From a virus: a DNA stretch of 45,131 nt. The DNA lies in the IMG/VR virus record IMGVR_UViG_3300031578_011240, positions 1 through 45,131 of that record. One strand, 5' to 3'. Positions 1-45,131 of the stretch are shown here, in pieces. The translations under genes were made by a program, and so were the position numbers. Below the pieces are notes generated by a model. That model saw nothing but the letters and a program-made list of their open reading frames with translations. It made no database searches and had not been told where the DNA came from. Each line of letters starts with the position of its first letter. Position 1 is the first letter of the stretch.

Positions 1-1
1 A

Positions 2-595
2 GGCAACGTCCTAAACGTCGAAGACTATGTGGCCAACATGGACCTGGACGTATGGCAGCGTGTTGAGATCCCTATAGCAGACTTCGCACTACCTGCCGAC
101 GTCGACAAGATCATGCTCAAGTACGCCTCCAAGGGCGGACAGCAGTTCTGGTTCGACGACATCGCGCTGAACACTTCGGCCGGTGGTGGACCGTTCACCT
201 ACCGCGTCGCTGCCCCAGATGCCAACACGCGCTATCACCTCCGGATGGCCGTGTTGATGCTAGCTGGCCCGGCGGCTGGGTGGAACCACGACGCCTTCGC
301 AAACATCGCAGGAGGAATCGCTAACGGCTTGCTGCTTCGGCACTACAGAATCTCAACGGCTGAGACACTGACGGCGATCAACACGAAAGACAACATCGAG
401 CTGTTTGGTCGGTTCCATCCACAAGACGACATCACGTTCGCAGACAGCGTGCTTCAGGTCGGTTTTATGCTCAAGCCAGGAGATGCGTCGCTCGTCATCA
501 CTGACGACGACGTGTTCGAGTTCATCGTGCGCGACAACCTCTCGACGCTCTCGAAGGCTCGGGCGTTCTGCCATTACGGGGAGGAGGCCATCTAA
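2..595 (+). CDS. Virion protein with CBM/galactose-binding-like segment (5' partial)
   Basis: The frame is open to the left window edge, so the N-terminus is missing; an internal GTG at 29 is only a fallback start. The visible N-terminal part (V-W-Q-R-V-E-I-P, then F-W-F-D-D-I-A-L) has the pattern of the last strands of a carbohydrate-binding-module or galactose-binding-like jelly roll, in which a 'W-x-x-I/V-x-I-P' strand is followed by a '(Y/W)-x-D-D-I' strand. The remaining ~140 residues are unrecognised. Its stop overlaps the next ATG (TAATG), so it is probably co-translated with the downstream structural genes. Inference: part of a tail or capsid decoration/adhesion protein. The fold assignment rests on the pattern only. 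Confidence 0.6.
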   Translation, partial: GNVLNVEDYVANMDLDVWQRVEIPIADFALPADVDKIMLKYASKGGQQFWFDDIALNTSAGGGPFTYRVAAPDANTRYHLRMAVLMLAGPAAGWNHDAFANIAGGIANGLLLRHYRISTAETLTAINTKDNIELFGRFHPQDDITFADSVLQVGFMLKPGDASLVITDDDVFEFIVRDNLSTLSKARAFCHYGEEAI

Positions 596-1071
596 TGGAC
601 CTTCGTCAGACAATCAACAGCCCCGACGGCAAGCCAGTCACGGCCCCGACGTTCGAGGACACAGGCGGCATCCACCCGCAGTGGAAGGGCTACAAGTACA
701 CCGCGACTGCTGGCGCGACGAACATCTACGACGAAGTCGTCACGGTCGAGAAACAACTGCGCGGTGGCTGGTACGAGCTGCTCGACGCGACCACGAAGGC
801 AGTGGTCGACGACTACATCGAGTTCGCGGTCGTGGACAAAGACGATGTGCTCGGCCTGTTTGCCACCTACGGCCTGACGGTCGGCGTCGACGTGCTGGAG
901 CTGAAGAAGTACGTCCAGACCGAGTACATCAACCCGTCGTTGCTTGGTCGCCAGGTGTTCCTGGTTGGTTCGACCTTCGTGATCTTGGCGGGGCTGTACC
1001 TGCGCACGATCTACGAATCGACCGGCGCGGACAACGTCTGCTTCAAGGTGGTGACACTTGCCTACCAATAA
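595..1071 (+). CDS. Hypothetical phage virion protein, 158 aa
   Basis: It starts at the ATG of a TAATG overlap with the preceding gene. The protein is soluble-looking and mixed alpha/beta; a moderately hydrophobic stretch near residues 120-137 (V-F-L-V-G-S-T-F-V-I-L-A-G-L-Y-L) could be a buried strand/helix or a weak membrane segment. I do not recognise the family. Its place between a CBM-like protein and small membrane proteins at the left of the tail module suggests a structural or assembly role, but no catalytic motif is visible. Confidence 0.75.
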   Translation: MDLRQTINSPDGKPVTAPTFEDTGGIHPQWKGYKYTATAGATNIYDEVVTVEKQLRGGWYELLDATTKAVVDDYIEFAVVDKDDVLGLFATYGLTVGVDVLELKKYVQTEYINPSLLGRQVFLVGSTFVILAGLYLRTIYESTGADNVCFKVVTLAYQ

Positions 1072-1075
1072 AATC

Positions 1076-1204
1076 ATGGTCAACGGCAAGGAAGAGCCCG
1101 CCAAGAAGAAGTTCAAGCTTCCTCCTGACGTGGACTGGCAGGCCATCGCCAGGGATAAGCAGGAAGACGAGAAGAAGGCCAAGAAAGCTAAGGAGTCGAA
1201 GTGA
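1076..1204 (+). CDS. Small highly charged protein, ~42 aa
   Basis: The ATG at 1076 opens a 42-codon frame whose TGA (1202-1204) overlaps the following GTG (1201) by 4 nt, the junction style used throughout this region. A TTG at 1058, with an AAGGTGGTG-like ribosome site upstream, would add six residues and overlap the previous gene. The product is lysine/glutamate-rich (P-A-K-K-K-F-K-L-P-P-D-V-D-W, then K-K-A-K-K-A-K-E-S-K), without a membrane segment or known domain. It fills what would otherwise be a 130-nt gap in a tightly packed operon, which is the main argument that it is real. Function unknown. Confidence 0.55.
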   Translation: MVNGKEEPAKKKFKLPPDVDWQAIARDKQEDEKKAKKAKESK

Positions 1205-1410
1205 ACTGGCCCAAAAAGGTGACCATCACTATTCTGCTCGTGTGCGCAGCGATCCTCATTGGTTGGGACATCTACGTCGCGGCGAACAAGGAAAGCGGCG
1301 ACACGATCAGCGAGATCTTACTGTGGGTTAGTAGACATCCTGTGTTCCCCTTTGCGTTCGGCGTGATTATGGGGCACCTCTTCTGGCCTCAGTATAAGGA
1401 CGAGCCCTGA
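1201..1410 (+). CDS. Small two-TM membrane protein, 69 aa (holin candidate)
   Basis: The GTG start is in a GTGA overlap with the upstream small ORF. Two hydrophobic segments are visible: residues ~6-26 (V-T-I-T-I-L-L-V-C-A-A-I-L-I-G-W) and ~39-62 (I-L-L-W-V-S-R-H-P-V-F-P-F-A-F-G-V-I-M-G). They are joined by a short polar loop, with a charged C-terminus. Size and topology fit a class II holin or another small inner-membrane phage protein. It is followed by a coiled-coil protein and a single-TM protein, a layout seen in lysis cassettes, but no endolysin is adjacent. The holin role is inference; the two hydrophobic segments are seen directly. Confidence 0.7.
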   Translation: MNWPKKVTITILLVCAAILIGWDIYVAANKESGDTISEILLWVSRHPVFPFAFGVIMGHLFWPQYKDEP

Positions 1411-1712
1411 TGCAAGGCGCTGATGTGAGAAAGCTGTTTGCTAAGCTCGACGAGGTGAAGACGGAGATGGTAGGCGTGCGCGCGGAGCTCAAGCGGGTGG
1501 CAGCGAATAGCCAGCTCGTGGTTGCGCAGGTTCAGGAGCATGGTGGTTGTATTGACCGTCTCGAGGGAGCAATCTCCAGACTCAAATATCGCTGCCCGAT
1601 GTTCGAGTTGGAAGACAAGCCCCAAGAGGGGCCGGCGGATAACGGGAGCGAGCGACTGCGCCCTAGTTCGAGTGAATACGCGGCGTTGGACGCTACTACC
1701 AAGAAGGAGTGA
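1410..1712 (+). CDS. Small coiled-coil protein, 100 aa
   Basis: The ATG at 1410 shares a base with the stop of the upstream membrane protein (TGATG). Residues ~5-60 are strongly helical with heptad-like spacing (V-R-K-L-F-A-K-L-D-E-V-K, then L-E-G-A-I-S-R-L), predicting a coiled coil. The C-terminal 40 residues are polar and probably disordered. There is no signal peptide or TM. It lies between two membrane proteins and may act with them as a cytoplasmic or bridging partner. Family not recognised. Confidence 0.7.
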   Translation: MQGADVRKLFAKLDEVKTEMVGVRAELKRVAANSQLVVAQVQEHGGCIDRLEGAISRLKYRCPMFELEDKPQEGPADNGSERLRPSSSEYAALDATTKKE

Positions 1713-1737
1713 GCACCTACAGCGACGAAGTGCCCTT

Positions 1738-1759
1738 GCTCAGGTATCATTACCTGAGC
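1738..1759 (+). promoter_or_regulatory. Perfect 9-bp hairpin in the gap before 1797
   Basis: The arms GCTCAGGTA and TACCTGAGC are exact inverted complements around a TCAT tetraloop, in one of the few non-coding gaps of this region. No T-run follows, so it is not a canonical intrinsic terminator. It may be an RNA structure that stabilises or separates parts of the operon message, or a protein-binding site. It sits 38 nt upstream of the ATG at 1797. Confidence 0.5.
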
Positions 1760-1796
1760 GCGTCTACTAACGGGTACCTGGGATTTATGGATTACG

Positions 1797-2060
1797 ATGG
1801 AACCAGCCACTCTCAAAGCACTGAGCTCGCTATACGTCTATGGACCTCTGGGTATCCTAGCTGCGCTGGGCTTCGTCCTCTACTTCCTGCAGGTTCGGAA
1901 GACTGACGCGATGATGAAGCGTAACGAAGAGCTATCCGAGAAACTCTACGAGGTCAGCCTGGCGTCGATCCAGGCTGATGTCGATCATAGTCGAGCATAC
2001 GAACCCTTGGAGAAATTCTTCGACGCTGTCCTTCGGGCAGTGGTTGAGAGGAAGCCATGA
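1797..2060 (+). CDS. Single-TM protein with cytoplasmic/periplasmic helix, 87 aa
   Basis: An N-terminal hydrophobic segment at residues ~12-31 (Y-G-P-L-G-I-L-A-A-L-G-F-V-L-Y-F-L) is followed by a charged helix (T-D-A-M-M-K-R-N-E-E-L-S-E-K-L). This N-TM plus helical-ectodomain architecture resembles inner-membrane spanin subunits and other small phage membrane proteins. The TGA overlaps the next ATG by 4 nt. The upstream ribosome site is weak, and an overlapping frame from a GTG at 1709 exists, but the TM-bearing frame is the more protein-like. The i-spanin role is a suggestion only. Confidence 0.65.
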   Translation: MEPATLKALSSLYVYGPLGILAALGFVLYFLQVRKTDAMMKRNEELSEKLYEVSLASIQADVDHSRAYEPLEKFFDAVLRAVVERKP

Positions 2061-2443
2061 CCCACGAGAGCGATCTAACGTCAGTTGGCGCGATCCTGAT
2101 AAGCATGGGAGCAGTGACGCGGGCACAGGTCGAAGAGGTCGTCGAAGAGCAGCGCAAGCTTCGGGAGGACGCTCTATTGGGACGTTTGCTCGTGGCGAAG
2201 GGCTACTGCACGCAGGACCAATTCGACATTGCGATGGCGGCACAGAAGTCTATGCGCAACGGAAATAAGGAGAAGCGCGCGCTTGCTGTTGCCGACATCT
2301 CCTTGGCGCGTTCGCGGCGGCAGAGCGTGCATGCCACTCGCAAACGTCTCATCGAGAAGGGCCAGGCGGCCACACGCAGCATCACGAACGAACGGAATGC
2401 TGTCATTACTTCCGCGATGCTAGCCAAACCCGCTGACGGTTAG
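2057..2443 (+). CDS. MshEN/GspE-N-like domain protein, 128 aa
   Basis: Residues ~9-63 contain two copies of a ~24-residue motif: S-V-G-A-I-L-I-S-M-G-A-V-T-R-A-Q-V ending in E-E-Q (Q32), and L-L-G-R-L-L-V-A-K-G-Y-C-T-Q-D-Q-F ending in A-A-Q (Q63). This tandem layout (L-G-x2-L-x3-G-x-hydrophobic-x4-Q... Q) is the hallmark of MshEN / T2SS GspE N-terminal domains, some of which bind cyclic di-GMP. The basic residue that precedes L-G in classic c-di-GMP binders is S/L here, so ligand binding is uncertain. The C-terminal half is basic and helical (R-S-R-R-Q-S-V, T-R-K-R-L-I-E-K-G). It overlaps the upstream gene by 4 nt (ATGA). Domain type fairly likely; function unknown. Confidence 0.7.
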   Translation: MTHESDLTSVGAILISMGAVTRAQVEEVVEEQRKLREDALLGRLLVAKGYCTQDQFDIAMAAQKSMRNGNKEKRALAVADISLARSRRQSVHATRKRLIEKGQAATRSITNERNAVITSAMLAKPADG

Positions 2444-2457
2444 TAGGATGCCCACTG

Positions 2458-2997
2458 ATGGCTCTACCAGCAACAGTGGGCACGGCCGTTCCGATCGCTC
2501 TGATTCTTGAGGACGGAAACGAGCTCCAATTCCCCCAGGCTGAGATCTACGCTCAGGGGGCCACCACTCCCACCGCTACGATAGACCTCGGCCACAAGGC
2601 GAGGGGTAGCTACGAGGCGGACTGGACGCCGATCGTGGTGGGCACCTACCGCGCGGTCTTCATCACCTACGCGGACGCCGGCCACACGATTGAGAACATC
2701 GTCTACTCCCGGGCAATCGAGCAGGTTTTCGTCACGGTCGACTCGATCGATGACCTGTCGGCCAAAATCGTCCGCATTCTTGGGCTGGTACACGAGAACG
2801 CCTTCATCGATAATACGGTGCATGATGCATTCGGATCGCTGGTGGCTGCGCGCGTGCGCCTCTTCGACACGAAGGCCAACGTGGAGGCCGCCACGGATGG
2901 TGGCAGCGAAACTACTGGCCTTCTCTCCACCTACGAGATCGAGTCGACGTTCGAGGCCAACTGCCGGCTGGGCAGCTACCGGATGAAGAAGGTATGA
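2458..2997 (+). CDS. Probable tail/baseplate structural protein, 179 aa
   Basis: ATG start 14 nt after the preceding stop. The N-terminal ~95 residues are beta-rich and look like an Ig-like or carboxypeptidase-regulatory-like sandwich (strand pattern V-G-T-Y-R-A-V-F-I-T-Y near residue 60). A helical segment follows (S-I-D-D-L-S-A-K-I-V-R-I-L-G-L-V-H-E-N) and then a second beta region. No enzymatic motif is evident. It overlaps the next gene by 4 nt (ATGA). Placed in the structural operon, it is probably a minor virion component; I do not recognise the family. Confidence 0.7.
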   Translation: MALPATVGTAVPIALILEDGNELQFPQAEIYAQGATTPTATIDLGHKARGSYEADWTPIVVGTYRAVFITYADAGHTIENIVYSRAIEQVFVTVDSIDDLSAKIVRILGLVHENAFIDNTVHDAFGSLVAARVRLFDTKANVEAATDGGSETTGLLSTYEIESTFEANCRLGSYRMKKV

Positions 2998-3287
2998 GCG
3001 TCTCACTCGCCACACGTGGGATGATCCAAGGCTGCTGTCAGCAGGAGACCGTAATCAGCTTGGACGGCCCGCTGATGCAGCAGACGCTCGAGGTACGCCC
3101 ACGGATCCGCACGGCGGCGGGACCGCCCGCTCCTGTGCTCACACCTCCGACACCGATAACGGCGCTCGAGCTCAGGCCTTCGATGCGCGCGGCCGACGCG
3201 CCCGCACCACCAGACACCGATCCGAAGCCGACACAGATCTCCACGCAGGAGCTCAAGCCGAAGATCATCAAGGCGGAGGAGGAGTAA
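2994..3287 (+). CDS. Proline-rich small protein, 97 aa
   Basis: The ATG overlaps the upstream stop (ATGA), and the stop abuts the next ATG at 3288. The sequence is low-complexity and Pro/Ala-rich. It contains three loose repeats ending in a similar phrase (Q-T-L-E-V-R-P-R-I-R-T-A, A-L-E-L-R-P-S-M-R-A-A, T-Q-E-L-K-P-K-I-I-K-A) separated by proline-rich linkers. The repeat period is about 37-39 residues. This suggests a flexible linker or short linear binding motifs displayed three times. There is no TM or signal peptide. Function unknown. Confidence 0.65.
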   Translation: MSVSLATRGMIQGCCQQETVISLDGPLMQQTLEVRPRIRTAAGPPAPVLTPPTPITALELRPSMRAADAPAPPDTDPKPTQISTQELKPKIIKAEEE

Positions 3288-4232
3288 ATGGCCGTTATCA
3301 AGGTCAAAATCTTCGTTCCGGAGATTGCCAACGTCCTCACGCTCTTCGACCAGATCCAGGTCCAGCGCTCAGAGGCCGGCACTCCTTACTCGGATGCCAA
3401 GGACATCACGGCACCGGCGGCGACCGTGGCCGTCTTGGTGAGCACGAACGAGGGCCCGTTCGCGGGGCTGCAGGGCACCGACATCAAGCTCAAGGTCGAC
3501 CAGGGGGCCGAACAGACGCTGACTTTCGTGTCGGCCAACCCCATCTCTCTGGCGAACGCCATCGGCGAGCTCGCGGCCATCACGGACATCACCGCGTCGG
3601 ACGACGGCTCGGGCAAGCTGAAGATTGAGAGCAACGAGCTCGGCACGGACAGCGTGCTGGAGATTACGGGCGGCACGGCGCTGGCCATCCTCGGGTTCAC
3701 TGTCGGCCAGAAGGACAACGGCGAAGACTCCAACATTCCGTTGGTGACTGCGGTGTCCGAATACGTCTACGACGACCAGAGTGGCGCGGCGTCATTCTGG
3801 TACCGCACCCGGTTCTTCAACTCGACCTCCCAGAACGTCAGTTCCTACTCGGACTGGATCCAAGGCTCGACGGGCGCCGCTATCGACGCCAGTTTCCTCA
3901 TTGTGGGGAAGGTCAAGCTGGCTGACGTTGATGGCACTGCCCTGGTGGGCCGGGACGTAACGATCGTCAACGTCTACAGCCCTCTCTCCCAGGACGGCTA
4001 CTTCCTGGCCGGCCGGAGCAAGACCATCACGACGGATGGCGTGGGGCAGGCCGAGACGACGCTGATTCACGGTCAAATTGTGGACGTCATCATCGAAGGC
4101 ACATCAATGATCAGGAGGATTCAGGTGCCCAGCACCGGCACTGAGTTCGACCTGATGGACCCGACGCTGCAGCAGGACGACCCCTTCAACATCCAGGTTC
4201 CAGATCTGCCGGCCGCGGTGCGGAGGACCTAA
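3288..4232 (+). CDS. Structural protein with flagellin-IN-like and regulatory-like beta domains, 314 aa
   Basis: Residues ~50-145 follow the pattern of a flagellin-IN/hook-like module: a strand (I-K-L-K-V-D-Q-G-A-E-Q-T-L-T-F), a helix (S-L-A-N-A-I-G-E-L-A-A-I), strands (K-L-K-I-E-S-N-E-L-G) and a closing L-G-F-T-V-G. The C-terminal part (~205-290) is a beta-sandwich with 'D-G-T-A-L-V-G-R-D-V-T-I-V-N' that is clearly paralogous to the middle of the 5089-6054 protein. The stop overlaps the next ATG (TAATG). No catalytic motif is seen. A baseplate or tail-surface structural role is inferred from the modules and neighbours. Confidence 0.75.
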   Translation: MAVIKVKIFVPEIANVLTLFDQIQVQRSEAGTPYSDAKDITAPAATVAVLVSTNEGPFAGLQGTDIKLKVDQGAEQTLTFVSANPISLANAIGELAAITDITASDDGSGKLKIESNELGTDSVLEITGGTALAILGFTVGQKDNGEDSNIPLVTAVSEYVYDDQSGAASFWYRTRFFNSTSQNVSSYSDWIQGSTGAAIDASFLIVGKVKLADVDGTALVGRDVTIVNVYSPLSQDGYFLAGRSKTITTDGVGQAETTLIHGQIVDVIIEGTSMIRRIQVPSTGTEFDLMDPTLQQDDPFNIQVPDLPAAVRRT

Positions 4233-4783
4233 TGCCTGGAAGAGGAAGCTACGGCCCCGGAGGCAAGTGGATCTACAGCCGAGCGAAGAAGCTCAGGGCG
4301 AAGAACCCGGACATGTCTGAGGGCGCCTCATTCGCCATCGCCACCCAACAGGCCCACAAGGTCAACAAGAGTCCCAAGGGCTTCCGCACGCCCGAGGGCA
4401 TGGCTACCGCCAAGGCCAAGATGACGGGGCCAGTCAAGGAGTACCGCAAGACGGCCATGTGGCGCAGCTTCGCTAACGAGATGCTGAAGATCTCGATGGC
4501 GCCCGGAGACGTGGTAGGCCAAGCAGCTGCGGGCCCAGGGCCGCTGCCCGGTGGGGGCGACGCACCCTCAAATCCCCTCACAGGGGGCGCCCTAAGCGAC
4601 ACGAAAGGTCCCCAGGCCTCGGCGGTGCCCAAGGGCGCCGTGAAGTCTCTTGGACCGGCTCCGGCGTCTGTGGTGAGCCCTGAGAAGGCGGGCCTGCCCA
4701 ATGCGGGGGTCTCCGCAGTCGGCGCGCCGAAGCCCATAGAGCCGGGTGGAGGGTCAACGAGTGGACAAACCCGTGCAAGCTAA
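4232..4783 (+). CDS. Small basic protein with KWIYSRAKKLRAKNP-type motif and recurring tag, 183 aa
   Basis: The N-terminus (G-K-W-I-Y-S-R-A-K-K-L-R-A-K-N-P, later F-A-I-A-T-Q-Q-A-H-K, and P-E-G-M-A-T-A-K-A-K-M) is a basic, helical segment of a type I recall from other phage minor virion proteins; the family name is not certain. At nt 4451-4495 it carries T-A-M-W-R-S-F-A-N-E-M-L-K-I-S, a version of a motif that recurs in the proteins at 4820 and 35705. The C-terminal ~95 residues are Gly/Pro/Ala/Ser-rich and probably disordered. ATG start in a TAATG overlap. Possibly a packaged or ejected protein, by inference from the tag. Confidence 0.7.
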   Translation: MPGRGSYGPGGKWIYSRAKKLRAKNPDMSEGASFAIATQQAHKVNKSPKGFRTPEGMATAKAKMTGPVKEYRKTAMWRSFANEMLKISMAPGDVVGQAAAGPGPLPGGGDAPSNPLTGGALSDTKGPQASAVPKGAVKSLGPAPASVVSPEKAGLPNAGVSAVGAPKPIEPGGGSTSGQTRAS

Positions 4784-4820
4784 GGCAAAATCCGATCTAG
4801 CTGCGGCGGAGCGTGGATAA
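4761..4820 (+). CDS. Possible 19-aa peptide upstream of 4820
   Basis: A GTG at 4761, preceded by GGAGGG at 4748-4753 (spacing 7), opens a 19-codon frame (M-D-K-P-V-Q-A-K-A-K-S-D-L-A-A-A-E-R-G). Its TAA (4818-4820) overlaps the ATG at 4820 in the TAATG style used by neighbouring genes. The ribosome site and the coupled junction suggest translation, either to make a peptide or simply to deliver ribosomes to the next gene. It overlaps the end of the 4232-4783 gene by 23 nt. Confidence 0.35.
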   Translation: MDKPVQAKAKSDLAAAERG

Positions 4821-5089
4821 TGGATACGACAGTCCTGCAAGGGTTCTTCAATGAAATAGAGTGCATAAGCGCCCAAGAGAAGACGGCCAGCATCAGTGGA
4901 GCAATTCTGCGTGGTGCGGCGAGGCGTGCAGCGAAGCGACCAGTGGAGACTGTGGTCTTGGCGCGCGGTGCCAAGGGTAGGGTCGAGCGCGGCAAAAGGC
5001 GTCACCAAGAGACGATGCGCGCGCTCGATGAGAATAATCCCTACCCGGCCGGCTGGGTGGCGCTTGGAATGCGCCCAAGGAGAGGCTGA
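4820..5089 (+). CDS. Small basic protein with N-terminal recurring tag, 89 aa
   Basis: The N-terminus T-T-V-L-Q-G-F-F-N-E-I-E-C-I-S (nt 4826-4870) closely matches the T-A-M-L-Q-G-F-Y-A-E-M-E-K-I-A segment of the 35705 protein and the T-A-M-W-R-S-F-A-N-E-M segment of the 4232 protein. The rest is arginine/lysine-rich (R-G-A-A-R-R-A-A-K-R-P, G-K-R-R-H-Q-E-T-M-R), predicting a nucleic-acid- or membrane-interacting peptide. TGA and the next ATG overlap (TGATG). No known domain. By inference a small tagged virion or internal protein. Confidence 0.65.
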   Translation: MDTTVLQGFFNEIECISAQEKTASISGAILRGAARRAAKRPVETVVLARGAKGRVERGKRRHQETMRALDENNPYPAGWVALGMRPRRG

Positions 5090-6054
5090 TGGCACCGACC
5101 CCTGAGACTGTAAAATTCTACCTCACGGACCAGAACACCGACCCGATACTTGGCGTCCTCGTGCGCGTGTTCGATGCGGCCGGCGCCGTGTTCCAGACGC
5201 AGGATGTGACTGTGGATGTGGCGGGCGATGCTGTCGCCGAGGTGACGCTCAACGGCGACACCGTCCCGATCAGCTACACCATCCGGATGTCCAAGACCGG
5301 TGTGGCGTTCGATGGCAGCCTGGGGAACGACAGCAAGAGCCCCCAGCTCATCGACGTCTACAGTCCAGCGGCAGGAGCTCCAACGGGGAAGAACGACTTC
5401 GACATCCAGGGCGAGACGTTCACGCTGCCCGCGGCCATAGACGCCCGGCTGTGCCGGGCGAGCGGCTTCTTCAAAGACGCATCCGGCAGGCCCTTGGTCG
5501 GGTTGGACATCAAGATCGTGAACCAGTTCAGGCCGGCCGTGGTGGACGGGTTCGCCATTATGGGAGAGCGCCTAGACCTGCGCACGGATGAGAATGGCTA
5601 CGCCCAGGTGGATCTCTACCGTGGTGGGGAATACTGCGCATGGGTCCAGAGCGTCCAGACGGCGATGGCAGACCCCGAGGGGGCTATCGTCTTCCCGCGC
5701 GATGTCGTGGTCCCCGACCAGACTTCGATCAACTTGGTCGACCTGCTCTTCCCTGTTGTGGGCACCGTAGGGTACACGCCTGCGTCGGTCTCTGTTGCCG
5801 TCGATGGTGAGCAGGAAGTCACTGTCGTTGTGACAGGAACGGACAAGCGCGTGCTAGCAGGCATCGCGCCTAGCGACGTGATCTACACGGTCGACGATCC
5901 CACTATTGCAGTAGTCCGCCTCGGTGCAGATACGGTAACCATTGTCGGCCTGACGGCTGGCTCTACTCAGCTCACTGCCACGCGAAAAGATTTGACGATC
6001 GTCACGGTGCCGACGCCCGCCGCGTTAGCAGTGCTGCCTATCACCGTGACCTAG
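5089..6054 (+). CDS. Multi-domain Ig-like structural protein, 321 aa
   Basis: Three beta domains can be read. Residues ~1-105 look like a carboxypeptidase-regulatory/SpaA-like sandwich (P-I-L-G-V-L-V-R-V-F-D, then I-S-Y-T-I-R-M). Residues ~122-218 are paralogous to the C-terminal domain of the 3288 protein (shared G-R-P-L-V-G-L-D-I-K-I-V-N and T-D-E-N-G-Y-A-Q-V-D-L). The C-terminus (~228-315) is a Big_2-like Ig domain (D-P-T-I-A-V-V, then V-T-I-V-G-L-T-A-G-S-T-Q-L-T-A). Such domains are common on virion surfaces, where they bind carbohydrate or other proteins. The stop (TAG) overlaps the next GTG. Confidence 0.8.
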   Translation: MAPTPETVKFYLTDQNTDPILGVLVRVFDAAGAVFQTQDVTVDVAGDAVAEVTLNGDTVPISYTIRMSKTGVAFDGSLGNDSKSPQLIDVYSPAAGAPTGKNDFDIQGETFTLPAAIDARLCRASGFFKDASGRPLVGLDIKIVNQFRPAVVDGFAIMGERLDLRTDENGYAQVDLYRGGEYCAWVQSVQTAMADPEGAIVFPRDVVVPDQTSINLVDLLFPVVGTVGYTPASVSVAVDGEQEVTVVVTGTDKRVLAGIAPSDVIYTVDDPTIAVVRLGADTVTIVGLTAGSTQLTATRKDLTIVTVPTPAALAVLPITVT

Positions 6055-6362
6055 TGGGCCTGCTCTTTGTTCAAGCATGCCGCCCGTATGGGCAAGGAGA
6101 GCGTCTGTTGTTGGCGTCCGTCCTGCGCCGCGCTGCCTACGATATCGCTCTCTACCGAGCATCTCCTAAGCTGCGGATGCAGAGGCTGGGGGAGGGGGCG
6201 TACCGCTGGATGTTCGACGACACGGCGGAGCACTTTACTTCCTTCTTGAGCATCTGTACTCTTTTGGATCAAGACCCGCAGGTGATTCGTAGGAAAACAC
6301 TGACACTTACGCGAAAAGACGTGCGAAAGTTCGACCTGGTGGACGCACATGGCTGCCTTTAA
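6054..6362 (+). CDS. Small helical protein resembling a widespread bacterial ~100-aa family, 102 aa
   Basis: The GTG start overlaps the upstream TAG. The protein is helical: a first segment (L-A-S-V-L-R-R-A-A-Y-D-I-A-L-Y), then E-G-A-Y-R-W-M-F-D-D, then F-T-S-F-L-S-I-C-T-L-L-D-Q-D-P-Q-V-I-R-R-K. This order, a helix ending in a Trp-containing acidic turn followed by 'F-(S/T)-F/S-x-x-(V/I)-C-x-x-L-x-x-D-P-x-x-(I/L)-R', matches a small uncharacterised protein type I associate with many bacteria and phages. It may have a DNA-binding helical fold. It overlaps the next gene by 14 nt. Regulatory or structural role unknown. Confidence 0.65.
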   Translation: MGLLFVQACRPYGQGERLLLASVLRRAAYDIALYRASPKLRMQRLGEGAYRWMFDDTAEHFTSFLSICTLLDQDPQVIRRKTLTLTRKDVRKFDLVDAHGCL

Positions 6363-8868
6363 GACCGCAGAAATCGAGGCCGCAGTCTCCCAGTTCGTCA
6401 AGGCGAACGTGGTCGAGGAGCGGGACGAACTCGGGCCGGTCAAAGAGGACGTCAAGTTCTCCGAGGTGCTCGAACTCATCTCCTCGACGTTGATCTTCGA
6501 CCCCAACTCCATATTCTACGTCATCTTCTTGGCCACCAACCGGCTGAGCACGGACGTGGCGGCTACCCTCGTGGTGGTTGAGGATATCCAGACCGCGATC
6601 GCAGAGGTCAGCCACCGGACGAAGGACATCACACGCACGACGCTGCTGGGGGATGCGGCTGCGGCCCTGCTCGAGGTGGACACCATTCTCAGCAGTCGTG
6701 ACGCCCTCAGCAACAGCGCATTCAACCGCTACCTGTCCTCCACGAACGCGTTCGTTGGCGTGTCGCTGGAGCCGAACATCAAGTCCGGCTCCGATCTCAT
6801 CAGGCCCCCGCAGAAGGCGCGAACAGACGCACGCACTGCGTTGGCTACGTTGGCCACGAGCTACGCTGACCATCTGGCGGTTCTCGCGCAGCTCCAGGAA
6901 ATGCTGACCGAGTTCAACGCCCTCAACTTGCCCGTCCTCGCTATTCAGGATTCGGTACGGAAGGCGCGGCGCGATCTCAAGTCGCTGCAGGCCACGTTCG
7001 AGGACACGGCTACTACTCGAGACGCCAAGATAGCTGAGTCTCGAGACGCGTACCTCCGGATCACTGCCGGCAAGGCAGTCCTGAATAGCTACAACACGGT
7101 CTCCGACCCTTCCAGCCCACGTCTCCAGTCTACCGCCGCACTCACTGGGCGCGCTGCCATCCCGCTGGGGGACGGCGTGCTGACAAAGGTTGAGGTGTTG
7201 GGCACCAAGTCAGCTCCTTGGGAGATTGACACCGGTACGAATGACGAGTTCAAGGTCGCTGCAGACGGCGCACTCGAAACGACGTATACGATCGTGCCCC
7301 CGACGCGCCCGAGCGTCACAACCTTCTTGGATGAGACTTGGGATGCAACAGGCCCAGCGGTGGCCTACCAAGTCATCGTGACCACGCAGGACAAGCTCGA
7401 GATCGATGGCCTAGCGCCGCGCGTGGTGCTGACTGCTGGTGCGAATCGCACGGCGGCGAACATCGCTTCGGACATCAACACCTGGGCAACGGCCAACAGC
7501 TTCCCGTATACCGCATCATCCCCCGGCGGGTTCGTCAAGATCGAGAAGACGTCGGGCGGAGCGCAGCGCATTCGCATGACGGCGTTCAACGGCACTGATC
7601 GCGCTGCGATACTAGCCACCTACACAGCGCTAGGCTTCTACGAAGGGCAGGAGGACACTGTCGCTGGCGTGACGGCCGCAGAACTTGCTTCGCAGATCAA
7701 TGCGGTCGGCGAGCTTGTAGCTGAGGTGGAGCTGACGCAGTTCGATGAGGGCGTCAGCGGGGCTATGTTCAGCTCCACTGAAATCGACTTGCCTTTGGGG
7801 ACGTTGGTCAGCCTCTCCCACGTTGATGACATCCTTGTCCTGCTCTCGGGTCAAAGTGCGGGAGCGCATCGGATTGTCAGCATTACCCAGCCGGGAGTAG
7901 ACCGCATCACAGTGGCAACAACGCAGCCGTTTGTGCTTGCTGAATCGGGTATCGAGTTCCGCATCATCCGCGAGCTGCTGAAGATTACGTCGCCGGCAAC
8001 GGGACTGACGGGGCAGATTATCGTCGGTGCGGGCAACGCCAACACCACCCTTGGGTTTACCGCTGCCGCCGCCAAGAGCACGACTACAGGATTCGAGGCA
8101 GTCCTAACGGCAGTTCCCCAGGACTTCACTCAGTCTGATGTGGTTGAGGGAGATCTCGTCCGCATTACGATAGGGGTGAATACGACCCAGCATGTGATCT
8201 CGGAGATCACAGGCAGCAACAAGCAGCTGGAAATCACACCAGCGATCGACGTGTCCCTGACGGGGCTGACCTTTCAGATCTTGTCCGCTGCGGCTGTTGC
8301 GTACGAGAACTTCATCGCTGCGGCTGTGGTGTGGGACCTGCTGCGAGAAGCTAGCGATTTCGAGGACGATACTCGAGAGCTCGAGCGTGTGATGAATCCG
8401 TTGTTGGCGAACAAGCGTCCATCCGCTTTCCAGATTGCGGACGCCAACACCGCGGCCACTGCGTTGCTCAGCTTGCTCAATTCCCTCAGCACGGTGCTGA
8501 CCGATTTCGAGGTCAATGCTGTGGGGCGCGTCGACGCGGCGCTGAAGATGCTGCAGGAGCGCGGCATGGACCGCGGGTTCGACACGCTGATGGATGGGGA
8601 GATTGCGAACTTCTTCGGCTTCGACAAAGACGACGCGTCGAGCAGTGCTTTCATGTTGAAATCCATGCGGAATGTGGTGGTGGAGGACCTGCCGCAGTCC
8701 AAGCTAGACGACGATGGAGACGACATTCAGCACGACGAGCTGGTGGTAGACACTGACGCGGAACTCGACTTCAGCGACACGGATAGCGAGGATGAGGACC
8801 TGCACCCGCTTGGCGAGATCCCCGACTTGGATGATACTGACGCGAGCACCCTACGGCAGAGGCTCTAA
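6349..8868 (+). CDS. Large baseplate/tail-associated structural protein, 839 aa
   Basis: The N-terminal ~250 residues are mostly helical (coiled-coil-like around residues 170-240, e.g. S-V-R-K-A-R-R-D-L-K-S-L-Q-A-T-F-E-D). The middle contains a flagellin-IN-like module (~345-430, with T-A-A-N-I-A-S-D-I-N-T-W and a terminal A-L-G-F-Y-E-G) and two copies of a small beta module (~465-535 and ~560-635, G-x-L-V-x-I... H-x-I-x-x-I). A helical region follows. The C-terminal ~70 residues are extremely acidic (D-T-D-A-E-L-D-F-S-D-T-D-S-E-D-E-D). Directly upstream of gp25-like and baseplate J genes, it is probably a baseplate component. Exact T4 equivalent not recognised. Confidence 0.75.
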   Translation: MAAFKTAEIEAAVSQFVKANVVEERDELGPVKEDVKFSEVLELISSTLIFDPNSIFYVIFLATNRLSTDVAATLVVVEDIQTAIAEVSHRTKDITRTTLLGDAAAALLEVDTILSSRDALSNSAFNRYLSSTNAFVGVSLEPNIKSGSDLIRPPQKARTDARTALATLATSYADHLAVLAQLQEMLTEFNALNLPVLAIQDSVRKARRDLKSLQATFEDTATTRDAKIAESRDAYLRITAGKAVLNSYNTVSDPSSPRLQSTAALTGRAAIPLGDGVLTKVEVLGTKSAPWEIDTGTNDEFKVAADGALETTYTIVPPTRPSVTTFLDETWDATGPAVAYQVIVTTQDKLEIDGLAPRVVLTAGANRTAANIASDINTWATANSFPYTASSPGGFVKIEKTSGGAQRIRMTAFNGTDRAAILATYTALGFYEGQEDTVAGVTAAELASQINAVGELVAEVELTQFDEGVSGAMFSSTEIDLPLGTLVSLSHVDDILVLLSGQSAGAHRIVSITQPGVDRITVATTQPFVLAESGIEFRIIRELLKITSPATGLTGQIIVGAGNANTTLGFTAAAAKSTTTGFEAVLTAVPQDFTQSDVVEGDLVRITIGVNTTQHVISEITGSNKQLEITPAIDVSLTGLTFQILSAAAVAYENFIAAAVVWDLLREASDFEDDTRELERVMNPLLANKRPSAFQIADANTAATALLSLLNSLSTVLTDFEVNAVGRVDAALKMLQERGMDRGFDTLMDGEIANFFGFDKDDASSSAFMLKSMRNVVVEDLPQSKLDDDGDDIQHDELVVDTDAELDFSDTDSEDEDLHPLGEIPDLDDTDASTLRQRL

Positions 8869-9209
8869 TGGCGCCCAAACCAAAAGCGAGTGCTGCTAGC
8901 AAACAGAACAAGCTGAATCTCAAGATGCGCGAGATTCTTGGGAATGCCTACTCCTTTGTCCGGGGAAGGGAGTACACTCGGCAAACGGCAAATATCACCT
9001 ATGAGCAGCTGCTCGATCGCGCTATCCATGCGATTGAAGGCACGACTGGGCAGAGCGAGGTGAGGGACACCAAGCTCAATCGGATTAAGAAGATCAAGGA
9101 GGAGATCGGCAAGGCGGTCACTACGGTCAAGGGCAAGCCTCCCGAGTCCTGGAGCATCGAGAATGATTCGCGTGTCACCAAGAAAGACGCGACCAACACG
9201 AAGGAGTAG
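8868..9209 (+). CDS. Small basic protein, 113 aa
   Basis: ATG in a TAATG overlap with the 839-aa gene. The sequence is lysine-rich and helical (L-N-L-K-M-R-E-I-L-G-N-A-Y, then T-K-L-N-R-I-K-K-I-K-E-E-I-G-K-A), with polar ends. There is no known domain, signal peptide or TM. It sits between two baseplate genes in one operon with a 3-nt gap to the next start. A baseplate assembly helper or minor component is the reasonable guess. Confidence 0.7.
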   Translation: MAPKPKASAASKQNKLNLKMREILGNAYSFVRGREYTRQTANITYEQLLDRAIHAIEGTTGQSEVRDTKLNRIKKIKEEIGKAVTTVKGKPPESWSIENDSRVTKKDATNTKE

Positions 9210-9212
9210 TCG

Positions 9213-9863
9213 GTGGATCTGCAGTACGCACAGTTCAGCGATTCACTGAGCCTGTCGGGCGCGCTCGAGATCCCTGGGCTTCTGCCGCGCACGCTGGAGC
9301 TCACAGGTCCTGACTTTCGTAGCGCCATCATGGTCGAGATAAACGACGAGGAATCGCCCTCGTTTGTAGTCGCCAGCAAGACCTCCATCCTGGCGCAGGT
9401 CCCCACCAGCCAGCTCAAAGCACGCATCCGCTCCATCTCTATCCTGAGCTCAGAGTTCACGGCCACCATCAAGAGCAACATTCGCTTCCGAATCGGGAAC
9501 GACCCCCGCGGAGTGACTGGGCTGCGGGTGATGATGCAGACATTCCTGAAGATGTTGTTCACGACGGTCGGCACTGATGCGTTTCAGCAGTCGCTTGGCG
9601 GCAGCGCGTTGAAGAATATCGGGCAGAACTTTGCTGTCGATCAGACGCGCAACATGCTGTCTGAGTTTGCCATTGCGGTCAGCCGTACGGAGCAGCAGCT
9701 GCGGGTGCTACAGAGCAGGCAGACGCGCATAGCCGATGATGAAAAGCTGCTGTCTGCCAACCTATTATCCTTGCGGTTTGACGCCAACGCTTCGGCGTTG
9801 ATCGCTCGCGTAGAGCTCATCTCGCAGGCGGGCACGCTAGCAATCACGAACTTGGAGCTGTAG
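9213..9863 (+). CDS. Probable gp25-like baseplate wedge protein, 216 aa
   Basis: GTG start 3 nt after the preceding stop; the stop abuts the ATG of the baseplate J gene. The middle (N-D-P-R-G-V-T-G-L-R-V-M-M-Q-T-F-L-K-M-L-F-T, then G-T-D-A-F and G-G-S-A-L) follows the GPW/gp25 pattern in which a 'V-x-G-x-x-x-L-x-Q-x-x-L-K-x-L-L-T-x-x-G-x-D' helix-turn precedes a small beta domain. A helix (R-T-E-Q-Q-L-R-V-L-Q-S-R-Q) and a final beta hairpin (A-R-V-E-L-I-S-Q-A-G-T-L-A-I-T) also fit. In T4-like baseplates gp25 is the wedge protein beside gp6, matching the adjacent J gene. It is longer than T4 gp25 (132 aa). Moderate confidence in the family. Confidence 0.6.
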   Translation: MDLQYAQFSDSLSLSGALEIPGLLPRTLELTGPDFRSAIMVEINDEESPSFVVASKTSILAQVPTSQLKARIRSISILSSEFTATIKSNIRFRIGNDPRGVTGLRVMMQTFLKMLFTTVGTDAFQQSLGGSALKNIGQNFAVDQTRNMLSEFAIAVSRTEQQLRVLQSRQTRIADDEKLLSANLLSLRFDANASALIARVELISQAGTLAITNLEL

Positions 9864-12800
9864 ATGGCCACCGAAGAGCTAAAAGACTTCGTCGAAGAGC
9901 GCCTCCGCGCATTCGATCCAGATATCGATCTCACTGATGGCTCGCCGGCTCAGGACCAGGTAGTCGACCCGGTAGTTCGCAGGTTCCAGCCTGACCCGTT
10001 CGAGATGGACGTGGAGGCTTTCCTGAGCGCGAGGCTGCAGCAAGAGTTCCCGGACATGAACATCCGGGAGGGCTCGGGCCTGCGCGACCTGTTGGTGAAG
10101 CCCAACCAGATCTTGATGGACCCCATCTCTAGGGAGGTTCAGCTCATTAAGCAGGGTCAGTCGCTGGCCAACCCCGAACTCCTGGCGCCCAGCGAAGCAG
10201 ACGCCTTGGTGGCCAACCTTTTCGTCACGCGTCAGACCGGAGGCTTGTCCACAGGCACCGTCCGGATGTTCTTCAACGCGCCTGTAGCAATCAACATCAG
10301 CGTGGGCAACGTCTGCTTCACCAGCGAGGGGTTGCGCTTCCTGCCAACTACGCTGCAGAGCATCTCGGCCGAGGCCATGCTTTTCAACCAGTCGGGCAGC
10401 CTGTTCTACTTCGATATCCAGGTAACTGCAGAAGACACCGGCTCCGAGTACAACGTCAAGAAGGGCGACATCGTAGGGATCACTAACCTCAACGCGGCTG
10501 TCCGCGTTGACAACCTCGAAGACTTCGAGGATGGGTTGGATGAAGAGAGTACCGACGAGCTGGTCCAGCGCGCGGAGACCAGCATCACTGAGCGCTCGCT
10601 TGTGGTGGCTCGCGGCGTGTCTGCACGCCTGACTGAGCAGTTCGATGATCTACAGCATCTACAGATCGTAGGGATGCTCGACGTGGGGATGGAGCGCGAC
10701 ATCCTCACAGGCGGAGATCTTGGTCCGGTGCTGCTCTCGGGCAACGGCGGCTTCACTACGGACGACGATGACGGGGACGCGAACACGCTGTTGTTCCAGG
10801 AGCGGAACGCCCCATTCACGACGTTCTTCGGTGCGCCGGGAGTCGTTGAGAACTACTGGCTCACCTACTCAGAGCTCATCACGGTCTACCAGGCCCCGAT
10901 CACGGGGGAGGTTCTCAGCGGGGATCTGACGCACTTCAAAATCGGAGTCTTTGGTTCGGACAGGACGCACTTCGAAGCCACTGATATCGGCCTCCACATC
11001 ATCACATCCGCGACCAACGCCGCCAATCAGGGCGTCGCCAAGATCGTAGCAATTGTGGATGACCAGACTGCCAAGCTGGATCGCGTGGGTGTGGTAGAGA
11101 CGGGCATCGGCTACGTCTTTTGGAGGCCGTCGAAGGATGTGGAGATCGAAGAGGTCTTGACGAGCGGTGAGCTGAAGCTCAAAAGCACCATCTCGGCCAA
11201 CATGGAGTTCGCCTCCTGGACGATCCGCAAGAAGGAGATCACTATCTCCGGTATCCCGGGCGGCATCCTCTTCACTGACGACGCTGCTGCGATTGCCATC
11301 CAGTCGGATGAAGTTCACATCGGCGGAGCTACCGACTTCTACGTCCGTGGGACGGGCGTGTCGGAGTCCGAGCTGGACATCGCTTCTATCTCAGACGAGA
11401 CACCCCTCACCAGCGCCGACAGCGGCTCTTCCGATAACTCGACTGTGGAGAAGTCCGAGTTCTTTCAGGACACGAGCGCGGACTTTGTAGCGCTGGGCGC
11501 CGCGGTAGGCATGTCTCTCATCGTTGAGACGGGCGTAGACGCCGGCACAAAGACCATCTTAGCCGTGGGCGTTGCGCCCGGCGGGGCAAGCGTCACCACG
11601 TATTTGCAGGTGACCCCTGCTTTCACTTCGGTTGCAGCGGGCTTGCGCTACAAGATCATCGATGACATCGACATCAGCTTGAACGAGCCTCGCACGATTC
11701 GAGACATGGGTGAGGACGTCCAGACTTTGCAGCTCAGCGACGTCGTGACTACTGCAGCGGCCATCGACTTCCTGTCGGTCGGGGCAGAAGTTGGTGATAC
11801 GCTCGAGCTGCTAGAGGGCAACGACAAGGGTAAGTACAGCGTCCAGGCTATCGGCGGCGTAGGGAACAAGAACCTTCAGATCTCCGCGCAGCTGACCTCC
11901 ACATCGAACAACATCGCGTGGGAGTTGTACAAGGCACAGGACGGCCTCGACCTGCCGCTGGTCCGCATCACTTCGATCGATCTGCTGGATAGCTCGAACC
12001 AGCCGACGGGTGATACGATTCCCTACGCCGACCCTGTAGACGCGCGCACGTCGGCGTTCTCCAATGCCGGCCTTGGCACCAAGGTCTCCACCACCGACGC
12101 CATCACAGGCATCGTGGGAACCGTAGACCTGGACGGAGCGATTTATCCTCTGGGCACTGTGGTGCTTTCGGTGGCGGTGAACGACGCGGTGGATGTGGAC
12201 ATTACGTTGACGGGCGCCACCTCGAAGACTGACCTGCTCGATACGATCAACACAGCCATCTTCAACATCGCGGGCACCTTGGCGATTGACGGCGAGTCCC
12301 GCTTGACCCTCCGCTCTGGAGATCGCTGGCTGCGGGTAGAGCCGGAAGCGGCCAGTGCGGGCACGGGGTACGCCGCCATCGGGCTCGACCCCCTTGGGGA
12401 GGACAACCGCCAGATCAAGAGTGCAGGCAACATCAGCGACTGGACCTCGTCGGCCTACGACCTCAAGGTCGAGAAAGATGTGGTCAGCCTTACAGAGGGC
12501 GGCAACATCGGTCACCTCTATCTGGTGGCAGTCGAGAGCAGCCCAAATCGTCTCATCGTTCTCGACTTCGACGAGACTACGGGGCGAGCTCGGTTCCTCG
12601 AGCCCGGCACGGGGATAAGCCTCAGCGCGGGCTCTCGCTCCTACGGCAAGGCGCGTGTGTACTTCCTGGACCCGACATCATTCGAGGCACGCGGCAACTG
12701 GCGCCCGCCCCTGAAGAACACGACGACATTCCCTGCCAACGTGGCGATTGCTGCAGCTGGTGGTGCGGCTGGTGCCATCGCATCAGATGAGCCTGCGCGC

Positions 12801-14228
12801 ACGGCCTTCACTGCGACCATCAACGGGACGGAGTTGCGGTTCTTCCCTGATCCTGACCTCAGCTACCAGGTAGCTCCGGCGCCGACAGCGGACGTGCCCA
12901 ACAATCTCAAGACGGTATCGGGCGACAACACCGTCGTCACTGAAGCGTCAGGCGACCCCACACTCGACTTGGGCAAGAACAGCCGAGATGCCGACGCGGA
13001 CTTCCTGTCGGACGAGGTGTTAGCTGGGGACCTGTTGGAGATCACTTTCCAGCCAATTCAAGGCACCGTCGACATGGTGCCGTTCACGTTCGGTGCTGGA
13101 GGTACGTTGGACGGCTTGACGTTCATCCTCAGCATCGACGGAGCGCCGTTCAAGACGCTGACGTTCTCGGACCAGCTTGCTGCGGTGGACGACATCAAGG
13201 CTGAGATCAACGCTCTCTTCGGCGAGACGGTAGCCTTCACGGAGACTATCGGCGCGTTCAAGTACCTGCGTCTTGAGGCGGACTTCGAGATCATCATCCG
13301 CAAGGACGGCACGTCCAACTCAGTGCTTTCGGCAGGGTGGACGGCGGCCAACGTCGTCAACCAGGCGGTGGCAGACGTCGACGGGTTCTACCGGATCACC
13401 ACGGTCGGGGAGCCTGCTGGCGGTGACCGGAGTAATCACGGCAGCTTGGAGCTTGTGAAGGTCAGCGACGGGGCGGCGCCTACAGCCAACGGACAATCGC
13501 AGCACTACCGTATTGTCCGGCCCGGGCTGCAGCGCATCCACTCCACAGACATGAACGATAATGCGGAGATAGGTCTCCACTACGTGGACATCGAGCTGGT
13601 CTCGGAGGGCTCAGGCAACGAGTGGAACCTCGATGCTGACGTGGTCATGGTCGTCACAGGCCATGCGTCAGACGGCTACCGCTTGCTGGTGGTTGACCCG
13701 AACCTGAGTTATTCCGAGGAGGAGGAGCTCCTTCTTGAGATCAGCCGTCGGATGCTGACAGTGGGAGCGACCGACAAGCCTTCGTCGGCCACGCAGCTGT
13801 TCAGCCAAAATATCCAGGTCAACTACGACCGCTCGCCGCTGGCCGCGCAGGTCCAGTCCTTCTCCAATTCGGAGCTCGAGCGGGTGCTCAACGCGAGCAT
13901 CATAGTGCGGCATCTGCAGCCGCACTACCTGAGCTTCGACGTCACGTATCGTGGCGGCTCTTCGGCCGATATCGTGAGGCAGGACATCCTGGACTATCTG
14001 GATGCTCTGGGGCCAACGGAGCGTGTGGAGTCGTCAGACATCCAGAACGTCGTGCTCCGGCGCAGCGCCACGTTCGTCGAGAACCCCATAACGCTGGTAG
14101 CTGTGGTCCATGATGAGGAGAGAAAGATCACGGTGGAGCGGTCGACGAACTTCGTCACCAAGGGCGATCTGGCAACCTTCTTCGACGACGACATCGTAGT
14201 GACGCGCGAAGACGTTTCCTCTCTCTAG
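9864..14228 (+). CDS. Giant baseplate J (T4 gp6-like) wedge protein, 1454 aa
   Basis: The N-terminal ~290 residues carry baseplate J hallmarks: D-L-T-D-G-S-P-A-Q-D-Q (22-32), a second such motif N-I-R-E-G-S-G-L-R-D-L-L-V-K-P (66-80), D-T-G-S-E-Y-N-V-K-K-G-D-I (191-203) and D-G-L-D-E-E-S-T-D-E-L-V-Q-R-A (223-237), then R-G-V-S-A-R-L. The C-terminal ~170 residues (D-Y-L-D-A-L-G-P-T-E-R-V-E-S-S-D-I) are the usual end of the fold. Between them lie ~900 extra residues: repeated small beta modules (e.g. G-D-T-L-E-L-L-E-G-N-D-K-G-K-Y-S-V) and two flagellin-IN-like modules. J proteins form the wedge ring holding the fibres and sheath initiation. This one is far longer than T4 gp6 (660 aa). Stop overlaps the convergent zinc-ribbon gene by 4 nt. 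Confidence 0.9.
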   Translation: MATEELKDFVEERLRAFDPDIDLTDGSPAQDQVVDPVVRRFQPDPFEMDVEAFLSARLQQEFPDMNIREGSGLRDLLVKPNQILMDPISREVQLIKQGQSLANPELLAPSEADALVANLFVTRQTGGLSTGTVRMFFNAPVAINISVGNVCFTSEGLRFLPTTLQSISAEAMLFNQSGSLFYFDIQVTAEDTGSEYNVKKGDIVGITNLNAAVRVDNLEDFEDGLDEESTDELVQRAETSITERSLVVARGVSARLTEQFDDLQHLQIVGMLDVGMERDILTGGDLGPVLLSGNGGFTTDDDDGDANTLLFQERNAPFTTFFGAPGVVENYWLTYSELITVYQAPITGEVLSGDLTHFKIGVFGSDRTHFEATDIGLHIITSATNAANQGVAKIVAIVDDQTAKLDRVGVVETGIGYVFWRPSKDVEIEEVLTSGELKLKSTISANMEFASWTIRKKEITISGIPGGILFTDDAAAIAIQSDEVHIGGATDFYVRGTGVSESELDIASISDETPLTSADSGSSDNSTVEKSEFFQDTSADFVALGAAVGMSLIVETGVDAGTKTILAVGVAPGGASVTTYLQVTPAFTSVAAGLRYKIIDDIDISLNEPRTIRDMGEDVQTLQLSDVVTTAAAIDFLSVGAEVGDTLELLEGNDKGKYSVQAIGGVGNKNLQISAQLTSTSNNIAWELYKAQDGLDLPLVRITSIDLLDSSNQPTGDTIPYADPVDARTSAFSNAGLGTKVSTTDAITGIVGTVDLDGAIYPLGTVVLSVAVNDAVDVDITLTGATSKTDLLDTINTAIFNIAGTLAIDGESRLTLRSGDRWLRVEPEAASAGTGYAAIGLDPLGEDNRQIKSAGNISDWTSSAYDLKVEKDVVSLTEGGNIGHLYLVAVESSPNRLIVLDFDETTGRARFLEPGTGISLSAGSRSYGKARVYFLDPTSFEARGNWRPPLKNTTTFPANVAIAAAGGAAGAIASDEPARTAFTATINGTELRFFPDPDLSYQVAPAPTADVPNNLKTVSGDNTVVTEASGDPTLDLGKNSRDADADFLSDEVLAGDLLEITFQPIQGTVDMVPFTFGAGGTLDGLTFILSIDGAPFKTLTFSDQLAAVDDIKAEINALFGETVAFTETIGAFKYLRLEADFEIIIRKDGTSNSVLSAGWTAANVVNQAVADVDGFYRITTVGEPAGGDRSNHGSLELVKVSDGAAPTANGQSQHYRIVRPGLQRIHSTDMNDNAEIGLHYVDIELVSEGSGNEWNLDADVVMVVTGHASDGYRLLVVDPNLSYSEEEELLLEISRRMLTVGATDKPSSATQLFSQNIQVNYDRSPLAAQVQSFSNSELERVLNASIIVRHLQPHYLSFDVTYRGGSSADIVRQDILDYLDALGPTERVESSDIQNVVLRRSATFVENPITLVAVVHDEERKITVERSTNFVTKGDLATFFDDDIVVTREDVSSL

Positions 14229-14539
14229 TCGGGGCCTTCCAGGATTGGGATGGTCGGCACGTATGCCTTGGCCCGGTTACCCATCGTGAGCTGGATGCCG
14301 GTGTGTGGATCGAAGACGCAGTCGCAGTTGTCGCATTGGAGCAGGTACCGCGGTAGGGGCTCTTGGTGCCGGAACAGCAGGCGGCTGTCCCCTGTTTTCG
14401 TGAACGCGTTGCCTCCACACCCGGGGCAGGTCTGCCCCCGATAAAACTTCTCTCGCTCTTCTTGCAGAGGAGAGATGACATCTTTGTGCCCTTCTAGTAA
14501 CTTGAGGGCGATCTGCGGGTCCATCTCTTTGAGATCCAT
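14225..14539 (-). CDS. Zinc-ribbon protein, 104 aa, sole minus-strand gene in the late arm
   Basis: Two Cys pairs (C38-P-G-C41 and C69-D-N-C72, plus C74) form a zinc-ribbon knuckle pattern with a basic strand between them (R-L-L-F-R-H-Q-E). An N-terminal helix (D-P-Q-I-A-L-K-L-L-E-G-H) precedes the ribbon. Zinc ribbons of this size often bind nucleic acid or RNA polymerase, so a transcription regulator is plausible but unproven. The gene runs against all its neighbours, its stop shares CTAG with the baseplate J stop, and there is no ribosome site before the ATG. With a candidate -10 only 8 nt upstream, the message may be leaderless. It looks like an inserted moron-type gene. Confidence 0.75.
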   Translation of the reverse strand: MDLKEMDPQIALKLLEGHKDVISPLQEEREKFYRGQTCPGCGGNAFTKTGDSRLLFRHQEPLPRYLLQCDNCDCVFDPHTGIQLTMGNRAKAYVPTIPILEGPD

Positions 14540-14541
14540 GT

Positions 14542-14553
14542 GATAACATTATC
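14542..14553. promoter_or_regulatory. Inverted repeat GATAA-CA-TTATC, possible operator
   Basis: A 5-bp inverted repeat with a 2-nt centre lies 3 bp upstream of the zinc-ribbon ATG, overlapping the candidate -10 of that gene. It is the most AT-rich spot of the intergenic region and lies between divergent genes, where an operator would be expected. No repressor is identified. Confidence 0.4.
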
Positions 14554-14574
14554 GCGGCTCTTGCTGAGGTGCAA
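14548..14574 (-). promoter_or_regulatory. Candidate promoter for the zinc-ribbon gene
   Basis: Read on the minus strand, TTGCAC (14569-14574) is followed by GATAAT (14548-14553) with a 15-nt spacer, or by TAATGT with 17 nt. The -35 box lies back to back with the -35 of the rightward promoter at 14576. A start from here would give a very short leader or a leaderless mRNA. Confidence 0.4.
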
Positions 14575-14575
14575 G

Positions 14576-14605
14576 TTGACCGGGTGGTGCACAGGGCCGT
14601 AGAAT
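14576..14605 (+). promoter_or_regulatory. Strong sigma70-like promoter before 14641
   Basis: TTGACC (14576-14581), an 18-nt spacer and TAGAAT (14600-14605) match the bacterial housekeeping promoter consensus closely. The expected start near 14612 gives a ~29-nt leader ending in GAGGTGAT, a near-perfect ribosome site, just before the GTG at 14641. It would drive the 14.6-30.5 kb block. The -10 context (CCGTAGAAT) is identical to that of the promoter at 30460. Confidence 0.65.
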
Positions 14606-14640
14606 CGTGACCAATTCAATTCGGACGATCGAGGTGATCA

Positions 14641-17190
14641 GTGGCACACGTTAGCGTCAAGCAAACCCGCAAGACGACCCATGTCCGCGGGGCGAGCGGT
14701 GCCGGAGCTAGCGGCACGTTCTACGCGTTCCTCCACGACCCCGCGAAGGGCAAAGGCTCAGGCTTTCGGGATTATTGGAAGCACGATGCCGATGGCAAAC
14801 CGGTGCGGGACTCAGATGGTTTCCCAATTCCGGTGAACGTCGACTCCATCACGGCTGTCAGGACAATTCGGAACAAGTGGTTGCGGCGTGGCATTTCTGC
14901 AGTGCTGCATCGCTCGCTGTCGGGACACCCTGGTGGGCCCTACGTCCCGTCCGACGTCACGTCCAACCAGACGCGCAATCCGTTTCGAGCCTTCTTCGTG
15001 GCTGGTGATGCGCCAGGCAAGCCCGCAGACGCCCGCGTCGAGTGGGATGAGAGTGACGGGGTCTCTGACAACAAGATGCCCACCAATACGGGCGTCGCCG
15101 GAGAAGGGCGCAGGGCGCTCATCAACACCGGGGCCACTGGCCCCGGCCTTCACAGGGTGTCGTATTCCTACCCGACCACCTCCCCGTACCGAGAGATCGA
15201 GTTCGTCTACTTCGCCCAGGCCAATACCCCCGCCTTCGCTGCGGGCCAAGTTGTGGTGTCGGACGGCTCTACGATGACCACCACGCCGGCCGAGGTCGGC
15301 AATCTGCGCACGATCGTTCTGGACGACGGCATCAACCCGGCGCTGACCTTCGAGTTCGACAGCGATCTCAGTCTGGGCAACTGGGATGGTGACCCGGCTA
15401 ACAACATCCCCATCCGCATCGGCGGTGGTGATACCCAGGCTCAGGTCCGGGACCAGACGGTTGCCGTGATCAACGAGATCTTGGATGGGGTGCGCTCTGG
15501 TAGCCTCCTCATCACGGCCGCTGCTGGAGCGGGCGGCGATGTCGATCTGATCCACGACACGGGAGGGTTGATTGGTAACAACGTCATCACAGTGGCCAAC
15601 GCCGGTCTCTCCAAGACCGATTTCGTTGGCGGCAGTGGGGCGCTCGAGCTGCTGGACGACGCGGGCACTGGTGCGGAGATCGACAATCTCCACATCAAGA
15701 CTCTCGGGAAGAGTTACGGCATTCTCAATGGTGCGGGCGAGGCGGACAGCCAGATTGGTATCCGCGCAGTGACGGGCCTGACTGCCCTGGCGCAGGGCTT
15801 CTCAGACCGTATCTACGAGCATGAGGGCGCGGGGGCTGACCCAGGGCTCAGGGCGAACAGCCTCCACAAGTACACCATTGCCGAGACGCTTGGCGGCGTG
15901 GGGCTCGAGGGATACGTTGTCAATGACACGGCCGACCCGTCTGCTACCACGGATGAGACACCGGTCATAGACCGAACCATCACGGTCGATGCACTCGATC
16001 ATATCGAGGAGTCGGACGACAGCGTCTTCCTGGCGAACGGAGACCTGGATCTGGCTGACGAGGGGCGCACCATCACCTTCGTGGGCAACGCCAACAACCC
16101 TGGCAGCTTCTACCTCACGCAGGTCATCACCAAGCGACGTGCCATCCTGACGCCGGGGGCAGGTGTCTCGGCCATCACGATCGACGACAACGGTGTGTGG
16201 ACCAGTACCACCATCCAGGACTTGAACCTCGGCGCACACGCCTTCGACGGCGATGTGCTGAATGAGGGCGTCCTTGGGGTGATGGAGCTCGGCCAGAACT
16301 ACCGTTCGAACAATGCGGTCGGTCCGCACATTCTTGGGCGGGTATGGCAGGCAGCAAAGGGAGTTGCGGGCATCCGCATCATCGGTGGCGCCGGCGTGCC
16401 CAAGGACAACTATCCGGACCTCTTCACTGTCCAGTTCCTCGATTCAGATGCAGTGGGCGGCGTCTCGGCTAACCTCATCCCCTACGACGACGCGCACTGG
16501 ACGACTATCGACTCCCCTCTCACTGTTCAGGCCACCTCTATATTCGACGGCGCCGAGCATGGTTTCGAGATCTTGTTCACGACGCCCCCGAACCCAACCA
16601 AGTGCTTCGGCATTCGTCTCAAGGACATGCAAGGGTTCGATCCTAGCGTCTCGGTAGAGATTGCCGAGTTGATGGCGTTCACCACGCGCGGAGCCATCAA
16701 CCTTACAGCCGGCACCAACGATCTGCTGCGCCTGGCCACGAGCCAAACCCCGACGAGCCCCGGGGTTCCGAACGGCACGCCAGGCACCTACCGGAACTAC
16801 GAGGTGGGTACGCTGGCCACCACGGGGGTAATCGCCAACGAGGATATGCAGCAGGTGGCGGACGAGATCAATCGGGCACACCTGGAAGGCGCCTCGGTGC
16901 AGACCATCCTCCGAGGCTTCGAGCTCGAAGCGCTGCGCTCGGAACTCGGCTACCTCTGGGTCCGGACCACGGTGGCGGGCAACAACGTCCAGCTCGACCT
17001 GGATAGCGACGACAACACAGGGACAGGTGGCAACAAGAGCTGCAACGCGGAGCTCGGCCTCCAGCTTGTCGATGCGACGGTGACCCAGAAGGTTGGGACC
17101 ACTCAGTCGATTCTCAAACTCCCCGAGCAGGCGATGACCATCATCTACCGTGCCAACATTTCTGGTGATCTACCGATTCCCACTCCGTAG
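14641..17190 (+). CDS. Large virion/tail protein with flagellin-IN-like modules, 849 aa
   Basis: GTG start with an excellent ribosome site (GAGGTGAT, spacing ~5), first gene after a strong promoter. The N-terminus has Gly/Ser-rich stretches and an aromatic segment (F-R-D-Y-W-K-H-D-A-D-G-K). Around residues 225-325 there is a flagellin-IN-like region (R-T-I-V-L-D-D-G, V-A-V-I-N-E-I-L-D-G, S-L-L-I-T-A-A-A-G). Around 470-505 there is a small beta module (D-E-G-R-T-I-T-F-V-G... G-S-F-Y-L-T-Q-V-I). The C-terminus repeats a similar pattern (V-A-D-E-I-N-R-A). No enzymatic motif is apparent. Probably a baseplate-attached structural or fibre-base protein; no named family recognised. Confidence 0.75.
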   Translation: MAHVSVKQTRKTTHVRGASGAGASGTFYAFLHDPAKGKGSGFRDYWKHDADGKPVRDSDGFPIPVNVDSITAVRTIRNKWLRRGISAVLHRSLSGHPGGPYVPSDVTSNQTRNPFRAFFVAGDAPGKPADARVEWDESDGVSDNKMPTNTGVAGEGRRALINTGATGPGLHRVSYSYPTTSPYREIEFVYFAQANTPAFAAGQVVVSDGSTMTTTPAEVGNLRTIVLDDGINPALTFEFDSDLSLGNWDGDPANNIPIRIGGGDTQAQVRDQTVAVINEILDGVRSGSLLITAAAGAGGDVDLIHDTGGLIGNNVITVANAGLSKTDFVGGSGALELLDDAGTGAEIDNLHIKTLGKSYGILNGAGEADSQIGIRAVTGLTALAQGFSDRIYEHEGAGADPGLRANSLHKYTIAETLGGVGLEGYVVNDTADPSATTDETPVIDRTITVDALDHIEESDDSVFLANGDLDLADEGRTITFVGNANNPGSFYLTQVITKRRAILTPGAGVSAITIDDNGVWTSTTIQDLNLGAHAFDGDVLNEGVLGVMELGQNYRSNNAVGPHILGRVWQAAKGVAGIRIIGGAGVPKDNYPDLFTVQFLDSDAVGGVSANLIPYDDAHWTTIDSPLTVQATSIFDGAEHGFEILFTTPPNPTKCFGIRLKDMQGFDPSVSVEIAELMAFTTRGAINLTAGTNDLLRLATSQTPTSPGVPNGTPGTYRNYEVGTLATTGVIANEDMQQVADEINRAHLEGASVQTILRGFELEALRSELGYLWVRTTVAGNNVQLDLDSDDNTGTGGNKSCNAELGLQLVDATVTQKVGTTQSILKLPEQAMTIIYRANISGDLPIPTP

Positions 17191-17199
17191 GAGAGAGCT

Positions 17200-17871
17200 A
17201 TGATCCAAGGACGTTTTGACATTCGGTCGTTCGACACCCCTGGTCTGACACCGGCGAAGTTGGATGAGCTCATCGGACCGCGGAGTGAGCGTCGTCCTGG
17301 AGCAATGGACAAGCTGTTGAAGGAGTGGACCCCGGTACAGGAGGCTGGGGGAAACAATCTGATCTTCGACAGCTTCCCGGCATTCATTAACTACTGGTTG
17401 CTCCAAGAGCAGCTAACGAAGCTCGACATCTCGGACTGGCTCGACACTGACGCCGGCAATGCGTACTTCGCTACTATTTCATGGGAGACGCTCACGTCAG
17501 AGCCGACCTATCAAGAATTCGCCAGCGGCTTCAACATCCAACCAGCGTCGATGTCCAATATCGTAGCTTCTGGAGCGTGGCGGCGCTTCATCGAGGACGA
17601 TGTAGAGCCGCACTTGATCACCTCAGATCCTAATGGGAGAGAAGCGATCAATTTCCGTAGCCGGTGGCTGTGGTATCCATCAAGCTTCACCAGCAGCAAC
17701 ATCAATTCGATTGCTGCCTGGCACAGCCACGATGCGGATGGGGACTACGCGCATAGAAATCGAGGGGCCAGGATTCGTCTGAAGAATGCGGCGGGGAATC
17801 CGATCACTATCAGCAAGAACGCCAACCAAAGCCTGTTCGCAGAGTACAACGTAACGATCGTTTCCGTTTAG
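17200..17871 (+). CDS. Tail/baseplate-associated protein, 223 aa
   Basis: ATG preceded by AGGAGAGAG, 9 nt after the previous stop. The N-terminal ~95 residues are helical (L-D-E-L-I-G-P-R-S-E-R-R, M-D-K-L-L-K-E-W). The C-terminal half is beta-rich and ends in R-A-R-I-R-L-K-N-A-A-G-N-P-I-T-I-S and E-Y-N-V-T-I-V-S-V. It vaguely recalls C-terminal domains of fibre-attachment proteins, including the one at 30509. The base composition looks more AT-rich than the baseplate genes. Position in the fibre operon suggests an adaptor or fibre subunit. Confidence 0.65.
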   Translation: MIQGRFDIRSFDTPGLTPAKLDELIGPRSERRPGAMDKLLKEWTPVQEAGGNNLIFDSFPAFINYWLLQEQLTKLDISDWLDTDAGNAYFATISWETLTSEPTYQEFASGFNIQPASMSNIVASGAWRRFIEDDVEPHLITSDPNGREAINFRSRWLWYPSSFTSSNINSIAAWHSHDADGDYAHRNRGARIRLKNAAGNPITISKNANQSLFAEYNVTIVSV

Positions 17872-17880
17872 GGGCAGGCC

Positions 17881-20136
17881 TTGCCAACGTTTCAGCAGCT
17901 CATCTTCGATGACTTCGATAATAGCATCGTCGATATCCATACTCGTCCGGGAAACGGAATCATCACGGAGCCGGCCGGTACGCTGCTGGAGCTTGACGCG
18001 CCGAACTCGGCAAGCTGTGAGTGGTACAGCACGACCGTAGACGCACCGCTGGCGTACGTGAATCACGGTGGCGGAACGTTTTACCGCTACGAGACGCGCC
18101 TGACCGCGTTCGCACACACCACCAATAGCTGTCTATCTGGCATCTGTGTTTTCACGGACACGCTGTTTGCGAACGCTTCGTACTACATGGTTTGGTACCC
18201 CGCTGAGAATCGCATAATTGTGGATCTCAACGCGGCATCGCGTCTTTGGAATGGGCCGAGCAACGACCCTGCTACTACGCCGCATCGTTATCGCATCTAC
18301 GTCAACCAAACGGGCCACGGCGTTGTTGTGATGGGCGCTACCAACGCCGTAGCCATCGCCAATAATTCTATTTCGTTTTGGTATTCGGTCGACGATGGCG
18401 CGACTCCTTACGTACATATCGGCACACGTGCTTTGGATTTCACCCCGTCAGCAGCGGGCGTGTTCCTACGCAAGTGGGCTGCCGGAGCCGGAGACAACGC
18501 GCAGTCGTCTTTCGATTACTTTGAGACGAGCGTCGCTCTTCCTGAGCCTGAGTATGAGACCGTTGCGGGGGTTCAAGACGAGTTCGCACAGGCGCCTCCC
18601 GGTACCGGCGGAGAGAACTACTTCGTCGGACCGAAGCGACACGGCACGGGCCTCGCGGGAGACATACTGGTCCCTGGTCCTCCGGGACAGACCGTTGGCT
18701 CCATAGGACCTTTCGACGTCTCTGCGTCAGAGGATGGCGCGGAGCGCCTCGACCAGGGTGGGCTGCCGACGCACGGCGAGGGGCTGGGCGTCGGCCACCT
18801 CTTCGGTATTGGCCACCCGGCCAAGCAGCTTAGTCCTGTCGGCGGCGCAGAGGACTCGCGCGCGGATGAGATTGCCAGGCTGGGCGGCGAGACCACCTAC
18901 AGCACTATCACGGTTGATGCGGCGTTCAACGCGCACTTCACACAGGACGCGGTCCTGGGCGCCTTCTTCTACGACACCGCAGGCGAGGACTGGGCGAATC
19001 CTGGCACCAGCCTGCTGACGGGTTTTGCTCGAGACGGAACGCGTTACACGGGCGGCGCGCAAGACGGTGGCCCGGTCAACGCGCCGTGGGCCACCGAGGC
19101 GTTCAGCGTCACACGGGGCACCCGTGACGACTTCCCGGAGCAGGTGCTTATCGCCTGGACAGCGAACTCCCTGGTCATTTTCGACCTGACGAACTTCCCT
19201 GCGTCGTTGACGATGTGGATGCGCTTCACGGTGAACACATCTGCCCTCTTGCGCCAGTCAATCACCAACGTAACTATGATCAATGGCACGTTGGCGGTCT
19301 CACACAACTACAGCGCCAGCGGGCTCTTCTTGGTCAACTTCAAAGGAGACTCGATCGCTACTGTCGCGCACCTCATCCGGAACGACGACCACTGGCGGTG
19401 GAACGGGACGATAGCAGATAGAAATGGCACTAGCCTTTGGGTCACGAGTGGGGTGTCGCCATCACTCAGGGTGGACAGCGAGAACAACTACGATGTTTCG
19501 GCCTACAAAGACGTCCCTGGGACGGACAAGGTCTGGTACGCCATCTGTGGTGAGGATAGCTTCCGCGTCATCGAGGTTGTGGACGGCATCCCACAGCTAG
19601 CGTACCAGCCTGCGGAGCTGAATCATCCGGCCAACATCGGCGACATCCGCAATGTGCATTTTGATGAGCGCGGCTGGCTCTGGACCTCGGAGCAGTCTCG
19701 ACTGTGGCGGCACGTCTTCAGCTATCAAGGAGGCTCGTTGATTTCTGAGTACCAGAAACGTCCCGCGCAAACCGGGGTCAACGAATACCACCAGATGGTC
19801 AACCTGCCGGACGAGATCACGGGACTGGCTGCAGCTCGGAATCACATCTACTGCGCCACGGCCAAGGGCATCTACCGTGTGGAGCGCGGTTCGATGGTGT
19901 GGGAGCTCTACTTCTCCATCGCCGGTGGGGGCGGCACCAAGGAGGTCGTCTTCGGAGATAGTGCACCTATCGACTGGCTGCGCACTTTCAGCTTCCAGAA
20001 CTCGAGCTACGTGAGCGTTGCTACGAAGCAGGGAGTGACCCTCATTCGACTGTTTGACGACTTCGCTATCGAGGCCATCTCGCATCCAGATCTCGATGAG
20101 CCGGGAGCCTTTTTCAATATTCAGAGCTGGAGCTAG
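17881..20136 (+). CDS. Tail fibre/adhesin: ConA-like domain plus beta-propeller-like region, 751 aa
   Basis: TTG start with GGGGCAGG upstream, 9 nt after the previous stop. Residues ~1-215 fit a concanavalin/laminin-G-like sandwich (opening F-D-D-F-D-N-S, then Y-M-V-W-Y, H-R-Y-R-I-Y-V, W-Y-S-V-D-D-G). A Gly/Pro-rich linker (~220-330) includes Q-G-G-L-P-T-H-G-E-G-L-G-V-G-H-L-F, reminiscent of the DHGGHGLGGAL repeats in the 21489 protein. The C-terminal ~420 residues have repeated four-strand blades (G-W-L-W-T-S-E-Q-S-R-L-W-R-H, N-H-I-Y-C-A-T-A-K-G-I-Y-R-V) typical of a beta-propeller, paralogous to the C-terminus of the 21489 protein. Probably binds host surface glycans or proteins. Confidence 0.75.
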   Translation: MPTFQQLIFDDFDNSIVDIHTRPGNGIITEPAGTLLELDAPNSASCEWYSTTVDAPLAYVNHGGGTFYRYETRLTAFAHTTNSCLSGICVFTDTLFANASYYMVWYPAENRIIVDLNAASRLWNGPSNDPATTPHRYRIYVNQTGHGVVVMGATNAVAIANNSISFWYSVDDGATPYVHIGTRALDFTPSAAGVFLRKWAAGAGDNAQSSFDYFETSVALPEPEYETVAGVQDEFAQAPPGTGGENYFVGPKRHGTGLAGDILVPGPPGQTVGSIGPFDVSASEDGAERLDQGGLPTHGEGLGVGHLFGIGHPAKQLSPVGGAEDSRADEIARLGGETTYSTITVDAAFNAHFTQDAVLGAFFYDTAGEDWANPGTSLLTGFARDGTRYTGGAQDGGPVNAPWATEAFSVTRGTRDDFPEQVLIAWTANSLVIFDLTNFPASLTMWMRFTVNTSALLRQSITNVTMINGTLAVSHNYSASGLFLVNFKGDSIATVAHLIRNDDHWRWNGTIADRNGTSLWVTSGVSPSLRVDSENNYDVSAYKDVPGTDKVWYAICGEDSFRVIEVVDGIPQLAYQPAELNHPANIGDIRNVHFDERGWLWTSEQSRLWRHVFSYQGGSLISEYQKRPAQTGVNEYHQMVNLPDEITGLAAARNHIYCATAKGIYRVERGSMVWELYFSIAGGGGTKEVVFGDSAPIDWLRTFSFQNSSYVSVATKQGVTLIRLFDDFAIEAISHPDLDEPGAFFNIQSWS

Positions 20137-20139
20137 TCG

Positions 20140-21492
20140 ATGGCGTGGGTCTCTAAATTCTCCGGCCTCCCAACGTTGACGATCCTACCGGTCGCAGGCG
20201 ACTTGTACGCCGCAGGTACGTTCACCATCGGTGCAGGCTTCCCGTCGTTTACGCGCGACTGGATGGTCGGGCTCGCCTTCCCGCCGAGTTCGGACGAGAG
20301 TCCGATCGCCTACGAGACGCTCGCCGGGATGAGCGCGAGTATAGCTCAGGTTCTCAGGGTCACAGCGCGGTACGCTTCGAGGTCACCGACCTCGGGTTTC
20401 TCTATTGGAGCGGGCGTCGCGCTATTCGGTCCCGGTACCGACGACGCCGTTGGAATATCGTCTGAGGAAAATGCACCGGTATCCTTTCCAGGGGATGGGA
20501 CGGTATTCGCGGCGGCTATAGAGAACGACGTTCATACGTCCGTTGCGTTCACCCCGATTTTTGCTGCGACGCCACCTCACCAGTTCCGACTCTACTGGAA
20601 CGGGACGGGCTCGGCGTTCATCATCCCCGACGCGGGCTTCGGGAGTTGGTCGGTCCCGGCGGGTACGGTCTCCTACTGGAGGAGTCTCGACGACGGGACG
20701 ACCTGGGTCCGAGAGGGCGACCGCGCCATCGCCGGCGGCGTCGCTCCGACGCGAGTCGGAATTTTCTTCGGAAGTCAGCCGAACCAAAATCAAAATGATA
20801 CGGTCACATTCTCCACGCTGGAGGTAATGGAAGACGGAGTTGCAGGAACGGCCCCGGTCATGGGCGCGGTGAGCCCTCCTGACCTCACGACAGGTGTGCA
20901 GCTGCTCGAGCCCATCAGCGTGGAAATCACCGACGCGGATGACGACCTCGACGTCGCCACGGTGGAGATCGATGTCAATGGAGCGAGGTCCTGGGAGCTG
21001 GATGCGCCGGCAAATGGATGGGTCGCCAGCAAGACGGCGATCACCAATGGTTACCGCTATGATCTCACAGAGGCTCCGTACCCGTACCCGAAGAACACAT
21101 CCATCACTGTTGATGTGTCCGCCGATGACGTAGGCGCGAATGGGCCTCTTGTTGACTCGTGGTCGTTCACGACGTCTCCGGATGAGGCGGTCAAGCCTGC
21201 TTGGGCCAATGAGAGCCCGCGAGCTGGGTCTGTCGCGCCGACCAACACGGGCATCACTGTAGACGTAGTAGATGGTGGATCGGTGGGCGCCGCTCCACAG
21301 TCAGGCGTCGATCCGCATTCGGTCAAGCTCTACGTCAACGACGTGCTGGCTTGGGAGAAGCGTGCGCAGCAGGCAGGGTTCACCGTGGTCGTGTCGAAGA
21401 TCGCTAAAGGATATCGCTATGTGATCACTCCCGACGCTTCCTTCTCTCCTGGTAGGGTCAACGTGCGCGTCCAGGCGGAGGACCTTTCATGA
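20140..21492 (+). CDS. Fibre protein: ConA-like N-terminus plus two Ig-like domains, 450 aa
   Basis: ATG 3 nt after the previous stop, with GGAG ~8 nt upstream. The N-terminal ~230 residues resemble a ConA-like sandwich (H-Q-F-R-L-Y-W-N-G-T-G, V-S-Y-W-R-S-L-D-D-G-T-T-W). Two Ig-like repeats follow, each with 'V-(K/E)-I-x-V-N-(G/D)-x-x-(S/A)-W-E' (E-I-D-V-N-G-A-R-S-W-E and K-L-Y-V-N-D-V-L-A-W-E) and a closing 'G-Y-R-Y-(D/V)'. They are direct paralogues of each other and related to the domains at 25343. The stop overlaps the next ATG by 4 nt (ATGA). Surface fibre or adhesin role inferred. Confidence 0.75.
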   Translation: MAWVSKFSGLPTLTILPVAGDLYAAGTFTIGAGFPSFTRDWMVGLAFPPSSDESPIAYETLAGMSASIAQVLRVTARYASRSPTSGFSIGAGVALFGPGTDDAVGISSEENAPVSFPGDGTVFAAAIENDVHTSVAFTPIFAATPPHQFRLYWNGTGSAFIIPDAGFGSWSVPAGTVSYWRSLDDGTTWVREGDRAIAGGVAPTRVGIFFGSQPNQNQNDTVTFSTLEVMEDGVAGTAPVMGAVSPPDLTTGVQLLEPISVEITDADDDLDVATVEIDVNGARSWELDAPANGWVASKTAITNGYRYDLTEAPYPYPKNTSITVDVSADDVGANGPLVDSWSFTTSPDEAVKPAWANESPRAGSVAPTNTGITVDVVDGGSVGAAPQSGVDPHSVKLYVNDVLAWEKRAQQAGFTVVVSKIAKGYRYVITPDASFSPGRVNVRVQAEDLS

Positions 21493-24400
21493 GCAACCGC
21501 ATAGACCAGTCCTACAAGTTCGATGTCCGCAACCCAGGCGGGAACATCTATGCGTTGCTCCGCAACGGCTTCAACGCTGCGGGCAGCACCGTTCAGTTGA
21601 AGAGCGGGTCATGGGTCACTGACCTGACGATGGCTGCGCAGCACGTCCCGCACGCCATCCACGGAGCTCCCGATGGGACGCTCTGGATGGTAGACGCCTA
21701 TCAGTTCTCGGCGGCTAATCGGTTCTGGAGAAAGCTCGTCGGGGGCGCGTGGGTAGAGATAGCCACTCACCCGTGGCTGGCCATGTCGCACATTCAAGCC
21801 ATCTCAGCGGACGAGGTTTGGGGTTCGGATGGCCGTTACGTCACACGCTGGACAACTGCTGGAGGTTTTACAACTTGGGACCTTCGCGCTCTGACTACTG
21901 CTAGCGACTTTGCAGATTGCATATTTCACTACATCTCCCCAACCAACGTAATCGCCGTAGGCATTGATTACGGTCCAGGCTTGAACCGTGTTGCCAAGTG
22001 GGATGGCGTTTCGTGGTCAGTGGTCTCAAGTTTCTCTGGTGGAGGGTTTTACAGTACCGCTATCCACGTAGACGGCAACGATCTATGGGTTGGAGTAGCG
22101 GGCTCTCTACACCTGTTTCATCACCCCGCACTTGGAGTTGGCGCAGGTTGGACATCAATCGATGGAACAGGTTTCCCTGTTGATGCTGGTGTCGCCAAAA
22201 CAGTAACCGGCATCTATGGGTCGGCAACAGATCTGTGGGTCTCGATAGAGACTGCTACCAATGAGTCCGACGTGCTGCGTTCATTGGACAACGGTGCGAC
22301 AGCTTGGACAGGGTACATCCGCAACCCTGCCTACGGTTGTGTTGGGCTCATCGGCGATGGGTCTGGAAAGATCTACGTAGGTCACATCGGCGTGCAAACG
22401 ATCTCTGTCTGGGATGGTGCCAGCTGGTCTACGGACGAGCCTGGAGGAACCGGCACCTTCAGAGGTTGGATCTTGCCCAGTCAATGGGACAGAGGCTACC
22501 CGAAGCTCGCAATACTTCCTGTACCGCCACCTGACGAGCTCCTCGAGATAGAGAAGACCCAGACTTCCCCGGGCGTTCGTAGCATTCTCCGTGACGACTT
22601 CTCGACGGAGTCACGTCGAGAGCTCTTTACGCCTTTCGGAACTGCTTCCGCATCTGGGGGCGCTCTCGCCCTCCACCTCGATGTGTCTGAGAGCGGGGAC
22701 CGGTTCGCCAACGACACGTTCGCGGTCCCGCACGCTAGTTTTGAGCTCGGCAGCCGTCACGAAGACATCATCGAGATCGAATCGGCGTGCTCCGTTTTCA
22801 CAGGTTCAAACACGCAGCGTATCTACGGGATGGCGCTGATAGATTCGGAGCAGACGAAGCACAGCTACTACCAGTTCCTCTATCGGGAGGACATCGACCG
22901 AGTCGACGTAGAGCGCGGCCTGCAGGGAGCGGGGCACATCAACATAGCCAATGTGGGGTTCGGCACGTTCAACGGCCAGCACCGCATGCGCATCATCTGG
23001 AACCGGGTCGAAGGCACCCTGGGCTTCTGGATGTCGAACAACAACGGCTCGAGTTGGACACACATCCACCAGAGGACTGCGGACTTCCAGCCCAGCTCGG
23101 TGATCCTTTACATCAGGCAGTTCGCCAGCAACCCCTCGGTCGACGTCACTTTCGACTACCTGGAGGTCCGCGCAGGCGCACTTACGCCGAAAGCCTCGAG
23201 CCCTGGGCCCGGCACGGTTAGCGTGGTCGCAGATGCAGTGGCCTTCCCGGCCGGTTCGCTGGGCGAGCAGCCAGACCACGGCGGGCACGGCCTCGGTGGA
23301 GCACTGTTCAACGAGTTCCACAAGTCCACGTCTGAAGACGCGGTGGGCTTCCCCGCGCGTGCGCAGGAAGGGGTCTTGGACCACGGCGGCCACGGTCTGG
23401 GCGGGGCCCTACTAGAGGCGCGTTCGGGAATCAAGGACGGCGTCTCTTACCTGCTCGACGGACCTGCCGACTTTACCGAATTCAGGCAGGATGGTGACGG
23501 CAACGACCTCTTGGGCGGGGTGGATCTCCGGCAGGTGCTCAAGATCGACACCACGTTGGGCAGCTTCGGCAGCCCGCTCGGCAACCCGCATTATGGCGCG
23601 GCGGCGGATGGGACCTTCTACGAAAACGGTGTCGCTTGTGGCCCGGGGGACTTCGGCGCAGGAGGAATCTTCAGGCGCACAGCATGGCGCCGTGGCGGTG
23701 ATGAACCGTTTGCTGCCCGACAGGATTCTGGTGTTCAGCCTTCGTTGATAGCTGACGATACACTTCGGTTCGGAACCGGCGGGACTATGTCTGGTTTCCC
23801 GCAGGCCTCCCCATCTATACACACGAACAAGAAATGGGTCTTGCAGGGCGACTTCATTATCGATGTCGATTTTGCCAACTGGAACCCCATCTCCGGGAAC
23901 GATCTCATATTCAGCTTGCAGGTTCTAGGAAACAGCGGAGAAATCGCTGGCAAGGAGAATGGCTACAACATCCACCGCCGTCGAGAGAGTGGGTCAGAGA
24001 AGTACCAGAAGTACATCCTCAACAATGGAGTTGCCACTAGCGTTGCCAACATCTCCACAACGGACACGGCAGGCACGTTACGCATCGAGCGCTCTGGCAC
24101 GACATTCCGTGCATTCTACTTCGTAGGCGCGACGCCCACACAGTTAGGAGCAGATGACGTTGGTACGGCCAACGTCGGTTCGGGCGATCTTTACGTTCGG
24201 CTTTGGTTCACGGCCAACAACAGCACCAACGGTACGGTAGATGCCAGCAACTTCACGATTCAGAGCGGAACGACCAGCAACAAGGCTGGGTGGTACCGCG
24301 AGGCAGCGAGTACGACGCGTGGGGTCCTCCCGGCGATGCCGGCCAGTATGGGCGCCGTGTTCACAGCGACGTCACTTGATCTGCTCGACCTGGCCACCAA

Positions 24401-25343
24401 CAAGTTGTGGATGCGCTTCGTGAAGGGGGTATCCAACATCGTCTTCACATCTTTGAACGGCCAGCCGCGGCGGCTGGCCTGGGACGCTGGACAGCTTCTG
24501 CTAGCCCAAGGGTCGAATCCGTTGGACACGCCGGAAGGCATGGCGACTTTGGTCGACTTCACTGCTGATCATAGCCGCATCTACCGCGAGGTCGCCTCTA
24601 TCGCTGGAGCGTTTTACGGGTCGTCTGAAGAGCGCGCCATTGGTGGCATCGCGCTCAGGAACAGCGCTGGGAGCTGGACTGCCTTTGACGTGCTCTGGGT
24701 CATCCCCGATCACCGTACCTATGACGTGGCCCTCTACCGCTCTGGCGGTTTCGAGTACCACGCGATGGCCACGGCGGACGGTGCGAGTGTGGGCAAGTGG
24801 CAGCGGTGGTACACGCAGGCTGTGCCCAGCGTAGGGACGTCGAAGAGCTCGGAGGTGACCGTGATGCTCGCGGTCCTGCTGGACTCGCTGACCGGCGAGC
24901 TGTTCTACATGGACGACACCACGCTCCACTCTGTCCCGCGGGCAACGTACGAGGGTGTGATGCCGACCACGCAGATCTTCAGCGCGGCTACGACCAAGGT
25001 GCTACCCGGCACGCGGACGACGGACCAGCAGCACCACCTGGTGCGCTTCGGTGCCAACATCATGGTGCCTGCGCAGGAAGGCATCTATGATGTGGTCTGG
25101 CCGGGGGGCTCGTTCACATTGCTCTACGGGGAGGTAGGTTCGGGCGCGACGCATGAGATTCTGCCGGCCAATAGCGGCGTTCGTGCGATAGCGCACGCGC
25201 TTGACGGCATAACCAATTTGCTGATCTGCGGATTGGAGAGCGCAGGGACTGCGGTAGCTGTGATAAATCTCGACACCAATACCCTCTACGGGAGCATCCC
25301 GCCAGAGGTGGTCGGCAAGACTCCTGTTTCGGTGGCGGGCTGA
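21489..25343 (+). CDS. Giant tail fibre/adhesin with propellers and two ConA-like domains, 1284 aa
   Basis: ATG in an ATGA overlap. Residues ~1-345 show repeated propeller-like blades (G-T-L-W-M-V-D, N-D-L-W-V-G-V-A-G, T-D-L-W-V-S-I-E, G-K-I-Y-V-G-H-I-G). Residues ~365-570 are ConA-like (R-D-D-F-S-T, Y-Y-Q-F-L-Y-R-E, R-M-R-I-I-W-N-R, S-W-T-H-I). A linker follows with two copies of a 25-residue repeat (nt 23232-23306 and 23337-23411). A second ConA-like domain spans ~745-920, and a C-terminal propeller-like region ~930-1284 is paralogous to that of the 17881 protein (shared L-W-M-R-F). No catalytic residues recognised. Likely a multivalent receptor-binding fibre. Confidence 0.8.
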   Translation: MSNRIDQSYKFDVRNPGGNIYALLRNGFNAAGSTVQLKSGSWVTDLTMAAQHVPHAIHGAPDGTLWMVDAYQFSAANRFWRKLVGGAWVEIATHPWLAMSHIQAISADEVWGSDGRYVTRWTTAGGFTTWDLRALTTASDFADCIFHYISPTNVIAVGIDYGPGLNRVAKWDGVSWSVVSSFSGGGFYSTAIHVDGNDLWVGVAGSLHLFHHPALGVGAGWTSIDGTGFPVDAGVAKTVTGIYGSATDLWVSIETATNESDVLRSLDNGATAWTGYIRNPAYGCVGLIGDGSGKIYVGHIGVQTISVWDGASWSTDEPGGTGTFRGWILPSQWDRGYPKLAILPVPPPDELLEIEKTQTSPGVRSILRDDFSTESRRELFTPFGTASASGGALALHLDVSESGDRFANDTFAVPHASFELGSRHEDIIEIESACSVFTGSNTQRIYGMALIDSEQTKHSYYQFLYREDIDRVDVERGLQGAGHINIANVGFGTFNGQHRMRIIWNRVEGTLGFWMSNNNGSSWTHIHQRTADFQPSSVILYIRQFASNPSVDVTFDYLEVRAGALTPKASSPGPGTVSVVADAVAFPAGSLGEQPDHGGHGLGGALFNEFHKSTSEDAVGFPARAQEGVLDHGGHGLGGALLEARSGIKDGVSYLLDGPADFTEFRQDGDGNDLLGGVDLRQVLKIDTTLGSFGSPLGNPHYGAAADGTFYENGVACGPGDFGAGGIFRRTAWRRGGDEPFAARQDSGVQPSLIADDTLRFGTGGTMSGFPQASPSIHTNKKWVLQGDFIIDVDFANWNPISGNDLIFSLQVLGNSGEIAGKENGYNIHRRRESGSEKYQKYILNNGVATSVANISTTDTAGTLRIERSGTTFRAFYFVGATPTQLGADDVGTANVGSGDLYVRLWFTANNSTNGTVDASNFTIQSGTTSNKAGWYREAASTTRGVLPAMPASMGAVFTATSLDLLDLATNKLWMRFVKGVSNIVFTSLNGQPRRLAWDAGQLLLAQGSNPLDTPEGMATLVDFTADHSRIYREVASIAGAFYGSSEERAIGGIALRNSAGSWTAFDVLWVIPDHRTYDVALYRSGGFEYHAMATADGASVGKWQRWYTQAVPSVGTSKSSEVTVMLAVLLDSLTGELFYMDDTTLHSVPRATYEGVMPTTQIFSAATTKVLPGTRTTDQQHHLVRFGANIMVPAQEGIYDVVWPGGSFTLLYGEVGSGATHEILPANSGVRAIAHALDGITNLLICGLESAGTAVAVINLDTNTLYGSIPPEVVGKTPVSVAG
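23232..23411 (+). repeat. Two-copy 25-codon repeat inside the 1284-aa fibre gene
   Basis: Copies at 23232-23306 and 23337-23411 (period 105 nt) encode D-A-V-A-F-P... D-H-G-G-H-G-L-G-G-A-L and D-A-V-G-F-P... D-H-G-G-H-G-L-G-G-A-L. The last 11 residues are identical, while the DNA differs mostly at third positions, so the peptide is under selection. The His/Gly-rich motif could bind metal or form a flexible hinge between domains. Confidence 0.8.
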
Positions 25344-26872
25344 TGCCGGTTGACCTGTTAAACGCCTACGCCTGGGGCGTCGACAAGCACGCTGTCGTGC
25401 TCGGCGCGGGTGTCCAACCGCTGGTGGTTTCGGCGGTGGCGACGTCGACTGACCGTGTCCGAGTCACGTTCGACCGTCCGATGGATGAGTACTCCATCGG
25501 CACGTTCTGGCACTACGGGGTTACTAAGGTGGTCGGCGGCGCGCGGCTACACGTAGTTGGCGCACTGGCGGTATCCACGACAGAAGTAGACCTCATCACC
25601 GAGCTGCAGGAGACGGTCAACTACGAGGTGAAGGTCACTGGGGCGGTGTTCGATAGTGCTTTCGGCACCATCATCGACCCGGCCAACAACACAGCCCAGT
25701 TCTTGGGGGTCAATCCGGACTCGACCTACCTCGACGCCACAGCGTTCAATCTGCGCAACTGGTACGGCCTCCAGGCGGGCATGCAGGGAGACCCCCAGAC
25801 GGCCTTCATCCAGGACACGCTACCTCCTGAGATCAACAACGAGGTGCCTTCGCCTTCAGCGGTTGGAGAGTTCGAGACGGTTGTCGTCACCTTCGACCTG
25901 GAGGACGTGCCTCCACCATCTGTTCCGGCAGGCATCGACCTGTCGACGGTGCAGATCTTTGTGGAGGGGGCGCTCGCCTACCAGGGCAGCACGGATACGT
26001 TCATCGCGCCGTACAACGGAGGCTCGTCTGCGCGGGTGGGCATCCCTACGGGGCACAGCTTCGCCATCCAGAAGACGTCGAACTGGAGCTCCTTCAAGCA
26101 GATCCAGATCCGCGTCGTAGCGTCGGATCTGGCGCCGCTGCCTAACGTCCTCGACACCACGTGGCAGTTCCGTGTCCGGGACTACCTGAACCCCACGATG
26201 GATACCAACGCGCCGACGGGCGTTGGCGTGCTGGAGCAGGTTCTCATCACGTTCTCGACCAAGGACGAGGCTACCGGTTCGGGCGTCGATCAGAACACCA
26301 TCAACGTGACGGTCGACGCTGTCAATGCAATCGTCAACGGCGTCTTCCAGACCAACTTCGACGGGGCCGGCAGCCAGATAGTGCCGAACGCTTTCAACGG
26401 CTATGACGTGACTATCGACCGGGTGGACAACCATCCATCGTCGGCCACGGTCGTGGTTGTTGCCAACTGTGACGATGGTGAGGGTAACGCAGCGACGCCG
26501 CTCGGGTGGAACTTCACGGTCACGGACCACGCAGGCCCGCTGGTCACTCCTATCGACCCGACGGTCAGCCAGGTCGGCGTCGATATCGACAAGACGATCA
26601 CCATCACGGTCGGTGACGACGACCAAATCATACCTAACAGCGTGCAAGTGGAGATCGACCGCGGGGAAGGCGCCGGCTGGGAGTTGGCGTTCGACGAAGA
26701 CGGAGCGCCCCAATTCAAGCCTGGATGGGACGGCGCGGGTTCTTTTGTCTCTATAGTCCTGGGAGTCTATACAATTGCCATTGATCCCTTGGTGGACTTT
26801 GCTTTTGGAACTACGGTGATGGTACGGACCACAGCTGTGGACCCGCCGGGTAATCCGGAGAGGTTGCCGTAA
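25343..26872 (+). CDS. Ig-like repeat protein of the fibre module, 509 aa
   Basis: ATG shares a base with the upstream stop (TGATG). The N-terminal ~125 residues resemble an SbsA/Big-type Ig domain (R-V-R-V-T-F-D-R-P-M-D, a 'post-action' strand pattern seen in Big_5-like domains). Three more Ig-like units follow, each opening with 'D-x-x-(P/A)-P-x-x-x-x-x-(V/P)' and a strand such as V-V-V-T-F-D-L-E-D, V-L-I-T-F-S-T-K-D or I-T-I-T-V-G-D-D-D. These domains are usually spacers or glycan-binding units on virion fibres. No enzyme motif. It abuts the next gene without a gap. Confidence 0.75.
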   Translation: MPVDLLNAYAWGVDKHAVVLGAGVQPLVVSAVATSTDRVRVTFDRPMDEYSIGTFWHYGVTKVVGGARLHVVGALAVSTTEVDLITELQETVNYEVKVTGAVFDSAFGTIIDPANNTAQFLGVNPDSTYLDATAFNLRNWYGLQAGMQGDPQTAFIQDTLPPEINNEVPSPSAVGEFETVVVTFDLEDVPPPSVPAGIDLSTVQIFVEGALAYQGSTDTFIAPYNGGSSARVGIPTGHSFAIQKTSNWSSFKQIQIRVVASDLAPLPNVLDTTWQFRVRDYLNPTMDTNAPTGVGVLEQVLITFSTKDEATGSGVDQNTINVTVDAVNAIVNGVFQTNFDGAGSQIVPNAFNGYDVTIDRVDNHPSSATVVVVANCDDGEGNAATPLGWNFTVTDHAGPLVTPIDPTVSQVGVDIDKTITITVGDDDQIIPNSVQVEIDRGEGAGWELAFDEDGAPQFKPGWDGAGSFVSIVLGVYTIAIDPLVDFAFGTTVMVRTTAVDPPGNPERLP

Positions 26873-29800
26873 ATGCCTATCACCTACACCTTCGTCACGT
26901 CGCTCATCATCCCGACGACTGCAGATTTCGACTGCATGGACGTCGGCGAAGGGAGCATGCCGAACATCCTCCTCTTCCCGGAGGTGACGGCGAGTCGTGG
27001 TGCTCCCTGGTTTACGATCGACGGCAGCAACGACCTGGTCATCACCAGCGACGACGGAGTCCTGAGCAGGTTCGTCATGGACTTGCCCATCTCCCAGAAG
27101 TTCACGGTCGAGACGACATTCAAGCCGAGCGTGCTGCCGAATGACCTGACGCAGCTCAACAACTACCGCTTCTTCATAGGCGGCTACGACAAGCAGGACA
27201 ACGCCGGCGGTGTCCTGGTCTCCCAGCTCGGCATCGCCTTGGTCGCGTCATTCGGCCTGAGTGCGTTCGTCATCCCCGGTAGCCAGAACCTCTTCACGGA
27301 GGGCGAGGAGTACCACACGCTGCGCATCGTGGTGGACGGCGTCACCAACACGATGAATGTCTACGTCACCAAGACCGACCAGCTGGGGATCACGGGACAC
27401 GTCCTGCGCTACACCTCGGCCGCACCGCTCACGCCAGGCGGCGTGCTCGATTCCGTCCAAATCGAGGTCGTGGGGCAGGCAACAAAGCCCATCACCGGCA
27501 AGTTCAGCACGCTGCGTGTGAGCTGCACCCAGGCACTCATTCCCAACCAACGGCCTATTGCAGACCCCGGAGCCGACCAGACTGCGAACATCGGCTCGGC
27601 AGTGACCCACGACGGCCGAGAGAGCTTCGACCCCGAAGGTGAGCCGCTGACCTACGACTGGCGGCTGAAGGACGCGCCAGACTCGTCCCGCTTCAAGTCG
27701 GCGGGGACAGGCGGCGTCTCCATCGACGATGGAGACGCGGACGGCTTCACTCCTATCTTCGATGGGGGCACGGACGCATTCAGCATCACGAATATGCCGC
27801 TGTTGCAGCCTGGCGACCACCTGATTATCGACGCGGTGCTCTACGAGGTGGCAGCCACACGGTGGAGCTTCAATTCTACGACGGGCAAGTTCGACCGGGA
27901 TTCTCCGGGGACTTGGAACGACGACGAGGTTGTTGTCGTCCCTGACACAATCCCCGACAGCTTGACCGGCCAGGCCTACAAGGTCCTGCACTCAGCCACC
28001 TATTTCAGCGACCGAGACGTTGCGCAGCCATCGGCCATTGCCGACATCGTGGGCGTCTACATTGTCGAGCTCGTGGTCAACGATGGTGTGCTCGACAGTC
28101 TGCCAGCCGAGGCGCTGCTCAACGTCAACCAGACGTCGACTGCGTTGGGGTGCATTCCGGATGTGGGATTCATCTGGGACCATCTGGCGGACTTCTGGAA
28201 CCTGCTCGAGGACCGGGAGAAGGTGGAGACTGCCTGGAGCGGCTTTGCCCAGGCCGCGGCCGCGCAGCTCCTCACAGCCTGGCAGGTCGATTACAACAAG
28301 AGCCTGCTCGATACCCAGCGCGTTTTTCAGCGCCGCTGGCTCAGCTACTCGACCCTGCTCGAGGAAACAGCGCCTGACGACGCCACCATCCGCATCATCC
28401 GTGGGCCCATCTTCACGCTAGACCTGACGGCCGGCGCCAATGTCAACGGCAAGACGCTGCAGATATTGCTCGATGGCGGGGGAGTTGAGACGGTCACGTT
28501 CGTCGGCGGTGGATCTCTCACGGCAACCACGATCGCTGCACAGATCAATGCGGCACTAGGGTTTACCGGCGCGCAGACGTTGCTGGCTACGGTCGTGGTC
28601 AAGGGCGCGGCTACCTACGTCAAGCTGGAACACAGCATGCTGCTGCGCATCCGACCGCAGGGCACGGCCAACGCAGATCTGGGGTTCTCGGCTACGGAAT
28701 ACACCCAGAACGACCTAGCCGGCTTTGAGGGCGGCACGCAGGTGGCGGGCAAGTTCCTGACGTTCTTGGGGAAGAACGTCACGGCAACGATCGCTGACGA
28801 CCCCGACTTGGATTTCACCGCTTTGGGTATCAACTCGAGCGACCTGCTGGTGCGGGGTACAACGGGGTACAAGATCTTGAAGGTCGCGCTGGATTCGACG
28901 AGTGGTGAGTCGCGCGCGCTCACGCTGACCGACCCTCTGTCGGACGATACCCTGGACGACTGGCTCATCCCCTCGGTGGTGGTCTCCGACGTCGATGACT
29001 ACTCTCTTGCGCTTGTGCAGGCGGGAGACCTGGCGTGGTTCGAGATCAAGGACACAGTGAACCGCACGCCTCCGCAGTTCGTGTACTGCGAGATCGTGGG
29101 GCTCTCCGGCAGACGCATTGGGTTCAACCCGCAGCCGCTGTTGGAAGCCTATGCTGGAGTCCCCAGCAACTTCACGACGAAGTTCAAGGGGGTCAAGTAC
29201 ACGCAGGCCATCCCGGTCAATGCGCTCGTGCTGGAGATCCCCCGGCTGCAGGAGATCATCAAAGATCCCCCGGGATTCCTCAGCGAGAATATCGACTACA
29301 CCATCGACGATACGTTGGGCAGCAATGCCATCCAGTTCACGGCAGGCACTTTCAGCCTCACTGACCCACCACCGGACACGTTCTGGGCGGAGGTCACGTA
29401 CCTGGACAACCGAACAGCGATCGAGGACAACTTTGGGCGGCTGGTCAACTTCAAGGTCGACGACCTGGACACCCGGACGGACGACTTGGACTACCTCTCA
29501 GCTGTCCGGGGCCTGTGGTGGGCCTACTTCGGAGGCCCGGCGCTCGAGCGGGTGCAGACCGGCGTGCAGATCTTGCTCGGCCTCCCCTTTGCTGAGGCAG
29601 AAGGCGTGGTGGAGTCGCTCGAGGCGAACTTCAGCGCAACGGAAGGGCGCCTTAGCATCCGAGATACGGCGGACAAGAACATCCTCCGCACCTACTTCTA
29701 TCCGCTCCTTGCTGGTCTGGCGATCAACGAGCTCACTGGAGAGCTGATTGCTGAGGGCGACACGGTCTCGCAGTTTGCCCCGCTGAGCGGCGGCGTTGAG

Positions 29801-30463
29801 GTGAAGGACTACGTCAGCTCGCCGCTTTGGATGCAGAAGTACGTGGCCCAGGGCAAGTTCTTTGAGATCGACAAGTTTTTCCGCTTCTTGGTCCGCGCGG
29901 ATATCGACACCTTCAATCTGACTAACTTGATCTTCGCCATTGATTTCGTTAAGAAAATCAAGCCGCACTACACCTTCCCGTTGTTCGTCGTCCTCAAGAA
30001 CGTCGACCCGGTGGAGGTCGATGTCGGGGATCTGTTGACGGCCAATGTGGTCGCCAGCTTCTTCGACACCTTCTGCCCAGACGAGGAGGGGTCGTATCGC
30101 TGGGATGATACTGACGAATCCGGTAATTGGAACCATATCTACGATGCGGTTCCGCCCCCGCCGCGGTTCCTCTACGACACGCACCGGCTGTGCCCAACGG
30201 AGAATCTGTGGGTCCACATCTCCTACACCCATCCGGGAGGTGCGGGGTGGTTCTACGACACCATTTGGGCTTATGATGACGGCGACACGACTGGGGACAC
30301 GTTCTCGAATGATCTGCTACCGTTGAGTGGACCGGACTCGTCACCGCCAGCGCCCTATGGCCCGCTGGTCGGGACGATCTTCTACGATGCGGGCGCTGCG
30401 GGCGATCCACCGCCCGGCCCGCCGATTCCGGCGGGGGTCTATCACCGGGAGCGTACCCTTTGA
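26873..30463 (+). CDS. Large baseplate/fibre-anchor protein with ConA-like and PKD domains, 1196 aa
   Basis: It starts at the ATG directly after the previous stop. Residues ~20-220 are ConA-like (F-T-V-E-T-T-F-K-P, H-T-L-R-I-V-V-D-G). A PKD-type domain follows near 228 (R-P-I-A-D-P-G-A-D-Q-T, then F-D-P-E-G-E-P-L-T-Y-D-W), interrupted by an insertion and closed by V-V-N-D-G-V-L-D-S. From ~430 a different, partly helical region appears (I-W-D-H-L-A-D-F-W-N-L-L-E-D-R) with a flagellin-IN-like module (I-A-A-Q-I-N-A-A-L-G-F) and a long region resembling conserved baseplate-attached tail proteins (L-W-W-A-Y-F-G-G-P, V-Q-I-L-L-G-L-P-F-A-E-A-E-G). The C-terminus is proline-rich. Its stop overlaps the -35 of the next promoter. 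Confidence 0.7.
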   Translation: MPITYTFVTSLIIPTTADFDCMDVGEGSMPNILLFPEVTASRGAPWFTIDGSNDLVITSDDGVLSRFVMDLPISQKFTVETTFKPSVLPNDLTQLNNYRFFIGGYDKQDNAGGVLVSQLGIALVASFGLSAFVIPGSQNLFTEGEEYHTLRIVVDGVTNTMNVYVTKTDQLGITGHVLRYTSAAPLTPGGVLDSVQIEVVGQATKPITGKFSTLRVSCTQALIPNQRPIADPGADQTANIGSAVTHDGRESFDPEGEPLTYDWRLKDAPDSSRFKSAGTGGVSIDDGDADGFTPIFDGGTDAFSITNMPLLQPGDHLIIDAVLYEVAATRWSFNSTTGKFDRDSPGTWNDDEVVVVPDTIPDSLTGQAYKVLHSATYFSDRDVAQPSAIADIVGVYIVELVVNDGVLDSLPAEALLNVNQTSTALGCIPDVGFIWDHLADFWNLLEDREKVETAWSGFAQAAAAQLLTAWQVDYNKSLLDTQRVFQRRWLSYSTLLEETAPDDATIRIIRGPIFTLDLTAGANVNGKTLQILLDGGGVETVTFVGGGSLTATTIAAQINAALGFTGAQTLLATVVVKGAATYVKLEHSMLLRIRPQGTANADLGFSATEYTQNDLAGFEGGTQVAGKFLTFLGKNVTATIADDPDLDFTALGINSSDLLVRGTTGYKILKVALDSTSGESRALTLTDPLSDDTLDDWLIPSVVVSDVDDYSLALVQAGDLAWFEIKDTVNRTPPQFVYCEIVGLSGRRIGFNPQPLLEAYAGVPSNFTTKFKGVKYTQAIPVNALVLEIPRLQEIIKDPPGFLSENIDYTIDDTLGSNAIQFTAGTFSLTDPPPDTFWAEVTYLDNRTAIEDNFGRLVNFKVDDLDTRTDDLDYLSAVRGLWWAYFGGPALERVQTGVQILLGLPFAEAEGVVESLEANFSATEGRLSIRDTADKNILRTYFYPLLAGLAINELTGELIAEGDTVSQFAPLSGGVEVKDYVSSPLWMQKYVAQGKFFEIDKFFRFLVRADIDTFNLTNLIFAIDFVKKIKPHYTFPLFVVLKNVDPVEVDVGDLLTANVVASFFDTFCPDEEGSYRWDDTDESGNWNHIYDAVPPPPRFLYDTHRLCPTENLWVHISYTHPGGAGWFYDTIWAYDDGDTTGDTFSNDLLPLSGPDSSPPAPYGPLVGTIFYDAGAAGDPPPGPPIPAGVYHRERTL

Positions 30464-30488
30464 TAACCAGACGTTTAGTCCGTAGAAT
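30460..30488 (+). promoter_or_regulatory. Strong sigma70-like promoter before 30509
   Basis: TTGATA (30460-30465), a 17-nt spacer and TAGAAT (30483-30488) are near-consensus. The -35 overlaps the TGA of the upstream gene. The predicted start near 30495 falls at the GGAGGAG ribosome site, giving a leader of only ~14 nt. The -10 and its CCG prefix are the same as in the promoter at 14576, suggesting a shared late-promoter design. Confidence 0.65.
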
Positions 30489-30508
30489 GCGGCGGAGGAG
30501 CTGAAAGC

Positions 30509-31201
30509 ATGTTCGGGTTCCGCGAACTCATCCAAGCAAAGAGCAACGTGCACATTGTTGCGCGTGAGCGGGGCAAGAAGGTTCCGAACCTCTGCCGCGA
30601 TAGCCACAACGTCTACGTCAACTTCGGCCGGCAGTACCTAGCGGAAGTAATTTCCCCTTCCGACGCTACGTTCACCGCCCACTACAACGACGCGCCTGTT
30701 CGCGTGGTCCGGTATATCGGGCTCGGCATCGGGGGCGACTCGCAGCTCATCAACATTGCGGGCACTTACCCCACGCTGAACGCGCATTATCCCGGCCTGC
30801 AGGTCCAGGACGACACGGTCCTGACGACGCAGTTCCTAGAGCGCCCTGTGAAGGTGACGGGCACTGCGGGCGTCGGCGCCTCCGCTGGTAACTGGTTGAG
30901 CGCGGTCACAGCGCCCCCGACCTTCAGCGGCTCGCCGATCTCGAAGGTGTCGTTCGACACCCTGTTCACCAACTCCGATGTCCAGCTCAGCGGCGCCTAT
31001 CCGTCCGTCCCGCTTTCCGAAGTGGGCCTCTACCTCTCGAATGCGGTGGCCAGTCGGACGTCAGAAGAGGTGTACGATTACGGGGCATCCCCGTACATCA
31101 ACATCTCGACGCGCCAGCAGCTGATCGCATACAACACATTCGACACGCTGTCGAAGACCGCCTCGATCGCACTGGAAATCCATTGGGAGATTCAGTTCTA
31201 G
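30509..31201 (+). CDS. Baseplate/fibre-attachment protein, 230 aa
   Basis: ATG with GGAGGAG ~9 nt upstream; first gene of the third plus-strand block. The N-terminus has D-S-H-N-V-Y-V-N-F-G-R-Q-Y-L-A-E-V-I-S, a pattern I associate with short phage tail proteins that lie before tail fibres. The middle is beta-rich. The C-terminal region (L-S-E-V-G-L-Y-L-S-N, then A-S-I-A-L-E-I-H-W-E-I-Q-F) resembles a baseplate-adaptor beta domain. It immediately precedes the tailspike candidate, so an adaptor that docks the spike to the baseplate is a reasonable inference. Confidence 0.65.
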   Translation: MFGFRELIQAKSNVHIVARERGKKVPNLCRDSHNVYVNFGRQYLAEVISPSDATFTAHYNDAPVRVVRYIGLGIGGDSQLINIAGTYPTLNAHYPGLQVQDDTVLTTQFLERPVKVTGTAGVGASAGNWLSAVTAPPTFSGSPISKVSFDTLFTNSDVQLSGAYPSVPLSEVGLYLSNAVASRTSEEVYDYGASPYINISTRQQLIAYNTFDTLSKTASIALEIHWEIQF

Positions 31202-31210
31202 GAGATACAG

Positions 31211-34200
31211 ATGCCCCTTCCGCACGTACACGGCAACGCATCCGGTGAGATTGCCCACAACGCTATCTACGACACGGGCATTACTCCGGGCTCGACCCTC
31301 GGAAAGTTCATTGGATTCGGGGAAGAGGGCACCACGGCGGTCGCTAACCGGGCGCACTGGGCATTGTCCGAGAACATCGACTTCGTCTACCAGATCATGG
31401 CGGCGGATCGCGCGCTACCTGCTGGCGCGTCGTGGTTAGTCCCTGGTGGCGGCGCGAATACGTTCCAGTTCACCGGCGATGTGTGGGTGGGTGATGCTGG
31501 CTATCCTACGATAGAGAACGAAGGGCTCCTCCTACTCTTCTCTGTTTTGGATGATCAGTACAACGAGCTGACGGACGGCGGGTCCAACGAAGTTCGCGTC
31601 GCTGTCGTGCGCGACACAACCAACGTCACCAACGCCTACAAGGCCGGGTTCGAGACCAACGCGGTCATCACATTCAAGACTGTCGATCCGACCACTGGCG
31701 CGGATGTGGTCAACCCCTACACCATCCCGGCTGCCACGAACGTCCGCATCCTCTACGCCGAGAAGGGGAACCTCGAGAGCCTACCGATAGACAGCTTCAT
31801 CAAGTTCAAGGTCCACTCTGGCGCCGAAGTAGAGGCAGGCGTTTTGCTCCAGGACGGCACGCGGGTGATGACCGCGGACCTCAATCTGGACGACAACGAT
31901 CTCATCAACATCAACAACCTGGTAGGCACCCCGGCCAACAACCTCACCTTGCAGTCGGCTCTGAATCTCATCCTGCAGAGTGTCTCCGGTGAGGTAATAT
32001 TCGCCGATAGTCGACTTGGGGGCAGCGTCTTCCTCACAGAGGCCGGGACCACGTCGCTGGATGGCTTCTCGACCAGTCTTATAGGGGCTCTCAACAGCAA
32101 GACCAACGTCTCTAACGCGTTCCAGTCCAATCGGAGCGTCGATCAAACAGGGACGATTGTCTTCACGGGGGGCACAGGTGAAGTCGCTTGGCCGACTTTG
32201 ACGGTACTGATCGACGGCGAGTACCGAACCATCGCCCCAGGCAATCTTACTGCCACCAATTTCGCTTCCGTTTTTGTGGCAGTAGTGACTGCTGCAGGCA
32301 CAGTGCTAGAGCGAGCGCCGCAGTCCGTTCAGTCGACGGACACTCCGATCGCAGCCTACACCTGGAACGGTGCTGCGTTTACGCTCGCGCTGGACATTCG
32401 CCGCAAGCTCGATGGCCGCACAGGGCAGTTGGAGATCACCTGTGGTTCGGCTTTCGGCACGGATTTCACGTCCAACCAGTTTCAGGAGGCGCTCGAGTTC
32501 GCGTCGCGTATGTCGTTCCCTGGGTTGGGAATTGGCTCTGTCATCGTGCGCATCTCCGGGCTGGCCGTTGCTCCGACCACGCCTAACACGGAACTCGATA
32601 TCCGCAGTCCGATCACAGTGCTTGGGTATGGGCCTGACCTGTCGGTCATCTCTTCGGACGAAAACAACGGACACACCACAGTTCTGTTCGACTGCAACAG
32701 CCACCGCGTCCGTTTCGAGAACCTGACGCTGAAGCATTCGGGCGACACGCAGGCGGGCACGCTGGGCTGTTTCCGCAATGCTGGCGATGGCAGTATCTTC
32801 CGTAATCTGAAGTTCACCAGTGATGGGGGTACCTTCGACGTAGGTTTCGGCAACGCCTTCTCTTGGACGGCGGCGGCGAAGAACATCCTTATCGAGAAGA
32901 TCGAGTCGGGAGGCACTGGCCTGACGAGCTACTTCGTGGTCGGCTCGCAGCTTGATTTCGACACAGCTTTCCTGACCGACAGCGTCGTTCGTGACGTCTA
33001 TGTCTCGGCCTGGGGCCCACTGGCAATCGGCGGCATCATCGCCAATGGCGACGGCAACAAGCTGTCCAATATTGAGTTCCCCACCGGGCTCGATGACTTC
33101 GGCATGGTCGTGGGCAACGAAACGCTCGTGGACAGCTGCAAGTTCCGGATGAGCGGCGCCACCAACTACACGGTCACCAGCAACGGTACGACGGACAACA
33201 TCTCTGCTCCGGCGGGCAACATCCAGACGGCGACCGTTGCGCTCGGCGCATTCACCGCGCCGATGGTCGGCGGCTACGTGCTTGTTTTTGGCGCGATCAA
33301 CGGGGCCAACGTTGGCATGTTCTTGGTCACTGCGCAGACGGGGACCACGATCTCCTACCTCAACCCGACCGGCGTGGTTGAGGCTGCGTCCACTGCCCAG
33401 TTCGACATTGAGCCTGCGGGCATTCTTTACTACCCGCTATCGTCGCCGGCGTACGACAATACCACCACGATCAGGGACTGCCTGTTCCTGCGCATCAACG
33501 GCGCGGCACTGCGTTACACCCCAATCAACGATACGGGGATCGTGGCCAGCGTGGTCATGCGGAATTGCCGGACCAACCAGGTACACAAACCTGTAGACCT
33601 TCAGTGGGTGCGGGCAGTGGACGCTTCATCGATGTGTCACGTCAACGGAAACCATTTCCGAGACACGGACGACTTTGTTTCCCACGTGGAGAACCTCTGG
33701 AGGTTTCACTTCACTGACAACGTTTGCACGACGACAACTGGTACAGGGGTTATCATCGGATTCAACGCTGGCGGGCTGATTCAGAACAACTTCTTCGCGG
33801 GCTGTGGCTCAGCCGGCGCTTTCCCCTCCATCCTCGAGGTCAGCATTGGCGCTGTTTCCGTACAGATCGTCAACAACATCTTTGGTGTTGCGGGAGCTCC
33901 CGCGGCTTCGAGCCAGGTTGTGCTTTGGCGCCTTGCTACTGTTACGGGCAACCAGTTCATCGCAACAGGTGGGGCGGCCGACATCACTGGCGTCAATTTG
34001 AAGTGGTTTGTCTTTGGAGCAGGGTCGTCTACCATCACGAGCAACATCTTTGCGGGGCAAACTGGCGCCGGAGTTTTGGTGAATGGTGGTGCGAATCAGT
34101 GTCGCATCGAGGGCAACCAGTTCCTCGACATCCCCGAACTCAAGATCGGCATCCATGTTCTCAACGCCACGAACACGTTGATCCAAGGCAACCACTTCGG

Positions 34201-34936
34201 CGGAGCGTTCTACGTTGGACAGGGGATCTTGGTTGCCAGCACAGGCGCTTCTGACGGAGAAAGCACGCAGATTATCGGAAACCATTTCCGGGACGTGCAG
34301 GGAGATGGTCCCGCGCTCTGGGCGATTATCGAGATCAATGGCGGTGGTGGTGGCGGCAAGAACGCCATGATCAACAACAACTACTTCCACAATTGTGGGC
34401 AGAACGAGGCGAGCCATATTCAGCACACGATCTATGCCCTCTCACTCAGCGCGCAGGTTTGCCACAACCACCTCCATAACCACGTGAACTCTTACGACGG
34501 CACGGGAACGTGCTTCGGGATCTACGTGCCGCAAGAAGGCATCTTGGTGTCGGGCAACGTCCTCTACCACAACATCGGCGCGGCGATCCCGGCCGGACAG
34601 ACGTACGGAATCTTCACCCACATGGCCGGTGTGGCGTACCGGCGGCAGGTGATCACCAACAACGTCATCAACTGGTTCGGGACGAATGCGGGAGGCGCGG
34701 GCAAGACGCTTTACGCACTCTACATTGGCGATAATGATGATGTTGTGGTCGCTAGCAACTACTTCAGAGAATGGGATGCTACGGGCTCGACGCAGTTGGC
34801 AATCTTCGCTCCTGCTGGAACAGCCAACTATTTCATCGGCAATATCAGCCGGACCCGCTCCGTGAATGTTAACGTAGGGTCCAAGCCCACAGGTACTGCT
34901 ATCAAAACGGATTTCAATACAGGTACCGGCTTCTAG
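31211..34936 (+). CDS. Tailspike/tail fibre with right-handed beta-helix, 1241 aa
   Basis: ATG with AGGAGAT 6 nt upstream. The N-terminal ~230 residues form an attachment domain (H-W-A-L-S-E-N-I-D-F-V-Y-Q). From ~440 to ~1220 there are many PbH1-type coils: I-Q-N-N-F-F, I-V-N-N-I-F, V-T-G-N-Q-F, I-T-S-N-I-F, I-E-G-N-Q-F, I-Q-G-N-H-F, I-I-G-N-H-F, I-N-N-N-Y-F-H-N, V-S-G-N-V-L. This is the pectate-lyase-like right-handed beta-helix typical of tailspikes that bind or cut polysaccharide. No unique catalytic triad is assignable, so depolymerase activity is possible but not shown. No C-terminal chaperone cleavage motif seen. Confidence 0.85.
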   Translation: MPLPHVHGNASGEIAHNAIYDTGITPGSTLGKFIGFGEEGTTAVANRAHWALSENIDFVYQIMAADRALPAGASWLVPGGGANTFQFTGDVWVGDAGYPTIENEGLLLLFSVLDDQYNELTDGGSNEVRVAVVRDTTNVTNAYKAGFETNAVITFKTVDPTTGADVVNPYTIPAATNVRILYAEKGNLESLPIDSFIKFKVHSGAEVEAGVLLQDGTRVMTADLNLDDNDLININNLVGTPANNLTLQSALNLILQSVSGEVIFADSRLGGSVFLTEAGTTSLDGFSTSLIGALNSKTNVSNAFQSNRSVDQTGTIVFTGGTGEVAWPTLTVLIDGEYRTIAPGNLTATNFASVFVAVVTAAGTVLERAPQSVQSTDTPIAAYTWNGAAFTLALDIRRKLDGRTGQLEITCGSAFGTDFTSNQFQEALEFASRMSFPGLGIGSVIVRISGLAVAPTTPNTELDIRSPITVLGYGPDLSVISSDENNGHTTVLFDCNSHRVRFENLTLKHSGDTQAGTLGCFRNAGDGSIFRNLKFTSDGGTFDVGFGNAFSWTAAAKNILIEKIESGGTGLTSYFVVGSQLDFDTAFLTDSVVRDVYVSAWGPLAIGGIIANGDGNKLSNIEFPTGLDDFGMVVGNETLVDSCKFRMSGATNYTVTSNGTTDNISAPAGNIQTATVALGAFTAPMVGGYVLVFGAINGANVGMFLVTAQTGTTISYLNPTGVVEAASTAQFDIEPAGILYYPLSSPAYDNTTTIRDCLFLRINGAALRYTPINDTGIVASVVMRNCRTNQVHKPVDLQWVRAVDASSMCHVNGNHFRDTDDFVSHVENLWRFHFTDNVCTTTTGTGVIIGFNAGGLIQNNFFAGCGSAGAFPSILEVSIGAVSVQIVNNIFGVAGAPAASSQVVLWRLATVTGNQFIATGGAADITGVNLKWFVFGAGSSTITSNIFAGQTGAGVLVNGGANQCRIEGNQFLDIPELKIGIHVLNATNTLIQGNHFGGAFYVGQGILVASTGASDGESTQIIGNHFRDVQGDGPALWAIIEINGGGGGGKNAMINNNYFHNCGQNEASHIQHTIYALSLSAQVCHNHLHNHVNSYDGTGTCFGIYVPQEGILVSGNVLYHNIGAAIPAGQTYGIFTHMAGVAYRRQVITNNVINWFGTNAGGAGKTLYALYIGDNDDVVVASNYFREWDATGSTQLAIFAPAGTANYFIGNISRTRSVNVNVGSKPTGTAIKTDFNTGTGF

Positions 34937-34944
34937 GAGACCTC

Positions 34945-35400
34945 ATGGACAAAATCACAGCAGTCATTCTGAGCTGGCAGGCCGTCATGCTCTCGTTCGC
35001 GGCTTTCGCTATCCTTGGTGTTGTGCGCGGCATGGGCACCAAGAAGAAGGACGGCAAGGTCGTAGGTGGCTGGGCACAGAGCAGGGTATTCAAGATGCTC
35101 TTGCCGATATACCCCTACGTCCTCTGCGGTGGGTTGGTGATGGTCCCGGGGATCCCTCTGCCGGAGAAGCTGACCGGCGCGCTAGGAGCTAAGCTCCTCT
35201 ACGCCATCTGGTGCGGCTGGTTCTCAGACAAGGTCTACCAGGTCATCAAGTCGGTGCTCGAGAAGGGGTTCAACATGAAGTTCGGAGCGGACAAACCGGA
35301 CGCCGTGGCGACTCCTCCAGCACCTCCTGTTGCTCCTTCGGCACCTGAGCCCGCGCCTGCGACCGACCCGGACCTCGAGACTCCCACGAAACCGGAGTAA
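34945..35400 (+). CDS. Small membrane protein with three hydrophobic segments, 151 aa (holin candidate)
   Basis: ATG with AGGAG 8 nt upstream of the tailspike-adjacent start. Hydrophobic segments lie at residues ~4-27 (A-V-I-L-S-W-Q-A-V-M-L-S-F-A-A-F-A-I-L), ~48-68 (V-F-K-M-L-L-P-I-Y-P-Y-V-L-C-G-G-L-V-M-V) and ~77-96 (G-A-L-G-A-K-L-L-Y-A-I-W-C-G-W-F). The last ~40 residues are Pro/Ala-rich and acidic, a typical exposed tail. Three TMs and a position just after the tailspike fit a holin or antiholin. That role is inferred from topology and context only. Confidence 0.7.
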   Translation: MDKITAVILSWQAVMLSFAAFAILGVVRGMGTKKKDGKVVGGWAQSRVFKMLLPIYPYVLCGGLVMVPGIPLPEKLTGALGAKLLYAIWCGWFSDKVYQVIKSVLEKGFNMKFGADKPDAVATPPAPPVAPSAPEPAPATDPDLETPTKPE

Positions 35401-35402
35401 TC

Positions 35403-35726
35403 ATGGCGAAGGCTTGGGCATGGCTAAAGACGAATTGGAAGTGGCTCATCCTGCCTCTCTGGATAGCTTCGGTTGTCCTGGTTTGGATCTTCCGCGGCGG
35501 CGATAAGGCACTCTTCCCCACGTCCGGCACAACGGACGCTGCAGCTGACCAAGCCGTGGCGGCAAAGGACAAGGCACTGGCCGAGTTCCGTGCGAAGCTG
35601 GACGAGCTCTACAAGAAGGCCGAGGCTCAGATGCAGGACGCATCTGAGGAGCAGGTCAAAGAGCTCGAGCAACTCAAGGACAAGCCACTAGATGAGGTCG
35701 CAGCATGGATCGACAACCTTTCGTAA
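35403..35726 (+). CDS. N-TM coiled-coil protein, 107 aa (i-spanin-like)
   Basis: ATG with GGAG ~6 nt upstream. A single membrane anchor at residues ~12-31 (W-L-I-L-P-L-W-I-A-S-V-V-L-V-W-I-F) follows a short basic-aromatic N-terminus. The remaining ~70 residues are a charged coiled-coil (K-D-K-A-L-A-E-F-R-A-K-L-D-E-L-Y-K-K-A). This type II, N-in architecture matches inner-membrane spanin subunits (Rz-like), though it is not proof. No embedded lipoprotein (Rz1) is evident inside it. It overlaps the next gene by 22 nt. Confidence 0.65.
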   Translation: MAKAWAWLKTNWKWLILPLWIASVVLVWIFRGGDKALFPTSGTTDAAADQAVAAKDKALAEFRAKLDELYKKAEAQMQDASEEQVKELEQLKDKPLDEVAAWIDNLS

Positions 35727-36214
35727 AGACCGCCATGCTCCAGGGTTTCTACGCCGAGATGGAGAAGATAGCTGCGGCCCGGGCGTTGGAGAAGCTGGCG
35801 GCGACAGGCCTCAGCCTTGAGGAGCTCGTGAAGCTGGCCGAGGCGGACGCGGAGATCTACCTGCTGATGAAGCAGGCAGGGTTCTTCTCACGCGTGGGGA
35901 GAGCGACCCAGAAGGGCATCGATGCAGCGAAGCCCAAGCTCCGGAACGCCTACAACGCTGCCCAGGTTCGCACCGGAGACTTGATGCAGGGGAGCTTTGG
36001 GCATGGGACTGAGCACGCGATTCAGAAGCTGCACACCACGGCATCCCCCACCAAGGCTGCTCTCGTCTTTGCAACAGATCCTCACGTCCGGAAGGCGGTG
36101 GGCGAGGGTGCACGCAAGGCGGGCAAGAGGGTCAGTACGGGTGCCCAAAGCCTGCTAGAGCGCGCGCGCAATGCAGTGATGCCGTCACCTGGACTACGTC
36201 CGGCCTACGCCTAA
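35705..36214 (+). CDS. Tagged small helical protein, 169 aa
   Basis: ATG at 35705 with GAGGT 6 nt upstream; it overlaps the previous gene by 22 nt. The N-terminal T-A-M-L-Q-G-F-Y-A-E-M-E-K-I-A (nt 35729-35773) is the clearest copy of the recurring tag seen also at 4451 and 4826. The rest is basic, alanine-rich and amphipathic-helical (V-G-R-A-T-Q-K-G-I-D-A-A-K-P-K-L-R, then R-K-A-G-K-R-V-S-T-G-A-Q-S-L-L-E-R). Low complexity, no signal peptide, no TM. The stop overlaps the next ATG (TAATG). Together with the tag and the polyvalent-protein neighbour, an internal or ejected virion protein is the favoured guess. Confidence 0.7.
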   Translation: MDRQPFVKTAMLQGFYAEMEKIAAARALEKLAATGLSLEELVKLAEADAEIYLLMKQAGFFSRVGRATQKGIDAAKPKLRNAYNAAQVRTGDLMQGSFGHGTEHAIQKLHTTASPTKAALVFATDPHVRKAVGEGARKAGKRVSTGAQSLLERARNAVMPSPGLRPAYA

Positions 36215-36507
36215 TGGCTGCCAAAGTCTTCTACCTCGTGCGACTTGAGGACCCGTCCGGCGTGGCGGGGACTGGGATAGTTGCGGAGGGCATCCAGTTC
36301 TCTCAGGGCGACGCCCAGGTGAAGTGGATGAGCAAGTACCCGTGCTTCCAGTGGTGGCCAAAGGGGTGGAAGCACACCGGGCTCATCCACGGACACGGGG
36401 GCAAGACGAAGGTTGTGTGGGCGGACGACGAACCACCGCCCGAGACAGTGGGGGTGGACATCGACGAGGACATCACACCGGCGGTGGAAGACGAAGGGGC
36501 CCCGTAG
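36214..36507 (+). CDS. Conserved small phage/bacterial protein with HGH motif, 97 aa
   Basis: Residues 8-75 follow a pattern I recognise from many bacterial and phage small proteins: L-V-R-x-x-D/E-P-S-G-V-A-G-T-G-x-V-A-E-G, then Q-V-K-W-M-S-K-Y-P-C-F-Q-W-W, then I-H-G-H-G-G-K-T-K-V-V-W. The family is usually annotated as hypothetical; the strand order suggests a small beta-barrel. The C-terminal ~20 residues are acidic. It lies directly before the polyvalent protein with no gap. Function unknown. Confidence 0.7.
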   Translation: MAAKVFYLVRLEDPSGVAGTGIVAEGIQFSQGDAQVKWMSKYPCFQWWPKGWKHTGLIHGHGGKTKVVWADDEPPPETVGVDIDEDITPAVEDEGAP

Positions 36508-39500
36508 ATGATCGGCAAGAGAGCAGAGCCGCCGCCCCCAAAAGGCATCTCCATGAAGGCCTGGGACCGTCATCTTCAGCGTGGTCCCAAGAAGCAGGCG
36601 AACTTCAGTGATGTGTTGCAGGGAGACGGCGGTGACCACATGGGGCGCCTCAAGAAGCGGTCGGCCATCGACGTGGATGACCTCGAGTCGGGCGACCCTG
36701 GTCAGCTGATGCCCCGGCTCCGGCAGATCCACAAGCTCAGTGACGCTGGCATCGATACTCAGGACCTGGACGCCCTGCACGCCAGCCCGGGCGAAGACCT
36801 TCAAGAGGGCGAGAAGGCTTCCAGCTTCGAGTACGCTGCGACAGGACCTAACTCTGGCGGGTCCTTGCGAGAGCCCCCACTGTTTCGCCTGCCCCCGCCC
36901 GCCAAGATCAAAAAGTATGCAGCGGGGCTGGTTCCTGGCGCGCAGGAGAGCTACTACCTCGGGCAGCAGGACAGTGGCGCGTCCGTGGATCCCGAGCTCC
37001 TGGCCATGTCAGGCGTCGGTCAGGGCGCGCACATGGTGAGGACGTCCAAGAGGCTGGCCGATAGGGTCAATCAGCGCGTGGCGAGAAACGCGATGGCTGC
37101 CACGCCCATGCAGCAGCCACAGCAGATGATGCCCGTTACGACTCGGGCCAGCCTCGTCAAGAACCTGCTCGGCATGTTGCTAGGCGGCAAAGAAAAGACT
37201 GGAGCCATTGAGCCGCACCAGGCACGCAAAGGCACGCCCATTACGGAGAACTGGCGTGAGTTCAAGACGGCACTGAAGCCTGGTGATATCGTCTTCACGA
37301 AGAGCCTGAAGATCCGGACGCAGACAACTGGGCAGGCAGCTGCTGATGCGCTGGTACCGACCGTTGCGCTGTACGACATGGCGACCAAAGCAAAGCATCC
37401 TGGCTGGGTGCATGGCGCTATGTACTTGGGCAAAGGACGGATCGGGCACCTGGCTAACGAGGAGCTCAAACGGGGCAAGCCCGTCGTGAGGACGCCGACG
37501 ATCAGCAAGGGAAGTCTCGAGCTGTTCCACAAGAACGACCAGTTCGATGTGTTGGCGGTGCGTCCTCGTAGAGATATGACGGCGGCTGTTCAGGAAATGG
37601 ATAGGATCACCGCTAAGCCAACGGTCGTTCCCATGCCCAAGTACGTGAAGAACTTCCTGGCTACTGGGTTCCGGGCCACAGGTGGGAAGAGTCCTACTGA
37701 CGCCGTGTGCATTGGCGTAATTGGCGCGGCGATGAAGGACACCCTGCCCACCAAACGATCGCCGTATCGACTGCGCCCCAAGGATATCTTGGAAGATCGA
37801 CGGATCGGCCACCTTATCGGCTACCAGCCGAAGTCGAAGGTGGCCTCGGTCGAGGACCTGGAGTGGTTGGAGAAGTTCGCTGCGGCTGAGAAGCCGCAGG
37901 GGATCAAGTTCGTGTACCTCAACACGGGCGGCGGGCATCGAGCGCAGGCCAACGCTCTGGTCGAAGCTGCACAGAAGAAGGGGATCTCTGCCGAGGCAGT
38001 CGACTGGGGAGATAATTTCGGGAAGGGCCCGCATGCGAAGAATTACGAGAAGGCCTACACCGATATGCTCCACGGGAAGCGCAGCCAGTTTAGTCTAGCT
38101 GTGCCGGCTGCCAAGTTCAGCTACCTGGGGACGGATAAGGACAAGCTGCGGAAGTGGGTGGGGAAGAACAAAGATCAAGCCATCGTCGTGGCGATGGAGC
38201 ACCTCCGCAAGGAGTTCGACGACATCGATCATCCAGTGCACATCCTGCACTCAGACCCAGTGAAGTGGCCCTTTGCTCACGAGGGAAGCAATACCCCCAA
38301 CAGGATCGACATAGGAACCCCGAACGTCTTGCGGGCGTTGGACAAGAAGAGGGGCATCCCCATTCCCAACGTCCCCGTGTCGCAAAACGTTTTGCGACCG
38401 AAGCGACGGGGAAGGCTGCTAGAACGGGGGAAATTCAACGTCACGGTCAGCGCAGGCTCCCTGGGCCCGGAAGTCGTGCCGATCGCAGAGCAGGTACTGA
38501 AGTCTGGCTTGCCAGCGAACGCAGCTGTTCACGTGATCACGGGCAAGAACAGGGCCGCGCTACGGCAGCTGGGCGCGCTGGCCAAGAAAGACCCGCGCCT
38601 GGTGCCACATGGTTACGCACCGCTCGCCAACATGATGCGAGAGGCCGACCTGAACGTCATCAGGACCCACGGCACCACGCTGGCAGAGACCGTCGCCGCC
38701 GGAAAGCCAGCGGTCTACTACGGACCTAACGTCGGCTTCCTTCGGTCCGGCCAGGGAGACCTGACCAAACGGACTGCTCGCTGGGCAGGGCAGAGGCTGG
38801 GGCAGCCCGCCGCCATTGGGATGGAGAACGTGACGGGGGCTGTGGACAAGGCTGTGGGCAACATGCCTCGGCTCAAGCAGCGAGCTCGCCTAGAGAAGAA
38901 GCGGATGGGAGATCCGGCCGCGGCTGCAGTGGACAGCATCATGAAGCCGCGGCCGGGCTACGTGCTGGAGAAGCGCGCGGCGGTCGACGAGACTCCTGAC
39001 CCGTCGAAGCACAAGCTCCAGGGACACACCGAGGTTCAGGGCCTGCCCATCGCCATCGAGAACCGCAAGGGCTCGGTCCGCAAGGGTAAGGACGCCGACG
39101 GCAACGAGTGGCGCACCAAGATGAAGCACCCCTACGGCTACCTGAAGGGCACCAAGGGGGCCGACGGCGAGGAGGTCGACTGCTACGTCGGCCCGAAGAA
39201 GGACGCCAAGGACGCCTTCGTGGTCCACCAGAAGGACAAGGACACCGGCGCGTACGACGAAGACAAGGTGATGCTTGGTTTCCCCAGCAAGCGGGCAGCC
39301 AAGGAAGCCTTTTTGGCCCACTACGACAGCCCCAAGTTTCTGGGGCCGGTGGCCAAGGTCTCGGTGGACCGGCTGCGCGAGCTCGTCGAGAGCAAGGGGA
39401 AGCTCACCAAGATCTCCCAGGCCAGTTGGGCATCTCTGCTCGCTGAGATCCAGGACATGGAGAAGGGCGCCGCGGGGGCGCTTGGTCAGCAGCAGCTGTT

Positions 39501-40230
39501 GCAGCGCTTCGGCCGGCTGACCAACGCTTTGGAAGCGCAGGGGACGCCCATCGACACCCATAAGCGCATCCTGATACCCAAGCGGGTGCTGAGCGAAGGG
39601 GACCTCGGTCGGCTCGGGTTCCAGGGGTCGCTGTCTGGCGTGCCCGAGGCCGGGCAGACGCGGTTCAGCAGCTTCCGCAATCCCAAAAATCCCCACCACC
39701 TGCATGAGCACGGCGATGCCTGGACCATGCACAAGGACGAGCACGCACCTCCCACCATTAGATCGGGAAGCGATCTGCTCGCACGGGCCGGACAGGTGGC
39801 CGACATGGCCAAGGCCGTGCCGCACATCGTGATGGAGGGCGCGCCGGCGACTTACCAGTACGCTCGAGGCCGGCTCAAGGGCGCCCGGGGGATGCGGGAG
39901 CGCATCGAGGGGTCAGCGCAGGCAGGGCAGCTCAAGAAACGCCTCCAGCGGTGGGCTCCGTCCGATGGCGTGGACAAGGCAGCGGAGGCATCTCAGCCCG
40001 TCTCTGCGGACGTCAAGAAGAGGGAGCGGGCAAGGCTCATACGCAAGGCTGGACCGGCTGCTGGGGCGCTGCTAGGCGCTGGAGTCGGCTCTCTGCTCGG
40101 CGCTCGTAAGGGCAAGCTGTTGCGTGGCGCCGTAGCAGGCCTGGGCACAGGGGCCACGCTGGGCTGGGTACCTGACATCGTGGCGAGCGGCCGGGAGGCG
40201 GTCAAGCGATACAAGAGGAAGGTCGGATGA
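36508..40230 (+). CDS. Polyvalent-type multi-enzyme protein: papain-like, glycosyltransferase and pyrophosphatase-like domains, 1240 aa
   Basis: Four regions can be read. Residues ~255-440 resemble a permuted papain/NlpC-P60 (YiiX-like) domain: L-K-P-G-D-I-V-F (256-263), His302 in W-V-H-G-A-M-Y-L-G, Cys401 in D-A-V-C-I-G-V-I-G-A-A. Residues ~466-785 match MGDG-synthase/MurG (GT28) enzymes: L-N-T-G-G-G-H-R-A-Q-A-N-A-L (471-484), S-A-G-S-L-G-P-E-V (648-656), then M-R-E-A-D-L-N-V-I-R-T-H-G-T-T-L-A-E-T (710-728). Residues ~830-965 fit the inorganic-pyrophosphatase-like domain of phage polyvalent proteins: Y-G-Y-L-K-G-T-K-G-A-D-G-E-E-V-D (876-891), Y-D-E-D-K-V-M-L-G-F (916-925). A Gly-zipper hydrophobic region lies at ~1180-1222. 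Polyvalent proteins are thought to be packaged and ejected into the host; activities here are unproven. Confidence 0.8.
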   Translation: MIGKRAEPPPPKGISMKAWDRHLQRGPKKQANFSDVLQGDGGDHMGRLKKRSAIDVDDLESGDPGQLMPRLRQIHKLSDAGIDTQDLDALHASPGEDLQEGEKASSFEYAATGPNSGGSLREPPLFRLPPPAKIKKYAAGLVPGAQESYYLGQQDSGASVDPELLAMSGVGQGAHMVRTSKRLADRVNQRVARNAMAATPMQQPQQMMPVTTRASLVKNLLGMLLGGKEKTGAIEPHQARKGTPITENWREFKTALKPGDIVFTKSLKIRTQTTGQAAADALVPTVALYDMATKAKHPGWVHGAMYLGKGRIGHLANEELKRGKPVVRTPTISKGSLELFHKNDQFDVLAVRPRRDMTAAVQEMDRITAKPTVVPMPKYVKNFLATGFRATGGKSPTDAVCIGVIGAAMKDTLPTKRSPYRLRPKDILEDRRIGHLIGYQPKSKVASVEDLEWLEKFAAAEKPQGIKFVYLNTGGGHRAQANALVEAAQKKGISAEAVDWGDNFGKGPHAKNYEKAYTDMLHGKRSQFSLAVPAAKFSYLGTDKDKLRKWVGKNKDQAIVVAMEHLRKEFDDIDHPVHILHSDPVKWPFAHEGSNTPNRIDIGTPNVLRALDKKRGIPIPNVPVSQNVLRPKRRGRLLERGKFNVTVSAGSLGPEVVPIAEQVLKSGLPANAAVHVITGKNRAALRQLGALAKKDPRLVPHGYAPLANMMREADLNVIRTHGTTLAETVAAGKPAVYYGPNVGFLRSGQGDLTKRTARWAGQRLGQPAAIGMENVTGAVDKAVGNMPRLKQRARLEKKRMGDPAAAAVDSIMKPRPGYVLEKRAAVDETPDPSKHKLQGHTEVQGLPIAIENRKGSVRKGKDADGNEWRTKMKHPYGYLKGTKGADGEEVDCYVGPKKDAKDAFVVHQKDKDTGAYDEDKVMLGFPSKRAAKEAFLAHYDSPKFLGPVAKVSVDRLRELVESKGKLTKISQASWASLLAEIQDMEKGAAGALGQQQLLQRFGRLTNALEAQGTPIDTHKRILIPKRVLSEGDLGRLGFQGSLSGVPEAGQTRFSSFRNPKNPHHLHEHGDAWTMHKDEHAPPTIRSGSDLLARAGQVADMAKAVPHIVMEGAPATYQYARGRLKGARGMRERIEGSAQAGQLKKRLQRWAPSDGVDKAAEASQPVSADVKKRERARLIRKAGPAAGALLGAGVGSLLGARKGKLLRGAVAGLGTGATLGWVPDIVASGREAVKRYKRKVG

Positions 40231-40748
40231 GAGCGCTGGTCATAGTTCTTGTAGTTTCCCTTACATTTGCTCCGGTGGCCTGGGCGGCCGCGCCCTGCAC
40301 CAAGCAGATCTACACCGACGTCAAGGCGGAGCCACGATACGACTGCCCCGGCCCGGGAGAGGACGCCCTGGTGCCGCGGCTCGAGCTCAAAACCTCGGTA
40401 GCACTCGAGCTCGGCAAGAAGGCCCCTTGGGCAGGCATCCTGATGGACAAGAACCGGGTGCTGACGCTGGGGCTCCGTATCAAGGCACTCCGCAGGATCC
40501 GATACCTGGAGATGAAGAGCGCGCTCGAGCAGCGGGAGGCCGAGCGGAAGTTCGAGGCAGCCCAGTTCCAGGCCACGCTTGGCCTGCGTACCTCCCAGCG
40601 GGACACCTACAAGGAGCAGGTCAAGGTGCTCCAAGAAGAGGTGATCCGTTCCCGCAAGTGGTACCGCTCCCCCTCCCTGTGGTTCGCCATCGGCGTCGTG
40701 GTCACGGCCGCCGGCGCGACTGCGCTAGCCATCGGGCTTCGTAAGTAG
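40227..40748 (+). CDS. Signal-peptide, coiled-coil, C-terminal-TM protein, 173 aa (u-spanin-like)
   Basis: The ATG overlaps the upstream TGA by 4 nt. Residues 1-~20 are a clear export signal (A-L-V-I-V-L-V-V-S-L-T-F-A-P-V-A-W-A) followed by A-A-P-C; the proline before the Cys makes it a poor lipobox. Residues ~85-145 are a coiled coil (R-R-I-R-Y-L-E-M-K-S-A-L-E-Q-R-E-A-E-R). A C-terminal TM lies at ~149-170 (L-W-F-A-I-G-V-V-V-T-A-A-G-A-T-A-L-A-I-G-L), ending R-K. Exported N-terminus, helical ectodomain and C-terminal TM are the layout of unimolecular spanins, which join outer and inner membranes at lysis; without a true lipobox this is tentative. Last gene before the terminator. Confidence 0.65.
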   Translation: MRALVIVLVVSLTFAPVAWAAAPCTKQIYTDVKAEPRYDCPGPGEDALVPRLELKTSVALELGKKAPWAGILMDKNRVLTLGLRIKALRRIRYLEMKSALEQREAERKFEAAQFQATLGLRTSQRDTYKEQVKVLQEEVIRSRKWYRSPSLWFAIGVVVTAAGATALAIGLRK

Positions 40749-40753
40749 GCAAA

Positions 40754-40775
40754 AGAAAACCCAGGTGGGTTTTCT
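40754..40775. terminator. Bidirectional terminator between convergent operons
   Basis: A 9-bp perfect stem (AGAAAACCC / GGGTTTTCT) with an AGGT loop lies in the 35-nt gap between the plus-strand stop at 40748 and the minus-strand stop at 40784. On the minus strand it is followed by T-rich sequence (TTTTGCC). On the plus strand the U-run lies in the 3' arm. It separates the late rightward arm from the leftward operon. Confidence 0.8.
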
Positions 40776-40783
40776 CGTGGGAT

Positions 40784-42181
40784 TTAGACGGCCGCGAGCG
40801 CGACCTTGAGGAGTGAGTCGGGGTCGACATCGCCGTCGAGCTGGGCCTGGTAGGCGGCCTCGAGTGCCTTGCCGAAGGTGGGCCCAGGCTTGAGTCCGGC
40901 CTTGATTAGATCTCTCCCCTGGAGAAGGGGTTTGATCTTCTCGCCTTCGGCCCCGATGGCAATGAACTGCTCCCAAGCCACCCGGCTTCCGATGTGCTCA
41001 GGCTCCGGGTTCAGGACGTCTCGGGAGTCCTTGGTGCAGCCGTCGCATCGGCTGTGCCACCCGAGGACATCCAGCCGCACCTTGTTCTGTAGGCGCCGCC
41101 AGGCTTTGTCACCAGCGTCTCCTGAGCACAGGTAGTACGGCTGCATGTGATTGACGGCCAGCGCTACGATGCGCTGGCGCAGCTCTTTGGAGCCGTTCAT
41201 CACCCGGTCCAGCAGCCGGATAACCATCTCTTCGCCAGCCACGTCGTGGCCTCGAGCTGACCCGTCCGGCTGCATGACGCCGGGCTTGCCGACATCGTGA
41301 AGCAGGGCGCTCCACATGAAGGGCTCCATCCAGTCCTCCGGAATCGGAGGTTCGGTAGGTCGGGCATCCCTCACGCGGGCCGCGTTGTCCACGACGTTGA
41401 GGACGTGGTCCCAAGTGTTGCCCTCGGGATGCCACTCGGGATTTTCCAAGCAGCTGATCATTGCCGCCAATTCGGGGAAGTTGGCGACGTACCCGGACTC
41501 CACGAGGAAGCGCAGGCCAACGGACGGGCGCGGCGCCTTCATGAGGAGCTTACGGAACTCCTCATAGACCCTCTCCACCGCGATGGCAGAGAAGGTGCCG
41601 ACCATGCTGCGGCACAGCTCAATGGTGCCAGGGTCGACGAAGGTGCCTTTGCGCGCCAGCAGCTGCATGACGCGCAGGACTCTGACTGGGTCCTCTGGGA
41701 AGGTGGCTGGGTCAGTGGCGCGGATGGCCCCGTTGCGCAGGTCTTCCAGGCCGCCGAAGTGGTCAACGATCTCCCCAGACTCATGGTCGTAGTAGAGAGC
41801 GTTGATCGTTAGGTCTCTGCGCCGCGCAGCTTCAAGGGGAGACATGGTGTGGTCGAGCTCTACGTCGAAGTCTCGGTGCCCGATGCCGATGCTGCTCTCA
41901 CGGCGGGGCACGTTGACGTCGACCTCGAGGCTGTCGGTCGTGTTCTCCGACAGCTTCAAGATACCGAACTGCTTGCCTACCGTCTTCGGCCGGTAGTCAA
42001 CAAGCACGGCTTCTAGCTGCTCATAGCTGAGGCCGTAGACCTCGACATCCCAGTCTTTGGGCTGGGAACCGAGGATGAGATCGACGACAGCGCCGCCGAC
42101 CAAGAATGCCCGCCCGCCGGCGGACTCTATTGTTTGCATGACGCACCCAACCGTCGTTGGGATCAACTTTTTGGGGAACAT
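40784..42181 (-). CDS. cca: CCA tRNA nucleotidyltransferase with HD domain, 465 aa
   Basis: Adds or repairs the 3' CCA of tRNAs from CTP and ATP. The nucleotidyltransferase head has F-L-V-G-G-A-V-V-D-L-I-L-G (26-38), D43-W-D45-V-E-V, a third carboxylate in L-E-V-D88-V, and R-R-D-L-T-I-N-A-L (121-129). The neck shows E-D-P-V-R-V-L-R and V-E-R-V-Y-E-E-F-R-K-L-L. A C-terminal HD domain is present (W-D-H-V-L-N-V-V, then L-L-H295-D296-V-G-K-P), as in bacterial class II enzymes with phosphohydrolase activity. The canonical G-G-x-V-R-D is G-G-A-V-V-D here. ATG with GGAG 7 nt upstream. It is flanked by two terminators, so it is probably its own transcription unit. No tRNA gene is in this window. Confidence 0.9.
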   Translation of the reverse strand: MFPKKLIPTTVGCVMQTIESAGGRAFLVGGAVVDLILGSQPKDWDVEVYGLSYEQLEAVLVDYRPKTVGKQFGILKLSENTTDSLEVDVNVPRRESSIGIGHRDFDVELDHTMSPLEAARRRDLTINALYYDHESGEIVDHFGGLEDLRNGAIRATDPATFPEDPVRVLRVMQLLARKGTFVDPGTIELCRSMVGTFSAIAVERVYEEFRKLLMKAPRPSVGLRFLVESGYVANFPELAAMISCLENPEWHPEGNTWDHVLNVVDNAARVRDARPTEPPIPEDWMEPFMWSALLHDVGKPGVMQPDGSARGHDVAGEEMVIRLLDRVMNGSKELRQRIVALAVNHMQPYYLCSGDAGDKAWRRLQNKVRLDVLGWHSRCDGCTKDSRDVLNPEPEHIGSRVAWEQFIAIGAEGEKIKPLLQGRDLIKAGLKPGPTFGKALEAAYQAQLDGDVDPDSLLKVALAAV

Positions 42182-42239
42182 AAAATCTCCTTCGTAAAGA
42201 CCTTATGCCCGATGTGATCAACAGTTTGCAGGCAAAAGA

Positions 42240-42265
42240 AGAGGGCGCCGGCTAGGGCGCCCTCT
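42240..42265 (-). terminator. Intrinsic terminator of the leftward recombination operon
   Basis: A perfect 10-bp GC-rich stem (AGAGGGCGCC / GGCGCCCTCT) with a 6-nt loop. Read on the minus strand it is followed by TCTTTTGCC. It starts 2 nt after the stop of the 49-aa ORF and lies ~59 nt before the cca ATG. It shares the TTCTTTTGCCT tail with the terminator at 40754. Confidence 0.8.
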
Positions 42266-42266
42266 A

Positions 42267-42416
42267 TCAGGTGAGGCTGTTGGCCGCGAGAAAGGCGCGA
42301 GCCTCCTCGGGTGTTTGGAAGGAGTCAGGATCGACGTCGATGACCAGCTGACCGATTAGCTTCTTCAGTTGCCGTAGGTCCAGCTCCTGTAGCGCCACTC
42401 GATGCAGTACCACCAC
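42267..42416 (-). CDS. Small ORF, 49 aa, last in the leftward operon
   Basis: GTG at 42416 (a second GTG follows directly) opens 49 codons ending at a TGA just before the terminator. The peptide is helical (V-A-L-Q-E-L-D-L-R-Q-L-K-K-L-I-G) and ends with S-F-Q-T-P-E-E-A-R-A-F-L-A-A-N, a very protein-like helix-capping phrase. The ribosome site is poor, so it may rely on coupling to the upstream gene, whose stop lies 35 nt away. It accounts for most of the gap between the SAP-like gene and the terminator. Function unknown. Confidence 0.5.
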   Translation of the reverse strand: MVVLHRVALQELDLRQLKKLIGQLVIDVDPDSFQTPEEARAFLAANSLT

Positions 42417-42451
42417 GTCGTGCGGCTCGGGGGCTTGGGGGTCACGACCGT

Positions 42452-43000
42452 CTACTCGGTCTCCCCCTCGGCGTTTCCCTCGGGCTCGGCATCGTACTCA
42501 GCTTCGAGCTCCTCGATGCGCGGGTCCAGGTCGTCCGGCTCGTACATCGCCTTGTAGAGGTCGGTGGCCAGGCCGGTGAGGATGAACAGCTTCTTGTCGA
42601 TGTCGCACAGCTGGTCGACGATGCCGCCGAGCTCCTCTTTGGTGGTCTCTTGTCCCTCGTCGATCGCCTTGCCCACCGCATCGATGCGCTCGAGGACTGC
42701 GCTGAGGTCGCCAGCGACCTCCTCGGTGGGTGGAGCAGCCTTCGCCTTGCTGCTACGGGCTTTCCCGCGCGTGGCGGGCTTGCCATTGCTGGGTTCCGGC
42801 TTGGCGGCGGCCTTCGTGCTCGAGCCCTTGCTGGTGCTCTTGCCGCCACCCCCCTGGGCCTCCTCGATGTACGCCTTGATCTCCTCGGACTTGGTGTTGG
42901 AGCACTCCTTGTTGTCCATTCCGTGGACCTGCACTGCAAGTCGACGAAGCTCGACCCTCGACATGGAGTCGAGGTCTTTTCGCGTGTATGTCTCAGACAT
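42452..43000 (-). CDS. SAP/Rho-N-like protein with acidic C-terminus, 182 aa
   Basis: I place the start at the ATG at 43000 because a GGAGAAGGAAG ribosome site precedes it; a longer frame to 43096 exists. Residues ~5-45 (L-D-S-M-S-R-V-E-L-R-R-L-A-V-Q, then N-T-K-S-E-E-I-K-A-Y-I-E-E-A) form a helix-extended-helix pattern like SAP or Rho-N DNA/RNA-binding domains. A Lys/Ala/Gly-rich linker (~46-95) follows, then a coiled-coil-like region (L-S-A-V-L-E-R-I-D-A-V-G-K-A-I-D-E-G), and an acidic tail (E-E-L-E-A-E-Y-D-A-E-P-E-G). Acidic tails and basic linkers are common in single-strand-binding or recombination accessory proteins; this is inferred from context. Confidence 0.7.
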   Translation of the reverse strand: MSETYTRKDLDSMSRVELRRLAVQVHGMDNKECSNTKSEEIKAYIEEAQGGGGKSTSKGSSTKAAAKPEPSNGKPATRGKARSSKAKAAPPTEEVAGDLSAVLERIDAVGKAIDEGQETTKEELGGIVDQLCDIDKKLFILTGLATDLYKAMYEPDDLDPRIEELEAEYDAEPEGNAEGETE

Positions 43001-43229
43001 GTTTCTTCCTTCTCCTAGATTTCGGCCGTACGCTTTGTTGCAGATATAGAACCTCGTACCGAAGCGCCCACGGCCCGAGGTTCTGAATGATGTCACACCG
43101 CGCTTCCCACGCAGCGAACGATACGGTCTGCCATATCCGGCAGCAATACTTGTCGAGGATCTTTTTCTCGGTCACCTCGTTGCACTCGCGGAGGCGGTTG
43201 CACGATGCACATTCCTTCGGAACGCTCAC
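42993..43229 (-). CDS. Cys-rich small protein, 78 aa
   Basis: GTG start at 43229 in a GTGA overlap with the upstream gene; an adjacent in-frame GTG at 43232 is possible, but AGGAGG spacing favours 43229. Cysteines are arranged C-A-S-C... L-R-E-C... K-Y-C-C-R, a likely zinc- or metal-binding knuckle at the N-terminus. A helical segment with aromatic residues (W-Q-T-V-S-F-A-A-W-E-A-R-C) and a strongly basic C-terminus (P-K-S-R-R-R-K-K-H-V) follow. It overlaps the start of the next gene by 8 nt. Probably a small nucleic-acid-binding accessory protein; family not recognised. Confidence 0.6.
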   Translation of the reverse strand: MSVPKECASCNRLRECNEVTEKKILDKYCCRIWQTVSFAAWEARCDIIQNLGPWALRYEVLYLQQSVRPKSRRRKKHV

Positions 43230-43579
43230 CACTTCCTCCTCTTAATGCCCCTCTTGATCTCGTCCCGATAGGCCCGCACATCGTCTGCCCAATTCTGCAC
43301 GCAGTGCACCACGCGCCCCGCCGGGCAGAGCCAGCAGGCGTAGCTGTCAGCCGAGCAGGAGAGCTGGTCGAACACGTCGGGCCATTCCTCCTGCAACATC
43401 AGCATCGACTCCCGATCTTCATCGATCGGGTCCGGGTTGAAGTCCTCTTCATCAGCTGTCCCCTCGAGCAGGCCTACGAGTCCGGCGCGACCGACTCCGC
43501 GATGTGCGCGCAAGAAGCCGGCTCGTCGGGCTAGTTCCACCAGCTCGGTCAGGTTGAGCTCCTTGTAGTCGTCGTTCAT
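43226..43579 (-). CDS. Small protein with HeH/SAP-like N-terminus and CxLCPAG motif, 117 aa
   Basis: ATG with GGAGGAAT upstream. Residues ~8-40 (L-N-L-T-E-L-V-E-L-A-R-R-A-G-F, R-G-V-G-R-A-G-L-V-G-L-L-E-G) are a helix-extended-helix pattern similar to SAP or LEM-like nucleic-acid-binding domains. The middle is acidic. The C-terminal part has C-S-A-D-S-Y-A-C-W-L-C-P-A-G-R-V-V-H-C, a Cys cluster that may bind zinc. The first 128 nt overlap the 3' end of the RusA-like gene in another frame. Probably an accessory factor of the recombination operon; the function is not known. Confidence 0.65.
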   Translation of the reverse strand: MNDDYKELNLTELVELARRAGFLRAHRGVGRAGLVGLLEGTADEEDFNPDPIDEDRESMLMLQEEWPDVFDQLSCSADSYACWLCPAGRVVHCVQNWADDVRAYRDEIKRGIKRRKW

Positions 43580-44036
43580 ATTCCTCCTTCGTCAGGCCCA
43601 CCTCCTCCTCCGGGATTTCCCGAAGCGTGACGTAGATCCCTGGTTCATCAGGGTTGCAGTGCTTCTCGATGATGATGCGGAAGTTGTGCCGATCATCTAG
43701 ACCAACGGCGTCAGCCGCAGTGTCTTCGAGCAGCTTGACGCGGTTGGTCGCGTCGATTTTGGCGTAGCGATCTTTGGCGCTGTTGGGATAGCCCTTGTTG
43801 ACCACCTTCTCGAAAAAGATAGCGAGACGCAGCTCGTAGGGCACGTGCTCTTTGACCTTGAGCACAGCCAACCGGCCGCCCTTCTGGATCGCTTGCATCG
43901 CCCGGACCTTGAAGCGCCGGGCGTTGGTGGTCAGCCGCTTGCCCATGGGCTTCCCATTGACCCACACCGGCTCGTAAATCTTGTTCGAGCTGGGTGGGAA
44001 GATGGGAACCCATACGTGTAGCAGCGGCTTGGTCAT
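43452..44036 (-). CDS. RusA-like Holliday-junction resolvase, 194 aa
   Basis: RusA-family enzymes cut four-way DNA junctions made during replication and recombination. The N-terminus P-P-S-S-N-K-I-Y and L-T-T-N-A-R-R-F-K (36-43) is the family opening. The catalytic region shows D95-A-T-N-R-V-K101-L-L-E-D105, G-L-D114-D115 and E-K125, the usual acidic and lysine residues. ATG at 44036 in an ATGA overlap with the upstream gene. The last ~43 residues are Arg/Ser-rich (S-R-S-R-R-T-R-R-P) and lie over the next gene in another frame, so they may be a recent stop-loss extension. Core length (~150 aa) fits the family. Confidence 0.85.
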   Translation of the reverse strand: MTKPLLHVWVPIFPPSSNKIYEPVWVNGKPMGKRLTTNARRFKVRAMQAIQKGGRLAVLKVKEHVPYELRLAIFFEKVVNKGYPNSAKDRYAKIDATNRVKLLEDTAADAVGLDDRHNFRIIIEKHCNPDEPGIYVTLREIPEEEVGLTKEEYERRLQGAQPDRAGGTSPTSRLLARTSRSRSRRTRRPARGDS

Positions 44037-44617
44037 TGATTTCCCTTGCGGAACCTACCCAGTACGTCTGGGCGCCCATGCTGTCGTCCCTTGCGCTCGA
44101 CGCCCGCGGAACGACCCTCAACGCCTTGCCTGCCTTCGAGAGCAGTCATTGAGCGAGATACGGTTTCGATGTCCCGCTTTAGCCCATCGACAATGCCCTC
44201 GAGCAGCCGTGCTTTGGTGTCGCTATATTCGTAGTGGGCATCCTGCTGCATGTAGCGGCTGTCCACCCTGGTGTCGTCGTCCTTGTCGGCCACAGTCCCC
44301 TCCTTGTTCTTTCGGATGCGGGACCAGCCGTAGGCCTTCTTCTTGTCCGCCGCGTTACGTTTGCAGATCGCCAGCTTGTACTGGCCAATCGCGTAGTCGT
44401 ACCACCCGGTGAACTGCCCGATCAACTTCTGAAGGTATTTCCACGAGCACTCGCTGAGGTCCACCGGCATCTGGGGACGATCAGCGAAGCCTCCCTTCGT
44501 ATCTGTCGGACGCTCTCCCATGAGCAGGCCCATATCCAGGACTTCTTGTTCGGCCTCGTCGACAGCACTGTCGTAGTAGGCGAGGCCATCCTCAAACTTG
44601 ACGTCCCAGCGTGTCAT
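44033..44617 (-). CDS. Hypothetical protein of the recombination operon, 194 aa
   Basis: I place the start at the ATG at 44617, which shares a base with the upstream TGA and has GGAGG ~8 nt before it; a longer frame from 44716 would overlap the nuclease. The protein is mostly helical: Y-L-Q-K-L-I-G-Q-F-T-G-W-Y-D-Y-A-I-G-Q-Y, then a basic stretch, then E-Y-S-D-T-K-A-R-L-L-E-G-I-V and I-E-T-V-S-R-S-M-T-A-L-E-G. The last motif ('S-R-x-x-T') and length recall small phage proteins next to RecB-like nucleases, but I cannot name the family. The C-terminus is basic and Gly-rich. Likely an accessory factor for the nuclease upstream. Confidence 0.65.
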   Translation of the reverse strand: MTRWDVKFEDGLAYYDSAVDEAEQEVLDMGLLMGERPTDTKGGFADRPQMPVDLSECSWKYLQKLIGQFTGWYDYAIGQYKLAICKRNAADKKKAYGWSRIRKNKEGTVADKDDDTRVDSRYMQQDAHYEYSDTKARLLEGIVDGLKRDIETVSRSMTALEGRQGVEGRSAGVERKGRQHGRPDVLGRFRKGNQ

Positions 44618-45131
44618 CACGCACCTCCTTTGCGGAACAGACGCGCCGCAGCCTTCGAGGCCCTCTTGCGCTTGGTTGGTGGGTCGCAGACCTTCTTGTA
44701 TTTGCAGCGCTGACACTGGAATGAGGGCTCCTGGTCAGGCAGCGTCCCTGCGATAGCGTGATCACGCACATAGTTCAGCTTGGTCTCGATGGCCTCCCAG
44801 ATGCGGTGGTCGAAGACGTGGACGAACTCGGCCAGCGAGCTATCGTTCTTGTTGTAGTAGAGAAAGACGATCACCGGCACGTCCATGCACTTTTGGTAGA
44901 TCGTTCCCTGCACCTTGTGCTCCGGGTGTGGCCCGGAGGTCTTGGCGTAGCCTGCATCGTTGATGGATTTGATCTCGAGCAGGAAACGGACTTCGTCCTT
45001 GCTCAGAATGACCCGACAGTCCCCGTCCGTGTGGCCGGAGATGTCCATCATGTCAGCTACCTCGTTCGTGTCGGGAGCGCAGTCCACCTCGGGGGTGTAC
45101 TCGAACTCTCCATCACTGCGCCTGGCGATCT
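44617..45131 (-). CDS. Cas4/RecB-like PD-(D/E)XK nuclease (5' partial)
   Basis: The frame is open to the right window edge, so the N-terminus is missing; an internal GTG at 45087 is only a fallback. Visible motifs are G-H-T-D-G-D (catalytic Asp), F-L-L-E-I-K-S-I (E-x-K), and P-H-P-E-H-K-V-Q-G-T-I-Y (the H-x-x-Q-x-x-x-Y motif of RecB-type nucleases). The C-terminal C-Q-R-C-K-Y-K-K-V-C is the C-x2-C-x5-C half of the 4Fe-4S ligand set found in Cas4, AddB and Dna2-type nucleases; the fourth Cys would be upstream of the window. It probably processes DNA ends for recombination or replication. It leads the leftward operon in this window. Confidence 0.85.
   Translation of the reverse strand, partial: IARRSDGEFEYTPEVDCAPDTNEVADMMDISGHTDGDCRVILSKDEVRFLLEIKSINDAGYAKTSGPHPEHKVQGTIYQKCMDVPVIVFLYYNKNDSSLAEFVHVFDHRIWEAIETKLNYVRDHAIAGTLPDQEPSFQCQRCKYKKVCDPPTKRKRASKAAARLFRKGGA

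Follow-up and report, generated by a model that had tools for sequence, protein, structure and literature searches.

A short tag on unrelated phage proteins as a probable N-terminal capsid-targeting propeptide

Proteins that otherwise have nothing in common carry one short tag in an extensive, mostly uncultured clade of large myovirus-type phages, with the consensus M-x(3-12)-[G/A]-F-x-D-E-L-x-K-I-A. We consider it likely that this tag is an N-terminal capsid-targeting propeptide, cut by a gp21-like prohead protease after K-[ILTV]-A. The tag itself, its recurrence, position and strand bias, the types of cargo, the distribution of K-x-A and the fold of a modelled protease are directly established below. 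The starting point was a 45 kb IMG/VR virus record of 45,131 nucleotides, possibly a fragment, which was analysed over its whole length and is referred to here as the window.

Results

The tags of the window

Three genes of the window carry the tag; they are given here with their K-x-A-type sites, which are predicted prohead-protease sites where so marked:

4232-4783, + strand: tagged protein of 183 aa; its family adjoins scaffold-like genes in relatives
4448-4456, + strand: K-T-A, aa 73-75 of the same protein, overlapping the start of the tag
4451-4495, + strand: tag TAMWRSFANEMLKIS, aa 74-88, behind a basic N-terminal domain; 18.8 bits with a profile made without the window
4487-4495, + strand: predicted site K-I-S, aa 86-88, at the tag end; 10.4 bits, inside the reversed-window range
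4820-5089, + strand: tagged basic protein of 89 aa
4826-4870, + strand: tag TTVLQGFFNEIECIS, aa 3-17; 14.8 bits with the window-free profile
4880-4888, + strand: predicted site K-T-A, aa 21-23, directly behind the 4820 tag; 14.6 bits
35705-36214, + strand: tagged protein of 169 aa, with five K-x-A sites within its first 58 residues and then a basic body
35729-35773, + strand: tag TAMLQGFYAEMEKIA, aa 9-23; 26.7 bits with the window-free profile
35765-35773, + strand: predicted site K-I-A, aa 21-23; 18.0 bits, the top site of the window
35792-35800, + strand: predicted site K-L-A, aa 30-32; 12.5 bits
35831-35839, + strand: predicted site K-L-A, aa 43-45; 15.0 bits
35870-35878, + strand: predicted site K-Q-A, aa 56-58; 10.2 bits, inside the reversed-window range

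A preliminary description had drawn attention to these three peptides and to a weaker fourth; the translations of all four match exactly as given there, and the three main copies are confirmed as lying in frame within plausible + strand genes, far above chance. In leave-one-out BLOSUM scoring, every tag is the top match to the other two among the window proteome (14,586 aa), an outcome seen 0 times in shuffled proteomes scored in the same way. An independent profile, built from other phage genomes only, with the window excluded, picks exactly the three tags, followed by the next window match at 3.6 bits; the best reversed-window match reaches -0.3 bits. The carriers are indeed unrelated outside the tag, as had been proposed, their sole significant pairwise alignment being the tag itself (aa 7-24 of the 35705 protein with aa 1-18 of the 4820 protein). 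The copies are identical at 20-27 of 45 DNA bases and at 2-6 codons, so that the conservation operates at the protein level. Further copies, which were to be sought by scanning a motif model over the genome, are absent from the 45 kb fragment, but relatives hold up to 18. The 4820 tag ends in CIS instead of KIA, with K-T-A four residues further, and one tagged family has its tag only after about 75 residues.

Recurrence in other viruses

Searches with the tagged window proteins themselves found no relatives, since these proteins are too divergent, and the relatives, myovirus-type phages of which many span 150-210 kb, were reached only via the tag pattern. Over IMG/VR, a degenerate DNA pattern for FxDELxKIA matched 42 stretches when preceded by G and 99 when preceded by A; most are in frame and near a start codon, and several contigs hold two to four. 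A looser DNA pattern gave 45 matches in 14 whole records and 0 in a backward control, while the window-free profile found 67 tags of at least 9 bits in ten genomes, fully or largely retrieved, and 0 in their reversed proteins.

A census assembled 221 distinct tags at 208 viral loci, with 0 in reversed frames; it includes 35 seed tags from the same genomes and is to that extent true by construction, unlike the window test. All 221 tags have E, which the scan filter favored, and 220 have K. The nearest in-frame ATG lies 4-16 codons ahead of F in 142 of the 221 (null for this range: 24%) and fewer than 4 codons ahead in 28 more. The pattern seldom occurs in a collection of genomes from bacteria and archaea, where its matches are mostly single, internal and due to chance; a Deltaproteobacteria MAG contig that carries four tags is the exception. 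A literature search, with preprints and subscription journals outside its scope, found nothing on this motif or one like it.

The tag-bearing genomes are true relatives of the window: homologs of its putative structural or baseplate proteins 3288, 5089, 6349 and 9213, its baseplate-J protein 9864 and several others occur in conserved order in G002, G012, G010, G009, G013 and further genomes. Among cultured phages, Salmonella phage Arash and Vibrio phages D69, D148 and D181 have the protease and the capsid protein in common with the clade. Neither Arash nor the D181 stretch yielded the full tag; the core proteins of these cultured relatives are rich in K-x-A (Arash 45 vs 18.5, D181 42 vs 16), whereas the Arash tail, portal and terminase proteins have no excess (58 vs 52). 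The published virion proteome of Arash comprises 116 proteins, core proteins among them (PMC10585845), and contains an ART-like protein, gp96, recognized by eye; cleavage is not resolved in the coverage table of that study.

The tagged cargo

When 62 tagged proteins are aligned, they align at the tag alone, with a mean column identity of 6%, and the alignment yields the consensus MxxxxxxGFxDELxKIA unaided. Among the tagged proteins Pfam identifies an SNF2 helicase, a pyrophosphatase polyvalent protein with InPase and KTSC, MazG/P-loop, a papain-like amidase of type C92 and, weakly, a kinase; others were recognized by eye only as metallopeptidase-like (HExxH-like) or ADP-ribosyltransferase-like (ART-like), and against PHROGs almost no tagged protein matches. 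The bodies of the tagged proteins are net positive in 92% of cases, the other virion proteins of the clade being mostly near neutral or negative. The strand of the capsid gene holds 46 of 47 tags, as against 392 of 679 long ORFs, a background taken from noisy gene calls. In the family of the 4232-4783 protein the tag is present in 16 of 20 non-redundant homologs, and in relatives these sit inside the head module, beside scaffold-like genes. Tagged genes stand partly in tandem clusters, such as those of G001 at 34-37 kb and 51-55 kb, and several of their products have glycine/alanine-rich stretches, judged by eye.

K-x-A in the head module

The window has no head module, its protease and scaffold being known from relatives only. 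Since greedy tiling gave false antisense ORFs in GC-rich genomes, head modules were read strand by strand, with families from all six frames. In G013 the order is terminase, three small proteins, protease, an acidic protein, a tagged protein, two scaffold-like proteins (a label based on position and composition rather than on a family match), a 162-aa protein and the major capsid protein.

Six head-core families contain K-[ILVT]-A 556 times, against 97 in shuffled and 88 in reversed sequences, and the terminase and tail families 30 times against 37 expected, counts that derive from related genomes and lack full independence. The preferred surroundings are [M/I/L/Q/F]-E-K-[I/T/V/L]-A-[S/A/E/G]; K is the sole clearly enriched residue at its position, and S is 3.6-fold enriched behind A. 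The GFxDEL half of the tag is nearly absent from the core proteins (3 F.[DN]E[LM]). Outside the tag, the cargo is depleted in K-[ILVT]-A (13 vs 24 expected), as would be expected if extra cuts were harmful. All 12 capsid proteins compared share K25 and A27, within an N-terminal region that is well conserved anyway; a structure model of the capsid protein was poor (pLDDT 42) and was left out.

The prohead protease of the relatives

The modelled protease domain of one relative (L086:7390-8970) matches T4 gp21 (5JBL) with E 5e-5, Z 12.8 and an rmsd of 2.7 over 150 residues, its second structural match being the HCMV protease (Z 4.7); the protease also matches the head maturation protease family phrog_18299 (E 8.7e-6). 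As modelled, this protein and its homologs have the gp21 fold. The Pfam gp21 family PF03420 had no match in 15 records, and control genomes were equally without a match. H110 and S166 (VSMG), candidates for the catalytic His and Ser, are invariant in 17 homologs. So is K29, in FEK[T/Q]AG, across 17 divergent homologs, within a stretch that is variable, modelled with low confidence and likely disordered. The protease polypeptide of two relatives incorporates an InPase domain resembling that of the window, with K-x-A sites on its flanks in L003; this links the InPase to the head interior.

Discussion

What can these observations tell us about the function of the tag? In the mechanism we propose, its short amphipathic helix (GFxDEL) would draw unrelated cargo into the scaffold core as the head assembles, where a gp21-like prohead protease would cut after K-[ILTV]-A at the tag end and release mature, mostly basic proteins that would remain with the DNA and probably be injected into the host. 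At the same K-x-A sites the scaffold would be cut up, the protease activated and the N-terminus of the capsid protein trimmed, and polyvalent proteins such as the 1240-aa one of the window may be split into domains. Our inferences here are packaging, injection and cleavage, including the precise bond at which it would occur. Packaging into the capsid, a prohead protease and docking to a virion partner had been offered at the outset as options; the first two, combined, are now best supported, while docking survives as a rival. Supporting them are the N-terminal, widespread tag on carriers that resemble injected effectors and are encoded on the late strand, its ending in K-[ILTV]-A, the motif with which the head-core proteins are packed and which protease and capsid protein retain at their N-termini, and the T4-gp21-like prohead protease encoded by relatives.

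If the tag were instead an uncleaved docking helix, GFxDELxKIA would bind a common virion or scaffold partner and stay on, and the K-x-A of the core proteins would be a binding repeat. The spacing of F, L and I at i, i+4 and i+7, as in an amphipathic helix, speaks for this reading, as does the scarcity of GFxDEL in the core proteins, which makes it an element separate from K-x-A. However, K-x-A resembles a protease specificity, with a fixed K and a fixed small A followed by S, A or G, the protease itself has it at its N-terminus, amid residues that otherwise vary, and the remainder of the cargo is depleted in it, so that we regard permanent docking as unlikely. A destination elsewhere in the infected cell, such as the membrane, a replication compartment or a host factor, with no relation to the head, is very unlikely in our view: the glycine/alanine-rich stretches could be membrane-associated, but the K-I-A half is common to head-core proteins only and not to tail, terminase or metabolism proteins, and the tags follow the strand of the capsid gene.

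Descent of all carriers from one duplicated ancestor, with only the N-terminus still alike, would account for the tandem clusters; yet the carriers contain domains as unrelated as an SNF2 helicase, InPase, papain-like and kinase-like ones, and the tag is also seen behind other domains, or on one that elsewhere forms part of a fusion, which makes such a relic highly improbable. Chance resemblance of short peptides, a natural concern when only three had first been compared, and these picked after the fact, has practically no probability left, given a window-free profile with 0 matches in reversed and shuffled controls, and is ruled out by 221 copies.

The capsid-targeting reading has close parallels in known systems. 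T4 cleavage sites end in E (L/I-x-E), unlike the K-[ILTV]-A predicted here. The T4 N-termini scored with the tag profile (ipI, gp22, gp24, gp67 and gp68, with ipII, ipIII and Alt outside the test) all gave less than 0 bits, and the tag sequence is thus not matched among them. Like the T4 capsid targeting sequence (CTS), which is described for internal proteins and Alt (Mullaney and Black, 1996, as cited in PMC5694885, PMC3012670 and PMC9391042), the tag is an N-terminal element of 10-20 residues common to diverse proteins, in T4 injected and here presumably so; it is likewise linked to a gp21-type protease and to the scaffold core that this protease cuts, or here would cut. The tag is N-terminal in most of the 221 copies, its carriers are otherwise unrelated and would lie inside the head, and they are far more numerous and varied than those of the CTS, with up to 18 per genome. 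The tag would act in packaging and cleavage like the CTS, with a different sequence.

The DarB protein of P1, large and of polyvalent type, is put into the head by an N-terminal signal, of more than 9 and at most 30 residues; the authors report no consensus among Dar N-termini (PMC9024508), whereas one consensus extends here over hundreds of proteins. In SPN3US and phiKZ-type phages, a phage protease (gp245) cleaves N-terminal propeptides inside the head at a short P3-P2-P1 motif with a serine preference at P1', features similar to those proposed here, but the motif is A-x-E rather than K-x-A, and the propeptides are mostly long (>100 residues), with no shared short tag (PMC5694885, PMC10052503). 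Packaging and injection are also predicted for polyvalent proteins, whose effector domains, including InPase, are of the same types (Iyer et al., 2017, PMC5512222). The parts of that description considered here mention no N-terminal address tag or inter-domain cut motif, and in this clade single domains are often separate tagged proteins.

A broader reading, to which we give even chances, is that one N-terminal code, a GFxDEL address helix plus a K-[ILTV]-A cut site, marks the whole injected repertoire of the clade, and that through the same cut code polyvalent proteins become polyproteins, released within the head. If true, the list of injected effectors could be read straight from genome sequence, while phage cargo is normally known only via mass spectrometry of cultured phages; with a cargo tag whose cut motif recurs in scaffold and protease, cargo could be predicted for uncultured phages as well. 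Hundreds of proteins, many of them outside any known family, become candidates for effectors that act early, and the predicted specificity of the protease can be tested; the tag may also serve as an address by which proteins could be loaded into these heads.

The features that bear on polyvalent proteins in the window are the following:

36508-40230, + strand: polyvalent protein of 1240 aa with four regions
37837-37845, + strand: predicted inter-domain site K-V-A, aa 444-446; 12.1 bits, close to the best reversed-window match (12.0)
38971-38979, + strand: predicted inter-domain site K-R-A, aa 822-824, ahead of the InPase; 6.9 bits, weak
39409-39417, + strand: predicted inter-domain site K-I-S, aa 968-970, behind the InPase; 9.1 bits, inside the reversed-window range
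39418-39462, + strand: fourth copy as first described, aa 971-985; -9.5 bits in that register
39463-39471, + strand: predicted inter-domain site K-G-A, aa 986-988; 5.8 bits, weak

The regions of the 1240-aa protein are a papain-like one recognized by eye, a weak glycosyltransferase-28-like one (MurG/GT28-like, E 6e-4), the InPase (PF18823, aa 838-959, E 1e-45) and a C-terminal domain (approximately aa 1000-1120); its several unrelated enzymatic domains and its phage-type InPase place it among the polyvalent proteins. Its inter-domain sites are mostly weak, only K-V-A 444 attaining the level of the best reversed-window match; further K-x-A-type sites stand close to domain borders (K-F-A 456, K-A-A 1157).

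The fourth copy fails as a tag, reaching -4.0 bits even in the best nearby register, and was rejected as a true copy by its profile score. The C-terminal domain behind it corresponds to a stand-alone, N-terminally tagged protein in G012 and L170 (G012_38761 and the L170 homolog, tags FRDELCKIA and AFTDELVKIA); L002, another relative of this domain, is without a tag. The segment may be a decayed tag, since it occupies exactly the space between the K-I-S and K-G-A sites, immediately ahead of a domain whose stand-alone form carries the tag in two relatives.

Putative cargo region of the window and its surroundings

Between the genes for small membrane-type proteins in the window, the cargo genes, whether tagged or polyvalent, vary from one genome to another; G012 and L170 both encode homologs of the window's small membrane-type proteins at 34945, 35403 and 40227.

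Window 34945-40748: region with small membrane-type proteins and cargo genes
Window 40784-45129, minus strand: genes for a tRNA nucleotidyltransferase (CCA-adding type), a RusA-like resolvase and a Cas4-like exonuclease

Prohead protease family and relatives

A pyrophosphatase (InPase) domain is also carried by the prohead protease polypeptide of two relatives, in L003 with K-x-A sites, the predicted protease sites, on both its sides.

L003 3590-5710, minus strand: prohead protease polypeptide with InPase domain
L080 14416-17754, minus strand: prohead protease polypeptide with InPase domain

Homologs of the clade's protease family are encoded by Bacillus phage G (17137-17595) and by many mycobacteriophages and related phages, among them Mycobacterium phage I3 and Rhodococcus phage E3. 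In the cultured Salmonella phage Arash, gp95-gp97 and gp100 (OQ632216 54867-58971) are among the more strongly detected proteins of the virion proteome; by eye, gp96 resembles an HGTS-type ADP-ribosyltransferase. Four tags lie on a contig (L120, JAFDEI010000105.1) binned with a Deltaproteobacteria MAG, a possible clue to the host of the tag-bearing clade.

What the first reader, a model, noticed from the sequence alone, without database searches (positions are those of the whole stretch)
36508..40230. Phage polyvalent protein with an embedded MurG/MGDG-synthase-type glycosyltransferase
One reading frame joins a permuted papain/NlpC-P60-like domain (His302, Cys401), a GT-B glycosyltransferase of the GT28/MGDG-synthase type (G-G-G-H-R-A at 474-479; G-T-T-L-A-E-T at 722-728), an inorganic-pyrophosphatase-like domain of the phage polyvalent class, and a glycine-zipper hydrophobic C-terminus. 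Polyvalent proteins are known to combine unrelated enzyme domains and to be delivered with the DNA. A GT28 enzyme inside one is, to my knowledge, unusual. Inference: it may modify a lipid- or wall-linked sugar acceptor of the host during or just after ejection, or act in superinfection control, while the other domains process wall peptides and pyrophosphate.
Basis: partly seen in the sequence, partly recalled or inferred. Interest (0 to 1): 0.85.

Follow-up and report, generated by a model that had tools for sequence, protein, structure and literature searches.

The report
Swappable sugar-transferase in phage multi-enzyme proteins
A large multi-enzyme protein in the late (virion) genes of an uncultured bacterial virus contains a real sugar-transferase-type enzyme related to cell-wall and membrane-lipid sugar transferases, and in relatives the same enzyme is moved between unrelated partner proteins and even exchanged between two near-identical viruses, which suggests it is a cargo enzyme used against the host cell.

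Summary
Window 36508-40230 (+) is one intact 1240-aa frame: disordered N-terminus, papain/LRAT-like domain (230-444, weak), GT-B domain of the GT28 type (455-821), phage-type InPase (838-959, certain) and a glycine-rich C-terminus. The GT assignment rests on PDB profile hits (diacylglycerol glucosyltransferase E 7e-5, MGD1 E 2e-4), NCBIfam/Pfam hits in relatives, and an AlphaFold model matching GT-B enzymes (Z about 20).

The new part came from relatives. Seven further uncultured phage contigs carry this GT, one copy per record searched, inside differently built proteins: LigD-type ligase+GT+papain-like; InPase+GT; InPase+C39+GT; zincin-like+GT; NTase-like+GT. It occupies at least four places, mostly among late genes. 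In two near-identical phages (99-100% DNA) the GT was exchanged for a 67%-identical allele with breakpoints at the domain edges. Searches of 50,697 phage records and 84,980 prokaryote genomes found no clear relative. A K-x-A motif marks most module junctions.

Best reading: a virion-delivered, mobile effector glycosyltransferase. Donor-side motifs conserved; acceptor unknown. New variant of a known kind (polyvalent proteins).

The parts
36508..40230 (+). 1240-aa polyvalent ORF (P0001), 'slot B' of the late gene cluster
   Evidence: slot by synteny with G001 and G002
36508..37194 (+). residues 1-229, low-complexity N-terminal part; pieces shared with the same-slot proteins of G001 (581 aa) and G002 (286 aa)
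37195..37839 (+). residues 230-444, papain/LRAT-like domain (H302, C401); relative at the C-terminus of the G001 1081-aa protein (about 40% id)
   Evidence: family assignment weak:
37870..38970 (+). residues 455-821, GT-B glycosyltransferase module, GT28/MurG/diacylglycerol-glucosyltransferase type
39019..39384 (+). residues 838-959, phage-type inorganic pyrophosphatase (PF18823)
   Evidence: (E 1e-45)
39487..39831 (+). residues 994-1108, unnamed module ending WTMHKDEHAP; stand-alone in L002, a similar stretch N-terminal to the GT in L051/L063 (by eye), and in a gene near the GT gene in L062
40033..40215 (+). residues 1176-1236, glycine-rich hydrophobic C-terminus, conserved in the G001 same-slot protein
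37867..37884 (+). junction motif LEKFAA between the papain-like and GT modules
38965..38982 (+). junction motif LEKRAA between GT and InPase
39457..39474 (+). junction motif MEKGAA after InPase
39970..39987 (+). junction motif VDKAAE before the glycine-rich C-terminus
36214..36507 (+). upstream neighbour gene (PHROG 7499, unknown), left edge of slot B
   Evidence: synteny
40227..40748 (+). downstream neighbour gene, right edge of slot B, conserved in G001, G002 and L059

Best explanation
The protein is a late-gene polyvalent protein whose central module is a GT28-like GT-B glycosyltransferase used as an exchangeable effector. Shown by sequence: the GT-B fold (predicted) and GT28-type motifs, purifying selection, location among virion genes, one copy per record searched, shuffling among carriers with other enzyme modules, and exchange of the GT cassette between near-identical phages. 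Inferred: the carrier is packaged in the head, probably cut at K-x-A junctions into separate enzymes by the maturation protease, and enters the host with the DNA; there the GT transfers a sugar from a nucleotide-sugar, probably a UDP-sugar (conserved donor-side residues such as E727), to a host or defence-related acceptor. A membrane- or wall-linked lipid is the leading guess, from the nearest solved relatives (diacylglycerol glucosyltransferase, MGD1, MurG) and from its pairing with an LRAT-like domain in two carriers. The exchange of alleles fits selection to track a variable host target. InPase would clear pyrophosphate or hydrolyse nucleotide derivatives.
For: GT28/GT-B: profile vs PDB E 6.7e-5 (9wde) and 1.8e-4 (4wyi); PF04101 in all four searched phages at E 5e-5 to 5e-7, two over the cut-off; murG/diglucosyl-DAG synthase models E 1e-6 / 2e-7 in relatives; AF2 model pLDDT 70 matching MurG, MGD1 and many GT1 enzymes, VIA Z about 20 over about 320 residues. 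Function kept: 68 invariant positions over eight sequences, dN/dS about 0.24. Mobility: five distinct kinds of carrier at four or more loci; cassette exchange between L051 and L063, 98-100% identical outside two stretches, with L061 from another sample agreeing with L063. Virion link: slots A and B lie among tail/baseplate genes, others beside the fused RNA polymerase or terminase; enzymes including RNAP, UDG and DNA ligase are in purified particles of Arash, a nearest isolated relative by RNAP. Junction motif: 13 observed vs about 0.6 expected, 12 at module edges; h-x-K-x-A enriched in late genes 25 vs 5.8, R-control 7 vs 6.8.
Against: No donor, acceptor or activity is shown. The fold is also used by hydrolases and epimerases (PseG weak hit; WecB-type epimerases). 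Model residues 131-185 (P0001 about 581-635) have pLDDT below 50. Virion packaging and cleavage are inferred from location and from a related phage only. The junction motif was defined on the same proteins it was counted in, is missing at the L059 GT junction and absent from two slot-B relatives. The putative maturation protease was recognised only by eye and matched no S78 model.
Confidence: 0.6

Rival explanations
1. The GT glycosylates phage DNA (or another phage component) as anti-restriction, and the fusion merely co-packages it.
For: GT-B enzymes glycosylate phage DNA in T4 (own knowledge); one carrier joins the GT to a LigD-type DNA ligase.
Against: No thymidylate-synthase/hydroxymethylase homologue in the four searched records (records are fragments); sequence relatives are lipid/wall enzymes, not DNA GTs; a late gene product carried in the virion fits DNA modification during replication poorly (inference).
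Confidence: 0.1
2. The module is a GT-B nucleotide-sugar hydrolase or epimerase that depletes a UDP-sugar or a nucleotide signal, working with InPase rather than transferring sugar.
For: Weak PseG hits in two carriers; WecB-type epimerases among fold matches; InPase in three carriers including the window; polyvalent InPases were proposed to process nucleotide-like substrates (PMC5512222).
Against: Best sequence relatives are transferases; GxGH and the GT28 C-terminal motif are kept.
Confidence: 0.15
3. Inactive or structural GT relic used as a folding/packaging scaffold within a virion protein.
For: Glycine loop of the C-terminal half varies (SAGSLG, SSGSLG, SGGVMG).
Against: Strong conservation of donor-side residues, dN/dS about 0.24, retention while moving between carriers.
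Confidence: 0.08
4. A refinement of the main reading: the papain-like domain and GT act together on one lipid substrate (LRAT-like acyl chemistry plus sugar transfer), a two-step lipid-modifying unit.
For: They are adjacent in the window and in G001, in opposite order; weak LRAT/HRASLS hits.
Against: Papain-like family unproven; the other six GT carriers lack a detected relative of it.
Confidence: 0.15

Closest known systems
Phage polyvalent proteins (Iyer et al. 2017, PMC5512222)
   Same: Many unrelated enzyme domains in one large phage protein, encoded near virion genes; phage-type InPase.
   Different: No glycosyltransferase is named in the held text of that paper; here the GT recurs in differently built carriers and is exchanged as a cassette.
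GT28 family (MurG, MGDG synthase MGD1, processive diacylglycerol glucosyltransferase)
   Same: GT-B fold, GxGH N-terminal loop, C-terminal G-T-T-x-A-E-x-x-A-x-G-K-P motif.
   Different: Remote (far below equivalog cut-offs), embedded in polyvalent proteins, acceptor unknown.
Portal/minor head protein InPase fusions (PB1-like phages, BcepF1; PDB 9b41)
   Same: InPase module about 44% identical.
   Different: Those are portal or minor head protein fusions in which no GT or papain-like relative was found.
Salmonella phage Arash and Vibrio phages D69/D148/D181
   Same: Closest database phages by the fused beta/beta' RNA polymerase and, weakly, one late protein; Arash particles carry many enzymes.
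   Different: No GT module relative detected.

Membership tests
Phage polyvalent proteins | Two or more unrelated enzymatic domains in one polypeptide | tested here: met
   GT + InPase in one frame
Phage polyvalent proteins | Encoded in the virion gene neighbourhood | tested here: met
   baseplate/tail cluster, synteny
Phage polyvalent proteins | Packaged and injected | not testable with these tools
   inferred; only a related phage has proteomics
GT28 glycosyltransferases | GT-B fold | tested here: met
   predicted model
GT28 glycosyltransferases | PF04101 C-terminal domain over its curated cut-off | tested here: inconclusive
   window 14.7-18.3 bits vs 22; relatives up to 25.7
GT28 glycosyltransferases | GxGH loop and conserved Glu of the donor pocket | tested here: met
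   G474, G476, H477, E727 invariant in eight sequences; role of these residues from own knowledge of MurG/MGD1
GT28 glycosyltransferases | Transfer from a UDP-sugar to a lipid acceptor | not testable with these tools
   needs assay
MurG (equivalog) | NCBIfam TIGR01133 score of 250 bits | tested here: not met
   at most 29 bits in the carriers tested
Phage-type InPase (PF18823) | Model over cut-off | tested here: met
   155 bits vs 26.8
Peptidase C92 (YiiX/YaeF) | PF05708 match | tested here: inconclusive
   no match in any of four records
LRAT/NlpC-P60 superfamily | Family profile over cut-off and papain-like fold | tested here: inconclusive
   sub-threshold hits at the His motif only; fold prediction failed, pLDDT 37

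The most novel reading that the evidence does not exclude
A virion-delivered 'serotype-conversion' type enzyme: the phage carries a ready-made glycosyltransferase into the cell, released from its carrier by maturation cleavage, to remodel an envelope lipid or disarm a defence component immediately on infection, with alleles exchanged between otherwise near-identical phages to match different hosts.
Probability: 0.25. Interest if true: 0.85.

Novelty: new variant of a known kind. Interest (0 to 1): 0.66.

Why it matters
It would add sugar transfer to the chemistry that phages appear to bring into a cell with their DNA. It also gives a natural experiment: two nearly identical phage contigs that, over the stretch compared, differ mainly at one effector module and its neighbouring locus. 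If the acceptor were found it would show what host molecule such a phage must change early in infection. The K-x-A junctions make it testable whether polyvalent proteins are cut into single enzymes by the head maturation protease.

Tried and rejected
Whole-protein, whole-GT and neighbour-gene single-sequence scans of viral contigs gave little or nothing; only short or aligned queries worked. Genome-contig scans with two GT alignments found no relative. Peptidase C92 and S78 prohead protease models found nothing; the maturation-protease candidate has no PDB relative by profile. DNA-modification route by thymidylate synthase: none. AlphaFold of the papain-like domain failed, so no fold search was run on it. 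Extension of the INPHARED InPase hits into residues 727-830 (BcepF1, Maja) was judged alignment overrun, since the GT alone finds no such phage. The S. aureus phage record hit (E 0.01) was set aside as likely host sequence; not checked. Literature searches for GT28 or glycosyltransferase in polyvalent or virion proteins found nothing specific. Comparing only the listed 50 rows, the VIA table shows GT1-type and not GT28 entries; this was not taken as evidence against GT28 because sequence profiles favour it.

Full report
OBSERVATION. The frame 36508-40230 (+) is a single ATG-initiated ORF of 1240 aa. Pfam finds InPase PF18823 at 838-959 (E 1e-45) and a sub-threshold Glyco_tran_28_C at 655-737 (E 0.03). 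PDB search by sequence gives an InPase-bearing portal protein (9b41, E 4e-25) and a weak diacylglycerol glucosyltransferase (9wde, E 0.03).

RELATIVES. Scans with short or aligned GT queries found seven further contigs with the GT (L003, L004, L051, L059, L060, L061/L063 counted below, L062); L061 is a shorter contig matching L063 at 99-100% and is counted with it. Architectures: window N-papain/LRAT-like-GT-InPase-DEHAP module-glycine-rich tail; G001 (L003) LigD phosphoesterase-ATP DNA ligase-OB-GT-papain-like; G002 (L004) InPase-GT; L059 InPase-peptidase C39-unnamed-GT; L051 and L061/L063 zincin-like (FHDLGHVID, by eye)-DEHAP-like module (by eye)-GT; L060 nucleotidyltransferase-like (by eye)-GT-domain shared with a G002 neighbour protein; L062 nucleotidyltransferase-like (by eye)-GT. 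Each of the eight records searched has one GT copy; the records may be fragments.

PLACES. Window, G001 and G002 are colinear over the window. In G001 and G002 the GT sits in slot A, just before the gene orthologous to window 5089-6054 in the tail/baseplate cluster; the window has no such protein there. In the window it sits in slot B (between 36214-36507 and 40227-40748); the same slot holds a 581-aa InPase protein without GT in G001 and a 286-aa stub in G002. L059 again uses slot B. L051/L063 use a place next to the fused RNA polymerase, L060 one upstream of the terminase, L062 another near a gene matching the G001 100-kb region. So the module moves while being kept once per record.

CASSETTE EXCHANGE. 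L051 and L063 are 95-100% (mostly 99-100%) identical in DNA over the shared sequence of the 17-kb loci, except in two stretches: an upstream region around 5551-6900 (L051 coordinates) and the GT module (about 7980-9110), where identity falls to 58-82% per 150-base window. The GT proteins are 67% identical, dS about 1.1, dN/dS about 0.24. The breakpoints lie at the start (after KAMFGKTAGKP) and end (IMKSRKEYDT) of the GT. L061, from a third sample by its contig name, matches L063, which argues against an assembly artefact on the L063 side; the L051 side rests on one contig.

WHAT THE GT IS. An alignment of four modules hits PDB diacylglycerol glucosyltransferase (E 7e-5), MGD1 (E 2e-4) and MurG (E 0.01). 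NCBIfam murG and diglucosyl-diacylglycerol synthase models match carriers at up to 5e-7 and 2e-7, far below their equivalog cut-offs. The model (pLDDT 70) matches GT-B enzymes broadly, GT1 as well as GT28, so the fold says GT-B and the sequence says GT28-like. Part of the N-terminal half of the model is of low confidence and the acceptor cannot be read from the sequence.

THE PAPAIN-LIKE DOMAIN. It has one relative (about 40% identical, G001), with L-K-P-G-D, H302 and C401 conserved. Hits to LRAT (E 0.05; E 0.003 in a single-record search), NlpC/P60 (0.2) and HRASLS2 (E 1) fall on the His motif. A permuted NlpC/P60-LRAT fold is plausible, not shown. A wall-peptide role is not supported.

JUNCTIONS. 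The pattern h-[EKRDV]-K-x-A-[AES] occurs 13 times in the window, G001 and G002 carriers (about 0.6 expected after shuffling), 12 of them within 20 residues of a module edge. The pattern was drawn up from these proteins, so the count is inflated. In carriers not used to define it, K-x-A precedes the GT in L060, L062, L051 and L063 but not in L059 (background 9-15%). A looser form is enriched in late proteins of G001 (25 vs 5.8) and less in replication/RNAP proteins (9 vs 3.9), with R and reversed controls at or below expectation. Maturation cleavage at a defined motif is known for giant phages (SPN3US, A-x-E, PMC10052503). Cleavage here is a hypothesis; the motif could instead be a shuffling linker.

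CONTEXT. The group has family A DNA polymerase, primase, DnaB-like helicase, RecA-like protein and UDG, and a fused beta/beta' RNA polymerase and terminase. By RNA polymerase the nearest isolates are Vibrio phages D69/D148/D181 and Salmonella phage Arash, and Arash particles contain RNA polymerase, DNA ligase, UDG and other enzymes (PMC10585845). This makes packaging of the polyvalent carrier plausible; the authors of that paper note that such enzymes may also be carry-over.

CONCLUSION. Confirmed GT-B/GT28-like module in a phage polyvalent protein; the interesting fact is its mobility and allelic exchange. The mechanism beyond nucleotide-sugar use is inference.

Noticed in passing
L060:12046-13851: The protein similar to the presumed head-maturation protease (G001 80638-83019, recognised by eye only) carries an InPase domain fused at residues 394-519.
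   Followed up: no
G001 late genes (L037, L041), G002 and window 35705-36214: Short motif like FFDELEKIA / LxKLA recurs in many late proteins and is enriched over shuffles and controls; possible packaging or cleavage signal.
   Followed up: partly
window:40784-42181 (-): CCA-adding/poly(A) polymerase-type tRNA nucleotidyltransferase with HD domain, next to the late genes.
   Followed up: no
L051:5551-6900: The gene just upstream of the GT carrier is also replaced between the otherwise near-identical L051 and L063 (about 49% identical proteins), a second variable locus.
   Followed up: partly
L003:6386-9628: LigD-type 3'-phosphoesterase and ATP-dependent DNA ligase fused to the GT and papain-like domains in one phage protein.
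   Followed up: partly
window:31211-34936: 1241-aa protein with a right-handed beta-helix match, possibly a tail spike, well conserved only in its N-terminal half among relatives.
   Followed up: no
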